The position numbers were made by a program, and so were the translations under genes. Below are positions 1-64,000 of a stretch of 64,000 bases of DNA, piece after piece (position 1 is the first letter of the stretch; every line of letters starts with the position of its first letter). The DNA comes from Microbotryomycetes sp. JL201 (lineage: Eukaryota > Basidiomycota > Microbotryomycetes). The notes below the pieces were generated by a model, which was not told where the DNA came from, made no database searches, and worked only from the letters and a program-made list of their open reading frames with translations. Location: the NCBI GenBank assembly GCA_033819885.1, contig JAQYUZ010000017.1, positions 186,001 to 250,000 of the forward strand, written 5' to 3'.

Positions 1-3000
1 GCTGAGCCATTCTTGCAAATGCCTGCGGTCTCTCTACGATAGCAAGCATGCATAAATGCAAGGCTTCGTCGATGAGTACTTCGGAGAACGAATCCGACCC
101 CTCACGCGGTCGTCCGACGAGCAGACTGCGATACAAGATGTAGTAAAGCTCTTCGCACTCGAAGACGTTCATGAGCTTGTCGAGCGGTGTCACAAGGTCC
201 AGTCGAGTCGGCACGATGACAGGCTCATTCTGTCCTGTGGTCTTGCGAAGCTGTTCACGAACTGCCTTTTCCGCGTCTTCACGCTGATTGCGCGAAAACC
301 TGGCAAAGTACGGATTGACTTGGGTATACAGATCAGCGCGCACAGAGTACGTTCCTTGATCTGCCGTTCCGGACGGGGCTTTAAAAGTTGACACGTCGGC
401 CAAGGTCTTCTCGATCGAAGCGTCGTCGGCAAACCGTTCCGAAATACGACGCATCAAGTCCGAGTACGTTGAAGGGCCAAGACACAGGTTGTGTATTAAC
501 TCCCGGCGCATGACAGCTTCATCTGACATGCCAGTGACGCAGGTCGGATCGGACAACAGCGTGATGAGCAAATGTAGCAATTCTTCCCACATCGTCATGA
601 GCTGGGACGCGTCGTAGACCGAATGCTCATCGCTACCCGAGGCGAGGTCGAACCGATGAACAATAGATGCGAGAACGACCTCGGGATTGACCATGAGGAA
701 GGCGCATTGCATGAAATAAAGGTCCTGGTCGAAGGTGTTTTCACGCAAGCTGTACTCTTTGTAGTGGAGTTGCTGAGCGCGTATGCCGAACCCATTGCGC
801 ACCCAAACGCCAGCTTTGATCTGCCCGATGAGTGCAATGACTGTCGAAGCGAGCAGCGTCAGCAGCTGATAACATAGACACAGTGTGAACGCACCCCTAA
901 GCGGCTGCTCCATCGCGACAAGAAATTCATGCTGCAGTAGCATGTCCAGTCGCAAGTCCGCAGGCAGTGACTCTGCAGATGCAGTGCGAGACAGAAGCGG
1001 GATGGATTTCATAATCTCGGCAAACAACCAAGGTAGCGGATGATGAAAGCTGACTGGCTGGTTGGCGACGGAGAATCGCACAAGTTGATGCGACTTGCCA
1101 GCGAAAGGTGTCGGCCTGAAACCGTCGTCCGCGTCGGCCATTTGCTCGAGCAGGTAGCCAGCCGCTCGCAAGACTTGATCGACTGATGCGCCACGAAATG
1201 CTTCGCCAAAAGACCGACAAATTTTTCCCAGCTGAATCGTCACGTTGAACGCCGTCACCCATGTGTCGGACTCGAACTCAACGTGGGTTTGGGTCGCTCG
1301 CTCGTTCATGTTCATCAATGAGAACAGTTGTAGCATGTAAACGAGGTCTTCCAGCAGACTAGGCTCCTTGCAGATGATGGCGTGCACCTGAGCAGACGAG
1401 ATGAGGTGGTTGAGGTCAGAAAATAATTGAAAGTAGCGCTTTTGGCGAAATGCGCTTGACGAAAGACGAATGCTGTGGACTTCGCGCCTCGGAGGCAGTA
1501 AAAGACGCTTTTTGTCGTCTGGTAGCGTCTGCTCGGTGAAGAACGCGTACAAGATGGACAATATGCGAGAAAAGAAGCCGACTTCGATGAGGAGGGCGCT
1601 GACGCTCGGCACCGTGAACACTTGGACGCCGTAGAAAATAATCGAGTGTTCCGGTTCTCGGTCCGAAAGCAGATACGACTCTGCGATCGAGGAGTACATG
1701 CCAGCATATTGTACACCTGCCACGATCGTCAGTCGGCGCACGAATTTCGAGACAAAAGAACGAACGTACTGAAATTAACTTTCGCTGCATGACTGACGCC
1801 CAGCAGAACGACAAACAACTCTGCAAGATCTTTCCTCGCTTTCTTCCACAGCCTCTCATCCGCGCCCAACAGCCGTTGGAATCGGCTCAAGCCGTCTGGC
1901 GACTTTTCGAGCAAAACGCCGACCAGAACTTCGGCGATCAGACCCCCTTCACCTCCGATGTTTGCACTGCACAAGTCGCGCATAAATGAGACAATCTCTC
2001 CAGCAACGTGCTCGCGAAAAACGTGTAGAGCATCGCAAATAGTAACTGCCAGCTCGATAGACGAGATTTTGCGGGCGGCCCGCAGCAGTCGATGCACGTC
2101 GTGTGTAGTTATTACGGGAGAGCGTCCGTAAGAGTCGACACGTATGGCGATGTCTGACGCCTCCTGTCGTGTCAAGCCGCATTGGTGGACTTGTCCGATG
2201 ACTTGATCAAACGAATGCTTCTCGTCGTTCCACAACATGACTGTCCATGGGCCGTTTGACTGTTCTCGAGCCTTGCCTCTTGACACTGAAGACATGTACG
2301 GTGCCGAACCAGCCCGTATTGAGCTGTCTTGTTGTTGAATGTTCCCCGTGTCTTCATCTGCTTCCGGGTAGTCTTCAGGTTGTCTTGCGGGCAAGCTGGA
2401 TTGAGACAGGGTGCCGTCGGGCAGCTCGACAAGAGTGCTACTGTCGAACCAAGATGACGAGCTTGTTGCGGACGCCAGTGGCGTCTCGCTGCCAGGTCCA
2501 TTAACGCTTTCGAGAAATTCTTCGACCGACGAAGGGAGCGGCGAAGCGCTGCTCGTCGTCTGCTCGAGCACGCCTGTCATCCATTCAATGTAAATCCTCA
2601 AAAGCTTGGCAACTTGGACGAGCGCTTGCTCAAGTTCGGGCGAGCGAGTCTGGATCGACTGCTCCTCGACGAGCGAATGGTACTTGCAATCGAGGTGATA
2701 TCCCTCTTTGAACGCTTCGGCATCTCCGCAGTCGCAGCACCCTGCTCCAACGCCGACGTGCACGCTCATTGTGACGTCGTGTCCTTGCTTGGCATGACTT
2801 GACCCGTGAAAGCATTTCGAGCACAGTACGCATGTCGCATCGAGTGCACAATCTCGGCACCTGTACACTGACTCTCCAGGTTTGAACACGTGACCGCATA
2901 GTTTGCCTCGTCTTGATGCGCTGTACTCGCCGAGGCTGACTCCGCCTGAAGCTCGGCTCTGCGCTTCGGTCAGTGTAAAGTCCTTGTCGACGGACGAGAG

Positions 3001-3258
3001 CGTGGCCAGTTGTGACGAATCCTCAGGAAAGAACAAGTTGTGTAATTGAGATTGAGGACACAATGCAAATGCGTACAAGCCGGCTTTGAGGTTCGTCATG
3101 GCCGTCGGAGCTTCGAGGCGGTAATTGTTGGCAAAGGCGAGCGAGTCGACAAGCTTTGGTAAGAGCTCTGGCGAGGTTGCCATGGCCTGGATGTCGCGCT
3201 GGCCTGGCTGCTCGCCGGTTCGGCGCAGGGGCGCGAACGCCTCGGGCCAGCTCTGCAT
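1..3258 (-). CDS. UBR1: UBR1-type N-recognin E3 ubiquitin ligase (3' end beyond window)
   Basis: RING E3 ligase of the N-degron pathway, which binds destabilising N-termini and ubiquitinates the substrate. About 1068 N-terminal residues lie in the window. The start is the ATG at 3258. A UBR box lies near residues 115-190 (CGHVFKPG, RCRDC, CFHGSSH, CCDCGD) and binds type-1 N-termini. A ClpS-like domain follows near residues 340-410 (WTVMLWNDEKHSFDQV), which binds type-2 N-termini. Downstream are the family blocks DREPEHSI and VQVFTVPS. One intron (1717-1769, GTACGT donor) joins KVNF to VQYAGMYSS and restores the conserved match. The frame is then open to base 1. The RING and C-terminal cap lie outside the window. 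Identity is sure; only the 3' part is unseen. Confidence 0.95.
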
Positions 3259-3588
3259 TTCCAAGACGGGCTAGCCTGAGCCGGATAGTCAGCTGACGCC
3301 TATTCAAGTGTGTCTTCCAGCCAGCGAAACCTCTGGGCGCACCCTGCTTCACAGGCAATGTCGGAACGATGACGAAAGGTTCGCCGCCGCGTGTGCTCGG
3401 GGCAACCGCACCTGCAAGACAACAGACGTCTCTCTTTGCTCACGACAAAAGAGCGGACACCATCAAAGCATGAACCGTATGTCAATCAAAATTTCAAAGG
3501 ATCCCAGGGACCGCAACAACAACAACAAAAACACACAGCCACAAGTACATCGGCCACAGACATGCGCTTCCTCGTCTGCACGTTTTCC
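3259..3588. other. Intergenic, upstream of UBR1
   Basis: This short spacer holds the UBR1 promoter and the 3' flank of the DUF6534 gene, since both genes are on the minus strand. An AAC-rich run lies at about 3517-3532. I see no gene or clear regulatory motif. Confidence 0.5.
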
Positions 3589-4963
3589 TTACTGTCCTAA
3601 CCGCTTTTCTTCGTCTCCATCGTCACTAGCACTTTCGGTGACGATCTCGATCGCTTCGTCAACCTGAATGGCAGACGCTGCCCCGCCACTATTGCTGGAC
3701 CGTCCATGCGACCGAGCTGCACCTCTACTTGACGTATCCGGACTTTGAAAGGCAAAGAGTCGACCCATTTTGGCCCTCCGAGCCGTGGAGGCAGATTGCT
3801 TTGTTCCAGTTTGATGGACGGCAGGTCCCAAATAGCCGTCGGGACCTCCCGAGTCTGTCGTGAAGTCTGTCGTTACGATCGTGGGCAGAGTGTAAGGTTC
3901 CTGGGATGTAGCTTGTATGCGTTCGCGCGCCGACAAGTTTACGAGCAGCGAGATCACGTAGAACGCAGACAATGGCACTAAATTCACGACGGGTGGTAAG
4001 AGAAGATTTCACGGGAAGCATCCATCGATACTCACAATAAAAAGCCAGCGCAGAGTTTGACAAGGTGGAGCCATCGGTGAATGCGAAAGACAATACGGCC
4101 GCGCAAATTGCAAAGATTGTCGTGTACGACGCAGTCTCGATTGCCAGCTTGATCAACTGTCTCATGATAGAGTCCGTCGTCCTGTTGAAGCCGTGCATGT
4201 GGCTTCGCAAGATGTACACGAGGCACAGAGTGACGACAATGTCGGCTGAAGCGCCTCCGACGAGCCACAAACCAGTCGTCACGTTGAAATCAAATGCTTC
4301 GGGGATAGCGAGGCCGTTTTTATCCATGAAGGAGATAACTACGAACGCACATCCGCCCAATAGGGACGCGACAATCAACAGCGCCGAGAATGTCAAGAAT
4401 GCGATTTTGAGTGATTTTCTATGAATGAGCTAGAACACAAGACCGGTCAGAAAAATTAGCAATCTACACTCGTGGCGCTTCCATGTTAGAGCAGCTTACC
4501 AGCCCAGCACGCCACACAAAAAACGTCTGCACGCACGAGCCACTGATAGCTGATGGCAATGTAATGAAGCAATCGGGGTACGTCTGGGCGTACAATGTGA
4601 CGGCATCTCGTCGTTGCGACGTGCCGTAATGAAACAGCGAGTTGAAAGTCAAGCCAGTCTGGGCCGTCGCCGCGAGCATCGTCACCATCAATACGGCCTT
4701 CGTTACCGGTCTATCTCGAGCGAACAAACTCGACCGGACGTAGTTGAGAAACATATTTGCCGCAACGCCGTAAAAGAGGAGCTGAACACCCCAGCCTATT
4801 TGCCGATCATTTCGACAGAGTTAATTTTGGCAGATGCGCACAGTCTTGTGTCTGCGGCGGACTCACCCACGAAACCAGGTCCGAGAATTCCTGTTGCATA
4901 TGCTTGGTCGGCGACTGGAATGCCAGTAAGTGTGTCGAGGGGGTTTGGCTCAGAGGCGCTCAT
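3589..4963 (-). CDS. DUF6534-family multi-pass membrane protein
   Basis: Predicted 391-residue integral membrane protein of the family expanded in mushrooms and relatives; its function is unknown. There are four exons (4963-4867, 4795-4500, 4429-4036, 3977-3589), summing exactly to 392 codons with GT-AG introns of 59-71 nt. The N-terminus begins MSASEPNPLDTLTGIPV. Seven or so hydrophobic stretches follow, including LLFYGVAANMFLNYV and FSALLIVASLLGG. The DUF6534 signature is the SNSALAF..PLSAFYVISLLVNLSARE region near the last membrane segment. The roughly 100-residue C-terminal tail is hydrophilic and Ser/Gly/acid rich, probably cytosolic. Family call from memory of the motif layout; no substrate can be proposed. 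Confidence 0.8.
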
Positions 4964-5349
4964 TGTTCAGAGAGCCACTTTGGGTTGCTCAGGTCGGTGC
5001 TCCGCACCGTTCACGCAGGGTTCTCGGGCTGACTGATCAGGGCTAATCACGACTGTAGAGTATGCTCTGTCGCGAGCCAAACTGGTGCTCGTGCGCTATT
5101 GAATGGGCCGCCAGTGATGGGCTTGGCGTCGGCAGTTTGAGGCCGATTCAAAAGTCGGGGCGGCTTGGCCGTTCAAGACGTCGCGTTTCCTGCCAGTCTA
5201 CGTGCAAAAGGGTAGACTGTCGGGCGGCAGCGTCGGTGTACAACGTTGACTGGCAGCCAGCGTCACGAGACAGGCGAGATCACCCACCGCAATCCGGATT
5301 GGGCAGGATCTGGCCCGGTCCGAGCTGCGGTTGAGCACAAATTAAACAT

Positions 5350-5394
5350 GGGCCCGGCTTTGATTGCAAGATGAATGCACAAGGGGCCGGGCCC
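5350..5394. repeat. Perfect inverted repeat (9-bp arms)
   Basis: GGGCCCGGC at 5350-5358 is repeated in inverse as GCCGGGCCC at 5386-5394, with 27 nt between. The arms are entirely G/C and could form a stable hairpin in DNA or RNA. No tRNA-like or terminator context is visible. Confidence 0.6.
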
Positions 5395-5834
5395 TCCGCG
5401 ACTGGTGCCTTTCGCTGCAACCTTGTATGCTGTGTTTGTGACGCCCCGTTTTCCAGCCCCCGCGAATCTCAGCAACGAGCGCGCGTGGCAAACTTGAAAC
5501 GGGCGATCTCCACTCCCGAGACGATAAACCTTGAGGCTTGATCAGCTCGATGAATGTTGCCGTGCACGATGAGCGATCGGTGGGCGTGGTCTTGGGCGTC
5601 AATCGAGGTCATGCTGTCAATCAGAAAGCTCTTCGACTGCTCAAATTACATGACCTGGAACCGGACTTGGTGCGCCTCATAAAGGCAAACGTGCTGGCTA
5701 GTCTCGTAGCAATTCAGGCATCCGAGTAAAAGACGCCGGTCTTCAGCTCACAGACTCTTCACGAGCTCTGAATCCCTCCTGATTCTTGTAGTCTCTCGCC
5801 TGCTTCAAAAAAGCGACGACCCGCCGGGTCCTCA

Positions 5835-5844
5835 GTCACGTGAC
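5835..5844. promoter_or_regulatory. GTCACGTGAC palindrome (CACGTG E-box)
   Basis: A 10-bp perfect palindrome centred on CACGTG, the core bound by fungal bHLH factors such as Cbf1. It lies between the DUF6534 and PBI2 genes, so which gene it would serve is unclear. Confidence 0.35.
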
Positions 5845-6093
5845 CATCTGCCGCATGATCACCTCGTTGAGAGTAGCAAGCAGCTCACGCAGAGTCGCTC
5901 AGATTCATGGGCTGGCTACTTTGACAGACACGATTCTTGGTATGACAGCATGTGGCGGAGGCGAACTGACGTCAGGACTCAGCCGTTCATTGAGGCCTTC
6001 AGCCTCCATAGACAGCAGAGGAGGACTACGAGTTCTAACAGAGTTGAGGGCCGAGGAGAAGTACATTGCTATCCAGGTTGTGCAAATTGGCAC

Positions 6094-6523
6094 TCACTGC
6101 GTCGACACGGATCCGTCCGGTTCTGCCCAGTAATGCGCGTCGTCAGCGCGTGCGACGTATGCCTGGTTGAGCATGGACTGACCAACGTATTTCACAGCGT
6201 CACTCTTCTCGAATTCTGCCTTGAGATCGTCCGAAAAGCTTCCGGCGAAGCCCCGCATGGTGCGGCTATTGTACCTGTGCTTTATGCTGGCCAATCACAA
6301 AAGTCAGCTCTGGACCGTCTTTGGCAAGACTAGGGCATTTGCACTGCCAGCTCACCTGCCTCCAGACTGCTCTACTTTCTGCGCCAAGGACTCGAGGTGG
6401 TCATCAGTGGCCTGTGGATGCTCGTCCTGCTTTTTGAATACGACCTAGTGATGCAAACACGAGTCAAATTCTTTGTGTCATCGTGTCAAGTAATCCACTG
6501 ACGATATAACTGTTGTTGGACAT
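6094..6523 (-). CDS. PBI2: Proteinase B inhibitor, peptidase inhibitor I9 family (PBI2-like)
   Basis: Small cytosolic inhibitor of the vacuolar serine protease proteinase B. In yeast Pbi2 is also a subunit of the LMA1 complex in vacuole fusion. The model gives 80 residues, close to yeast Pbi2 (75). Four exons (6523-6503, 6444-6356, 6286-6183, 6122-6094) sum exactly to 81 codons. It shows the standalone I9 pattern: MSNNSYIVVFKKQ, then HLESLAQKVEQSGG, IKHRYN, MRGFAGSFSDDL, DAVKYVEPDGSV, ending STQ. No subtilase domain follows, so it is an inhibitor and not a protease propeptide. The first exon is only 21 nt and uses a GTCAGT donor. Identity rests on strong motif agreement. Confidence 0.9.
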
Positions 6524-7410
6524 GTTGCGAGGAGGTTGAGAGGCGCTCTCGGCGAAATGCGGCAATTTCACTACAGCAGATTAATATTCCGGTTATCGCC
6601 AAAAGAGTATGAGAGGTATGAGAGAATAAGACAAAGGCTGTTTGCGTGTGCTCTGACAGACAGTAAAGCGCAGGATGTCCCTCGACCCGCTAGTTTGCGG
6701 AGCTAAAATAAAAAAACCGTCGGTGTCGGTTTCGTTCCCCATACCAAGCTCAGGTGGCCATTTGATCGACACGCGACTGCGCTTGTTGTTGTGCCTGCCT
6801 GAGTGTGCGTTGTGTGCGTGCACTGAGCGCAGGACGCGGCGGCGGCGCAACGATGGCGCGCTCGGCCGTCGACGACGCGCTCGCCTCGGCCACTTTTAAT
6901 GATTGGTGGGCCTGGTGGGCAGTCTGGCTCATCGTAGGATTGATAGGTGAGCGCACGCTGTCCACTCAATGCACCCCGGAAGCTCGGCGCCAGTGTCCGC
7001 AGCGGTCGAGAGCGCGCGCCCCCGGCAGCCCAAATGCGCGCTCGTCAAGGGCTCCTGAGGTTCAAAAGACGACTTGGACGCTTTGAACCGTGTATAATAT
7101 CCGGCCCACGGTCCTTTGTCTGTGCCGGTGTCGCAGCTCGCTCTCCAGCGACTAGCCTCACGTCGCGTGCGCTGCGCAACGCACTTGTTCCGGCGGCAGC
7201 GATGCGTATGCAGAGCTGCAAACGGTTGACATGTTCAAAGTGACTCGAGCGAGCTCATGAGGCGACACTTTGCTCTCGACGGTTACGGCCGTAACGCGCT
7301 CTGGCTGCTTTTCACGGCCTCTCGGTCTTGGTTTGCTCGACGCACACATCCTATACGCAACTTGCGCGTCTCAAATTCATCGTCTGACCTTTCTTTGTTG
7401 CTCCAACAGC
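6524..7410. other. Intergenic between divergent genes
   Basis: About 0.9 kb shared by PBI2 (minus) and the coiled-coil gene (plus). It probably contains both promoters. A possible two-exon small membrane peptide at 6853-7058 is listed separately with low confidence. Nothing else is recognisable. Confidence 0.4.
6853..7058 (+). CDS. Candidate 49-residue single-pass membrane peptide
   Basis: An ATG at 6853 opens a frame that reaches a good donor (GTGAGC at 6947). It can be joined to an acceptor ending CCGCAG at 7002, giving 50 codons with stop. The peptide begins MARSAVDDALASA and contains one Trp-rich hydrophobic segment (FNDWWAWWAVWLIVGLI), followed by a basic tail. I recognise no family. 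The opposite strand is also open here, so this may be chance. It is given because small membrane proteins are easily missed. Confidence 0.2.
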
Positions 7411-10242
7411 ATGGCTCGGCAATCCCACACCCGCCAGCTTTCGGACCCACTTGACGTCAATGTCTTTTCACCAACATCTCCGTCGATTATCATCGCCAGC
7501 TCGCACCGGTAGCTCGACGTCAAGCGCGGCACTTTCATCGACATCAGCATCTGCGCGTCACACGCAAATCAAGTCGACAAAAGACTCGCCTTCCCCGAAA
7601 CAGCCGTTTAGGGCTTCGCAGCCATCGCACGTCTTGTCGTTCTCGAATCGCATTTCTCTGTCCGTCAAAACGCCACCGTACACGTACAAGTCGTACATTT
7701 TCTTCTCTGTCGTTGTCATGTCTCCGACCAACACTTCCAGGGCAAAGCGACGAAAGGCAGCCGCAAGTCCAGAAGGCTTCATCAGGCCTCACTGTGAGGT
7801 CTGGGTGGGCGCGTTCGGTCGATGGTATGCTTGGCGTTTGGACAACGACGATCTCGAAGAAGATGAGAGGAGAGGTCGTGTCGCAAAAGGTGTCGTCAGC
7901 ATGGAAGCCGAGGTCGAAGAGGATAAAGGTGCTTTGAGCCTGATTCCGTCCTCTATCTTATGCTGAAGAGTATTGATGCAGATTCCGAAATCGCTCCATC
8001 GCCTACCGTCAGCACGCATCCCGCCGAGTCGACCGACAGTAGCGCAACTCCGATCTCTCCGACGGTTAAATCTGCCCGTCAGACAAGATCTGGAAAACGC
8101 GTGATGCGAGCTGGCCAGAGACGAGCATCCCCAGCTTCACTCGCACGTCTACGCTCCAAGGCGGAGGCGTCCTCGGCAGCCACTTCGGCCAACGCTTCCA
8201 ACGCGTCTTCAACTTGCGCGACGCCAGCTGCAGAAGTAGGCAATGGTACAGACGACGGTTTTTTTCGGAAACGAGCGGGTTCGGGTCAGAAAAATGAAAT
8301 TGCACATACAAAAACGACATCGACATCATCAGTGGCGGGCGTGAACAAGGTAGACGCTGCAGCGAGCGCCAGCAATCATGGAACATCAACGGCCGCGGCG
8401 ACGGCCGTAGAAAACATAGACGACATTTTGGATGGGGAGCTGCAGGTTGACGAGAGCGATCCGGTGCTCGTCGAGCTGAGAATGCAGGTTGACGAGCTCA
8501 AAGCATCTTCGCGCGACACGGAGCGGCGTCTCCAAGAAGAGCTGGAAATCTTGCGCGCAAAGAAGAAGGAAGAGGACGTGACGAGGTCGGAGCTCAAGGC
8601 AAAGACACGAGAACTCGAGGAACAAAAGCGCGAGGCCGACTTGCTCAAGATTGAAGCCGAGCGTGAACTGAACGACAAGAAAGGCAAGGTTCGCGAGGCC
8701 CAAGATCGTGTCGACAAGCTCAAAAGCGAGATTAAGAAGATTGACAAGCGCGAGATGGAGCTGATTGAGCGCAAGGAAAAAAAGAAGAGGGACCGCAAAG
8801 AACGCGAAAAGAAACTACGGGAGGACGTGAGCAAAAAGAAGGACGAACTGCGCAAGGCGCAATCTGGTGTCGACGAGGTCATGAGCAAAGTGTCGGACCT
8901 CGAGCGCACGATCCTGCAGCGACGAGAGGTGTTGCAAAACAAGCGCAACGACCAGACGGCTCGTCGCATGGGGTCCGGGACGGTACCTGGGCCGGACCAT
9001 CGAGTAGTGTCGGCGCCTTTGCCACACTCAGGATCGTACGGTCGCCTGCCTTCGTTGTACACCTCGATGCACCCGTCGTCGCGTCCCTCGAGTATCCGAT
9101 CAGGCTTTGGCAATCGTTTCGACACGAGCACGCCGTCGTCTCCGACTGTCGCCCGTCCTGTCATCCCTTACTCAGACGCATACGCTCCGTATGGTGATCA
9201 GCAAGACGTCTATCTCGGACCCGGATTTGGATCGGCAGCCTACAACGTTCAACCAGCCATGCATGCCCCGACCGGCTTCCTCGAGCATCGCTTGCAGCAC
9301 CGTCGAGCGGAGATCGACCTGCTCAGCCAACCCCACGCGATTGTGTCGACACTGCCGTCGTCAAACGATATTCCGACATCTTTCACACCGTTTGACGAAT
9401 CGCACGACCATTCTCCGGTCGCCGGTGCAACAAAGACGCGACCTTCGTCATTGTACGATGAAGGCTCAGGTCAGCGCAGGCCCCAGCTTGCCTTGCCATT
9501 GCAGTATCTCGAATCGGGCTTGCTGGAAACAACAGATTCGCCAGGACTGGACGGTCCGCTCAGTCCAATGACGCCTCACCAAACCAGTTTGATTCCAAGT
9601 CAGCTGTTTCAGATGCTTGACGAGGACGATGAGGACGAATTTGTGATGCCTGACTCGCCTACAATCGCCGCCGGACAGCACGATTCGAGCAAAGGACTCG
9701 GTTTGGACGTTGACGGCGAGATCAAAAGGCCGAACGGTGGCGATGTCAGCAATGGTCTCAAGTCTCCCGTATCGTTGTTGTCGCCCATTTCGCCGGTGTC
9801 GCCTACGTCGCCTGTGTCTGCTGCGTCAGAAGGTTCGACTCCCGGCTTCCAAAGGGCGACGCCGTTCGCCCCTTGGGATGGCGGCGACGTCCTCTTATCG
9901 AGTCGCTTGCAGGACACCGCTGCGCATGCCTCCCTCCTGGGCAAAGACGATTTGCCTCGCGCCGGCTTGTCACTGAATCCGGACGCCAAAGCGTTTGCTT
10001 CGCAATTGCCAGCATCGTCGAGCTTGGCACGAGGTGTCCGCTCGTCGTCCCATTCGCCCTCGCCGTCTTCAGACTCACCTCAATCTCCAATCGTCGCGTC
10101 CGACTTGCCAACCAAAAGTCGCATGGAATTTAGCTCGACCAGGTCAATGCCATCGCCTTTGGGCTCCTCGCATGCCATAGCTTCGATCAACGCGGATGCT
10201 TCAGTCACCAAGCCTGCGTTCAATCCGTTTGGTGACGAATGA
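7411..10242 (+). CDS. Large coiled-coil, Ser/Pro-rich protein of unknown function
   Basis: The main exon (7982-10242) encodes a low-complexity Ser/Ala-rich N-terminal part. A charged coiled coil of about 190 residues follows (near 8430-9000), then a Ser/Pro-rich tail with repeated SPxSP motifs, ending AFNPFGDE. A 53-nt intron (7929-7981) joins an upstream exon ending EAEVEEDK to DSEIAPSPTVS in frame. My best model adds a first exon 7411-7508 (MARQSHTRQLSDPLD) and an exon 7741-7928, giving 848 residues. That first intron (7509-7740) is unusually long and its borders are uncertain, so the true start may differ. No catalytic domain is seen; a scaffold or cytoskeleton-linked role is possible but unproven. 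Confidence 0.75.
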
Positions 10243-10766
10243 GGGCCACGTTCGTAGTTTTCGCACATTCTTGACGCCATACGCGTTGACGCTATTGCTT
10301 ATTGAAATGTCTTCATTGTTTATGCACGCTTGCCTGTGAATAATCCGACGGGCATTGACCATGTCCAAAGAGTTTGATTGAAAGCTTTCGAAGCCAGTTT
10401 GTAGCGAGCCTGCAGAGCTGTATCGCTGCAAAGACATTAAATCCCGGTATGACAACCTGACAAGATTGCCTTCGTAATACGCTCAATCTATTTTCATTTT
10501 GATCCGCAGACGACGCAGCAGGGCAGCTGCGAGTTCGAAAGCACCGCCGCTTGATACTCGAGCTAGATGTACTGCTCAGACCTTCCAGTACTGGATTGTG
10601 GGGGAAGGATAGATCGGTGCTTGTGGATCAGGCCGCCATTGTGCCACGCTTAGGCAAAGGTCCCGACGCACGAGCCTCGTACTTTTGCCAGAAGAAAACG
10701 CCGGACAAGCGGTGCGTACATTCGGTGCGATTCTATGGCTATCACGGTCGGCTTGGAGCAGACAAG
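10243..10766. other. Intergenic, upstream of MFS gene 1
   Basis: This is the 3' flank of the coiled-coil gene and the promoter of the first MFS transporter. No gene or distinct motif is seen. Confidence 0.5.
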
Positions 10767-12614
10767 ATGATGTCTTCTGGCGAGATCTGGCGCTGTGAGT
10801 GTGCAATGGTTTGAGGAGGCTTAGGGCGGGAGTTGAAGAATCTCGATCAACCGATGCAGCATTCGCTGTACAAGAGAGGACAGACATTGGATGGTATATC
10901 TGTGGCATCATGTTTTACAAACTTGGGTGGGAATTCTTTAATGGGTCGATTACGGCGCTCGCCACCGACCGATTCAACGCTGCAAGTACATTCACCAAGC
11001 TAGGCGCCGCACAAGGACTGAACCAGGCGGCGCAAGTCTTTGGATCCATAGCTGCGTCGCCATTGATTCACGCATTTACCACGAGAAGCGTTCTTTCAGT
11101 CACTGTCGTGTTTCTTGCGTTCATGACCACGATTTTGCTCATTGTCGATGCCGCTACTGGCGGACGAATCAAATCGGTCGACTCGGATCAACCGTCTTAC
11201 GGCACTTGGAATCCGAACCTGATTTTTTTCGTTTGGACCGTTGCCGGCGTCGCCTGTAAGTCTCTTCTGCCCCCCGAAAGTGCAACGAGTGCTCAAGCCA
11301 AGCAATTATAGTCGGAAGTATTGAACTCGTTCGCCGTGTGATCCCAGCCGACATTGTTGGTGGCAACGTCGCAAAGTTGCGTCGAATGGACGCTGCAGTC
11401 TATGTCTGGTATCAAGTGGCAGGTACAGCTGGGGCTTTCGCATCTTCAGCAGCCATATCTCGATTTGGCAACAATTACTCGTTCATCTTGTCGCCAATCC
11501 TTTTTGTCATGGCCGGCTTGATCTGGACTCGCATGTCTGCCACTCGAAAAGCGCCAGACGCGACTGATTGCGAGAAAGATGACAGCAACCTCGGAGACAG
11601 GCCAGGTCGGGTGTGCTTGCTGTTTCGCCCTGGCTACCTATTCCTCAAGTCTGTCGGGTACGGCGTGTGGGTTGTCATGTCCCATAGGCGGTTCGTCTGG
11701 TTATTTCCAGCCTACTCAATCGCTCTGTATCTGCATCGCTTTCTCGAATCGTCAGTGGCCCCAGCCTTTGCGCGTCGCGTGTTGGGCCAGTCGGCTTGGT
11801 CGCAAATCATCATCGGCGGATCCAACTTTGGTGAATTACTGGGCGCAGCGTCCGTCTTCGTCTTGAACGATCACATCCCAACGCCAATACCGTGGCTTCG
11901 GTTCGATGCATTGATGCTCAACCTGATCTGGGTCTTGCCACATTTCTCCCGCGTGCTTGCGCCTGAAGTGTCATCGGCGTGGAAGGCAAGCCTACAGCAG
12001 ACCCGCACAAGCTTTACGCTGATCTTGTCTTGACAACAGTTGGCAATCTTTTTTTGTCCCTTGTCCATAGGATGGTCGAGCGGTGACTGCTCTTTGACAG
12101 CGCAAGTTAAATCTCGCTTGTGCATTCATCAAAAGGTTGTCCTCACGTCTTTTCGCTCCGCAGCTACATCCAATCGTCACTCAACGACTCTGCAGACTTT
12201 CGACGACCGAGAGACGTTTCGGCGCTTGGTGCCACCATGGCATTTCTCTTCTCCTCGTACATCATTCTCAACGCTGTCTTGTCAACGTTGCTAGGCAGAG
12301 TCATTGATCGAGACTTTGAATCCAACGGCAACATCTACGCCGCCCTGCAGCAAGTGGGCGGTGTGCAATTCTCTGTCGGTTGCGCCATCATCCTCATGGC
12401 GTCGCTCGTGCCGGTCGGCGCCTTCGCTATCAATCCTCAAGTGCTCAATCACCAACTTTTGCCCGGCCAGGAGTACGATGAAAGTGCTGTCGGCCTCGAG
12501 AGAGGGAGCATGTCGGCAGGACTAGATCAAGGAAGTGGACGTCGTGAAGCCAGCTGCGTGAAGTCACAGCCGCCGACATTTGGCGATGGGCAACTGTTTC
12601 GTAATACATCGTAG
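10767..12614 (+). CDS. MFS transporter, paralog 1 (contains a GC-AG intron)
   Basis: Predicted 539-residue major facilitator superfamily transporter with about 12 hydrophobic segments; the substrate is unknown. Exons are 10767-10794, 10860-11255, 11312-11985, 12040-12082 and 12136-12614, summing exactly to 540 codons. It starts MMSSGEIWR and is collinear with its neighbour at 13597. Shared blocks include MFYKLG.EFFNGSIT.LATDRFN, RRVIPADIVGGNV.KLRRMDA and ALYLHRFLESS.APAFARRVLG. The third intron has a GC donor (AAG|GCAAGC at 11986), where the paralog has GTAAGC. The spliced proteins align without a gap across the site (WKLAIFFCPLSIGW against WIIAATFIPVSYGW). The C-terminal tails differ, suggesting divergence after a tandem duplication. 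Confidence 0.85.
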
Positions 12615-13596
12615 GGCACACCACTCTACATTATTCATAGCCTCAAATTGCTTCAATCGCATTGATACTGTCTCACACCCCTTTGCGACTTTCTCAGGCT
12701 CTCGTCTTGTAAGTGTCGTTCAGCAAGTAGTTTGCAAGGAAACTGGATGCACGCGAGGCCTTTGGCTGATTCTCTCCCTGCTGCTAGGTCATGCAGAGCC
12801 GGTTTTGTGGGCATGCGGGAGGGACCAACCAACTCCTCTGGCTATCACACAGCACGTTGTGCCGAGAGCGTCTCGATCAAAGTATGGGCTGGACAAGCTC
12901 TAGGCAGGTGAATATTGTCTCAGAAGCCTGGCCACAAGTCGAGCGCACGTTCTCTTAATCGATCAAGAAAGCACACGTTTACGAACTCATGCCTGTTTGA
13001 CGCCTTGATATCAAGAGTCCGCGTTCCGTTGCCACAATCGATGAAATTGCGCGGACTCAGGTTCTCGACATTGCTTTGTCAAACTTTACAAACGGGGTGA
13101 TATGATATATGTAGAACATGCGTTAAAGCTGTCTCTGAAGACTGCACGTGCTCCTGTCCAGGTGAAATGTGGCCATTCTATTCGGTGAGGGCTATTCGCC
13201 TTGCTTGAGTTCCTGACGACACTTCTGTGTCTTGTTAAAGGCCCCAGCCTGCCGCTAAAAATGAATGGATGTGATCGCCGTCTTGGCGCCGCACCGTCTC
13301 GGGGAACGTGCGCAGTCGGCCCCAGGCGAATTGCGCCCTCGTGTCTTGACGGCGCGTTCTGATTGGTCAAAGGTCGCGAAGGGAGTCGATCGTTGGCTCA
13401 AGGGCAAGCCATGCGAAAGTGAGGACAGTCGCCGTGCGGTCAGGTAACAAGCGCCGGCAATTTCACACGAACAGACGAGGTTCTGGACCCTTGGGCCACT
13501 GGTTCGTAGCGAAAAAAAAACCTAGAGCTGTCCCGTCTCGCACTTTGTCTTCTCCATATCAGCTGGTCCACGCTTCAAGCACTGAAACGAGTCACG
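12615..13596. other. Intergenic between MFS paralogs
   Basis: About 1 kb with the 3' flank of MFS gene 1 and the promoter of MFS gene 2. I see no remnant gene, direct repeat or mobile element. Confidence 0.5.
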
Positions 13597-15653
13597 ATGA
13601 TGTCCGCCGGTGAAATCTGGCGCTGTGAGTCTACCTTCTCCTTCGCGCCTGGTGACATGGATAGGAGGGCACCGAGCGCCACCAACAAATCGTTCGACGA
13701 TTTTCTGATTCGGGCGCACAACCATGAGCGTTCCTCCGGCTGCTACTTAGCAGCTTGAGAGCATGCTGGAGAGTGGTGCGGTCTGCTACAGCTCTCAGGG
13801 GCGCCAACAGCTGCGTTCCCTTGTTCTTCGCGAGTTCATAAACTGACAACTTCCCTCTCCCTCGCAGCCTTCAGCGTCCAGGAGAAAACCAACATTGCAT
13901 GGTACATCGGAGGTATCATGTTCTACAAACTCGGCCTTGAATTCTTCAATGGCTCAATCACCACGCTCGCTACCGATCGCTTCAATTCTGAGAATGCATT
14001 CACCAAGCTCGGCGCGGCGCAAGGTATCAATCAGGCGGCACAATGCGTGGGCGCTATTCTCATTGCACCCCTCGTGCGCAAGTTTGCTACCCGCACCGTT
14101 CTCTCTGGTGCGATTGTGTTCTTCGCACTCATGACAATGATTCTTCTCATTGTCGATGCCGCCACTGGAGGTGAACTCAAACCGGCTGGCGCCAAGAAGC
14201 CTTTGTATGGCTCGTGGAACCCCGATTTGATCTTTGTTGTTTGGACTCTGGCTGGTATTGCCTGTGAGTGCATTCATCTCGGAGCAAGGACATTACTGAG
14301 CACGAGCTGATGATCGGCCGTCGTCGAGCGCAGATGGTATGGTTGAATTGATCCGCCGCGTCATCCCAGCCGATATCGTGGGAGGTAACGTCAACAAGCT
14401 CCGCCGTATGGATGCCACTGTCCACGTTCTATACGAAGTTGCCGGCACTTCAGGAGCGTTTGCCTCGTCCGCCGCCATTTCGCGTTTCGGCAACAATTAT
14501 TCGTTCATGTTCTCACCAATCTTTTTCGTCATTGCTGGCTTGATCTGGACGCGGGTTTCGGCAATGAATGTCACGCACAACGAGCCTGATGCAGATGAGC
14601 CAGGATTGGCCGCCGTTGACCGCAAGTCAAAGTGGACCAACAACTACTTCTTTTCGGTCTTGTACGGTGGTTTCTTGTTTTTCAAGTCGGTCGGCTACGG
14701 AACCTGGATCGTCATGACCCACAGGCGCTTTGTTTGGCTTTTTCCTGGTTACGCTATTGCGCTGTACCTCCATCGCTTCCTCGAATCATCTTTGGCTCCC
14801 GCATTCGCTCGTCGCGTCCTCGGCGTGTCTGCATGGTCCCAAATCATGGTTGGTGGATCAAACTTTGGCGAACTGCTCGGTGCTGCCTCGGTCTTTTTGC
14901 TCAACGACTTTGTTCCGACGCCGCTGCCCTGGTTGCGCCTGGACGCTCTCATGCTCAACTTGGTTTGGGTTCTCCCACGCTATTCTCGAATCTTGCCCGC
15001 TCAAGTTTCTTCGGCTTGGATCATTGCCGGTAAGCAGAACGCAGTAGAGTATGGGTCGCGGAAGCGGCAGAACGCTGACGATTTTTCCAATGTGGTGCCC
15101 TTGGCGCCAACAGCTACTTTCATACCCGTTTCCTACGGCTGGGCTGCCGGTAGGTATCGATTGGCAGAAATGAGTGAGAGAACGCATCTGACACAGTCGT
15201 CCGATTTCAGGTGACGTGTCTCTTGCTGCCTACATTCAATCGTCGCTCAACAACTCGTCCGACATCCGACCAAAGGATATCTCGGCCCTTGGCGCGACGA
15301 TGGCATTCTTGTATTCGTCCTACATCGTGATCAACGCTGTCATGTCTACATTGATGGGTCGCGTCATTGACCGCGATTTGAAGGCAAACGGCAACATTTA
15401 CAACGCCCTTACGCAGGTGGGAGGCATTCAATTCTCAGTTGGATGCGCCATCATCTTGTTGGCATCGCTCGTGCCCTCTGGAGCATTTTCACTCAACCCA
15501 AAGATGCTCAACTCTATGCCTCTTGAGGGTCAAGAGGCCGCAGGCGGCTTGTATGGCGACGACGGTGTCGCACAAGACAAGCTCAACAAGTCTACCAACT
15601 CGTACGACGAGGAAAAAGATTTTGACCGGACTCAAAACAAGACGATCGCTTGA
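13597..15653 (+). CDS. MFS transporter, paralog 2
   Basis: Predicted 532-residue membrane transporter, tandem duplicate of the gene at 10767. Exons are 13597-13624, 13868-14263, 14334-15029, 15114-15149 and 15211-15653, summing exactly to 533 codons, all GT-AG. The first exon codes only MMSAGEIWR plus one base, as in paralog 1, and exon 2 has the same length (396 nt) in both. A 36-nt fourth exon codes part of a membrane segment (ATFIPVSYGWAA). The first intron is long (243 nt) compared with 65 nt in paralog 1. The C-terminus is a charged cytosolic tail. Substrate unknown. The intact frame and conserved core suggest both copies are functional. Confidence 0.87.
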
Positions 15654-16129
15654 AAAAGGAATGGTCGTCCGCTGACCTCCTTCGCTTGATCTGTTTTCGC
15701 ACATATCATAGATTTCTTCTTCATACTTTTTGTGGGTTAGGTTCACGACATTTCGTACTGCTTTGAGGTTTTCTCTTTGTATCACTCGCTCGCTCGATTG
15801 TTTGTTCAAATGGCCACATTCTTTGCTCTGTTCTGCCGAGTCATTGCATTGCGTTTTGACATGCCCGATAAGTCTGCAATCACGTAGAGAAAAACACGCG
15901 CGATTGCAGAGTCCCTGAAGAGGGGTGGAGAATCGTTGCTGCGCATGCTTTGATGAGTCGTAAGGAGGGTAGTTCGAGGACGGTCTACGGATGATGTCTG
16001 CGCTTTTTGCTCCGCCGCGACTCGGCCTCTCTTTGCAACCTGCCAGAGATGTCTCGCTCGCGGCTTTTGGTAATTTACGCTCCCGCCTGAATGTTGCCAA
16101 CAAACGACACGTTGCAAAGTTACGCATGT
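15654..16129. other. Convergent 3' intergenic region
   Basis: This holds the 3' flanks of MFS gene 2 (plus) and SED5 (minus). No gene is recognised. Confidence 0.5.
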
Positions 16130-17631
16130 CTAGCTGACCATGACGAATACGAAAAAAGTAAAGATGAGAGCAGCAAACACCTATCGATTTAGGCGTCAGC
16201 TCCAGAATGCCACACTTTGCATATTCAGTGGGACTCGCCTTGAGCATCAACCACCGATTCGACGAGACTGAAGCGTAGTATCGTAACAGTTCGCTACGAG
16301 TAACAGATTAGACTCGATATCGTTCTGATGGCGATGAATACTCACTTTTGCGCTCCTGACACGTTCGTAGCAATCTCTTCTGTGTCTGCATCGATCCGAG
16401 TGACCGTTTCACCCTGTATCGCGACCATTGTTGCCAACTGGGAAAAGATCTGCCCTAATTCTGCAACTGTAGACTCGATCGTCTCGATGGCCGAACTTCG
16501 CTGGTTCATATATTGATCCTGTTTGTCGGTTGTCAGATGAGAAACTATTCTGGACTTTAATTGCAAACTCACATCCGCCGGCTGCTGCGCCAATTCCATC
16601 TGCATGTAACCCTGCTCAGACTGGCCCGAACCTGTCTGACCCGGGCCGCCCAGGTCGAGCGCAAGGAAGTCTGCTTGCTGCCCGTTGAGTTCTCTCCCTT
16701 TGCCCTTGACTCCGCTCGGTGTCGTCGACTGCGATCTGTATAGAGGCGAGTCTGATCGCAGCGTGCCATCACCCGCGTTGGGATTGCGGGAACGCAAGAC
16801 TTGGAGTAAGTGTCAGGGCTTCAGAATGTGGGAGTCGTCGGGCTCTGATGTCTGTGCTCACCTGATGTTGGTCCTGACGGGACGTTGCTTGTACTGTGCA
16901 TGAACTGCTCTGTCCGATTTCGAGATGCCTTCATGTTCTGAGGATTGGCCCGAATTCAGCGCCCGCCACCTCTCACTCAGGCTCAGACGCGCGTACCTGC
17001 GTCCTGATCTCGAGTACATCTTTGAATCCGATACTTGTGTCTGCAAGCTTGCTCTGGAGCATCATGACGATGTTGTTGTTGTGTTCAGAGACTTGCTTTG
17101 ACGTGCTGGCGGTGCCTGCGCCGATTTGCGTCTTTGTGTACAGTTGAAGCTGCCCGATCTGTTGATTCAGCGCGGCGATATCTTGTTTGATGATGTATGT
17201 TAGTTCCTGTGTATTGCGGGTGTGCACGAGCGTGTGCGTCAGCGTGTGGGGAGCGTTCGACCGTCTGCTGGGCGACGTACGCTTATTTCGACGGGCCGGT
17301 CGTCAAACAAGGTCTTGCGCTTGGCCACTGGATGATGTTTCAGAAGGAAATGTCAGCCCCTGCGTGCCGTGGCTGCGCCTAAACGAAGGAGCGCCATTCA
17401 TGACGCCGCCTCGTCGCGTGACGCACGCTGTGCCAGCTTCTCGAGCTTGTACGTCGTCCCTTGGATGTCTTTGCTGATCTTTGCTGCCATTCTAGCAAAC
17501 TCTGAGCGCTGCTTGGTTTTGTCATGTTGCAGGAGCGGCTTGCGGTGCTCGTTCGTGGCTGTCAGCCGCAGCGACGCAGCTTCGACGCACGCCCGGAACT
17601 CGTTTGTCCGATCTTTCAAGCTGGACGACAT
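16130..17631 (-). CDS. SED5: Syntaxin-5/Sed5 Golgi t-SNARE (contains a GC-AG intron)
   Basis: Qa-SNARE for ER-Golgi and intra-Golgi fusion. The start at 17631 gives MSSSLKDRTNEF, matching the conserved DRT.EF N-terminal peptide that binds the SM protein Sly1. Next come the Habc region (LEKLAQLAKRKTLF, ELTYIIKQDIAALN) and a Ser-rich linker. The SNARE motif ends MNQRSSAIETIESTVAELGQ...QIFSQLATMVAIQGE, whose central layer Gln is typical, followed by NELLRYYASVSSNRW. The C-terminal anchor (VFAALIFTFFVFVMVS) lies in a 51-nt last exon at 16130-16180. It is joined only if the preceding donor is GC (AAG|GCGAGT, intron 16181-16238). GT alternatives lose the anchor frame. Other introns are GT-AG. Confidence 0.93.
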
Positions 17632-18090
17632 GGCTTGCGAGTGCTGCAAGCAAGTCGGGCGCCGAGGGCTAGAAGGGCAAGATTCGGAGGATGCGGCCTG
17701 GCCGGTGCGAGCTGACGAAATATTGTGAGTATGCTACCGTTGTAGGGCGCCCCTGTTTAGTTCGAAGATTGCGTTTAGTACACGGCACAGCGTGCACCGA
17801 ATGGCACCCTTACCCATGCCGAGTGCATTTCTCTCGGCCGCAGCAGAAACCATTCGCGTTCACGCAGTCGGTTTTTCGCTCCAGATACGCACGCAGGCAG
17901 GCCCATACGCGAGCTCCGTCTGCTTGCTACATCACCTCGAACCTTGCCGTGGTCTTACGTGCATTTGCTCGCCCGCCCGACCGACTCTCTTCTTTGAGCA
18001 TCTGTTGGCAGCCACTGCGGTTTCCGGCGTAGGTCCCGCCGCGCCAAAACACTCGTCCGACACAACAGTGCACGCGACAGTGGTCATACA
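17632..18090. other. Divergent promoter region SED5 / GH5
   Basis: About 460 bp between two divergently transcribed starts. No specific motif or RNA gene was recognised. Confidence 0.5.
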
Positions 18091-20497
18091 ATGAGACTTG
18101 CTCTGACAGCAGCGTGCCTGCTGTGCATCGTCCACCATGCGCAAGCATCTACGCAGATTGGCGGCATCGCAAACAGGCAGCTCGTGCGGGAGCATCGCGC
18201 AGAATTGATGCGCGGCATCGTGCCAGAAATAATCAAACGTGCAAATGAACCCGTGTTGGTCACTGGAAGCGAAATGAACGCAGGCGAATGGATGCCATAC
18301 ATGTCTGCCATTCGGGATGGCGCTCCCGCCGAGAATGCTCAGGCCATCGAGCCAAGCAGCCAAGACGACGAGCTGCCCACCAGTCACCACGAAGGCATGT
18401 GGAGCCGCAAACAGATGCACAGGCGATTGGCAGAAAGGCAACAAGCCCGCGCTTTGTCAGGCAATGGCACAGAGATCAGTATGTCAGACCTGAGCTATCC
18501 GTTTCGAGCAAGAATGCTCAATGTCGAAATGCACGCGACGCAGGTCCGCTCGCGCATCAAACACCGGCAGAGAACACGTCGTCATCTTTTACGCAATCAA
18601 GTAGCTCTGCCACGAGTGCGAGTACCACGACTGCTACATCGTCCCCGTCCACGACGCCACCGAAATCAGCCTCTGCTTCCTTACCTTCCGCGACGAGCCC
18701 AGACTACTCAGAGTCGGGCATCTCTTCTACAGTGGCAGTGTCTCAGACCTCTACTGCCTCACCGTCGTCGTCGCCGTCGTCGCTGTCGTCTTCGTCCTCT
18801 CCGTCAACTACGACGACAATGCCCTCGGTTCACAGGATAGCGGCGACCACAACGACAAAGACAACTCCCGTCGTATGTGCACCTACATATAGAGCTCCAA
18901 CGATGATTTCGGGCACAGGCACGCTTCCGAAACCTACAAGGTGATTTTCGTCAATCTGCCAAAGAATTCGCGCTGATCTTGCAATTTCAGTTTCGTAAAG
19001 CGCATGCCGACTGGTTGGGGTCTCGGTCTCGACGGAAAATCGTTCCGTATCGCTGGATACAATATTTACTGGCTGTGCAACCACGAGGACGAATTGCCCA
19101 AAGGGCAGAACCCGTCGAAGCAGCGAGTGCGAGAAGCGATGGCCATGGCTGTCGCAGCCGGAGCCAACACTGTGAGTATCTCCTCTGCTAGCCTCCGGGA
19201 TACACCCATTCTCCGCCATCTCAAAAATTCGGCTGAAACCATGTCGGCCTGCTGCAGATTCGCGTGACTACGTGTGGTCAAAGCACAGGTACCTTGTGGT
19301 CTATCGAACCATCTGTTGGCAGGTTCAGAAACGTAAGCTCTCGGCCTTCCACCTGTCCAATCACGTGCTTAGCCGGTTCGCGGACAGTGGGATGCGCCGG
19401 ATTACGTTCTGTATGCTGCGAGGGAGTACGGATTGCGAGTAATCCTGCCCTTGACGGACAACTATAATTACTAGTAAGTCTCACGATGTTGAGCTATTGA
19501 AACCGTTTGAGAGATCTCGAAAGCTTTTCGGTGCGATCTGACCTTTTGTCTTGCTAGTCACGGTGGCAAGTATGATTTCCTGTGGTGGAAGAAGATTTCC
19601 ACAATCAACAATGGCTGGCGCTTTTACACTGAGAACACGGCAATCGCCTCGTACAAAGCATAGTAAGGCGGGGAGCGACAGGGTCATCGACACGAAGCTA
19701 CTTACAGGCTTTCATCACAGCATCTATCAAATGATGAATCGGGTCAACAAGTATACAGGCGTACGGTACGGCGATGACCCGACCATTCTAGCCTGGGAGA
19801 CAGGTAACGAGCTTGGAGCATACCTCGGCACACAAGGTTACCCTCCACTCAAATGGACCAACAACATTGCCGCCTACATTAAAAGCATGTCAAATCAGCT
19901 TGTCATTGACGGCAGTGACGGTTTTTACTCGTGGAGCACTCGTCAGACTGCAGAAGGACTAAAGTCACCATACATCGACATCATGACGGACCACAGCTAC
20001 CCTCGTAACATCACGTTGCTCGACCAAGAAGTCAAGTTGATCAAGCAGTACAACAAGAATTTCTTGATTGGCGGTCTGTCGCATGGTGCTTTCGCGTTTG
20101 ATTGTGCGCTGACTGTTGCCCCCCGACAGAGTGGGATTGGACCAACAATAACGGCGGCAACAGCATCGATCAATACATTCAGCGTCTCGAATCAAGTTAC
20201 TTTTTCGGAGACATGGTGTGGTCGTTGTTCGGCCACGACGACAATTGTTGTGCATACTTGCCACATGTTAGCTTTGATCCTTTACCTCTCTCGCGTTTGC
20301 GCTTCATTGACACGTCTCACGACCGTCAGAACGATGGATACACTATCTATTACCCGAACGGGAACACGGCTTCCGAACAAGACAACATTCTCAAAGTCGT
20401 TCAACACGTGAGTCCCCTATCGCCGGCGTGATCTGCAGGCAAACTTTGCTAACGGATCCATTTCCTGCTCAAACAGTTCTACAGGCAAGCCTCTTAG
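18091..20497 (+). CDS. Secreted glycoside hydrolase family 5 (mannanase-like)
   Basis: Extracellular glycosidase of clan GH-A, closest in pattern to fungal beta-mannanases. Ten exons (18091-18478, 18544-18940, 18991-19171, 19258-19332, 19373-19473, 19558-19662, 19721-20073, 20130-20266, 20330-20407, 20477-20497) sum exactly to 612 codons. A signal peptide (MRLALTAACLLCIVHHAQA) is followed by a pro-like region and a Ser/Thr-rich linker, probably O-glycosylated. The catalytic domain starts near FVKRMPTGWGLGLDGKSFRIAGYNIYWL. The acid/base is Glu446 in WETGNE. The nucleophile is Glu534 in FLIGEWDW, whose codon is split by the intron 20074-20129. The ending is FYRQAS. Exact substrate (mannan or another beta-glycan) is inferred only. 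Confidence 0.88.
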
Positions 20498-20954
20498 CGA
20501 AATATACTGTGATGTTACAAGCTGACCCTTTGATTTCTCAAAACAGGATGACTGGCAGACCTGTCCCATCCGTCTTGCCGGGTGTCGTTTGTAGACAGCC
20601 CGCATTCTAGATTCAAGTCTCGTGTCTTATAGATTCGTTTTTCTTGTGTGATACCCATTTGGTATTTCAGTTGGAGTTTGCGGTAGTGAACGATAAACGG
20701 CCTCCTGGAATCGTTTGTCAATTACACCCAGTGATAAGTACGTTTACAAAAGGGAACCGGGATAGTCTGTTGCGCCCTATGATTATTGTCGGGCCAAGGT
20801 GAAGAGGTCATGCACAGAAAAAAGAAAGAAAAGGAAAGAAAAAAAAAAACAAAAGAAAAGGGGGGGAAAAAAAAAGGGCGCGGGCTCTCGAAAGTCGAAA
20901 ACGAGAGGGGAAGACGAGGAATGGGTATTGTCATATCGCTTGACCGCCGAGTTT
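20498..20954. other. Convergent 3' intergenic region with purine tract
   Basis: This holds the 3' flanks of GH5 (plus) and the PSR1-like gene (minus). A nearly pure A/G tract lies at 20816-20879. No gene is recognised. Confidence 0.5.
20816..20879. repeat. Purine (A/G) low-complexity tract
   Basis: About 64 nt of almost uninterrupted purines on the plus strand, including long A runs and a run of seven or more G. It is probably a slippage-prone simple sequence; triplex formation is possible in principle. Confidence 0.7.
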
Positions 20955-22808
20955 TCACACGACGATAGGCAAGTGTTGGTACAGGCCAGCGTCGAGGACG
21001 CTACGCACGTCTGGCACTTGTTCGAGGTCAGTAAGGAATGGCACGAGGTCTGTCAGCTCAGTGTCGTGTCTGTCAAATGACAATTCAGCAACCTGTCTTT
21101 CGTCGCTAGACCTTGGACTGACGGATCATTGAACCAGGACGAAATCGGAACAGCGTTATTGACGTGGAATACATAAGATGCCGGCGAGTTGTCTATGATG
21201 ATGCAGTCGGCCATTTGTCGACCAAGCTGGGACAAGTCCTATCAACACAGATTGCACGATCAGCCATCGTCCGCCACGGTCCAGGTTGGTACTCGACTTG
21301 CCTTGACGTAATTTCCCTTGTTGTTGTAGCAGCTTTCACGGAACAATCTATGCTTGACAACCTGGTGCACGTCTAGTTGATCCAAGACCGGATCGGCGTA
21401 TTTAGACAAGGACGCGGTAAAGACGACAATCTCGTAGATTTCGCCCATCGCTTTCAAAAAAGCTAATATCGCTTATTGTCAGCATTATTCTCCGAATTTT
21501 GCAAAAAGCCCGACCAACCATCGACGCCAGGTCGCTTGATGACATAGACATTGTGGTACTGGTTTTCAATTTCGACCGGAACGACATAATCTGCTTGATG
21601 GACCATCTGCAGCGGCGATTCAGCCCAAAGCCAAGCAGGACAAATCTTCCGAACCCACTTTAAAGGACGAGTGAACGAGCGTCTCGTCCAAATCGAGCAC
21701 CAAGCACTTTCTGCCCTTCATGTCGTCCGAGATGTCCTCCAAAAGCGGATGCGGCAAGCCGTCCTAAATACCCGGCTTTCCGTCAACTCGCCACCCAAAT
21801 CAACACGCCACAAAGACTGACCTCTCCAATCGGAATGCCCACGCCTCCCCGTGCGATCAGAGATTGCTCCTCGTCTTCCTCGTCTTCGTCCTCTGATTCG
21901 TCAGTCTCGTCGTCCGTTTCGACAATCGCCATGCCAGGCTCGGGAACTTGCGTTATAATGCTCTCTGGGGCCTTGCCGCTTCTCCTTCGTTTCGTTTTGG
22001 CCGGCGTCGAAGGCGAGCTGGCTTCCTTACCGGGCGCCATTACTGCACCTGCGGTCACGCCGCCGGTCTCTTCAATCGGCAGCGGAGTACCTTCTGGGGA
22101 CGGACCGGAGGCGACTGGTGCGTCATTCTTTGCCGTGTTTGCATCCATGGGTGCGATACCGGCATCGCGACCTTTTTCGCTTTGCGTAGCATCGTCAAGA
22201 TTTGTCTTTTCCGTCAAGGGATTCGGGGCTGTAGTCGGAGCAGCGATGACGGCTGCCTTTTCGTTCACAGCAGGCTCTTGTGCTTGTGACGTGGTTGCTG
22301 GTCGTACAGGCTTTTTGCGATCGTGCTCGTCGTCGAATGCGCTCGACGATACGCAGCAACCGAACAATGATCCGAGAAGGCCACGTTTCTTGGGTTTTGA
22401 TGGTGGTTGACGAGCTGATGTGGATGCATTCTGACGGCCAGATGCAGCTTGTCCGTGTTGCGTGCTCGATGGCCGTTGAGCGGTGTCTGACGGAGATGCC
22501 AAGACTGGCGTCGTGTCGTTTGACTTGTGAATCGAGCTTTTAGTGTCGGCGTCGGTCACAGCTGCCGAGCTTGCCATCACACTGTTGTTAGCTAGTGAAG
22601 ACGTTGTTGCGGGCTGTGCGGGCGCTGTAGGCGGTGGGCCCAGACTTGTTGTTGTTGGCGCGGCGGGGTTGATTGATGTCTCTGTCGCGGTGCGAGGCGT
22701 TACCGGGCCATCAGAGTCCAGGTTCGCATTGTTCATTGAGACATCACCGCTTCGGTCAGCGTCTGTGGCCATTGCAGCTTGATGCGGTGCAGTGGACCCA
22801 CGAGACAT
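20955..22808 (-). CDS. PSR1: PSR1/SCP-type CTD-like protein phosphatase (contains a GC-AG intron)
   Basis: HAD-superfamily Ser/Thr phosphatase of the FCP1/NIF family. The long N-terminal region (first exon 22808-21822, 329 codons) is disordered and Ser/Thr/Ala rich. It carries a [10 protein letters not shown] motif like the palmitoylated cysteines of yeast Psr1/Psr2, and ends in an acidic patch. The catalytic domain has [10 protein letters not shown] (nucleophile DxDxT), [41 protein letters not shown] and [18 protein letters not shown]. The intron 21239-21301 has a GC donor (AAG|GCAAGT) and yields the family sequence GNYVKDLSQLGR. An in-frame GT alternative would insert three residues there. 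The frame is open a little upstream of 22808 without ATG, so an extra 5' exon is possible. Confidence 0.9.
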
Positions 22809-23620
22809 CGTCCCGTCTACCGCAGCGTCAAGAGCAGCATCCTGAGCTGGCGCCGTGCTAGCTGAATCGGCTAGAGCTGCGAGCTGTTTGGTTTGTGTCC
22901 AAGTTGTAGCCGTGTGAATCGAGCGGGCAGGTCCATCGTCGTCGTTGTGATCGAGCCGAGGAGTCACGCAGCGCACGATAAGCAGCAGGGCAGCAAAGGG
23001 CGCAGCGAGTCAGTCACGCGGGCAGGTCAGAAGCATGTTGCAGCAATGCTGCGACTGACCGATGCTTGAGGCTGGTCGTCGGCCGAGACCTGAGTGATCG
23101 GACTCGCCGAGGCCATTCGCTGGTCCGGCAGCCAGGCACAAGCAGAGGTCGCTATAGACGAATACTCTGAGGGTAGAGGATTCCGGTTCTGCTTCTATCC
23201 GCAAGTCGCTTGGTGATCGCAGGTCGAGCGCAAGGCGGCTGGCGCGTGCACGCGCTCCACCTCGCGCCGCAGCAACGTTGGACGATCAATTGTGCCCATG
23301 GCAGCGCCGACAACCGCATTCCCGTCAAATACCACTGCATAGCTTTTACAATCCATCAGCGTAGACGACGGTCCCGAGCAAAAATATCAAAAAGAAGGAC
23401 AAAGAGAAAGACAAGGTCTTTGCCAGTTTTGTCTCGATCGAAGGCAAGTGGCCAGGTTTGCATTGTTCAGATCACGATTTGGAGCGCTTTGTATTCGTCA
23501 TCGCGGACCATACGACGGATCACGTGATAGCCCCCCGGCGTTCAAGATTCGAATCGCCGACTCCGAAAGCGTTCAGTCTTCGAGCTTTGTGCGGCCCTTC
23601 TTGTCCTTGACGTGTGCACC
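22809..23620. other. Divergent promoter region
   Basis: About 0.8 kb between the PSR1-like gene (minus) and the alpha/beta hydrolase (plus). It contains the ATCACGTGAT palindrome at 23519-23528. No gene or tRNA was recognised. Confidence 0.45.
23519..23528. promoter_or_regulatory. ATCACGTGAT palindrome (CACGTG E-box)
   Basis: A perfect 10-bp palindrome about 93 bp upstream of the alpha/beta hydrolase ATG, matching the core bound by Cbf1-like bHLH factors. Its position supports a role as a promoter element, but this is inference. Confidence 0.4.
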
Positions 23621-24773
23621 ATGCCTGGCTCACCTTCACGCAAGGATGTTGTGATATCGTTTGGGCAAGCCAAGATGAGCGCATGGCTTTATCCTGCTCC
23701 CAAGAGCTCAAAATTGCCTGGACCCGCGGTCGTGCTCGGCCACGGTTTGGGAGGTGTCAAGGAGATGCGATTGGATGCGTAAGGGAGCCTGTGCGATAGT
23801 AACGCTGCAAGATCTGACAATCTGATCATCCCAGATACGCCCAAAAGTTTCAAGAGGCGGGATATCTCTGCGTCGCGTTCGATTATAGAGGATTTGGCGA
23901 GTCAACTGGCAGCGAGCCACAGATATTGGACTGGAACATGCAGCAGCAGGACTGGCATGTCGTTGTCGAGTGGACGCGCCAGCTTCACGAAGTCGGTGAG
24001 GCGCCAGCCGCCACCACGCTACACGCCAACTCTCGGTAGCGCTGACATGAGGACCTGCTGACTCGACCGACAGATCCAGAACGGATAGCAATATTCGGCA
24101 CATCGTTCGGGGGAGCTCACGCCATCGCTTACGCCGCACGCGATAAACGAGTGAAAGCAGCTATTTCGCAATGCCCATTCACTAGTGGACTTCATTCGAG
24201 CATGACTGTCGGCTTGTCTGTTTTGCCGCGCCTCGCATTGCTGGGCATCCGAGATCTACTTTTTGGGAAACCAAACGATTTTGTCCCAGTCAAGCTGTTT
24301 GGTCCACCTGGAGAAGGTGGGGCTTATGCAAAAGTCATCCCGTCCCGCGGCTGACAGTCTGTTTTTCTCTTCAGTGGCTCTCATGAACGCACCGGATGTA
24401 GTTTCGGGGATTATGAAGCTCGTGCCAGCAGAAAAGCAGGACTCGTATCCGAGGGTCGTTGCTGCTCGCATCGCGCTCGAAATTCCACGGCTATATCCCG
24501 GTGCACAAGCGAAGAACGTTGACTGTCCTATCTACTTTGCGGTTTGCTCCAAGGACACGGTCGCGCCGCCAGGTCCAACAAGATCATACGCCAAACAAGC
24601 GCGAAAAGGCACGATCAAAGACTATGATGTGCGTTCTCGTAGCTCCTTGTAGCCTATATGCAGGCTGACATTGCACTACCTAGTGCGGTCACTTTGACAT
24701 ATACGTCGGACAGCTTTTCGAGGAGGCTAGCAAGGACTATGTCGCATTTCTGCGCAAACATGTGCCTATTTAG
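23621..24773 (+). CDS. Alpha/beta hydrolase (dienelactone hydrolase / S9-like fold)
   Basis: Predicted 301-residue cytosolic serine hydrolase of unknown substrate. Five exons (23621-23778, 23835-23995, 24074-24316, 24375-24628, 24684-24773) sum exactly to 302 codons, all GT-AG. The oxyanion region is VVLGHGLGGVKEMRLD. The strand-turn-helix YRGFGES follows. The nucleophile elbow is GTSFGG (Ser117). The acid is Asp248 in CSKDTVAPPGP and the base is His275 in CGHFDIYVG, so the triad is complete. There is no signal peptide. Similar fungal proteins accompany polyketide clusters, but no such cluster is seen here. Confidence 0.85.
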
Positions 24774-25119
24774 AATGTCTGCGTTTGTAGATTGAACATT
24801 CCAGTCTTTGTGATATTGAAGTCCAAGAATTTGGTCGAAGCATGATTGACTCCTATTCTCGCCAATCCTGAATCCGGCGCAACGTTGGCTTGCCTCCCTC
24901 CCCGCATCGCGTGTCAAAGCAAACGTCAATGTGCGTCCACAATAGCGACTCGATACGAGGTCGACCGCCACACCCGTAGCGAGGACGGGTTGAGCTGCAG
25001 GCCCTCCGCACAAAAGTCTTTGCCAGTGGTTCTGCAGCTCGATTCACCCGTCGATGCTCGGTGTTGTGGCTCGCACAACTTTGTGCTGACGGTCACACTG
25101 TTTTGCAGCAGCTGTAATT
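24774..25119. other. RPS0 promoter and 5' UTR region
   Basis: Upstream of RPS0 (plus). A pyrimidine-rich TTTTGCAG just before the start codon could be the acceptor of a 5' UTR intron, common in fungal ribosomal protein genes. No other feature is seen. Confidence 0.35.
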
Positions 25120-26237
25120 ATGTCTTCTACCGCTACTCGCCTGCCCGCTGCTCTGTCGCCTACGGAGGACGACATCTCGCTCTTGTTGTCTGCTCAAGCA
25201 CATGTTGGCTCCAAGAATGTCGAGAAAAAGATGCAACCCTACGTTTGGAAGCGTCGTGCGGATGGTGTCAACGTCCTGAACGTTGGCAAGTCGTACGAAA
25301 AGCTCGTGTTCGCTGCTCGGATTATCGCCGCCATCGAGAACCCGGCCGACGTCTGTGTCATTTCTGCTCGCCCCTATGGCCATCGCGCCGTCCTCAAGTT
25401 TGCCGCCAACACTGGCGCGACCGCTGTGCGTGTGTTCGGGCGTTCTACGCGAGCTGCAAGCTGACGTGGGCACATCAACACAGATCGCCGGTCGTTTCAC
25501 CCCTGGTGCATTCACCAATCAGATCACGAAGGCATTCAAGGAGCCTCGCCTCGTTGTCGTGACCGACCCTCGCACGGATCACCAGGCCATTCGCGAGGCT
25601 TCGTATGTGAACGTTCCAGTCATCGCCTTCTGCGACACCGACTCGCCTCTCAATTATGTCGACGTTGCAATTCCGCTCAACAACAAGGCCAAACACTCGA
25701 TCGGTCTCGGATGGTGGCTTCTGTGCCGTGAAGTCTTGCGCCTCCGTGGCTCTGTCGCTCGCACGCCTGACGCATGGCCCGTCATGGTCGACATGTTCTT
25801 TGTACGTTTGTGCGCAATGTCTAACTCGTCGACGTCGCGAGCTGACTCAAAAGAAACCAGTACCGCGACCCCGAAGAGGTCGAGCGCGATACTCAGGCGG
25901 CCGCCGATGCCAAGGCTCTCGAAGCTGCCGGCGGAGACACGACTGAGGCTCAAGCTGGCGTCTCGGAATGGGAGATTTCTGGCGGTGTTAGCGGTGGCGT
26001 CGCTGCCGCTGCCGCTCTCCCGACAACTGAAGCCGGTTCGTACAGCGCACTCCTCAGTCCCGCTTTCTTCTCCTCAAATTGTCACATGCCAATACTAACT
26101 GTGTGCACCCATCTGATTGGTCCGCAACAGGAGTTATCGACTGGGCTGCCGAAGGCACCTCGGACTGGGCTGCCGACGCTTCGGCACCTGCCGACCAGAC
26201 TGGCGCTGCCACACAACAGAATGCCGACGGTTGGTAG
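25120..26237 (+). CDS. RPS0: 40S ribosomal protein S0/SA (uS2)
   Basis: Small-subunit ribosomal protein of the uS2/laminin-receptor family, needed for late 40S assembly. Four exons (25120-25425, 25484-25801, 25861-26035, 26131-26237) sum exactly to 302 codons. The conserved core is clear: [68 protein letters not shown] and [15 protein letters not shown]. The C-terminal tail carries the E/DWAA-type repeats of eukaryotic SA proteins, ending NADGW. All introns are GT-AG. It is convergent with QNG1 178 bp away. Confidence 0.97.
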
Positions 26238-26414
26238 ATGTGTCTGGCTGCGTCCTTGTCTTTGTGAGATGGGCGCAGGCAGATACTACTGCTGCTGTTC
26301 GAAAGTCGCCACTTGCGGCAATTCTCGCCTCTTTCGTTTCTTGTCAGGTGATCTTGGTTGTAACAACGGTTTTCATACTTCAGACTTTGCAGCACCTTGA
26401 GGTTTTTGGGACTC

Positions 26415-27853
26415 TCAGTACAAATATGTCTGGCGCTGTGCCAACCTCTGGACGTTCCGCAAACCTCCTTTCTTGCCGATACTCCACAAGTACGCATCCA
26501 AATTGACTTCCTTCATGTCTTTGAGCCATTCACGACCGTCGGCTGTCAGCGTACTGTCATTGCGTACGAGCTTGACGATCCTGTTGCAAGCGGCGACTGC
26601 CGCTGCCCTAATTCTGCAAGCTGAATCCGCCGAGAGCAGTTTGTTTGTCTGGAGACTTTCGCTGCGCAGGGCAGGATCTGTACACGACGCAGTATCGATG
26701 ATTTCAAAGTGCAAGAGCATGGCTGGGTGGTTTTGAAGAACGTTCGACTGGTCAGTCCTCTACTGATTTGTGCAGTCGTCAAGATTGGTGACCCACTTGG
26801 AATGACATTGTCGGCAAAGATGGGAAGGTTATGAACCTCCGGCAACGGGAAAGAAGGTTTCTGTCGACCTGGAGCCGAAAAGGTCAAGGTGATGACGCTG
26901 AGCATGAACAGCGCCTTTTTCAGGAGGAAACAAGGTTGTCCGTCTATCAAGTGCACATCCCGAAACGGAGGGAATGTGTCTGCGAGCTAAGCGTCCAATG
27001 CAAAGAGTCAGCGAGGGACAATGACACTCGACGTGAAAGTCCGACCGACCTTTTCGAGCATTCTTCCTGCGTCGGCATTTGTCTCTATTAACGAGTCTTG
27101 AACCCACTCCCCAAGGCTTCTTTTGTTGCTTTGCTCTAAAGCTTGCCCAGTCTCCTTCAACGCTTTCTCGACAAGCTCGAGAATCTCGATCGCGTCTGGG
27201 TCTCGTTCGCCCACTTTGACGGCACTGCCCAACGTCGGGTGATCCTTCTCCGTATGAGTCCGAATATTCATCAACTGAGCCAATTTGTCTGTATTTGTCG
27301 ACAACATTCCCTTTGTAGACAAAGGCACGTTTGACTTTTCATCGTCCGTCGCAGACAAGTGACTTGCCAATACGAGAGCCAAAACATTGTCCCAAGCTCC
27401 ACGACCAGTCAACCTCTTGAGAGGTATTCTATAACCTGAGAGGAAATTCAGAAGTGCCAATGTGCAGACGACGTCGAGTTCCTCGAGGTCAGAATCGAAC
27501 CGGAGAGGCAAGCGGATGCCATGAGAGTCTGCGCCATGAGAGGCGGCCCAATCTTCTTCTTCTATGCTGCTCAGAAATTGCCTAATGGCGCCGTCGTCTA
27601 TCTGCGCACAGCGATGATTACCGTCAGCTCGTTCATTGAACGATGCGCTTGTTCGGAAACTCGGACGCACCGTGATATTGGAAGCGTGACAGATAGACGC
27701 GCAACTTGTTCGTATGGAATCCAAGAGCTCGCCGGGGGGCGGTGTTGTGGCCTGCATAGCTTGATACAAAGTCGCGCGAGAAGCAGAGTACGCCGAGCTG
27801 CAGCAAGTTGCTGTGTTTGCAGACTCGATAATGATCAATTTGCAGGAGCTCAT
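26415..27853 (-). CDS. QNG1: Queuosine 5'-phosphate N-glycosylase/hydrolase (DUF2419, QNG1)
   Basis: Salvage enzyme that releases queuine from queuosine nucleotides, allowing tRNA queuosine modification from dietary or recycled base. Exon 1 is 27853-27050 (268 codons, ATG start MSSCKLIIIES). Exon 2 starts at 26986 after a GT-AG intron, and a third exon carries the C-terminus. Family blocks are LALLNFLSGYRIPLKRLTGRGAWD, LGEWVQDSL, LADTFPPFRDV, PCFLLKKALFMLSVITLTF, LPIFADNVIPS, AMLLHFEIID and DAYLWSIGKK. The second intron is placed tentatively at only 35 nt. Baker's yeast lacks this pathway, while fission yeast and many basidiomycetes keep it. Confidence 0.88.
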
Positions 27854-27985
27854 AGGTCTCGAGCTACCACCTTGTCAATACTTTTAGGGAGACAACGACT
27901 CTGCGCTACGAAGTAGCAACAGCGAAACTACTTAGCACGAACTGTGCCGCGCAACATGACACATCTATCAGACCTCATGTCAATG

Positions 27986-30977
27986 CTAACCATACCAAGC
28001 TCTCGGAGCCGAAACCGGCACGCCCGCTGCCTTGGAAAGACTTGACTGGCGACCTCTTGGCAAAGGCTTGCTTTTGAGCGCTGCTGATCCGACTAGTCCG
28101 TCCTCTTTCAGCTTTCCGACATCACTGAGAGGCCTGATGTCCATGTCGTGGATCGACAATGAGAACCCTTCACCGTTCTTGTCGAGTGAGCCAACAACAG
28201 CCCGAATTGAGAAACTGTGGTCACAATCAGCCAATGGCGAACGGTCGAGTAATGCAGGACTTGCCTGACTTGGGCGATGCAAATGTCCAGCGCTTGTAGC
28301 TCTGTTTTTGGCACCTCGATCGAGCCGGTCAACTCCAGTAACTCTTCGCCATTTGAGCGCAACAAGCGAGCGCTCTCCTTCACCAAACGCTGGGTAATGC
28401 ACAAGGATGGAGAAGCCCATGGCTGTTGCGAACTTTGTGGGTCGGCCGATCGCAACACCAATTTGCGGGAGATCGAAACTGTCACTCTTGAATTCAGCGC
28501 TTGCGCGAGTTTGCCGCTATCAATGGGCATTGAACAATCGAGCACGAATCTAAGGCGGTACTTGATGTCGTACGTCAAAAGGTTTTGATGGCTTGGAACC
28601 AAGACGCCATAGGCGAGCTGAGCATTCTGAAATGGCTTGGCCCGAGTTGGACAAATTTTTTGAGTCAGGCCAGCGTGAAGCGCCGGTGCATTTACGTGTT
28701 CGGATTTCGATTTGCAGAACTTGACCGCAGGGCTCATTTGGTCTTGTTCCTTGGTATTCTCGAGGGCAAACGGGATCTTCAATCTGTGGTCAAAGCGGCG
28801 GGTAAGCCGAACGGTTTCACTGCGCGGACGCGGTCTCTAACCGCTCACTTCTCTGTGCCTCCCAACCTGAATCGCGTCGGCCGTCTCCCAAGCAGCTCGA
28901 AATAATCTGGGCCCGGAAAAAGTCAAATTGTGCGGATCTCATTCTTTGGAGACTCTGTCGCCACCAGACGTACAGCCCACTCTGACATTAGGATGCGAGA
29001 ACGTGGATGGCAAGCCTCTGACTTTATCATGGCAGGAACAAGTGGCCGAATCAGGCATCGGCATGGTGCAAGTCAGAGTGCGTCCTGCAGCAGTCACGGA
29101 GTCGCTGCGCTTCGTCTCAGGCAGCAATGTCACGTTGAGAACCAGAAAGTCATGCGTCAATGGTGGCTCCTGATGGACGAATTCTGAGCCGCCGCGAGCA
29201 TGGTGAAGCTTCTGATCGCCATGACTCACTCCCGAAACATGACAGTTGCCAACTAAGCGTATTTGTAGCGCTTCATAAGCCGCAGTAGATTCCAATTCGA
29301 CTTTCAGCTTGATCGGCTTCCCCCTTCGAATGATACATGTCTTGTCGAGAGGTGGCGAAACGGTCAAACGAGCGTGCTTGAAATTGAGAGTTCTGCTTTT
29401 AGACTTCTCGCGAGCAAGTGAACCATTGTGCAAAGTCATTGAAGTGTCTGCTGTACTTGTACTGGCTTGACTATCAGTCGAGCCGAATCGAGCACGGTCG
29501 CGGGTTGATCCGGGAGGGGAAGAATCGGCAGACGAAAAGCTGTGCAGTCTTTCACTACGAGTCATCATGCTTGAGCATGACTCGTCGTGATTGTATCGTT
29601 TCTGTACAGACTTATTTCCAGCTACGAAGTTTGTAGCAGGCGGGTCCCCGCAAGTGTTGACGGTGAACGACGGAGCAGCTCGTCTTGTTTTTGGCGGCAG
29701 AGGGAACACCAAGCGAGGTTCTCGGAGCTTCGAATGCTCCTCGGAATCGGCAAGCCTGCGCCTGCGTGGCATGGCGGCCCCAGCATCTAAAGCGTCTTGA
29801 ACGGCTTTGCGCCACACTGCCAGCTCTCGCTCACTGCACCGAGCATCATGGCTGGCTGATGTATAGTCCTGATGATCAGAGACATTATCGGGCTGAAAGA
29901 GTTGTCGTGGACTGAGTGAGGACATCGGTCTGGGGCTGTCCGAATTACTCGCCCCAGTGAGCGTGACCAGGGGGTGCAGTGCAAACAGCGGTCCGTGATC
30001 GCTGACTGGATCGAGTGGATCAACGAACGATTCGTTGTCCGAGTCCTGATTGATTGAAGGGGAAAAAACGAATTGATCGACAGAGACTGAAGTCGGTATC
30101 CCGGTCCCGCGAGGCGGAGTTGCTTCAGAAGTTGCAAGTGACTGTATGTTCGTGTGCTCCTCCTCTTCCACTGAAGGGAGAGCACGAATTTTTGAGCCTG
30201 TTCAACCAGACATTGATCAAATGCGGGGCTACGCGACTATGCGAGGACGCACCAGGTCGCGTTTTGGGAAATATGGCCGGCTGTGATGGCTCTTGTGGTA
30301 GGGTTGGCTCTTCGGACACCACTGGCAGCAGTTCTATCCTGCTTCTTTCGAGTTCCGGCACTAGGCACTCAGGCCATGTTGAATCTTGATCTTGCACGTC
30401 CACTCCTGGCAGCTGAATTGGGGAGCACCAGACTGGCGAAGGTAAAAAATTAAGTAGTTCTTCAGCCTTATGAACATCCTCATTCGCAGCATTGGGCAAA
30501 ATGCCTAAGGATCGCGCCACAGTTGCGAACTCGGAGTCGGCCGAATTTGGCGGATGTTGGCAGAAAGTGTGCTGGGATGCATGATCAAAAGACATGTGTC
30601 GCCTGGACTTTGGTGTTTTCTTGGATAGATCTAGCTTGATACCTTCCTTTGGCGCGAAAGCAGAGTCGAGTTTGTCGAGAGTCGTGTTCACGAGGAGCAT
30701 GTTGGTCCTTCGTGATGGACGCCAAGGACTCTGTCCTTTTGATTGTGTTTCGAGCCGTCCTGTGACGGCTGTTTCCGAGACGTGAAGCGAGTCTTGGGCG
30801 CTCGCTCTTGTCAAGCTCGCGAACTACAGTCGCTAGCTATACTTGCCGTCGATACGTTGTTCAGAAACGGACAAGCCTCTTCGCCAGTGAGTCCGCAAAG
30901 AATTGTTGACACGAAGGCGTCTGTTTGCCAGAAGCGCGTGCTGACTTCGGGCGCACACCGTTAAACAAGTCCCCCAT
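27986..30977 (-). CDS. Arrestin-like regulatory protein, tentative (contains a GC-AG intron)
   Basis: A long, multi-exon Ser-rich protein. The start at 30977 (MGDLFNGVRPKSARASGKQ) is joined by a GT-AG intron to exon 30823-30253, then to a long exon beginning at 30170 (VEEEEHTNIQS). The middle has a beta-sandwich-like stretch (FKHARLTVSPPLDKTCIIR, GKPIKLKVELESTAAYEAL, IRLVGNCHV). A later block (LTYDIKYRLRFVLDCSMP, VTVSISRKLVLRSAD) resembles arrestin C domains of fungal ART adaptors. The last intron (28215-28264) has a GC donor (GTCAG|GCAAGT) and joins CIAQV to SFSIRAVVGSLDKNGEG in phase. The fold assignment is by pattern only. The middle exon borders (about 28700-28950) are not resolved. Confidence 0.6.
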
Positions 30978-31168
30978 TTGTTAGCTCGACAGCTGCATAG
31001 CACGTGGCGAGCGGAGCGCAGCTTTGAAGACCGGAGGTTTCAGATGCGTGACCTGGTTACATGCACCTCGCAATGTATCGTAAAATATGATCGTGCTGGC
31101 GCGAGTGAAATGAATGAACTATATTCGCATGTCATGATGTGCCGGGCTCTCATTGACGGCTTGTCCGA

Positions 31169-34100
31169 ATGCCATCGTCAGCCTCGGGGTCGTCGCATTC
31201 GACGGCCCATCACGGGCGCGGCATGCTGTCTGGAGAGAAGACGGCGCTCGAGAGGTCATCGACGCAGCGGACGGTGTCTAGCAGCGCATCCGCCTCGTCC
31301 TCGCGCCGTCATCACGCCCTCGCCGGTCTTGGGCATGGCCCATCGCACCGGCATCAGGCCCGATTGGGCGTCACAACAGAGTACAACGACTTGGAGCTAC
31401 ATAGTGCCGCTGCAGGAGCCAACATAGGTGAGAGCAAGCGCGCATCCGTCGTAGACGATGGCCGAGCCGGGCTCGTCGACGATCCTGCACCGCACACGCA
31501 CGAGCAGGCCATGGTCAGACCAGCGACTGCCCCTGGACACTGGTCCTCGGGCTGCTACTATGGCAACTGCGCCTTTGGGCGCTCGCGCTAGAGTAAATCA
31601 GGCGGACGACCGAGCTGTTCGGTTCGGACTAGGCCTCGGCGTCAACTGTAGCCTAGCGCGAACCCTGGGCTCACTACAGCAGGCGCAACCGGCAAGCCTT
31701 GAGCGTACACGCATCCTCAGGCCAGCTTCATCTTCACGGCCGCCCCGCGACAAAGGCTGGCTCACAGTCGGTCCCCCCGGGCCGCCGCCGCCGCTGTGAC
31801 GCACTTGACAAAACAAGCTGAATCCCCGTCGCTCGCAAGACGCATACTGACGCTCGGCGGTGATAATCTTCCCAGGCTTAGTGCGGTATGCTCTTCAGCA
31901 GGGGCAACCCGTCAATTCTGTCAAGAATGGCATCCTCCCGCTGCACGCGGCCGCCAGTTCCGGATCGGTGGCGGTCGTCAGGGAACTCATTGAGAACGGC
32001 GCAGACGTCAACGCGCCACGGTAAGGCCCGAGAGCGTTTCTGTACATCGCTGTGTTGTCTGAGACGATGCGCTCTCCTTCTTAGGCTGTCACGACGATAC
32101 AGCCACGACCGGTCTCGGTCGTCTGGCATGGCGGCAGGCACGACAGGTTCAACCGCTCTGCACTTTGCGGCAGCCAACGGCCACGCAGACATTGTGTCAC
32201 TTTTGCTCGAATTCGGCGCAGATCCGTCGGCAGAAGAAAAGTATGGCCTCACACCAGAGATGATTGCCACGCAGCGCGGGCACTTCGAAGCAGCAAGTCT
32301 GCTGAGACAAGCACAGCTAGAGCAAGCAGATCGTGCCGCCGCATCTGCCGCATCGGGCTCGGTCGTAAAGTCGCTGGCTAAGAAGCGGATACATCCTCAA
32401 AGATCTTTTGACGCACTGGCGGTCAAACTGCAGCAGCATGCATCGCAACCTCATCTGCCGTCTTCTCTGCACATGACACCGTCGTCATCATCTCTCAACA
32501 CGCAAGCGGCTTTGGCCGGGGCATCTGTCGTTCGGAGAATGTCCGCGCCGCACAACAACAAAGACCCGAACGCGCCTCGCAGACCGAGCCTGCCGTCTGT
32601 ATTTGAAAAGGCCGCTCATCCTTCTGCGACCCTGAAACACGCGCTCGGCATGTCTTTGAAACGGTCGGCAGACTCGAAATCGCTCGCGTTGAAGTCTGAG
32701 AGCCGGACGAGCCTCAGTTCTACGTTGCTCGGACGAAACAGGAGCAACAGCGTCATTCAAGATGACGAGAAAGACCTGGCAGAGCTCGATGAAGAGTTTG
32801 GGGATCAGGCGATAGACCTTCGCAAGGAGCGAGACGAATTGTTTCGGCCATCGACAACAACGACGACGACGATGCAGAGCGGCTCTTCGGGACCTTCCGT
32901 TGTCGGACGGAGACTATCAATAGGGCAGACAGGTCCTGGAACCGCAAGGGCAGACCGATTCTATCGACCGCGGCAGAGTTCGCAGTTAAGCGGGAGAACT
33001 TCCGTTGCCGCGTCCAGTCCGGCGAGTGCGCGCGTGTTCATTGACGATGATGACGAGGGCACTATCCCGAAAGATGGGCAGGAGGTCCCGAGTCGAACGG
33101 CTTCGCTGCGGGATCCGGACTCGTCAAGGCCATCGACACCGTATCTAAGTACATCCGAGATGAGCTCGTCGCGAGGACCTGCCGACAGCTCGGACAGGGC
33201 AAGTACCACCTCTCAAAGCACATTCGGCGCCAGTCAGCGGCCGTCAGCGATGGAACCACGGTTGGGAGCCGCTGCGCCTCGCAACGAGGCCGAAAGCGCC
33301 CCGGCCGATGAAAACGAGGCAGCCGAATCGCCGGACTTTCGACCAACAGTCAAGGCGCCAACTTTGGGCGTTGACAATGTCAAACGAGTCGAGACACGTG
33401 CACATCGCAGCGACTCTGTTGGTACGGACGGTCGGTTCTCGTCCTCGGCTGCGTCGTCATACTCTGGGCCCGGCACGCTCTCAACATACGCTCCATCTGT
33501 GTCGACGAACGCGACATCGATCTACCCGAGTACTCAAGGCACAGCCGCAAAAAGTTCGTTATCGCCGTTGTACGAAAGCGCTGCCGGTAGCGTCGCCGCT
33601 TCTTCAATCACGACGAGTGCACAAGCACGGTCAAGAGTCAGAAAGGCCGAGCGGGAGCTGTTGTCTCATAACGCTGCGCCCCACGGGACTGCGAGGTCCA
33701 GCTTGAAGCAAAAGCTTGCCGCTTATGGCCAGACGCTCGCATTGGAGCGCAACCTAGCGGCGATGGAAATGTCGAGTCCTGCAAAACAATGTTCTCCGTT
33801 CAAGTACGAAACTATCGGAACCAGTGCGATCAAGCGTGAGTAGGTTCGAGAGTTTAGTTAGCGCTTTTTCTGACAGAGACTGCTTCCAGCAACAGCTTCA
33901 TCGTCGCAGTCGGTCGTCACTTCACAACCGCTGGATTCGAGAACTGTCGTCCCGCAGTGGCGTGCCGTGCCGACAACTGATCGTCTCGGTCCCCCGTCTG
34001 CTTTGAGTCATGGACGCAATCGCGTTGCTTCTCCTGCTGAAGCCGATCGGGGCACTCATGGTCGCAAGCTTTCAGACACACGCGCAACGGCAATAGGGGA

Positions 34101-34566
34101 TCGTTCGACAAATGATGGTTCAAAGCAAACCCATCATGATGGCACGGGTAATCAGCTCGCCGAGCCAGTCGTGTTTGGCTCAAACGCAAACGCACCAAAA
34201 GGTCCTGTGTCATATGTTCAAGCTCGACCCTCAACTAAACCAGACCCGACTGTCCCTTCGGTAAATGATGTCCCGTCTGGTGTGACAAACGCTCACGACA
34301 AGCACAACAAGAATGGGAATGGCAACGGTGGCACGAGTTCGCGTCGCAGTGACCGCACTCATTCGAACAAGGGCACAAGCAGTGTCACATCTGCTCGTGA
34401 CCAAGTTGAGCTTGATGCGATTGAGCAGAGTCGGATGGAACAAGCTGTACCAAAAGCACAAATTACGGCCTCAAAGGACAAGAACAAAGGATCGAAAAAG
34501 TCGTCCGGAGCTGCACAGGTGAACGGTTCTGCGTCGAGTGGTTTCAAAAAACTGTTTGGAAGGTGA
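31169..34566 (+). CDS. Ankyrin-repeat protein with long disordered tail
   Basis: Predicted 943-residue protein. Four exons (31169-31427, 31876-32020, 32085-33835, 33890-34566) sum exactly to 944 codons, GT-AG. A short Ser-rich N-terminus leads into ankyrin repeats between residues 75 and 200: NDLELHSAAAGANI, NGILPLHAAASSGSVAVVRELIENGADVNA and GSTALHFAAANGHADIVSLLLEFGADPSAEEKYG. The remaining 700 residues are low-complexity, Ser/Thr/Pro rich and basic in places, with one short charged region (KDLAELDEEFGDQ), typical of a scaffold. The C-terminus ends SGFKKLFGR. The first intron is long (448 nt). No catalytic domain is seen. Function unknown. Confidence 0.85.
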
Positions 34567-34788
34567 ATGTATCCCGTTCGAAGGTGTTGGATATGGTTGT
34601 TCTCTTGCTCTCTCTCTCTATCTCTCTGTTTATATTTGCCGTACTGTGTGTGCGCGCAGCTGTCGTCGATTTTTACAAATATGGTCTGAGTATCTATTGC
34701 TTGTACACGATTGTGCGTGATTTTGGTGTATGCTGTTTCCGATGCAGCCGCGTCTTTGCCCCGCCAGACGGTTTGCGCTCAGACGACT

Positions 34789-37700
34789 ATGGCCGGCACA
34801 ACGCTGTCGTCGCTGCTCGAGCAGTCTCAGCGGCTGCACACGTCTCTTGTGTCTGGTTCAGGCTTGTCTGACAGACAACACGGCGCCCTGTCTTCGCCCA
34901 ACAAGCTGGCAGCGTCGACGATGAACGCTTCAACAAACAGGCCGCCGTCAGACAATACAACCATGATTAGCTCTGCAGCAACGGCCGGCGCGTCATCTTC
35001 GTTTGACTTGCCCGCGATTCAGCTCGGACTCGACCAGATTGAGCAACACAGTCGACGGATCGCGCAGCGCAGCGCCAAAGAGTTCAAGGGCCAACAGGGC
35101 AGCGCGTCAGTCTGACGAAGATCAAGTGCCACTCTTTCTCCTTGTCTGACGCTTGTGCCACCTGCGCAGCGCATACCTGCTCGCGAGCGGAGGTGTCAAC
35201 GCCGACCAGCTGTCGTCAACCGTCAACGCCGTCAACCTCGCAGGCACGTTCGAACCTTTGCTTCCCTTGAGCGACACGGACGTCGAAGTATGTCGCCCGA
35301 GGCAGATCGATCCCGCGCCAGATTGCTTGTGGCTGACCGCCTCGTACTTGCGCCTATCTAGGGTTACCTGCGACACACTCACGAGCAAACAATCATTTCT
35401 GCCATTGAGGAAGGCAGGCGCCAGACTTCGTTAGACTTTTACCGCAACCTGGACAACTCGATCAGGCGAGACTGGGACAGGCAGAAAGAAAAGCTTTTTG
35501 AGGAGCTTGGCCGACACCATGCCATCAGCGGCGGCGGACAGGCATCTCCTAGCGGCGGCGAAAAGCCTGCGAGCTACGACTCGCCTAGGAAGAAGGGAGC
35601 GGTTGGAGGCTACGACCGAGGTGTGAGTTGGGCAAGCAGTGTCACGAGTGTCAGGATGGCTTGGCTGGCCGGCTAACCGTTGATTGTCCAGTCTCCACTC
35701 GTGGCCATGCCGTCCGCTTCCTCCTCACTGCAGATGCATAGTCGCATGATGAGGTATGACAAGGTTGTTCGCAAGCTTAACGAGTTCCGCAAAGAGGGAT
35801 ACGCTTTTGGCCTCGTCTCGTCGTTCGGAGAAGCCAGCGCGGCGTTGGCGGGCGACTCTGTGAGCTAGACGCGCCAGCTACAGTTTGAAGCCGCATCCTG
35901 ACTGCCGTGAACTAGAAAACTATCCAAACGACCGAATCATGGAGGTTGCTATCTCACATTGTCCAAGAGCGAGACGTTCTCAATGGCGAATTTCAACGAA
36001 CGGCTCTGCAAGAGCGACAATATGCGGCTGCGTATCTAGCTAAGGACCAGGAGAGCCTCGATGCCGTCCAATTACGTCAGATGTTTGGTCAGGGTTCACG
36101 CGCCTACCTCGAGGAACAGTGAGATCGCAGCGCTTTCTTGGTGACAGTATGAGTCTGCTCACTTTGGGGATATGCGCAGGTTCATGAGCTACGTTGAAAA
36201 GACACTTGCCTCGAGGCCCGCGGAGGCCAACCTTGGTGGCGTCCCGTCGATTCAACACAAGATCCGAGCTTTCTTGGCCGTCAAATACCAAAAACAAGGA
36301 CAGTGGACGAACCAGAATCTCGAGATTGTCAGCGATACTCCCGTTTGGGCTCGTATCTATTACTTGCTGCGGGCAGGTTACACAAAAGAGGCATTGACGT
36401 TTGCGACAGAAAACGAGTCACAAATTCAAAAGCTCGAGAAGAGCTTCGTTGCTTACTTCAAAGCTTGGCTCGACAGTCCCGACAGGCGGTGAGCTTGCCA
36501 CCACTGAGCGAGACAGTCACGTGGAGCTAATCTATCCGTTGTGCTCTGGACGCAGCCTTCCAAAACTTTTGCGCGACCGCTTCTTGTCCGAATATAACCA
36601 GCGCATCCGGTACTTGACCGACACGTCTGACCCCTACAAACATGCCTTGTTCAAGCTGATCGGACGCGTCGAGATCAACAGGCGTAATGTGCCTGGCGTG
36701 ACGCAAACGACCGAGGACTGGCTTTGGTTTCAATTGAGTCTCGTACGCGAGACTAACGGCCCGGGAGAAGCGGCACACGAGCGATATGGACTTCGAGACT
36801 TGGCAAAAGTGCTTGTCAAATTCGGAGAAGGACATTTCGATCCAAGAGGCACGAGACCGGTTCTATATTTCCAGGTTTTGCTGCTGTGCGGCCAATTTGA
36901 GAGGGTGAGCGCACACGAGATTCCACGCTGAGCGCGCACTGACTTTGAGCCAAATCTGCAGGCAATCGCTTTCTTGTACTTGCATGCGCAGTACCAGACT
37001 GACGCGGTCCACTTTGCTATCGCGCTGGCTTATTATGGCTTGCTTAGGATACCCGGAAAGCAAAAGTCGTCGGATGTGGACCTCTGTGCGTGTGTCTGAC
37101 TTCCCATTGAGCACCCGTTTAGTTGACACACAACATGCAGTGGTTGCGGACCATGACGGATCAGGGTACGAGGCGCCTCGTCTCAATTTCGCCCGTCTGA
37201 TACAACGGTACACACGAGCGTTCGCCCACACTGACACGGAGGAGGCACTCAACTACTTGTACCTGGTCTGCCTGAACGCTGACGTGCCGGAACCGATCGG
37301 TAAAGAGCAAGTGTCGCTGTGTCACGACTATATTCGTGAGCTTGTCATGGATACGCGCAAGTACTCGCAACTGCTCGGCGACGTTCGCAACGATGGTACC
37401 AAAATCCCTGGGCAGATCGAACGAGACCTGAAGCTCGTGCACCTCAAGGACGAGCGGTCTTACTTGCTGGGAATCGTCAAGGCCGCCGCCCAACGTGCGG
37501 ACCAAGAAAAGAGGTTTTCCGAAGCCATCTTGCTATACAATCTTGCCGAAGAGTATGACTCTGTTATCGCTGTCCTCAACGCCGAGCTCGGCGTGTCATT
37601 GTCAAAGCCTTCGATGAACGCCGCGGAATCGACAGACCAGGCATACTTTAGCAAAGGCGAGACTGTCGGCCTTGCAGCAGGTCAGGACGATATTGCAAAA

Positions 37701-38357
37701 GTCGCACGCAGTATACTGGAGCATTACGACAGGTCGAGCGGCATGAGCGGACGGGTGTCGCGCAAGAACAGGGAGACATGTGAGGTCTTGTTGAGGCTCA
37801 AGGAGGCCATGGTCTCGTACGAGCAGAACAAGCTCGATAGTGCATTACAGGCGAGTGCAAAAGTGAAGTGCTTCCATCCGAACGGGTCGGCTGACAGGAG
37901 GCTCTCGTTTGCAGACAATCGAAGACATCAACATTATTCCGTTGCATGGTGACTTGCCGTCAATCATTCGGGCCGCAGACGATTTCAAGGATTTGGACGA
38001 TGCCATCATTCGCAATTTCGACACCATTTTGTTGACGACGATGAATATGATCTACAAAGCGCACCAACAACTCAAGGACAGTCCGTTTGGAGATGCCAGT
38101 CGGCAACAGGCAAGTCTGCGTCCGCTTGTCAGGCGCTGCGACCGCGCACTCATACTTCTTTGGCCTGCAGCGCATGGCCGAGTTGCGGCAGAAAGCGAGG
38201 TCGTTGATTACGTTCGCCGGCATGGTCAGTCGCATCTTGCAAATGACGTGTCTCTTGAAATGTGTGCTGATGCCACGAATCGTGCCTGCAGCTTCGTTTC
38301 CGGTTGACGAACGAGACGTATAGCCAGTTGACGAGACTGGATGTTTTCATCAGATAG
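34789..38357 (+). CDS. NIC96: Nucleoporin NIC96/NUP93 (with two probable GC-AG introns)
   Basis: Linker nucleoporin of the inner ring of the nuclear pore, an alpha-solenoid protein of about 900 residues. About 12 exons follow from MAGTTLSSLLEQS at 34789. Typical blocks are FDLPAIQLGLDQIEQHSRRI, AYLLASGGVNADQL, WARIYYLLRAGYTKEAL, YKHALFKLIGR, TEDWLWFQLSLVRE, GPGEAAHERYGLRDLAK, YLHAQYQTDAVHFAIALAYYG and ELRQKARSLITFAGM, ending LTRLDVFIR. Two introns near the 3' end use GC donors: CAG|GCGAGT at 37851-37914 and CAG|GCAAGT at 38110-38170. Both join conserved family sequence (SALQ to TIEDINIIPL, and SRQQ to RMAELRQ). In each case an in-frame GT donor a few codons downstream exists as an alternative. 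Confidence 0.93.
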
Positions 38358-38671
38358 ACAAATCTGAAGCATGTCTGTTGTGTCGCAGTTGGCCTCACGT
38401 ATCGCTTCCGCCAACGTTTGCAACGCAGTTGACTGATTTGGATGTCCAATCGGCGGTCCAGACCGTTCTGTGCTGCGCACACTTCGCTTGGAAGCGAAGC
38501 TGCGCGCGAGCAACGCCTTGCCAGGCTCCCAGATCAGCGTGGTAACTGGCCAGCGTCAGAACGACATTGACGCGCACATCCTTGTCCGCCTTTTTTAGGT
38601 TGCACGAGGGTTGCCCGGCGCTTCCGTCTGCGGCTCGTTCAACCACTCGCGTGGCTCGCCCGTGCTCGACG
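38358..38671. other. Intergenic NIC96 / histidine kinase 1
   Basis: About 310 bp upstream of the first kinase. The minus strand is open here in two frames with plausible composition (about 38226-38646), but there is no family match and no clear start. Nothing is called. Confidence 0.4.
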
Positions 38672-41600
38672 ATGACGCCGACTGAGGCAGCTCACTGTGC
38701 GACATGCTCTTGCTACAGTATAGACAACTCGTGGAGCTTGCCAGTCCGCGCTGTCGGCAGCACTAGCGTTGCCAAGCTGTCGTTTGGTTCGCAGGGGGAG
38801 CTCCTCAACACCACTCCCAGTGCTGCTGCACTATTTTTCCCCCCTGCCGACGGAACGATTGCTAGACGTGCTTCAGAACCAGTTCATTCCGCCTATTTCC
38901 TGTCTTCCGATGCGACAGGGGACTCGACCGACTTGCTGGACAAACTCGCGCACGACTCGAGCAAGCTGCAATGGTCGGAAACGTTGACGGTCGAATTGTG
39001 GCGAGGCAAGGTCTCTCACGACGTTCGCTCTTCAATGCTGTTTGATGTCGTTGTGGAGAGAGTGATGCCGGCAGAGCTCTCGGCTTCCGTCCCGTCGGAG
39101 CAAAGCACAATACATGGATGTGAAATGGCGTCGAGAAGCGCTTCGACTCCGCCTTCTACCTCGTCGTATTCGCAGCAACAACGGAACGGGCACCTTGCCC
39201 CCTCAGTGCGTTACGAAATGATTGTCCTGCGTCCGAGTGTTATACAGGCGACAGATTCAGCCAGAGCGGCCGCGAACGCTCAGTTCCAAGTCGGCTCAAA
39301 ATCGACTCCTGTGCTTGAAACATGGACGAAACTGAGTCGACAGGCCCTGAATAGGCTGACGTCGACCTGGCACGAGCGCGAAGAAAGGCCCAGCTCTATG
39401 GAAGTTTACAGCGCGCTAAAACATATGACTGCTCGAGTCACATCAGACAGAGACACTGAAGAGCAATTCAGCAATGACGCCCAAGGCTACGATGTTGAGA
39501 TTACCCAGGGAGACAGCACCATGTCGACCCTGCCTCAGATCTCGGATGGCAAGCTCAGTCCTATCGGCCTGGCCGAACTAGTTGATCATTTGCCTACAAT
39601 CGTGTTTACCTCTGCGCCTGACGGTCAAGTCACCTGGCTCAACAAGGCTTGGAGCGAATTTACAGGTCTCGGTCCCGTGGAATCACTTGATTATCAAACG
39701 TGGCAGAGCATGTTTAACGAAGAGGATCTCGTACGCGTCATTCCAATCTGGGTCAACGCCATGGCAACAGGCGAGCCGTTCAGTTTCGAGTATAGAGTCA
39801 AGAGACGAGATGGACAGCAGAGGTGGTGCGTGTGTGCCGGCCGAGCAGTCAAGGACTCGGACAGCGGCAAAGTGCTCAACTGGTGCTGCTCAATCGTCGA
39901 GGTCGAAGGACTCGTCAGAGCCAGAGCCGAGGCCTTGCGCGTCAAAGAACACATTCGACGCGTACTTTCGACCGCAGATATCGTCCTGCTTTCCGTCGAT
40001 TCAGACACTCTGGTCACGTTCTTCGAAGGCAATGTCGAGCTAGCGAGATCCCTGGGTCATCCGGGAGCGCCTTCGCAGTCGACACCAATCATTGCTGGCC
40101 AGACAAGGCTTTGCGACCTGTTTGCTGGCGACGAACGGTTGGGTCAAGCTGTTGATCAAATTCTCGTTGGACGCGAGCACAGTGTGTCGCTACTGTTATC
40201 GTTTGGGAACGATGCGCAGCACGTGCGCTTTCAGGCGAGTCTAGGAGGAGATGGTGTTTCGAAACAAGCTGACGGGGATATTCGCTTTTGACGATAGCTC
40301 ATGTCCCTAGAAGGAAATAGTCCTGGATCGTCGGCTGGCGTCGTGATCATTGCCACGGATGCCACGCTCGGCATCAAAACCGAGGCAGAGTGGAAAGAGA
40401 GTTATCGAATGCAGGCGGAACTACGAGCCTCAGAGACGGCTGCGAACGAAGCCAATCGCCTCAAGTGAGTTGTCAAGCACGAATCCTTTCCTTTGTGCAG
40501 ACTGTAACGATGTCTCGCGCGCTACAGGACAGAGTTTTTGAGTGTGATCAGTCACGAGATTAGGACGCCGATTGCCGGCGTGCTGTCCATCTGCGAACTC
40601 TTGCAAGCGTCGCCCGACCTTAGTCAAGAGCACCGATTGCTTGTCCAGAAGGCCGCAAAATGCGGAGACAACTTGCTCGAGCTCGTAGGAATGGTTCTCG
40701 ACGTCAGAAAAGTGGAAGCTGGAGAGTTTGAATTGGAAGAAGCGCCCATCAAGGTTGCAGACATGCTCGAAGACGCCAGATTGTTCTCGTTGGCAGTGAG
40801 CCAGAAGGTGAATCAACGGGCAACATGGTGGTTTATTCGACAACTGACGATGAAGCGTTGTCTACAGCATTTAGCGTTCCGTGAAGAGGTCGGGCCATGT
40901 TTTGATGGGTTCTTGCTCGGCGACCGCTTGCGGATCAGGCAAATCTTGGCAAACGGCTTGTCGAATGCCATCAAATTCACCAAGAGCGGTTTTGTTACTC
41001 TACGACTGCGGCAAGAGGATTCTGCCGTGGAAGACGATCGTGTTTGGCTCAGGTTTGAGATTGAAGACAGTGGCGAGGGTATTCACGCCGATGTTCTCCC
41101 GACGCTGTTCCAGCCATTCAGGTGAGCTCACACTTACGCGGAAGCTGCATGGTCCGGATGACTCATTGCTTCCTCTAGACAAGCCGATGCATCTACTGCA
41201 CGGAGGTTCGGTGGAAGCGGTCTCGGACTTGTCATTTCGCGCAAGTTTGTCGAACTGATGGGAGGCGAGGCGTGGCTCGAGTCGGAGTTGGGTAAAGGAA
41301 CGAAGATGATCGTTCGTATGCCTCTCCGACGGGCAACGTCACAGACATGCAAGGCAGTCAGCCAGGAGAGTTACGTCTCTCCCGAAACGACGGCGTTGCA
41401 ACATCGAGCAATCGCGGCCAACCGCAGGGCGTCCATCACGTCGATGCCTGACAAGGTCAAGATATTGCTAGCGGAAGACAACGACGTGCTCCGAGAGATT
41501 TTGACGCGGACTTTGGAAAAGCGCAATTTTTACGTTCGCGCGGTCGAAGATGGAGCCTCTGCTGTGGCCGAAATACACCAGAACAGGTACGATCTAATCT

Positions 41601-41836
41601 TGATGGATGGGCAGATGCCGTCAATGTCGGGTCTGGGCGCTACGAGGCTGATTCGACATTCGAGCAACGCCCGAGTGCGCAAGGTGCCAATCATTGCCTT
41701 GACTGCGTCTGCCATCGAAGGAGAGAAAGAGAGGTGTCTAGAGGGTGGTATGAACGACTTTATTACAAAGCCTGTGCGTGCCATCGATCTCGAAGCTGCC
41801 ATCTGGCGACAACTTCGGCCGGGCTCGACCGATTAA
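38672..41836 (+). CDS. PAS-containing cytosolic hybrid histidine kinase, copy 1
   Basis: Two-component sensor of 975 predicted residues, with no membrane segment. Five exons (38672-40253, 40311-40464, 40528-40807, 40868-41121, 41179-41836) sum exactly to 976 codons. Order: Ser-rich N-terminus; PAS domain near residues 300-425 (LPTIVFTSAPDGQVTWLNKAWSEFTG); a second PAS-like region; DHp with SHEIRTP (His588); HATPase with NAIKFT, DSGEGI and GGSGLGL; receiver with LILMDGQMP (Asp900) and a KPVR loop. It should signal through Ypd1-type phosphotransfer to HOG or related outputs, by analogy with other fungal kinases. The intron 40808-40867 is 60 nt, in frame and without stop, so retention would insert 20 residues between DHp and the ATPase domain. 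The stimulus is unknown. Confidence 0.93.
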
Positions 41837-42192
41837 CGGAAGATGAACGAGTCAACAGCGCCGCAAGCTTTGAGCTGGCTATATTCTGCCTTGTATAAGT
41901 GTTTTGTACGCGATTGTTGTTGACCGTATGCATTGCATTGTGTCTGATCCGATGACGCACGTACTCGATCGGACGGCCATCTTTTCGCCGCGCCGGCAAG
42001 AGTCCGACTTTGCTCAGAATGGTAAAGGAAATCTACACGCCCTTGCACGAGACTCGCTCAGCCGTCTGAAAGACTGTAGTCCCGCTCGCGTTGGCTTGGC
42101 ATAATACCAGTGATCGCCCGCAGCAGATTCATCAAACAAGCGAGGCCACCGCCTTGTCGTCGTCGTCGCCATCGTCTTGTCGATCCCGACGC
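41837..42192. other. Intergenic between the two histidine kinases
   Basis: About 350 bp with the promoter of kinase 2. No separate gene is seen. The kinase 2 frame is open for about 100 nt upstream of the chosen ATG. Confidence 0.5.
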
Positions 42193-45167
42193 ATGGCGGC
42201 GTTGCCTGTCATTCATCTTGACAGGCGTGCGCGAATCACACGCGTCAATACTGCTGCTGGGCGACTTCTCTTTGGCGAAATACCCGATCGCCTGCCTGTA
42301 GATGGCGCGCCGTATCTCTCTAGTGTCGACGCAGCGTCAGATCACGGCTTGCAACACACTCTGACACGGTGGACTGGCCAATGTAGGGCCCTGCAATGGG
42401 GCCAGACCGTACAGATCAGATGCAGAGTCCGCTCGGTGAGCGCCGAGGCTCGTCACGTCGCATGCGAGGCTGTAGTCGAGCAAATGGACAACGTCAAGAC
42501 TACACACGATACTTTTTGGCAAATCACACTAGTCAAACCGAGCGCCAGCGTCAAGCCCTTCGCACAAGACCCAACTGAGCCGGGTCCGATTCAAACACGT
42601 GACCAAGACACACGCGCAACTGTTGCAGAGTATGGGTCCGCGGAAGAAAACAAGGATGAGGATGAGGACGTCGACACGTCAAACAGGATACCGAACGCGC
42701 TCGACCTGTACCCGACTCTAGACAATTTTACCTCGAAACTGGCCGAGATTGATGTCTCGGAAGTCATAACACATATTACACACCTGACCACACGGGACGA
42801 CATTCACGAGACTACAGGCGTCAGATCGCAGGCGTCGCTGCAAGAGGCACTCCAGGAGACTCGCAATGCGCTCTCCCATGCCGAAATGCTCAGGCTCCTT
42901 GACACATTGGCACCAGTGAGCTATCTGTTCCTGTCTCATAGCAAAGTTTTGCGGCTGACCGCCATGTTGTACTCATTAGATGACATTTGTGACGGACGGC
43001 AAAGGCCAGTTACTCTGGCTTAGCGAACAGTATTACTTGTACACTGGCTGTGGACCGCAGTGTACTTCGGTCGAGTTCGTGGCCAACTATTTTGAAGGCG
43101 ACCTGCATCGCGTGTTGCCGATCTATATGGGCGGCGTTGCGCGCGGCGAGCCCTACAAGTTCGAATATCGACTTCGCCGAGCGGACGCATCTTATCAATG
43201 GTTTCTCTGCGAAGGAAACCCAATCAGAAACGCGGACGGCGACGTCTTCATGTACGCAGGATCTATCACAAACGTTGATGAACTTGTCAAGTCGCGACAT
43301 GACGCCCTCTCGGTACGAGCCCACGTCCGAGCGGCATTGACCGGCGCCAACATCGTCATGCTGAGCGTGGATCTTGATGATCGGATTCAGTTCTACGAAG
43401 GTGATTTGGACATGCTTTGGTCCATCCAGCACAGTCATGAAAACTTGCCCACTTCCGAACGTCCGCCGATCATCGTCGGGAAAACACTGCTGGATGAGCT
43501 CTGGCCAGACGAAAGGGTCAAAGAGACGATCAGCAGGGCTTTGGAAGAGCCAGACCAGTTCTTTGCCAAGATGTTTGATTACAAGGACGTCAGTGGTTCC
43601 ACAAAGTATTCGAGGTACCGCGTGAGTTGTCAACTGTGCTAAACGGAAGCAGACGTGACGTTGATCTGTTATTGTTGGCGATGATGTCCAGATTGGTGCT
43701 ACTCGAGGCGGGCTCGACAAGGAAGACCATGAGATTACTGGCGTCGTCATTGTCGCTGGGGATGTGACAGCTCAAATCAATGCCGACGTGCTTCTCAAAA
43801 AGACTGTGCAGGACCACGAGCAGCTGCGACAATCCGAGTTGGCGGCACAAGAAGCTTCGCGCCTCAAGACGACGTTCCTCCAACTGCTCAGTCACGAAAT
43901 TCGTAGTCCGATCGCTGGCATGATTGGCATTTGCGAGCTCTTGCTCGAGGATGCCAGCTTGTCTGAGGCTCATCGATCACTCGTCAGCAAATGTTTGAGA
44001 TTGGGCGAGATCCAACTTGAGCTCGTCAACGCCGTGCTCGACTTGCGCAAGCTCGAACAGAACGAAATGACGATCGAGTCAGAGTCATTTGAGCTTGAGC
44101 AATTGATCGCAGACGCACGATTGTATTCCTTGGCGGCTCAGCAGAAAGGGTTGACGTACACTGATGTGATGGAGGAGGGCATTTACGAGGCGACGTTGCT
44201 CGGAGACAGACTTCGATTGCGTCAAGTGCTCGCCAACGCACTCTCGAACGCAATTAAATTTACCCAAAAAGGTGGCGTTACGTTCAAGGTTCGTCAGACC
44301 GGCGAGACGAGTGACTCTGTCGTGATTTTGTTTTCGGTCGAAGACACTGGCGAGGGCATACCGGAGAATGTTTTGCCAAAGCTGTTTCAACCTTTTAAAC
44401 AAGCAGATGCGTCGACAGCGCGTACGCATGGCGGTACTGGTCTTGGTCTCGCCATTGCCAAGAGCCTCGTCGAGCTTATGAACGGCAAAGTCGATCTGAA
44501 ATCTGTCGAAGGCAAAGGGACGACATTCACGGCCGAGATTCCGTTGCGTAAAGCGCCTTTTGATCATGTTGGCAGGACCGCGTACGGACCAAAAGTCGAA
44601 TTGGGCATCGTCAACGGATCCAGTGTCGACCATGGCGGCAGAGCGGCCAAGGACGTCAAGGTCTTGCTTGCTGAAGGTGAGTCTTTTGCGCGAATCTCTT
44701 CTCTTTTTTGAGCCCATCTGAGCGATGAACGCTACTTGTGTGCTCGAGTAGATAACGAAGTACTGCGTACGATTGTGACGAAGCTTTTGCACAAGATGGG
44801 TTTCGCGGTATGGACGGCCAAGGATGGAAGCGACGCTATTGAAGCTGCTCGACGTCAGACTTTCGACGTGGTGCTAATGGACTGCATGATGCCTGGTGTC
44901 GATGGTTACGAGGCGACTCGAGCGATTCGCAAAATGGGCAAACCGACAAAGATCATTGCACTGACTGCGAATGCAGTGCTTGGCGACGAACAGAGGTGTC
45001 TCGAGGCGGGTATGCATGCATATATGAGCAAGGTGAGCCGCCATTTTCTTGGCCGTCAGAAATCGCGCCTTTGCTGAATTCTCGGCTTGTTTTGCTGAAT
45101 CGAGCAGCCCGTACGCGCCAAGCATCTGGAAGAGACCATCTGGCGGGTGTTGCAAGAAGGTGCATGA
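42193..45167 (+). CDS. PAS-containing cytosolic hybrid histidine kinase, copy 2
   Basis: Second hybrid kinase on the same strand, 896 predicted residues. Five GT-AG exons (42193-42915, 42980-43621, 43692-44676, 44752-45032, 45108-45167) sum exactly to 897 codons. It starts MAALPVIHLDRRARITRVN, with a short PAS-like segment. A PAS domain follows (VTDGKGQLLWLSEQYYLYTG, PIYMGGVARGEPYKFEYRLRR). DHp has SHEIRSP (His523). The HATPase has NAIKFT, DTGEGI and GGTGLGL. The receiver has VLLAEDNEVL, LMDCMMPG (Asp827) and KPVRAK. Architecture matches copy 1 including a PAS-proximal ITxVxEL/VEVEGL segment, so the pair looks like an old tandem duplication with diverged N-termini. All catalytic motifs are intact in both. 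Confidence 0.93.
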
Positions 45168-45499
45168 TTTGCACACACGAGAGGGGCATGCTATTTGGAC
45201 GTGGTGTGAGACCTTGCGTTTTTAATGTTGTTGTGCAATTTCTTCATACATCTATCCAATTCCGATTTGGCTTGGTAACGAGCTTTGTTGACTGTCCAGT
45301 TTCGGCGTCTTGCTCACCCCTCGCCTGCTTTCGCGCTCATTCGTTCGGTGACTCGTTCCTGTTCAAGAGAGAGTTGTGCGTTGTTTCTTGCTGTTTGGGA
45401 ACAGCTGCCAGCAAGAGGAAAAACGCCGTAGCGATCGCCCAGAGTTGAGCGAATCTCGTCTCGCTCGTCAACTGGGACCCTTATTCTCCGCGGTCAAGC
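45168..45499. other. Intergenic, upstream of membrane protein gene
   Basis: About 330 bp with the 3' flank of kinase 2 and the promoter of the next gene. No feature is recognised. Confidence 0.5.
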
Positions 45500-47303
45500 A
45501 TGTCTGGTGAGTCACTCGTCGATGTGCGACGTCTGCGAGCTGGTTGTCGTTCAAGATGCTCGCACGTGAGAGCGTAGCACTCGGTTTGTTGGACGCCGAG
45601 CCTTGGACGCCAAGCAACCCGACAAAGATGGCCCGCGAGCGGCACCATCGGCCAATCCATCGGCACGAGATTAGGTTCAACACATTCCAGAGTGCCCTCC
45701 GCGTGTGACCGAGCTCATCGCGTGCGTTGATCGGCTCGCGTCGTCAGGAATGACGCTCGCAGACGAAGGGTTTCAAACACGCCTACTCTGCAGCCGCACA
45801 GCTCGTCCGAGCCGGGCATGGACAGCGCGTGGCATGTCAACAAAGACTCAGAGGCATGCGCTTGTGCTTGTCTGGACCCCGACTCTAGCCTGGCTTGACC
45901 TTTGCCCTGCGCTGCGGTGCGCTGTTGGTCCGCTCGGCACGCGTCCGCCGCTGCTAAAATTGACTATGCGCGCGCAGACTCGTCAAAACAATACATCACA
46001 AAGCTTGCAGACACATAACTGACACGATCTTGTCCAAACATACACAGGCATCGCAGCTCCTGGTGATGCAACGGCACCTGGTCCGGTCACACAGGTCCAA
46101 GGCTCGGATCAGATCGTGCCCGTGTCGACGGGCTCGGCTTCGACGAGTACGGCAAACTCAGACTTTCCAGTGGCTGCAATCGCGCTCGTCTCAATCGTCG
46201 CAGGCGTCGTCTTTCTCGTCGTGCTGTACAAACTGTACCGGTGGTATTACCGAAGAGAACAATCGCCACTGCCAGAAGCGAGACTGCCGACAATGACGAG
46301 TACCGGCACCCTCATCGGCGGCTTTGACCGACATTCGCGGAGCATGAGCGCCATAGGCTTGCTGTCCGCGGCCGCAGGCACAGCGAGCAGGCAACGACAA
46401 GAGAGCTGGGCCGGCGAAAGCAGTTTGAACGAAAAAGATTGGTCGCCGACAGCCAGTCCGGGTACGCTCAGTCCACCGCCTGGTGCACTCACTTTCGACT
46501 CGGGCAGCAACGGAAGCAATGGCAGCTTGTCTGCCATGGCAGGCGCAATGAACACGGCAGCCAGTCGCAATTCGCTCGCTTCGTCGTCGTACGGTGCCCC
46601 AAGAAGGTCCTTCTATGGCAACAACGCCCAGGTCGGCAGTGGACCTTTTTTGCGAAGTATGCCGTCGTCCAGCCGGCTCAACGGCGCACCACATAACCCG
46701 CATTCGCGTATCGACATCCGACCGCCGGCACCCCTTGCTCCACCACCTGGCACAGTCATTGCCAAAACAAAATCGAGCTTGGACTTTGCGCCTTCGAGTG
46801 GCATCACGCCCATCGAAAATGGTCAGGGAGAGCTCTCGCCGCTTCAGTCGGCACTCGCAAACGTTGGCGACGGATCTACGAGGTATATCTCGTCGTCGCA
46901 GGCCGCTCACGAAAATCAGCGACGCTTGAAGAAGCTGCATACCAGTCGGACCAACCTTTCGTCAGCGTCCTCGTCATTGGACCCGAGTCCAACTGCTTCG
47001 TCGTCCGGCCTGCGAAGCGCGTACCAAGCTCAAGCACCGTTGCCCGTTGACACTGCTCTCGCCAACTCTTCACATGCATCTTTTGCGCACGTTGATCCTA
47101 CATCGCCTCTTGAAAGGCTGCAGCAACAGATTGTGCAGCAGCAAGCACGTATGAGCGGCAGTCACGTCACCGACGATGGCGTTTCGTCGATGGTCATCGC
47201 AGATGAACAAAGCGTTGGTAGCAGCAGCTTGGACGCGAGCAGCGACGAAGGATACCGCGCACCCGGCCAAGTTCTCGCTGATCGCCTCTCGCCCAAAGCT
47301 TGA
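45500..47303 (+). CDS. Single-pass membrane protein with long Ser-rich cytosolic tail
   Basis: Predicted 420-residue protein. The proposed first coding exon is only 7 nt (45500-45506, MSG with the third codon split), followed by a 541-nt intron and exon 46048-47303, together exactly 421 codons. The N-terminus (IAAPGDATAPGPVTQVQG, then Ser/Thr-rich) is short and lacks a signal peptide. One membrane segment follows (FPVAAIALVSIVAGVVFLVVLYKLYRW) with a basic stop-transfer flank. The tail of about 340 residues is Ser/Pro rich and low complexity. No domain is recognised. The main exon is convincing. The tiny first exon is inferred from a GTGAGT donor and exact phase and is less certain. Confidence 0.7.
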
Positions 47304-47988
47304 CCTCGTCCCTCAAAAGACCCTTCCAGCTTTCTCTAATAAACTCACGCATGCAATCTCCTTTGTTCGATACATCGTCCGACACGCTCACTTCATCGTC
47401 ATTTCTTCGTTCACTACTGCGCTTGCCTTCGTTTGTTTCTTCCTGCACATGTCGGCATGTGCAGCCACTTTTTGGGTCGCGTATGCTCTCGGAGCAAAGG
47501 TCACAGACACTTCTTTGCGTGCTCTCTACACGGTCATCTTTAACATAGACGAATCTGATTGGTATCCTTTCTGCTATAAATGGACGCTGTTTCTTATGCT
47601 ATGCAAGCTGCAGCTACTTTGCTCATTGATTGCGACCTTTTTAAGCGGCACGGCACGGCAGACCAGACCTGTTACGTACCATGATCCTTCTTTGTGTGTC
47701 ACGAGCGTGTCTTGACGCATTGAAAGCTTTGACCGACTTCCGCGCTCGTTCGTCTCTGACTATAACTTTGTCGTGGTGTCTTGTGTCGCTGCAGGTTCAG
47801 CGACCGCCGCTTGTGCCTTTTGACTTGCTTGACGCGATTCCCTGTCTCCGTACTCGCTGCTGTGCAGCCGCGATCTCCGTGTCCGTCCACGTGCCAGCTT
47901 CAAATCTCGAGTCAGCAACTCGGTGCTGACTGCACTCAGTTCGGTCCGCTGACAGCATATCGCACAGTTTGAAGCTTGAAAGGCTGTC
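47304..47988. other. Intergenic, no gene seen
   Basis: About 690 bp with the 3' flank of the membrane protein gene and the promoter of the secreted protein gene. Open frames run on from the upstream gene but show no start or family match. Confidence 0.5.
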
Positions 47989-49649
47989 ATGCGCGCCCAA
48001 AGGTGCTTGCTCGTATTCGTTTGCATCACTTCAACGTGTCGAGCTCTCCATTCGAAATCCGACTTCGTGTCGACAGCTAGCTTGGCACCAAACGAGGGCA
48101 TCGGTACGCAAAGGTATGATTTGCATGCTGTTATGACGTTTGAACGAGCCGTACCAGCCGGTAAGCTACGAGGCTGGCTCTCGAGTAAAGGCTTTGTGCC
48201 ACCGTTTGGGCGTGCTGAATTTGCGCTGTACTGTGACAGGACTGTACCGTCGTCAAGATCGCAGCAACAACAACAACAACAACAACAACAATGATAACTT
48301 CGGTGGCAGTGAAGACCCTCAAACAAGCTTGACACTGGACTCGAGTCAAGTTCAAGATGGACTTGCCTTGGATGGCACACAGGACGATCCGAGTAAGCGC
48401 CGCTTGATGCGTCTCGCAAATCAAACAGCTGACTCGCAATTCAACCGCAGACGTTACACCCAGCGCGACATCTGTCAACAATTGTGAGCTGTCTCAACTT
48501 TGTCAAGCGTGATGCCCGATCGACCCTGCCTCGCAGTCATCAACTTTTGCCTCACGAAGGAAAATCTTGTGAGTTGAGGGCGCCGAGTGACCCAACTTTC
48601 GTCGCCTGAGAGGTCTCCTTTCTTGAACAAAGCCGCTCACCAATGGCGCTCAAGTCAGAGGCGGCTCATGTAACCCGACTCCGATGGGCGTGATTGCTGC
48701 CCAAAACAGAGCCCCCACTTGCAAATTTGTTTTTCCAAAGAACTTGGACGTCATTCAGGCAGACCAGGACTTTACGATTCAGATGCGCATTAATAATGTG
48801 AGGCTCGCTTACGGGCTATGTTGCAGACAGCTGACTGCTGTCTGACGTGTGATCGGCGACAGCTTGTCACCGGCAATTTTGTAAGTGAGACAGAATAATC
48901 GAGACCGATTTCCTCCTGCTGAAGGAGTGCATTCCTGTAGGTGAATGCCCAGAGCAACTATTTCGCCGCGCCGCAAGACACCAACAACAATGGCATCATC
49001 ATTGGCGAGTCGCTTCGCAAAGTGCCGGGCTTTGCCAAGTCTGATTGCTTTGGGTCACACAGGTCATTCTCATGTTGTCATCGAACAGATAGACTCGCTT
49101 GACACGACGGCAGTCTCGGATTCGACCGAATTTGCATTCTTCAAAGGACTGAATGAGCCTGCGCAGAACGGAATACTGTCAGCCGACGTTCCAGGTGGTC
49201 TGCCTGCTGGCATTTACAAGGTAAGCAGGCCGGTGTGAGATGTGAGAACAACAAGCTTGACGGCATCGAAACCTGTAGATGTCGTCCATTAATTCGGCAG
49301 CGAATCATCAGCCAGTCTTGGTTGGCGTTGCTCAGCACGGCTCGCTTGATGATGCAGTCTACTTTGTAAGTGCCCGAGTCTTGCTCGCTCTTGATAAAGA
49401 CTTAGAGCAAAGTCGTCACAGACCGTGTCTGAGGATCCTAACCAAGAACAAATCAGTGGCGTCGGGAACATAAATTCTGCTCCGATCGGCGCTTCTGCAA
49501 CGGCGACTGCTGTCAGCGACACGGCGCTCGCTCCCTTGGGCACAGGACAATCCCAAAGAGGCGGTCGGCGTCGGTCTGGATCAGGCCGTCGCGGCTCGTC
49601 GAGATTCAATAACCGCCACCGTCGAGCACATGAACAGGATCCTACGTGA
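47989..49649 (+). CDS. Secreted protein of a basidiomycete family (contains a GC-AG intron)
   Basis: Predicted 350-residue extracellular protein. Ten exons (47989-48103, 48240-48392, 48451-48483, 48537-48568, 48633-48797, 48863-48880, 48941-49004, 49063-49220, 49279-49365, 49422-49649) sum exactly to 351 codons. It has a signal peptide (MRAQRCLLVFVCITSTCRA), then an Asn run encoded by a CAA repeat. The conserved domain follows: FINFCLTKENLPLTNGAQV, GGSCNPTPMGVIAAQN, NFVNAQSNYFAAPQD, GHSHVVIEQI, FAFFKGLNEPAQNGILSADV and AVAQHGSLDD-type QHGSLDDAVYF. The tail is basic and Gly/Arg rich. I recall this family from mushroom proteomes, often mislabelled as ribosomal protein S17. Exon 6 is 18 nt. The intron 49005-49062 has a GC donor (TTG|GCGAGT). 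Function unknown. Confidence 0.85.
48265..48291 (+). repeat. (CAA)9 microsatellite inside a coding exon
   Basis: Nine CAA units read in the AAC frame as a poly-asparagine run near residue 45 of the secreted protein. Length variation between strains is likely. Confidence 0.9.
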
Positions 49650-50326
49650 GCGTAAGAGTACACTGATTTCGAACCGCAACTGACTAAAGCGTCATTGAAA
49701 TAGAGGCACTAACGAAATCGCCCGACCTACGTTGATGAGAAGCAGGCTGGAAGCGCTTGTTTAAGAGCGAGTTGCAGTCGTTTTGATCTCTGTACCGTCT
49801 CGAGCAGCGCCGGACGCTCTCGTACGCTTGACATGCTTCCCCTGAATTGTTGTCATACCAATGCCTTGATGTGCCTGCAGTCCGAATAAGCGCGATTGTT
49901 CATGCCCTTTGATGAGTAGTCCGAGTGGCGTACGCGGTCGCCTGCTACTTTTGTCAGCTCATTCCGCAATGGCCGCCGCAAAGCAGTAGTCTGAACATCC
50001 GTGAGACAATACAACTTGTTACAAGGAAAGGGGATCGAGCCCTATGCTGCGTACGGCCAATCGAACCTAAAAACAAAACGAAAAAAAAAAAAAAAAAACG
50101 AAAACGTTAAAGACTCGTTTCGACTGCTGATTTCCATCCCGATTCTGAGACCCCCCTCTCGCTGTCCCTCTCTCTCTCTCTCTCATTCTATCACACAAAC
50201 TCGACAACGTCCTATAAATCTTTCCAAATTCACCTGACCCGAGATTTGAAAATCCATCTCGGTTGTTGAAGGAGGGAAAAAAGGAAACGGTCCTGGTTTT
50301 GATTTGATGACTATGGCGAAATCGTT
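49650..50326. other. Convergent intergenic region with simple repeats
   Basis: About 680 bp between two convergent genes. An 18-nt A run (50081-50098) and a CT repeat (about 50168-50184) are present. No gene is recognised. Confidence 0.5.
50081..50184. repeat. Poly-A run and CT microsatellite
   Basis: An 18-nt A homopolymer at 50081-50098 and a roughly 17-nt CT dinucleotide repeat at 50168-50184, in the 3' intergenic region. Confidence 0.8.
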
Positions 50327-52450
50327 TCAAGCTCTGCCTTTACCATTGTTGGCCATGTTGACCATCGTGTGACCGCCACCAAAACCTCCTCCACTACCAG
50401 CATATCTAGCTCCACCACCAATGGGTGGCGGAGGACTGAGAACGCTCTTTGAAGAACTCGCATCGTCTTGTCCACCATAAGGTACACCGGCATGACCCGC
50501 CGCACCGAGTTTGTCCAACGTACTCATTTGATAAACCCCTCCACCACCACCACCACCGGTAGCGGTGGAAGGATGAACGTTTGTTGCCGTCGTCGTGGCC
50601 AAAACGGAAGGTTTCGTAGAGTCCTTGTTGTCGTATTGGTCCATTGATTGAAGTTGTTCCAATTGTTGTTGGTTACGACGACTTCTGCGTTTGATCAACA
50701 AGTACAAGAGGTAGATGAGGACGACGCTGACTGCTCCGACGACGATGCCAGCGATCGCGCCAGAGCCCAAGTTGGGGTCGACAGAGTCGCGGTTGCCAGT
50801 GAACAAGGCCGTGTCTGAAGGTTCGGCAACGCTCGACGTGCGAGTGTTGATGACGCTGTAGGACAAGGTGACGTGAGTTGCCATTGATTGACCCCTCGGA
50901 CAGACAGCCCTCATCTTACACCACGGGCTTTGGCGGCGGATCAGACACTGAGGCGTTAACATAGGCCGCGTTGACACTGCAAGATTGAACAATGATTGTC
51001 AGAATCAAGTTGTCAGCTGTCGAGAAACGCATAAAGACGCACCAAGAGTCGTCCGTGCCATTAAAGATGTAGTACGTCGGCGAGAACGAAGGGGCTGAGC
51101 CGGTGGTCATGTAGTTGTTTCCGACGACCCAGGCGTACACTGTCGAGCCGAAGGGCATATCGGTCTGCCAGTTGAACGACGTCGTCGACACGGTGTGCTC
51201 TTCAAACAAGCCGCCAGAGTTGAGGGGGTAGACTGCGGTCAGAAAGCAAGTCAGAGCTGAGATAAGGACTTTGCGGATTACGTGGGTCAACTCACTTCGC
51301 AGAGTATAGGGTGCCGCACCCCCAGTCCACGAAAAGGTCGTCGGCACGCAGCCCGTGACCTGGTCCGGCAAGTTGACCCACTCGATCTGTGTCACGAATG
51401 CGTTAGCTGCTCGCTCAGACATTCAGTGGAAGTGGGTGCCCGGCATTGCAGACGAACAGGACTACGGGTGTGAGCGGGTCAGCATGCCATGCATAGCTAC
51501 GTGCTGCTCCCAGGGCACTGACTTTGTGTAGATGAGCTCGTTGTTTTGGTTCTCTGGCGGGATGCTGTACGCAAACGCAAAATCCAAGTCCTTAACGTCA
51601 GCACGTTTGTGTATTGTTCTGGAGTGAACGACTGACCAAGACTGGTCCGTGCCTGGTTGAACTACCATCGAGCCGCTAAAAGCGAAATTAGGTGATCCAG
51701 CCTGGATGCGTGATTGAATCAGCACTACGCGTGATGTATCGGTGCACGGAGCGTGGCTGACCGTTCCAGAATCAAGTCGCACGTTGAGCAGCGTGCCTGT
51801 TCAGGGTCAAGAGGCTTGAATATTAGTGTGGCGCCAGCTCGAAGCGACAAGTGAGCTGACCTCTGGGGTAGTCGATCAACAACGAGCCTGTCTTTGAAGA
51901 CCTGTACACTTTTGTGTCGTTGCCGTTTGCCACTGTGTGCGAGCGGTGACATGCAGCGTCAGACTGGTGTTTCCAGGAATAGCAGCCGAGGCGCCATCGC
52001 CGAACGGTCGAGGGCAGCGTGCAGGCGCCTGCATGGGAGCCAAGGCACGACAGCGGTGGTGCATTCTAAGCAGAGACTGACTTGTGAGCTTGTACGGTGG
52101 CACGCCGCCTGTCCAGTTGAACGGGGCGTTGAGACACTCGACCAGCTGCGGCGGACTCGACATGATGAACGCCGCCTGAGCGCAGCCAAGAAGGGAGTCA
52201 GCGTAATCCGGCTAGGCTCGCAATGAGAGTGCGGGTTTTCAGGGCAGAGTGACTTGGCGTGTACGAGTTGGAGCGCGTCTCGGCGCGCGGTCGCGCGCGA
52301 CTGGGCGATCGCGCCTCGTACGACAGAGCTCGGCGCGTGGCAAAACTCTTGTCGCGATCCGAGTCTTTTGATCAGCGTCCGATTGCTCACCTGCGCCAGT
52401 TGCGCCAGCAGAGGCACGGCCACCGCCGTCGTCGTTGCGAGCTTGAGCAT
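50327..52450 (-). CDS. Type I cell-surface membrane protein with two beta-sandwich-like modules
   Basis: The ATG at 52450 opens a signal peptide (MLKLATTTAVAVPLLAQLAQ) in a 60-nt exon (52450-52391), followed by AAFIMSSPPQLVECLNAPFNW. Two extracellular modules share the pattern C..(A/T).FNWTGG.PPYKL and FSWTGGAAPYTLR, each with later S.W or D.SW/C pairs, as seen in basidiomycete surface glycoproteins. A membrane segment follows (SGAIAGIVVGAVSVVLIYLLYLLI), then a basic stop, a Gln-rich stretch and a Gly-rich cytosolic tail ending NGKGRA. About eight exons are needed. The borders of the first four are clear (52450-52391, 52175 onward, then YRSSKTGSLLIDYPRG and TLLNVRLDSGTV). Those around 51400-51650 are tentative. 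A sensor or wall-linked role is only a guess. Confidence 0.7.
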
Positions 52451-52826
52451 CGTTCGAGATCAAATCCGACACTCGCACAAGCACACAAATGCCAGAGACT
52501 CGTAAAATTTGGGCCTTGTTTTTGAGCGCGAGGACTCGAGGCGCCCGGCGAGTCACAAGTGGCAGAGGAGCAGCGGGCACGGCCTCGGCGAATTCGCGTG
52601 GGCGCGCGCGCGCGCACGCGGCGCGCCAAGGTCTTGTTTTTCTCCTTCCAGCATCGCCAATGCTATAGGATCACAGCTCACGATTGAACATGCCGTCTTG
52701 GACAGACGTGAAACATTAAAAAGCCTGCATTTGTCCACGCGACGACTGCTCCAAAGGTCACGTGCCATAGCACGGCATGCGCATGCGTACAACAATGAAC
52801 AGCACAAAATACAGTCAAGAAGTATC
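52451..52826. other. Intergenic, upstream of surface protein gene
   Basis: About 375 bp between two minus-strand genes. It contains a CACGTG core near 52758 and a CG-rich alternating stretch (GCGCGCGCGC) near 52604. No gene is seen. Confidence 0.4.
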
Positions 52827-53597
52827 TCAGACCTGTCCGGACCCTTCCTCTGCATTCACGTCTCTCCTTTCGCGACCGCTTGCCACAGCGTCAGTACTCG
52901 TTGCCTGCTCCCAAGGTTTCCTCACTCTCTGAACGTCAATCTGACTCTGACTAGGCGCTCCTTCTGCTAATTTGTCTGGAATATCTTTGATGCCCGGGAT
53001 AGGAGCTCCAGACGCGATCAAGGCTGCCAACTGTTGAAACGAGACGGGGTACGGCGCATCGTCTTTCGTGGCGGCGGGCAGTGGACTTTCGCTTGGCGGC
53101 GCCGAGTCTGTTGCCTGCGAAACATCCGAAGAACCGGTTGCGGGATCCAATGTACTTGAGCTCGTGCTTGCGTGCGCCTGACTGCAGCGCCAAGATTGAG
53201 CGCCGTCCATCAGCACTATGCGCAATGGCAAAAACGGCTCAAGTAGCGCAGAGAGCGGCACACTTACGATGTGTCTCGGATAGTATCAGTCTGCGCCACA
53301 TCAGAGCGAGCGAGCGGCGGCTGCTGCTGCGCGAGGAAGAATGCCTGTGCTCGCTCGACGACGCCTTGCACTTCTTGCTCTGTCGCACCCTGTTTGATCA
53401 TCGGTCCGATGATTGCGTCTAGTCCTTGCTGCGCGCGCGACAGGATATTCTTTGGATCAGACGGCGCCCCACATTAAGTCCGCCTGGGTGCAACTGACCA
53501 GGAACTCGACGTTGCCCGCCAATGCTGGGTCGATGCGGACATTCGACAACGGCATGTCACTTGATGTAGACGAAGGGTCCGGCGTTTGCATGCTCAT
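52827..53597 (-). CDS. PEX39: KPWE-motif protein, PEX39-like peroxisomal import factor
   Basis: Predicted 211-residue soluble protein. Three exons (53597-53499, 53449-53268, 53181-52827) sum exactly to 212 codons, GT-AG. The C-terminal half holds the family core SFQQLAALIASGAPIPGIKDIP followed by DKLAEG and RVRKPWE. This core occurs in fungal Pex14-associated proteins and in the recently described PEX39 (yeast Yjr012c, human C6orf226), which helps Pex7 import PTS2 cargo. The N-terminal half has a short helical region (AIIGPMIKQGATEQEVQGVVERAQAF) absent from small PEX39 proteins, and no membrane segment. The exact role here is inferred from the motif. Confidence 0.75.
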
Positions 53598-53671
53598 CGT
53601 CTTTGACGTCGTGTCGTGATCCAAAAGAGCGCGCTTCTGTACTTTCGCTCCCCACAACGCCCACCCGAATG

Positions 53672-54559
53672 TCGGCTGCCGCTCAAAGCTCTTCCCGCGC
53701 GGCAGCACACCTGCTTGCTGCCCGCTCACTGGTACGACCGCTCGCGCTAGCGGCTCGTCAGCAGCTGTCGGTCCCCGTTCGACGCGAGCTCGGCTGCCAG
53801 ACGGTCATCCGCCTCGACCGCACGCTTGCCACTCGTTCGTTCTCGGCCAGCTCGACTGTATGCAAGGCCAGGCTCGACTCGAAATGGACCAGCGGCGAAC
53901 CAGTGACGTACGACGAGCTCAAGCCGATCACTCAGAGCCCTAATGATGTCGGTAGTTGCATGTCCGACTCGTCTACTGCGCCAACTGATACCGTCTGCAC
54001 TTTGCTGTCTGCTGTCCACAGGACATCCTGATCGTCGGCAAGTAGATTCACTCTGTGCTCATTTCGCTGGCAAGCCGTGCTCAAAATATCGTCTTGCTCC
54101 GGTGTAGATGTTCGTGAACCATCAGAGGTTGCACTTGGATCGATTCCCTCGTCGGTCAACCTTCCTCTGACAACGTTTGAAAAGAGCTTGGCGATGGACG
54201 AAGGTCCGTCTGTCGCTCGCTCGGTGGCGTTCGCATTTGTCTCTCTTACGACTGATTGACAATTTTTGAATACACTTGGCAGGCGACTTTACTCGAACTT
54301 ATGGATTCCACAAACCTAGCAAGCAACAACCCATCATCTTTTACTGCAAGGCTGGCGTGCGGGCACAGACGGCCGTTGAACTGGCAAAGCGCGCTGGCTA
54401 CAAGGTGTAAGTGACGTCGGGGCTGTCCTGCCATCGATCAGAATTGGGCTCAATCAAGTCTCGAGCGATGTTGCTAACGTGGGTTGTTTCAGCACACGCA
54501 ACTACAAGGGCAGTTATGATGACTGGATCAAGCGCGACGCCAAGAACGGAGACGACTGA
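53672..54559 (+). CDS. Rhodanese-domain protein, mitochondrial, copy 1 (contains a GC-AG intron)
   Basis: Predicted 192-residue single-domain sulfurtransferase. Five exons (53672-53947, 54022-54037, 54108-54203, 54283-54406, 54493-54559) sum exactly to 193 codons. The N-terminal 70 residues (MSAAAQSSSRAAAHLLAARS, Arg/Ser/Ala rich) look like a mitochondrial presequence. The domain has VTYDELKPI, DILIVDVREPSE, GSIPSSVNLPL, FYCKAGVRAQ (active-site Cys151) and NYKGSYDDW. Exon 2 is a 16-nt microexon. The donor after it is GC (GTCG|GCAAGT, intron 54038-54107); no GT donor gives the DVRE frame. The tandem copy at 55033 has GT at the homologous intron. Substrate unknown; thiosulfate or persulfide transfer is likely. 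Confidence 0.9.
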
Positions 54560-55032
54560 GTAGAGTCTATTGAACGTGTGTCACTCTTGTGCAATGTTTC
54601 AGCCCCTCCTTTGGGTCTATTGCGTGCCGGCACGAGTGTTGACGTGCATTTGCCTGAGCTCGGGCCGCTTGTGGCTGGATCGCGGGCCGGTGTTGGCTCG
54701 CTTCTTGCGCACGAGCTACCAAGTGGCGCCTTTACGCCCGGCAGCCCGTCCTCTCTTGCACCTATCAGGCTCGACCTTTGTTTACACGAGCTCCCGTTTG
54801 CCGCTGCGCACGACTCTTGATCGCAGTGCACGGTCCATCGACACGGGCACAAGTGCTCCGGCTCGTTTTCACAAGTCGGCAATACGATACACGCACCTGC
54901 TCGCTCCAGCTCGGTCTTTGACGCTTTGCAGTTAATCATTACGGTCGCCTTTACTTTGCCGCTCAACTCTGCATCGTTGTGAACCCTTGCGCGCGCGCGC
55001 ACTCTCGCGGCTTTCTCGAAACACGGAACGCC
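54560..55032. other. Intergenic between rhodanese copies
   Basis: About 470 bp containing the promoter of copy 2. No gene is recognised. Confidence 0.5.
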
Positions 55033-55822
55033 ATGACCGGCCAACAAGATGAACAAGCCTGGCAACAGGGTCAAGTCGTCGATTTTGAAGAGATGCATCA
55101 GATCAGTCAATTTGGACACGACTCTGTAAGTGGCGCGTCATCATCGTCGTCGTCGTTGTCTCCTTGCTTGCGGCGTTGATCTGAATGAAGCCGGTTGCAC
55201 ACACTCACACCGAACAAACGCATTCACATGTTGCATTTGACTGACACGTGTATTTATCTGTCCCAAACTTGGCCTGTCCCCCACGTAGGACATTGTCATC
55301 ATTGGTTCGTCTGTCTGTGCCAAGAGCTACCACAAAGTTGCACAGCTGATCCGAGACGTTGTGTGCGGCAGATGTGCGAGAACTTGCAGATTACGCCGCA
55401 GGACACATTCCTCACGCCGTTCATCTGCCCTTGAGCATTTTTGAAGCGTCGTTTGCGATGGATCAAGGCGAGTTGCCACCTACGAGCAAGTTTCTTGATT
55501 TGCTGACACGCTTACTTGGCAAACACAGACGTGTTTGCAAGGACGTATCGTTTCCCGAAACCGGCGTTGGACCAAAAGATTGTGTTGTACTGTCGATCGG
55601 GAAGGCGCAGCGGCTTGGCAGCAGACATTGCTCGCGGTTGTGGGCACAAAAAGTATGCGCCGTCGAACAAGTTGACGGTAACGTTTGAAGCTTACACTCG
55701 GTACCGTGTTTCTGTCATGCAGGGTGCGAGAATACAAGGGGAGTTGGAACGAGTGGTCCGTCAAGATGAACCCTGAACGACAAGACCCTGCAAGCGGTCA
55801 GCAGACATTTCAGGCGGATTGA
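55033..55822 (+). CDS. Rhodanese-domain protein, copy 2 (contains a GC-AG intron)
   Basis: Predicted 142-residue sulfurtransferase. Five exons (55033-55125, 55289-55304, 55372-55467, 55529-55652, 55723-55822) sum exactly to 143 codons. Exons 2, 3 and 4 are 16, 96 and 124 nt, the same lengths and phases as in copy 1, and the active-site Cys90 (LYCRSGRRSG) sits at the same place in exon 4. There is no presequence (MTGQQDEQAWQQGQVVDF), so it is probably cytosolic. The third intron has a GC donor (CAAG|GCGAGT, 55468-55528), while copy 1 has GTCCGT there. The active-site loop C-R-S-G-R-R differs from C-K-A-G-V-R of copy 1, suggesting different substrates. Confidence 0.88.
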
Positions 55823-56145
55823 AGCAACAACAGGATAGGCTGTCCGCATGGCCAGGAATGTTTTGGCACCTGTCGAGTCGACCCTGAAGGACAATACGGA
55901 ACGGAGAGGGACGAAGTGCTCGGACCTTTTTAATTTTGTTCTGTTTCTGATTGTCGTCTCGTGGCAAACGATTCTTTTGGCTGGTTGCAATGGGGCTTGC
56001 TTGTTGCTGGCGTTCCCGCGAAGGACAGACAGCCTGATCCTGTTTGATCGTTATCGCGCTCGGGCGTGCGCCCCGAACCCGGCGGGCTCATCTCGTTTGC
56101 TTTTCCCAGTCCATCGCGAGCGTGTCATCGTTCACTCGCCCCGCA
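55823..56145. other. Intergenic, upstream of UPRT
   Basis: About 320 bp with the promoter of the uracil phosphoribosyltransferase gene. No other feature is seen. Confidence 0.5.
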
Positions 56146-57347
56146 ATGTCTGCTGAAGCGTACAAACGGGTCCAACATCCTGTCCTCGATGCGAAAATGT
56201 CGCTGTTGCGCTCGTCATCAACGACACCGCAGCAGTTTCGGCAACTGGTCAAAGAGTTGACGACCATCATCGGCCTAGAGGCGAGCAGGACATTAGAGAC
56301 AACACAAGTCGTCAACGTGAGTGCCTTGTTTTGCGAATGTACATGGCCGTGTGCGTCTACCCTGCGCGTGTGCCCAGCAGGAGGAGGCGCACCACATGCC
56401 TCGGACGTTCCGTGTCACGACGTGCCCAAACAAACATGTCATGCTCTGACACGAGACCAGACGAGAATTGTGCCAAAAGTGCAACAACAAGCTGACTGCA
56501 TTCGTTTCGGTGACGACAGATGCAATCTCCCATCGCCCCGTTCACCGGACATCGAATCTCTCACCGGATCGGCTTGTCACCCATCTTGAGAGCAGGAATC
56601 GGAATGGCCGAACCCATGCTCGATTTGTTTCCGACAGCAGCCGTCTTTTACCTCGGCCTGTTTCGAGAAAAAGTTTCTCTCCAACCGGTAGAATATTACC
56701 AAAAATTACCTGCACAGCCGACTGTCGATACGTTGTTTGTACTGGACCCGCTCGTGGCAACGGGAGGAACGGCTATTGCTGCCGTGACCATGTTGGTAAG
56801 TTTTGTGCGATCCCCCCTCCTTTTTTTTTCCCCGCGTTGCGCGCGCGCTCGTTCAGAGGGGCCGTGTCTAAACGCTGTTTTTCCACGCTCTCCTTTTTCT
56901 GCGTCTTTCAAGCTTGATTGGGGTCTCAAGGTGAGCGTGTCAAGGTCATCAGAGCCCTAGCCTTATGAGAGAGAAAGAAAGAAACCTAACAAACAACTTG
57001 CCCTTCGTCAAATAACCCCCCTGGGGTCGTCCACCGAATTCGCATCTTGTTCCTCCCAGATCGAAAACATTAAACTGCTCGTCCTGTTGGGCTCCAAACC
57101 TGGACTTGATAAAGTAGCCAAAGAATGTCCAGGTTTGGAAATCTTTGTCGGAGCCGTAGATCAAGTCGTCAGTTGCTTTCCGGTTCTTGCTTTACAATGG
57201 CACAAGATTACTGCTGACGAGTTGGGGCGCACCGCGACGCGTTCAAACGTACATTCTCAGTTGTCTGAACAAGGAATGATCGTACCTGGTTTAGGAGATT
57301 CAGGTGACAGACAATTTCCAGATGGAACTTTGTCCATGCAACTTTGA
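56146..57347 (+). CDS. Uracil phosphoribosyltransferase, bacterial (Upp) type
   Basis: Pyrimidine salvage enzyme converting uracil and PRPP to UMP. Five exons (56146-56316, 56520-56795, 56913-56930, 57060-57164, 57261-57347) sum exactly to 219 codons (218 residues; bacterial Upp is about 208). The pattern follows bacterial Upp: QHPVLDAKMSLLR, FRQLVKELTTIIGLEASRTL, PILRAGIGMAEPML, GLFREKVSLQPVEYYQKLP, the PRPP loop VLDPLVATGGTA, and SEQGMIVPGLGDSGDRQF. Yeast Fur1 instead has CGVSIVRAGESMEQGLRD, which is absent. Exon 3 is 18 nt. The last intron (96 nt, no stop) is in frame. Six GT-AG-style introns' worth of context are fungal, so if acquired it has been resident for long. Confidence 0.88.
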
Positions 57348-57542
57348 AACGTGGAATGTACATCGTTTTGCTTTGGTCCTTTCGCCATGCTTTTCCCCGT
57401 CTTAGTGAGGCTTACGACGTCGTTATGGGCGAGACGGGTTAGGAATTTCAGCAAACAAAAAGAGGGGTGAAAATGGATTACGGTGACTAGACAAAAACAC
57501 AATCTCGTTTTCAAGGGAAGAAACAAAAAGGGAGGGAACGAA

Positions 57543-59523
57543 TCAGGCGTGCATCTGGCTCAGGTTCAACAAGTCCGAACCGGGTTGCAAGCCGATGCAG
57601 GCCTTGAGGAACGCCTCGAGCGCGGCGCGTTGGCGACCGAGAGAGTTGATGACGTCCACACCAGGCTTGGTGAGCGGCGCTTTGAGCATGAACGACAACA
57701 AGCCCAGGACCGAGTACATCTTTTCAAACTCGGCGTCTGGCGCGGTGCGATAGGTCACGCGCGTGCAAAGCTCGGCCAACAAGCACAAATCGATGATGAG
57801 CGGAGTCGCAAGCAACGAATCTTGGCATTCGTTGAAGATGTTGAGCGTGTTGCGACCTCCCACTGTGAAGCATGCGCGCGTGCGGTCAGCTAACTTTGCC
57901 AGGTTAGGATTGGCAGTCTATGACTCACTCATAATCTCGCTGTAATACTCGTCTAACGCGCGCTTGTTGTCGCCAACTGCAGGCATGTACTTGATCACGA
58001 TGCAGTGATCAGGGTGCTCGGTGTCGCGCGCCTTGTCACCCTTAGCGACAGCCTTTTCACCATGAGGCGACTCGAGGATGGGCTTGTAAAGCAAGCGGTT
58101 GGCAGCGACCATGTCGTCAACGACAGACGACTTGGAAATCTCTTTCGACTTGAACTGGAGTTCACCGCCACTGCTGGCATCGAGGTTCTTGCCGTCGTTG
58201 TTTCCGAGATGGTTGTAGGACGCTATGCTGAGCGGCTTAATACCACTGTTGACGAGAAACTCTGCCAATACGGATTTGACCTTTGTCTGGCCCGACTTGA
58301 AATCGTCGCCGCCGATGAAAGCCTTGTGACGCTCGGCCAACTCGATGCAACCCGGCACGAACGTGTTCTGAGGCGCACCGTTGATGTAGGGCACGCCCTC
58401 CAGAATGGATGCAATCGCAAAGATGGTCGAGGGAGCGATTTCCTCGTGCGAGTTCTCGACGGCCTTGAGCAAGTTGTCGGCCGTGTCGTTGACGCCTGGG
58501 ACGATCGCCGCGTAGCGCTCGGTGTTGGCTGTCCACAGAACGATGACCTGGTCGAGGCCATTCTGCTGCTTAAAGTTGCGAATGTCGGCACGAATGTGCT
58601 CGAGGTGCTTGGCCTTGTCGTTGCCGCCGACGAGGTTGTCGGCGCGCTCGTCTTGGCTAAAAGAGCAGAGCGACGTTGAGCAGGAACGGCAGTCGTATAG
58701 CAATTGCTCAAAACTCACTTGGCGTTGATGAACGTTGGGTACAAGATGGACGGCAACGGCTTGAGCTCTTGCATGTAAGGGACAAGCTGACGCTGCAAGT
58801 CATAGTCGAGCACTTTTGCGCGGCGCATCGCCTTGTCAAGCGGCAAGCTCGAAATGTCCCAACCGCCAACCTGTGCGCATACACTTTGTCAAACAACCGG
58901 ACGAGTGCGCGCGACGCAAGGCAAGGACAACTTACGACGAGGTCGTTCGGGTGGACCATGGGCACAACGTCCGAGAACGGGACAAACACGTCCTTGCCTT
59001 CTTCGTCTTGACCGAGACGCAAAGTTGATGCGCGAACGAGCGAACCAATGTAATTTGGCGTCTGGGTGCCCTCTTTCGTGTTCCACGAAATGTTGTGCTT
59101 GTTGGCGAGGACCGTGGCCGACAAGGTCGTACCGTTGTTGCCGCCCAAACCGACAAGCATCAAGCTGAAAGTATTTCCAGAGATATGTTAGCAATCTCCT
59201 TGAAGTCAAAGACGGCGTGGCACTGACCCCGTCTTGGGCACCTTGCGAACCGTCTTGAGCTCGAACGGTTGCTCGATTGGCTTGACCTTGTACGTCTCGC
59301 CCTCACGCTGAACGTGAGCCGAGTGGAACGTATACTTTGCCACCATGGCGTCGTCCGTGTACGTCAACTTGTCCGACTCTACTTTGACGCTGTCAGTCGG
59401 ACGCCTGGCTGCGGTCGGATCGACAATCGCGACTGCGGCCGAGCCGTTGGCACCGACAGGCGCGCGAGCACTGCCATTCGCGTAAGTGCCGTTCGGCGAA
59501 GGATCCAATGCCATTGGAGCCAT
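57543..59523 (-). CDS. INO1: Inositol-3-phosphate synthase
   Basis: Converts glucose-6-phosphate to inositol-3-phosphate with NAD, the committed step of inositol and phosphatidylinositol synthesis. The start at 59523 gives [14 protein letters not shown]. Family blocks are [11 protein letters not shown] (NAD-binding), [92 protein letters not shown] and [18 protein letters not shown]. The C-terminus is [16 protein letters not shown]. About five exons, all with GT donors where I could check. The N-terminal extension of about 40 Ala/Gly-rich residues is longer than in yeast. I did not find a clear UAS-INO site upstream. Confidence 0.96.
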
Positions 59524-60159
59524 TTCTGATTTTTTTCGGAGAGGTAAGAGTGTGCTGAAAGAGGCGCAAAGGTTCGATCTTAGGCTGATCGAGTCTGAAA
59601 ACCGGGCGCGGTGAGCTTGCGACCGCTGCACGGCAAGAGCAGGAAACGTGTGTCAGCAAGGATCTGTTTGCGATAAGCTTCGGATATGACGTGTCGACTC
59701 GTTCCGCTTGACAGGTCAACATTGACACGAGTGCAAGTGCGCGGAGTGAGGCCGGGGCCACGAGGCGCGTGCGCCCGACGAGTCTCGAGAAACGTACGCG
59801 TGAGAGTTGTGCGAGCTACACAAGAATGTAGAGAACAGCTTGACTGGTGTCTGAAGTGTGTTTGAACAGTCTCAAACACGCGAGCACGAAAGGTTGCGCT
59901 GGGGTCACTCGAGGTGATGAGTTAGAAAGGCAAGCTCGCCGACCCCGTGCGGCGCACGCCCAACCCGGCCGGGGACCAGTGGCCGGACTGCGCAGGGCAT
60001 GCTCGGGCTTGCCACGCAGCGACATCGCACTCGGAATCGACTTCTATTTCACAACGTTTTCTCTCTTTATTGATAGACTCGCAAGGTATACACTTTGGCC
60101 ATTGTGCGCATAAAACTTTCGGCTTCGAACGGCGAACGCGCCGCCGTCGTCCGATCAAT
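59524..60159. other. Intergenic, INO1 promoter
   Basis: About 640 bp upstream of INO1 and downstream of MCR1 (both minus). No CATGTG-type UAS-INO element or gene was recognised by eye. Confidence 0.4.
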
Positions 60160-60322
60160 CTAGAACTTGTAGACCTGTTGGGACCGATGAAAAAATGAAG
60201 AAAATGTTAATGTCTCGTAACAGTGACTCGCCGTGTCCGAAGCAGTTCGCGTAGACAAATTATGCCGCGGCTGAATGCTCAACCGCCGAGCGCGACGCCC
60301 TCGGCGTTCTGTGACATGCCGC

Positions 60323-60367
<45 letters not shown>

Positions 60368-61769
60368 CGGCTTCTAGCGTTCGCAGCATGCAAGAGGCGC
60401 AAGATTCAAGCACTTGCCTGGTTTTCAGTGTAGCCCAAGTCGGCAAGCAAACCCTTGAGCTCGCCTTGATCTTTCGGCGAGACCTTGTTGCCTGAAATCG
60501 CGTTCATCTATAACAGTCAACAAGGAAAAGTTCCGTCAGCTGGCAGTATTTGCATCTGGAACAAAATAATGCGATCCGGCATGAGCGACTGACCATGCCA
60601 GGAGGACCGCAGACAAAGATCTTGACGCGCTCTCCGAATGCAGGAGCCGGCGCGTTTTGAGCCAACAACTTTTGGTCAATGTAGCCTGTCGATTCAAACG
60701 TGCCGGAGAGAGTAGAGTCAGCGCTTTCAATCTCATCATCGCAAACGAGCGCGAGACTGACCGGTCGGGCCCTGCCACTCTTTGCCAGCCTTGTCGAGCA
60801 CAAAGACATTCTTCATGCGCTCTGGGAATTTTTTCGCAAGCGACTCCCACTCCTTGCGCAAGAGAATATCTTCCTCTGCAATGTTGCCGTACACGAGCGT
60901 CACCTTTGTCTTGTCTTGGGGGTTTGAAAAGATGGCTTGGGCGACTATCATCCAATAGAAGCCGGTCAGTGTACGCAGCGACCTATCGGAATAAAATTTG
61001 CAGCTGTACCCACCTTGGTACATCGGAGTGATGCCAGATCCACCGCTGATGAGCACAACGTGTTCGAATTGATTCGGCTTGTAGGCAAATTTGGGAAGCG
61101 GGCTGGACGAGAGCGGCACGGATGCGTGAGGGTCAGGATTCGAGTGATGTTCACCTGCGCTGCTCTTTGGCGGAGGGGCCTCTTTCGCACTAACCCTTTG
61201 AAGGCAAGTTCTTGGCCTGGCTTGAGGTTATGGATGTGGTTTGTCATTTTGCCTTCGGGATATTTCTTGACGAGCAGTTCAATGTATCCTTCTGCATCTG
61301 GAGGAGAAATTTGTGTATAAGGTCGCAAGACTGGTTTTTGCTTGTCGTCCTGGCAGTCTTCTTTGTTGACAGCCTTGACCAACAAGGCCGATGCGACGGG
61401 CGTGGCTGCAGCCGTGCCTTCTGGCAGTTTGAAAATAAACTTTGCCGTGTTGTGGTTGTAAGGCTCGACCTTGTCGAGCTTGAAAGTTTTCCATTCGTCT
61501 GGGTTCAATGCCGATGGCAACGTGGCGGGTTGCACGCCAGAGTGGACCGACTTTGCCTTGTCTTGAGTGGTGGAATAATAGTATGCACCAGCGCCTACGA
61601 GACCTGCCGTCAAAAAGTACAGCGGTGTGTTGCTGCTGCCCTTGGCCGCCGCTGATGACGGCGCTGTCGAGTAGGCACGAATCTGCGAGCGTACGAGCAC
61701 AAGAAGGCAAGCCAGCAAGCTAGGTCAGCCCGAGACAATCTGAGGTTTGCAGCCTGGCCGAGACGACAT
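60160..61769 (-). CDS. MCR1: NADH-cytochrome b5 reductase, mitochondrial type (contains a GC-AG intron)
   Basis: FAD flavoprotein reducing cytochrome b5 with NADH. The N-terminus has [14 protein letters not shown] followed by a single membrane segment ([17 protein letters not shown]), as in yeast Mcr1. The FAD motif is RPYTQISP with [13 protein letters not shown]. The NADH motifs are [13 protein letters not shown] and CGPPGM. The end is [16 protein letters not shown] joined to VYKF, the family's usual C-terminus. VYKF lies in a 15-nt terminal exon (60160-60174), reached only through a GC donor (CAG|GCAAGT, intron 60175-60417, 243 nt). The start is uncertain: ATG 61769 spliced by a GTCTCG donor to IRAYS is my choice, and ATG 61774 is an alternative. 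Confidence 0.9.
60326..60367. repeat. 42-nt T homopolymer inside MCR1 terminal intron
   Basis: An uninterrupted T run on the plus strand (A run in the MCR1 transcript) within the 243-nt last intron. Its length in the assembly may be approximate because homopolymers are error-prone. Confidence 0.9.
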
Positions 61770-62147
61770 GGCATGCTTCCGACAGCGAGACGTGTGCTGA
61801 GTGACGCTGCGTCTCGCACACAGAGACACGAGCCCTACTGCGCTTAGTACAGGTGCGCGTCCCGGTATAATTTGTTTCGTCACGGTTATGATTGAACCTC
61901 GCGCGGCGCTAGCCCGTGTACAGCTGGTGCGAGGGCTCGGTCGTCGATGACGAAATGCGCCAGACTGGATCGGCGACTAACTGACCCTGGCCGGAGCAGA
62001 CGACGAGATGGATACGGATCAGTTGTACTCACGGTCGAAGACCTCAATTGCGGGAGTATGCGTCCGATCATGTTTCTGGAGCAAGTAGAGAAACTGGGCG
62101 CGACGTAACTTTCGCCATAGACTTGCCTCGGTCCACTTGCACACAGC
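61770..62147. other. Divergent promoter region MCR1 / ETT1-like
   Basis: About 380 bp between divergent starts. It may contain the true 5' end of MCR1. No motif is recognised. Confidence 0.45.
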
Positions 62148-63798
62148 ATGGCACCAAAACCGCGCGGACTCAAAGCGAGCAGAAAACAACAGCAGCAACC
62201 TACCACCTCTAGAGCCGATGCCGCATCCGAGCTGAACGCTGTTACAGCGACAGCAGGCAAACGCAAAGCTGCAGACGATGGCGCAGAAGACAACAACAAC
62301 GACGACCCACATCGGACAATGCCACTCGACAGAGACTTTTTGAGCGTTCAGGACTTGTTCGAGTTGCGCGACACGGCGACGAGGCAGCTCGAGCACCACT
62401 TGGACTCTGGCGCTGCAGACGACAACGACAAGGGCACGGACGGCGAGCAGACTCCACGTCAACAGGTCCAAAACTTGTGCAGAGGTATTTTGCACGGCTG
62501 CGACGCTCTCAAAACGCAGTTGCTCCCGACAAGTCAGCAAGGCGAAGACGAAGACTCTCGAAAGCTTAGAACGAGTGCGCTCGGCTTGAACGAACTGGGT
62601 CAAGTGTGGATTTTGTACCTCCAAGCGTGGGCATTGCACCACATGGCATTCGTCGTTGACAGGTCTTTGACGTCGCTCAAGCCTCGACCGCTCGAGTCGA
62701 CGCTGGCCCAAGAGCAAGGGTCATCGACATCGTCGTCATCATCGTCATTGCCGTCAAAGAAGCGCAGGATAGACGTCAATGAGCCTAGAGACCCCGCTCA
62801 GTGGTTAGACAGAGCTGTCGACATGTATGACGAGGCCAAGGCGGCGCTCGACCAAACCAGTTTACAAAACGCAGACGATGAAAGGAAAAGCGACGGTCTC
62901 GTAGGCCTGAGCAGATTGTTGATCGAGAGCGACTCTTTTCGATGCATCAACGATAGACTGGATTTGGCTCTCACCAGAGACGACATTGTCAACGACAAGA
63001 GCAAAGACTTTCTCATCAAGAGACTCGCGAATTTACCTCGAGTAGCAGCAGTTGACACCTTGGAACAATTGAACGACTTTATCGACAATTACGACGACCC
63101 GTTTCAATCTTTTGTTCAGGCAATCAGGTCTCATGTTCGACTTGTTGAAGAACACGGATCCTTGGATGACCGACCAGATTACCTCGACAGGGTCGAAAAC
63201 CTTATTTCGTCCACGTTGGAACAAGTCTGGTTCGGCTCTGACGACGAGAATCAAGTCGACTCGAAGAAGCGTTCAATCAAATTTGCACTGGAGCACGCCA
63301 GGACAGATGCTTTATTGGTCAAGTTTGTTTTGATGGTCGAACAAGACATTTATCGCAAATACAGACCCAATAATCTGGCCGCCATCGAACAAGCTGATGA
63401 TGAGAACGATGACGCGGACGATGAGGATGCAGAAGAGGATGACGAGATGGAACCATTGCCCGTTGACGCTCAGGACGTCAAGGAAGCGAGACAATTAGGT
63501 CAACAAGTTATTCAAGGCTTCGAGGATCTTGTCAACAGGACAAACGAAGTTGATGTTTGGGATCGCAAACAAGTTCAGTCAGAAGTATTGACAAAGGTGA
63601 ATACAGACCACCTTTTTTTCCGTGTTTCGTATGCGCATACCTTTCTACTTTGTTTTTGCTGATTCATTTGTTGCCGTCGAAATTTAGCTCGAAGAAGCTT
63701 ACCAGGTCTACTCGGCTTTATTCAACGCTGGACAAGAAGATGACAAGCTTGGCCAGATTGAAGCCCGCATCGCAGACGTTCAAGCCCAACGCAGTTGA
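62148..63798 (+). CDS. ETT1/NRO1-like nuclear helical-repeat protein, tentative
   Basis: Predicted 519-residue protein. Two exons (62148-63596, 63688-63798) sum exactly to 520 codons, GT-AG. The basic N-terminus (MAPKPRGLKASRKQQQQ, KRKAADD) looks like a nuclear signal. The rest is helical, with TPR-like stretches (NLCRGILHGCDALK, LNELGQVWILYLQAWALHHMAF, WLDRAVDMYDEAKAAL) and a strongly acidic block near residue 425. The end is EEAYQVYSALFNAGQEDDKLGQIEARI. The layout resembles yeast Ett1, implicated in translation termination, and fission yeast Nro1, a nuclear import adaptor for Ofd1. I rate the family assignment as moderate; the gene itself is certain. Confidence 0.6.
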
Positions 63799-64000
63799 GA
63801 TGGCATGCACCTTGTGTAATGCAATAGAATTAATTTGGCTTGAATTTACGACCGCAAGAATGGATTTCTATTGGTCTGTGGCTGCGCCGAAGGAGACGGA
63901 CCAGGATCACTGTACCCAAATCCGCTGCCAGTTGGCTGATATCTCAGCGGCAAGCTGTTAGTTTGGAGCCCCGTCATCACGGGGCCGGATGCGAATTGAG

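What the first reader, a model, noticed from the sequence alone, without database searches (positions are those of the whole stretch)
11986..60417. Ten probable GC-AG introns in nine genes: an unusually high rate
Tracing frames by hand, I find introns whose donor must be GC to keep conserved protein sequence in phase: 11986-12039 (MFS1), 16181-16238 (SED5), 21239-21301 (PSR1), 28215-28264 (arrestin-like), 37851-37914 and 38110-38170 (NIC96), 49005-49062 (secreted protein), 54038-54107 and 55468-55528 (rhodaneses), 60175-60417 (MCR1). Every donor fits G|GC-A/G-A-G-T/C, the strong U1-pairing context known for GC-AG introns. My hand count of placed introns is about 110, so the rate is near 9 percent. 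Fungal genomes usually show around 1 percent. This suggests a lineage with relaxed or altered 5' splice-site recognition, perhaps reflected in U1 snRNA or U1C.
Basis: partly seen in the sequence, partly recalled or inferred. Interest (0 to 1): 0.82.

Follow-up and report, generated by a model that had tools for sequence, protein, structure and literature searches.

The report
Fungus rich in GC-AG introns
In this small fungal genome roughly one intron in fourteen is predicted to begin with GC instead of the usual GT, and the start signal that matches the splicing machinery perfectly is avoided, so GC starts look like one of several ways of keeping that signal from being too strong.

Summary
The ten GC donors are well founded: every claimed site reads G|GC[AG]AG[TC]...AG. 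A self-trained gene finder not given the list predicts nine of ten exactly. The tenth (MCR1) rests on the protein end VYKF. Homology searches clearly support five of ten junctions. The window is no cluster: 10 of 136 introns there are GC-AG against 32 of 454 in 203 kb elsewhere. That is about 7% (42 of 590, locus bootstrap 5.4-8.9%), not 9%, against a fungal mean of 1.0% (PMC7072748). The 14 other dinucleotides, given the same chance, total 10. The proposed cause is not supported: the one U1 gene found has a normal 5' end; U1C and the U6 ACAGAGA box look normal. The oddity is wider. Donors without any defect against U1 (G|GTRAGT) are depleted (23 seen, 82 expected), one-defect donors are in excess (272 against 203), and genome-wide G|GCAAGT patterns outnumber G|GTAAGT about 4:1. 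That cap is inferred; no RNA data and no comparison fungus were available. A known kind of intron, at an unusual rate and setting.

The parts
11986..12039 (+). GC-AG intron, G|GCAAGC, in an MFS transporter-like gene
   Evidence: Predicted exactly; in-frame stop if retained; MFS_1 match of 22.3 bits (below the cut-off of 33.4) with it, none for the GT-only form
16181..16238 (-). GC-AG intron, G|GCGAGT, in SED5 (syntaxin-5-like), just before the C-terminal hydrophobic anchor
   Evidence: Predicted exactly; SNARE domain matched to its last profile position, residues 292-344, with the junction at residue 331; GT-only gene model has 313 residues (not itself searched)
21239..21301 (-). GC-AG intron, G|GCAAGT, in a PSR1/FCP1-like phosphatase
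   Evidence: Predicted exactly; gapless alignment to CTD small phosphatases across NYVK|DLSQLGR; NIF domain 175.9 bits against 166.3 for the GT-only form
28215..28264 (-).
   Evidence: Predicted exactly; frame and coding score only; no Pfam match with GC splicing (GT-only form not searched)
37851..37914 (+). GC-AG intron, G|GCGAGT, in NIC96
   Evidence: Predicted exactly; alignment to yeast Nic96 has no gap at SALQ|TIED; Nic96 domain 231.8 bits against 185.7 for the GT-only form, both introns together
38110..38170 (+). GC-AG intron, G|GCAAGT, in NIC96
   Evidence: Predicted exactly; alignment to yeast Nic96 has no gap at RQQ|RMAE; the GT-only form loses the end of the domain
49005..49062 (+).
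   Evidence: Predicted exactly; frame and coding score only; no Pfam match for either form
54038..54107 (+). GC-AG intron, G|GCAAGT, in a rhodanese
   Evidence: Predicted exactly; RDL2 aligns without a gap across LIV|DVREP; Rhodanese 50.7 bits against 44.3 for the GT-only form
55468..55528 (+). GC-AG intron, G|GCGAGT, in a second rhodanese
   Evidence: Predicted exactly; alignment to YOR285W without a gap at MDQ|DVF; Pfam does not separate the forms, 50.9 (GC) against 51.1 (GT-only)
60175..60417 (-). GC-AG intron, G|GCAAGT, 243 nt, in MCR1 (cytochrome b5 reductase), before the last four codons
   Evidence: Not predicted by the model; splicing gives ...GYTENQ|VYKF*, reading through ...GYTENQASA*; the rest of the protein is a clear b5 reductase, but that alignment ends before the junction. 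That the family ends in a motif of this kind is recalled
12102..12163 (+). possible further GC-AG intron, C|GCAAGT (weak)
   Evidence: In the strict set, but only 0.8 nats better than the next parse
40235..40297 (+). possible further GC-AG intron, G|GCGAGT (weak)
   Evidence: Predicted only with a higher GC prior, not in the strict set

Best explanation
These are ordinary U2-type introns whose donor carries C instead of T at +2. Shown by prediction: they make up about 7% of introns across the sampled genome; their donors are otherwise near-perfect (strict set: -1G 83%, +3R 100%, +4A 95%, +5G 100%, +6Y 100%), with branch site, CAG acceptor and length like those of GT introns; GT donors of the same genome avoid that full context. 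Inferred: pairing of the donor with U1 is kept in a middle range, so that U1 binds but can be released to U6. Most donors therefore carry one or two defects, at -1, +3, +4, +6 or +2. A C at +2 weakens U1 pairing while leaving the contacts with U5 (exon end) and U6 (+3 to +6) intact, so it is a permitted single defect, and in the G|GNAAGT context it is commoner than T. No change in the U1 5' end, U1C or U6 box is needed or seen.
For: GC against 14 control dinucleotides 42:10. Defects among -1G, +2T, +3R, +4A, +6T in 552 donors with G+5: none 23 seen, 82 +- 6 expected; one 272 seen, 203 +- 10; three 36 seen, 72 +- 6. The same depletion at zero in a decode that never allowed GC, 23 against 67 +- 6 of 520. 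-1G and GTRAGT avoid each other in GT donors, odds ratio 0.19, p 2e-12. Genome-wide matches with a CTGAC...CAG tail (reversed-pattern control in brackets): GGCAAGT 326 [70], GGTAAGT 104 [37], GGAAAGT 41 [54], GGTCAGT 688 [59], GGTGAGT 317 [36], GGCGAGT 287 [85]. Mean predicted duplex with U1: GT -5.7, GC -5.05, GC donors read with T -9.4 kcal/mol. U1, U1C, U6 box, a METTL16-family gene and one LUC7 gene found without visible oddity. A 'Goldilocks' balance of U1 binding and release is in print (PMC9436412, passages).
Against: No RNA evidence. The cap is a statistical inference from 548 predicted GT donors, and part of it (-1 against the intron side) is the known U5/U6 seesaw; U5/U6 Spearman is -0.23 here. 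Negative association within the intron side, which a U1 cap predicts, is significant at 0.01 only for +3R/+6T (odds ratio 0.44; 0.62 with p 0.015 in the GT-only decode), while +5G/+6T is positive in the GT-only decode (2.2). In the GAGT context GC does not exceed GT (net 202 against 281). The strong context of the GC set is partly built into the strict model. No other eukaryote genome was available, so it is not shown that this genome is more extreme than its relatives. Yeast data warn that long-lived U1 binding does not follow duplex energy, and an A/A mismatch at +2 prevented it there (PMC9436412, passages).
Confidence: 0.55

Rival explanations
1. Two 5' splice-site classes plus compensation: donors pair strongly either with U5 (exon side) or with U6 (intron side), and GC sites are the exception that needs both. 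Nothing about U1 strength is selected; GC introns are frequent by drift.
For: U5/U6 potentials are anti-correlated, Spearman -0.23, and GC donors score higher on both sides than GT donors. Human GC sites are described the same way (PMC11732430, passages). A METTL16-family gene is present and +4A prevails at 63%, as that model expects (PMC10581693, passages).
Against: It explains why GC needs the full context, not why C outnumbers T within G|GNAAGT (about 4:1 net), nor the frequent +3C donors combined with -1G (G|GTCAGT 43 of 548).
Confidence: 0.25
2. Mutation bias: T to C changes at +2 are tolerated when the rest of the donor is strong, and a C-rich mutation pressure drives the ratio.
For: High GC-AG fractions go with high genomic G+C in algae: 39.6%, 22.2% and 7.7% in the three most G+C-rich of 61 species (PMC3033335, passages).
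Against: G+C here is only 54% (window) or 53% (sample), and that paper finds the correlation weak outside the extreme species. Drift alone would bring C:T near the intron base ratio, about 1.2 at +7 to +12 (my inference), not about 4:1, and does not explain +3C or the avoidance of G|GTGAGT.
Confidence: 0.13
3. Altered or relaxed 5' recognition through a changed U1 snRNA or U1C, for example a second U1 with G opposite +2.
For: The overall rate is several times the fungal mean, which such a change could give.
Against: One U1 gene found by two searches, normal 5' end; U1C normal; only GC, no other dinucleotide, rises above control level.
Confidence: 0.05
4. Artefact: mis-placed introns, or a chance cluster in this window.
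For: Ten of the 42 strict GC introns are favoured over the next parse by less than 1.5 nats; unconstrained training also inflates control dinucleotides.
Against: Rate equal outside the window; controls with fixed settings; homology across junctions; genome-wide pattern excess for GC but not GA.
Confidence: 0.02

Closest known systems
GC-AG introns of fungi (PMC7072748, passages: mean 1.009%; Ganoderma lingzhi 1.85%, PMC11590231, passages)
   Same: AG acceptor, GC donor, assumed U2-type; strong donor context (for human GC sites -1G and +5G, PMC11732430, passages)
   Different: About 7% here; in the G|GNAAGT context C at +2 is commoner than T
GC-AG-rich algae Aureococcus anophagefferens (39.6%), Micromonas pusilla (22.2%), Chlorella sp. 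(7.7%) (PMC3033335, passages)
   Same: GC-AG far above 1%
   Different: Those genomes are the three most G+C-rich of 61 examined (69.5% and 65.9% given for the first two); this one has 53-54%
Two-class 5' splice sites, seesaw or 5'/3' compensation (PMC11732430, PMC10581693, passages)
   Same: Exon side and intron side of the donor are anti-correlated here too
   Different: Here the donor with no defect at all is depleted, and +2C, +3C and +4C are common single defects
Goldilocks balance of U1 binding and release (PMC9436412, PMC5779234, passages)
   Same: Predicts avoidance of donors that pair too well with U1; long contiguous pairing is very rare in S. cerevisiae
   Different: There from single-molecule biochemistry in an intron-poor yeast; here a genome-wide pattern in an intron-rich fungus in which GC is one of the outcomes

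Membership tests
GC-AG U2-type introns | GC at the donor and AG at the acceptor | tested here: met
   10 of 10 sites
GC-AG U2-type introns | Strong donor context, -1G and +5G | tested here: met
   10 of 10 sites; in the strict set of 42, -1G 83%, +5G 100%, though that set's model favours such a flank
GC-AG U2-type introns | Branch site, acceptor and length like the GT-AG introns of the same genome | tested here: met
   CTRAY motif in 81% of 42 GC and 64% of 548 GT introns, median length 59.5 against 62, C at -3 in 34 of 42 and 426 of 548; the model uses these signals for both
GC-AG U2-type introns | Spliced in vivo at these ends | not testable with these tools
   No RNA data
Lineage with altered 5' recognition (U1/U1C change) | U1 5' end or U1C differs from the conserved form | tested here: not met
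   a divergent extra U1 gene not excluded
Lineage with relaxed donor dinucleotides | Other non-GT dinucleotides also raised | tested here: not met
   14 other dinucleotides total 10 of 600, at most 2 each
Introner-derived introns | Sequence similarity among introns at different places | tested here: not met
   One pair among 590 introns, a 23-nt match, both GT
Two-class 5' splice-site architecture | Negative U5/U6 correlation | tested here: met
   Spearman -0.23, p 4e-8, 548 GT donors

The most novel reading that the evidence does not exclude
In this lineage the preference at donor position +2 is inverted wherever the rest of the donor matches U1 fully (clearest in G|GNAAGT): there C, not T, is the normal base, because splicing selects against donors that U1 cannot release. 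The GT rule would then be conditional on the strength of the rest of the donor.
Probability: 0.35. Interest if true: 0.75.

Novelty: new variant of a known kind. Interest (0 to 1): 0.55.

Why it matters
It offers a natural system for asking whether 5' splice sites have an upper limit of strength (the Goldilocks idea). Gene finders that forbid GC donors would mis-splice about 7% of introns here; at about 4.6 introns per gene (581 in 125 models) that would touch roughly a quarter of genes, by my estimate.

Tried and rejected
Tried and dropped. (1) Unconstrained EM for the donor dinucleotide: it raises GC to 57 of 591, but raises AG (60), CG (31), GA (28) and others too, so I use fixed priors and flanks. 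(2) A genome-wide rate from patterns alone: only relative counts are sound, since few introns fit the tail (4 of 42 strict GC and 0 of 548 strict GT introns fit the full GG[CT]AAGT pattern), overlapping ends are counted more than once, and the listed places are only the first hundred or so. (3) Introner origin: no families among 590 introns. (4) Altered U1, U1C or U6 box: not seen. (5) Naming the organism: I found no tool here that holds fungal genomes; the U6 intron is only a lead (see noticed). (6) Literature: six searches listed no paper whose title or abstract start reports a fungus near 7% GC-AG or avoidance of G|GTRAGT; the library holds open papers only, and Canzler 2016 and Kupfer 2004 are not held (titles from reference lists). 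(7) Other window sites predicted only with looser GC settings: 20485-20546, 29893-29952, 24730-25111, 31563-31875, 38323-38723, 40235-40297 and 56064-56109; I do not count them.
Full report
Observation. The ten intervals of the finding were read directly. All ten begin with GC and end with AG on one strand and have G at -1 and R-A-G-Y at +3 to +6. The window is part of a 17.15 Mb assembly of 92 contigs.

Independent test. I wrote a two-strand generalised HMM gene finder and trained it from scratch on the window, locus L001 and twenty 10-kb stretches from other contigs (267 kb in all). With GT donors only it settles at 125 genes, 581 introns, median length 63, a GCTGAC-like branch site and CAG acceptors. 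Then every dinucleotide was allowed as donor. With equal prior 0.005 and the GT flank, GC is used 31 times and each other at most 3 times, of 600 introns. With equal prior and the same strong flank for all (learned from the GC calls), GC is used 42 times and the 14 others together 10 times, of 600. Over the settings GC ranges from 21 to 52 of about 590-600. By score against the next best parse, 28 of the 42 GC introns and 4 of the 10 control introns gain 2 nats or more. Leaving flank and prior free gives 57 of 591, but the same freedom inflates control dinucleotides, AG to 60, so that number is not used.

Rate. In the strict set (prior 0.005) the window has 10 GC among 136 GT/GC introns and the other loci 32 among 454; together 42 of 590, 7.1%, bootstrap by locus 5.4-8.9%. 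One locus, L013, gave no GT or GC intron. The window is therefore typical. Published fungal mean: 1.009% (PMC7072748, passages). The tenth, in MCR1, was missed and is supported by the protein end VYKF; a citrate synthase GC intron (L019 8724-8789) with homology support is also outside the strict set, so the set misses real ones as well as holding weak ones.

Homology in the window. PSR1: gapless across the junction to CTD phosphatases, NIF 175.9 against 166.3 bits for the GT-only form. NIC96: no gap at either junction against yeast Nic96, 231.8 against 185.7 bits. First rhodanese: 50.7 against 44.3 bits and gapless to RDL2 at the junction. SED5: the SNARE domain reaches its last profile position with the GC intron; the two solved-structure alignments shown end before the junction. 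These five junctions I call clear. Second rhodanese: no gap in the alignment, but Pfam does not separate the forms (50.9 against 51.1). MFS gene: a weak, below-cut-off match appears only with the GC intron. MCR1: family ending recalled, the solved-structure alignments stop before it. The sites at 28215 and 49005 have frame and coding score only.

Homology elsewhere. Ten GC/GT-only pairs were compared, chosen mostly from the better-scoring ones. The GC form does better in 8: histone deacetylase (22.1 bits, below its cut-off, against none), short-chain dehydrogenase (88.7 against 56.2), K+ transporter (170.2 against 156), Na+/H+ exchanger (83.9 against 74.6), citrate synthase (106.1 against 104.8), Fungal_trans (28.4 against none), Arb2-like (48.0 against 36.5), and a V-SNARE whose C-terminal region appears only in the GC form (57.0; its N-terminal domain scores 66.0 against 67.7). 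One is level (DUF4149, 83.7 against 83.8) and one has no match. Citrate synthase also aligns across DPG|YMNTA.

What is unusual. The GT donors of this genome are themselves odd: +3 is C in 115 and +4 is C in 135 of 548. The donor that matches U1 fully is avoided. Among 552 donors with G+5, defects at -1, +2, +3, +4 and +6 were counted against column shuffles: none 23 (82 +- 6 expected), one 272 (203 +- 10), two 215 (181 +- 11), three 36 (72 +- 6); no shuffle of 2000 reached the first two values. A decode that never allowed GC shows the same, 23 against 67 +- 6 of 520. -1G and GTRAGT exclude each other in GT donors, odds ratio 0.19. Within the full context G|GNRAGT the strict set has 27 GC and 23 GT donors (8 and 3 in the window, 19 and 20 elsewhere).

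Genome-wide. Pattern matches with the tail N20-50 CTGAC N5-30 CAG over the whole assembly (both strands; reversed-pattern control in brackets): GGCAAGT 326 [70], GGTAAGT 104 [37], GGAAAGT 41 [54], GGTCAGT 688 [59], GGTGAGT 317 [36], GGCGAGT 287 [85]. Net of controls, GC exceeds GT about 4:1 in the AAGT context, is below it in the GAGT context (202 against 281), and exceeds it over both (458 against 348). The donor with a +3 mismatch, GGTCAGT, is the commonest of the six. These are matches, not introns; some overlap.

Machinery. One U1 gene, found by family and by its own sequence, 5' end AUACUUACCUUG. U6 has the normal ACAGAGA box. U1C aligns to U1C of solved structures, Leu13 present. One LUC7 gene and a METTL16-family gene are present. 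A divergent extra U1 is not excluded.

Mechanism. Mean predicted U1 duplex energies are -5.7 kcal/mol for GT donors, -5.05 for GC donors, and -9.4 for GC donors read with T. Part of the pattern, -1 against the intron side, is the known two-class seesaw (Spearman -0.23; PMC11732430, passages). The seesaw does not by itself explain why C outnumbers T in G|GNAAGT. Negative association within the intron side, which a U1 cap predicts, is significant at 0.01 only for +3R/+6T, and +5G/+6T goes the other way in the GT-only decode. The cap is therefore an inference of moderate confidence.

Novelty. GC-AG introns are known, and rates far above 1% are known in G+C-rich algae (PMC3033335, passages). Six searches of an open-access library listed no report of a fungus near 7% or of a genome that avoids its own full-consensus donor; I judged them from listings, plus passages of ten papers. 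I rate it a new variant of a known kind.

Noticed in passing
L022:1501-1683 (G000:C63:52479-52661): The U6 snRNA gene is interrupted by a 67-nt GT-AG intron directly after ACAGAGAA; without it the sequence reads as normal U6. Introns in fungal U6 are known (PMC5832005, passages). I recall them from Cystobasidiomycetes such as Erythrobasidium hasegawianum (lineage), which is a lead to the organism, not a test; a paper search for it found nothing.
   Followed up: partly
G000:C21 (218852 bases): Two pairs of identical pattern matches lie mirror-wise: 19048-19111(+) with 199742-199805(-), and 47168-47238(+) with 171615-171685(-); in each pair first start plus last end equals contig length + 1. The contig may be its own reverse complement over its length, an assembly artefact or a real giant palindrome.
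   Followed up: no
window and L001-L021, donors: C at +3 in 115 and C at +4 in 135 of 548 GT donors; G|GTCAGT is the commonest donor heptamer, 43.
   Followed up: yes
L028, minus strand: The METTL16-family gene is modelled with two GC-AG introns near its 5' end (G|GCAAGT and T|GCGAGC); not checked further.
   Followed up: no
L013 (G000:C13:20001-30000): The only fetched 10-kb stretch in which the strict set has no GT or GC intron.
   Followed up: no
window 34593-41836: The gene finder joins NIC96 and a downstream gene that looks (by eye) like a PAS/histidine-kinase/response-regulator into one model through a doubtful 401-nt GC intron; these are probably two genes.
   Followed up: no
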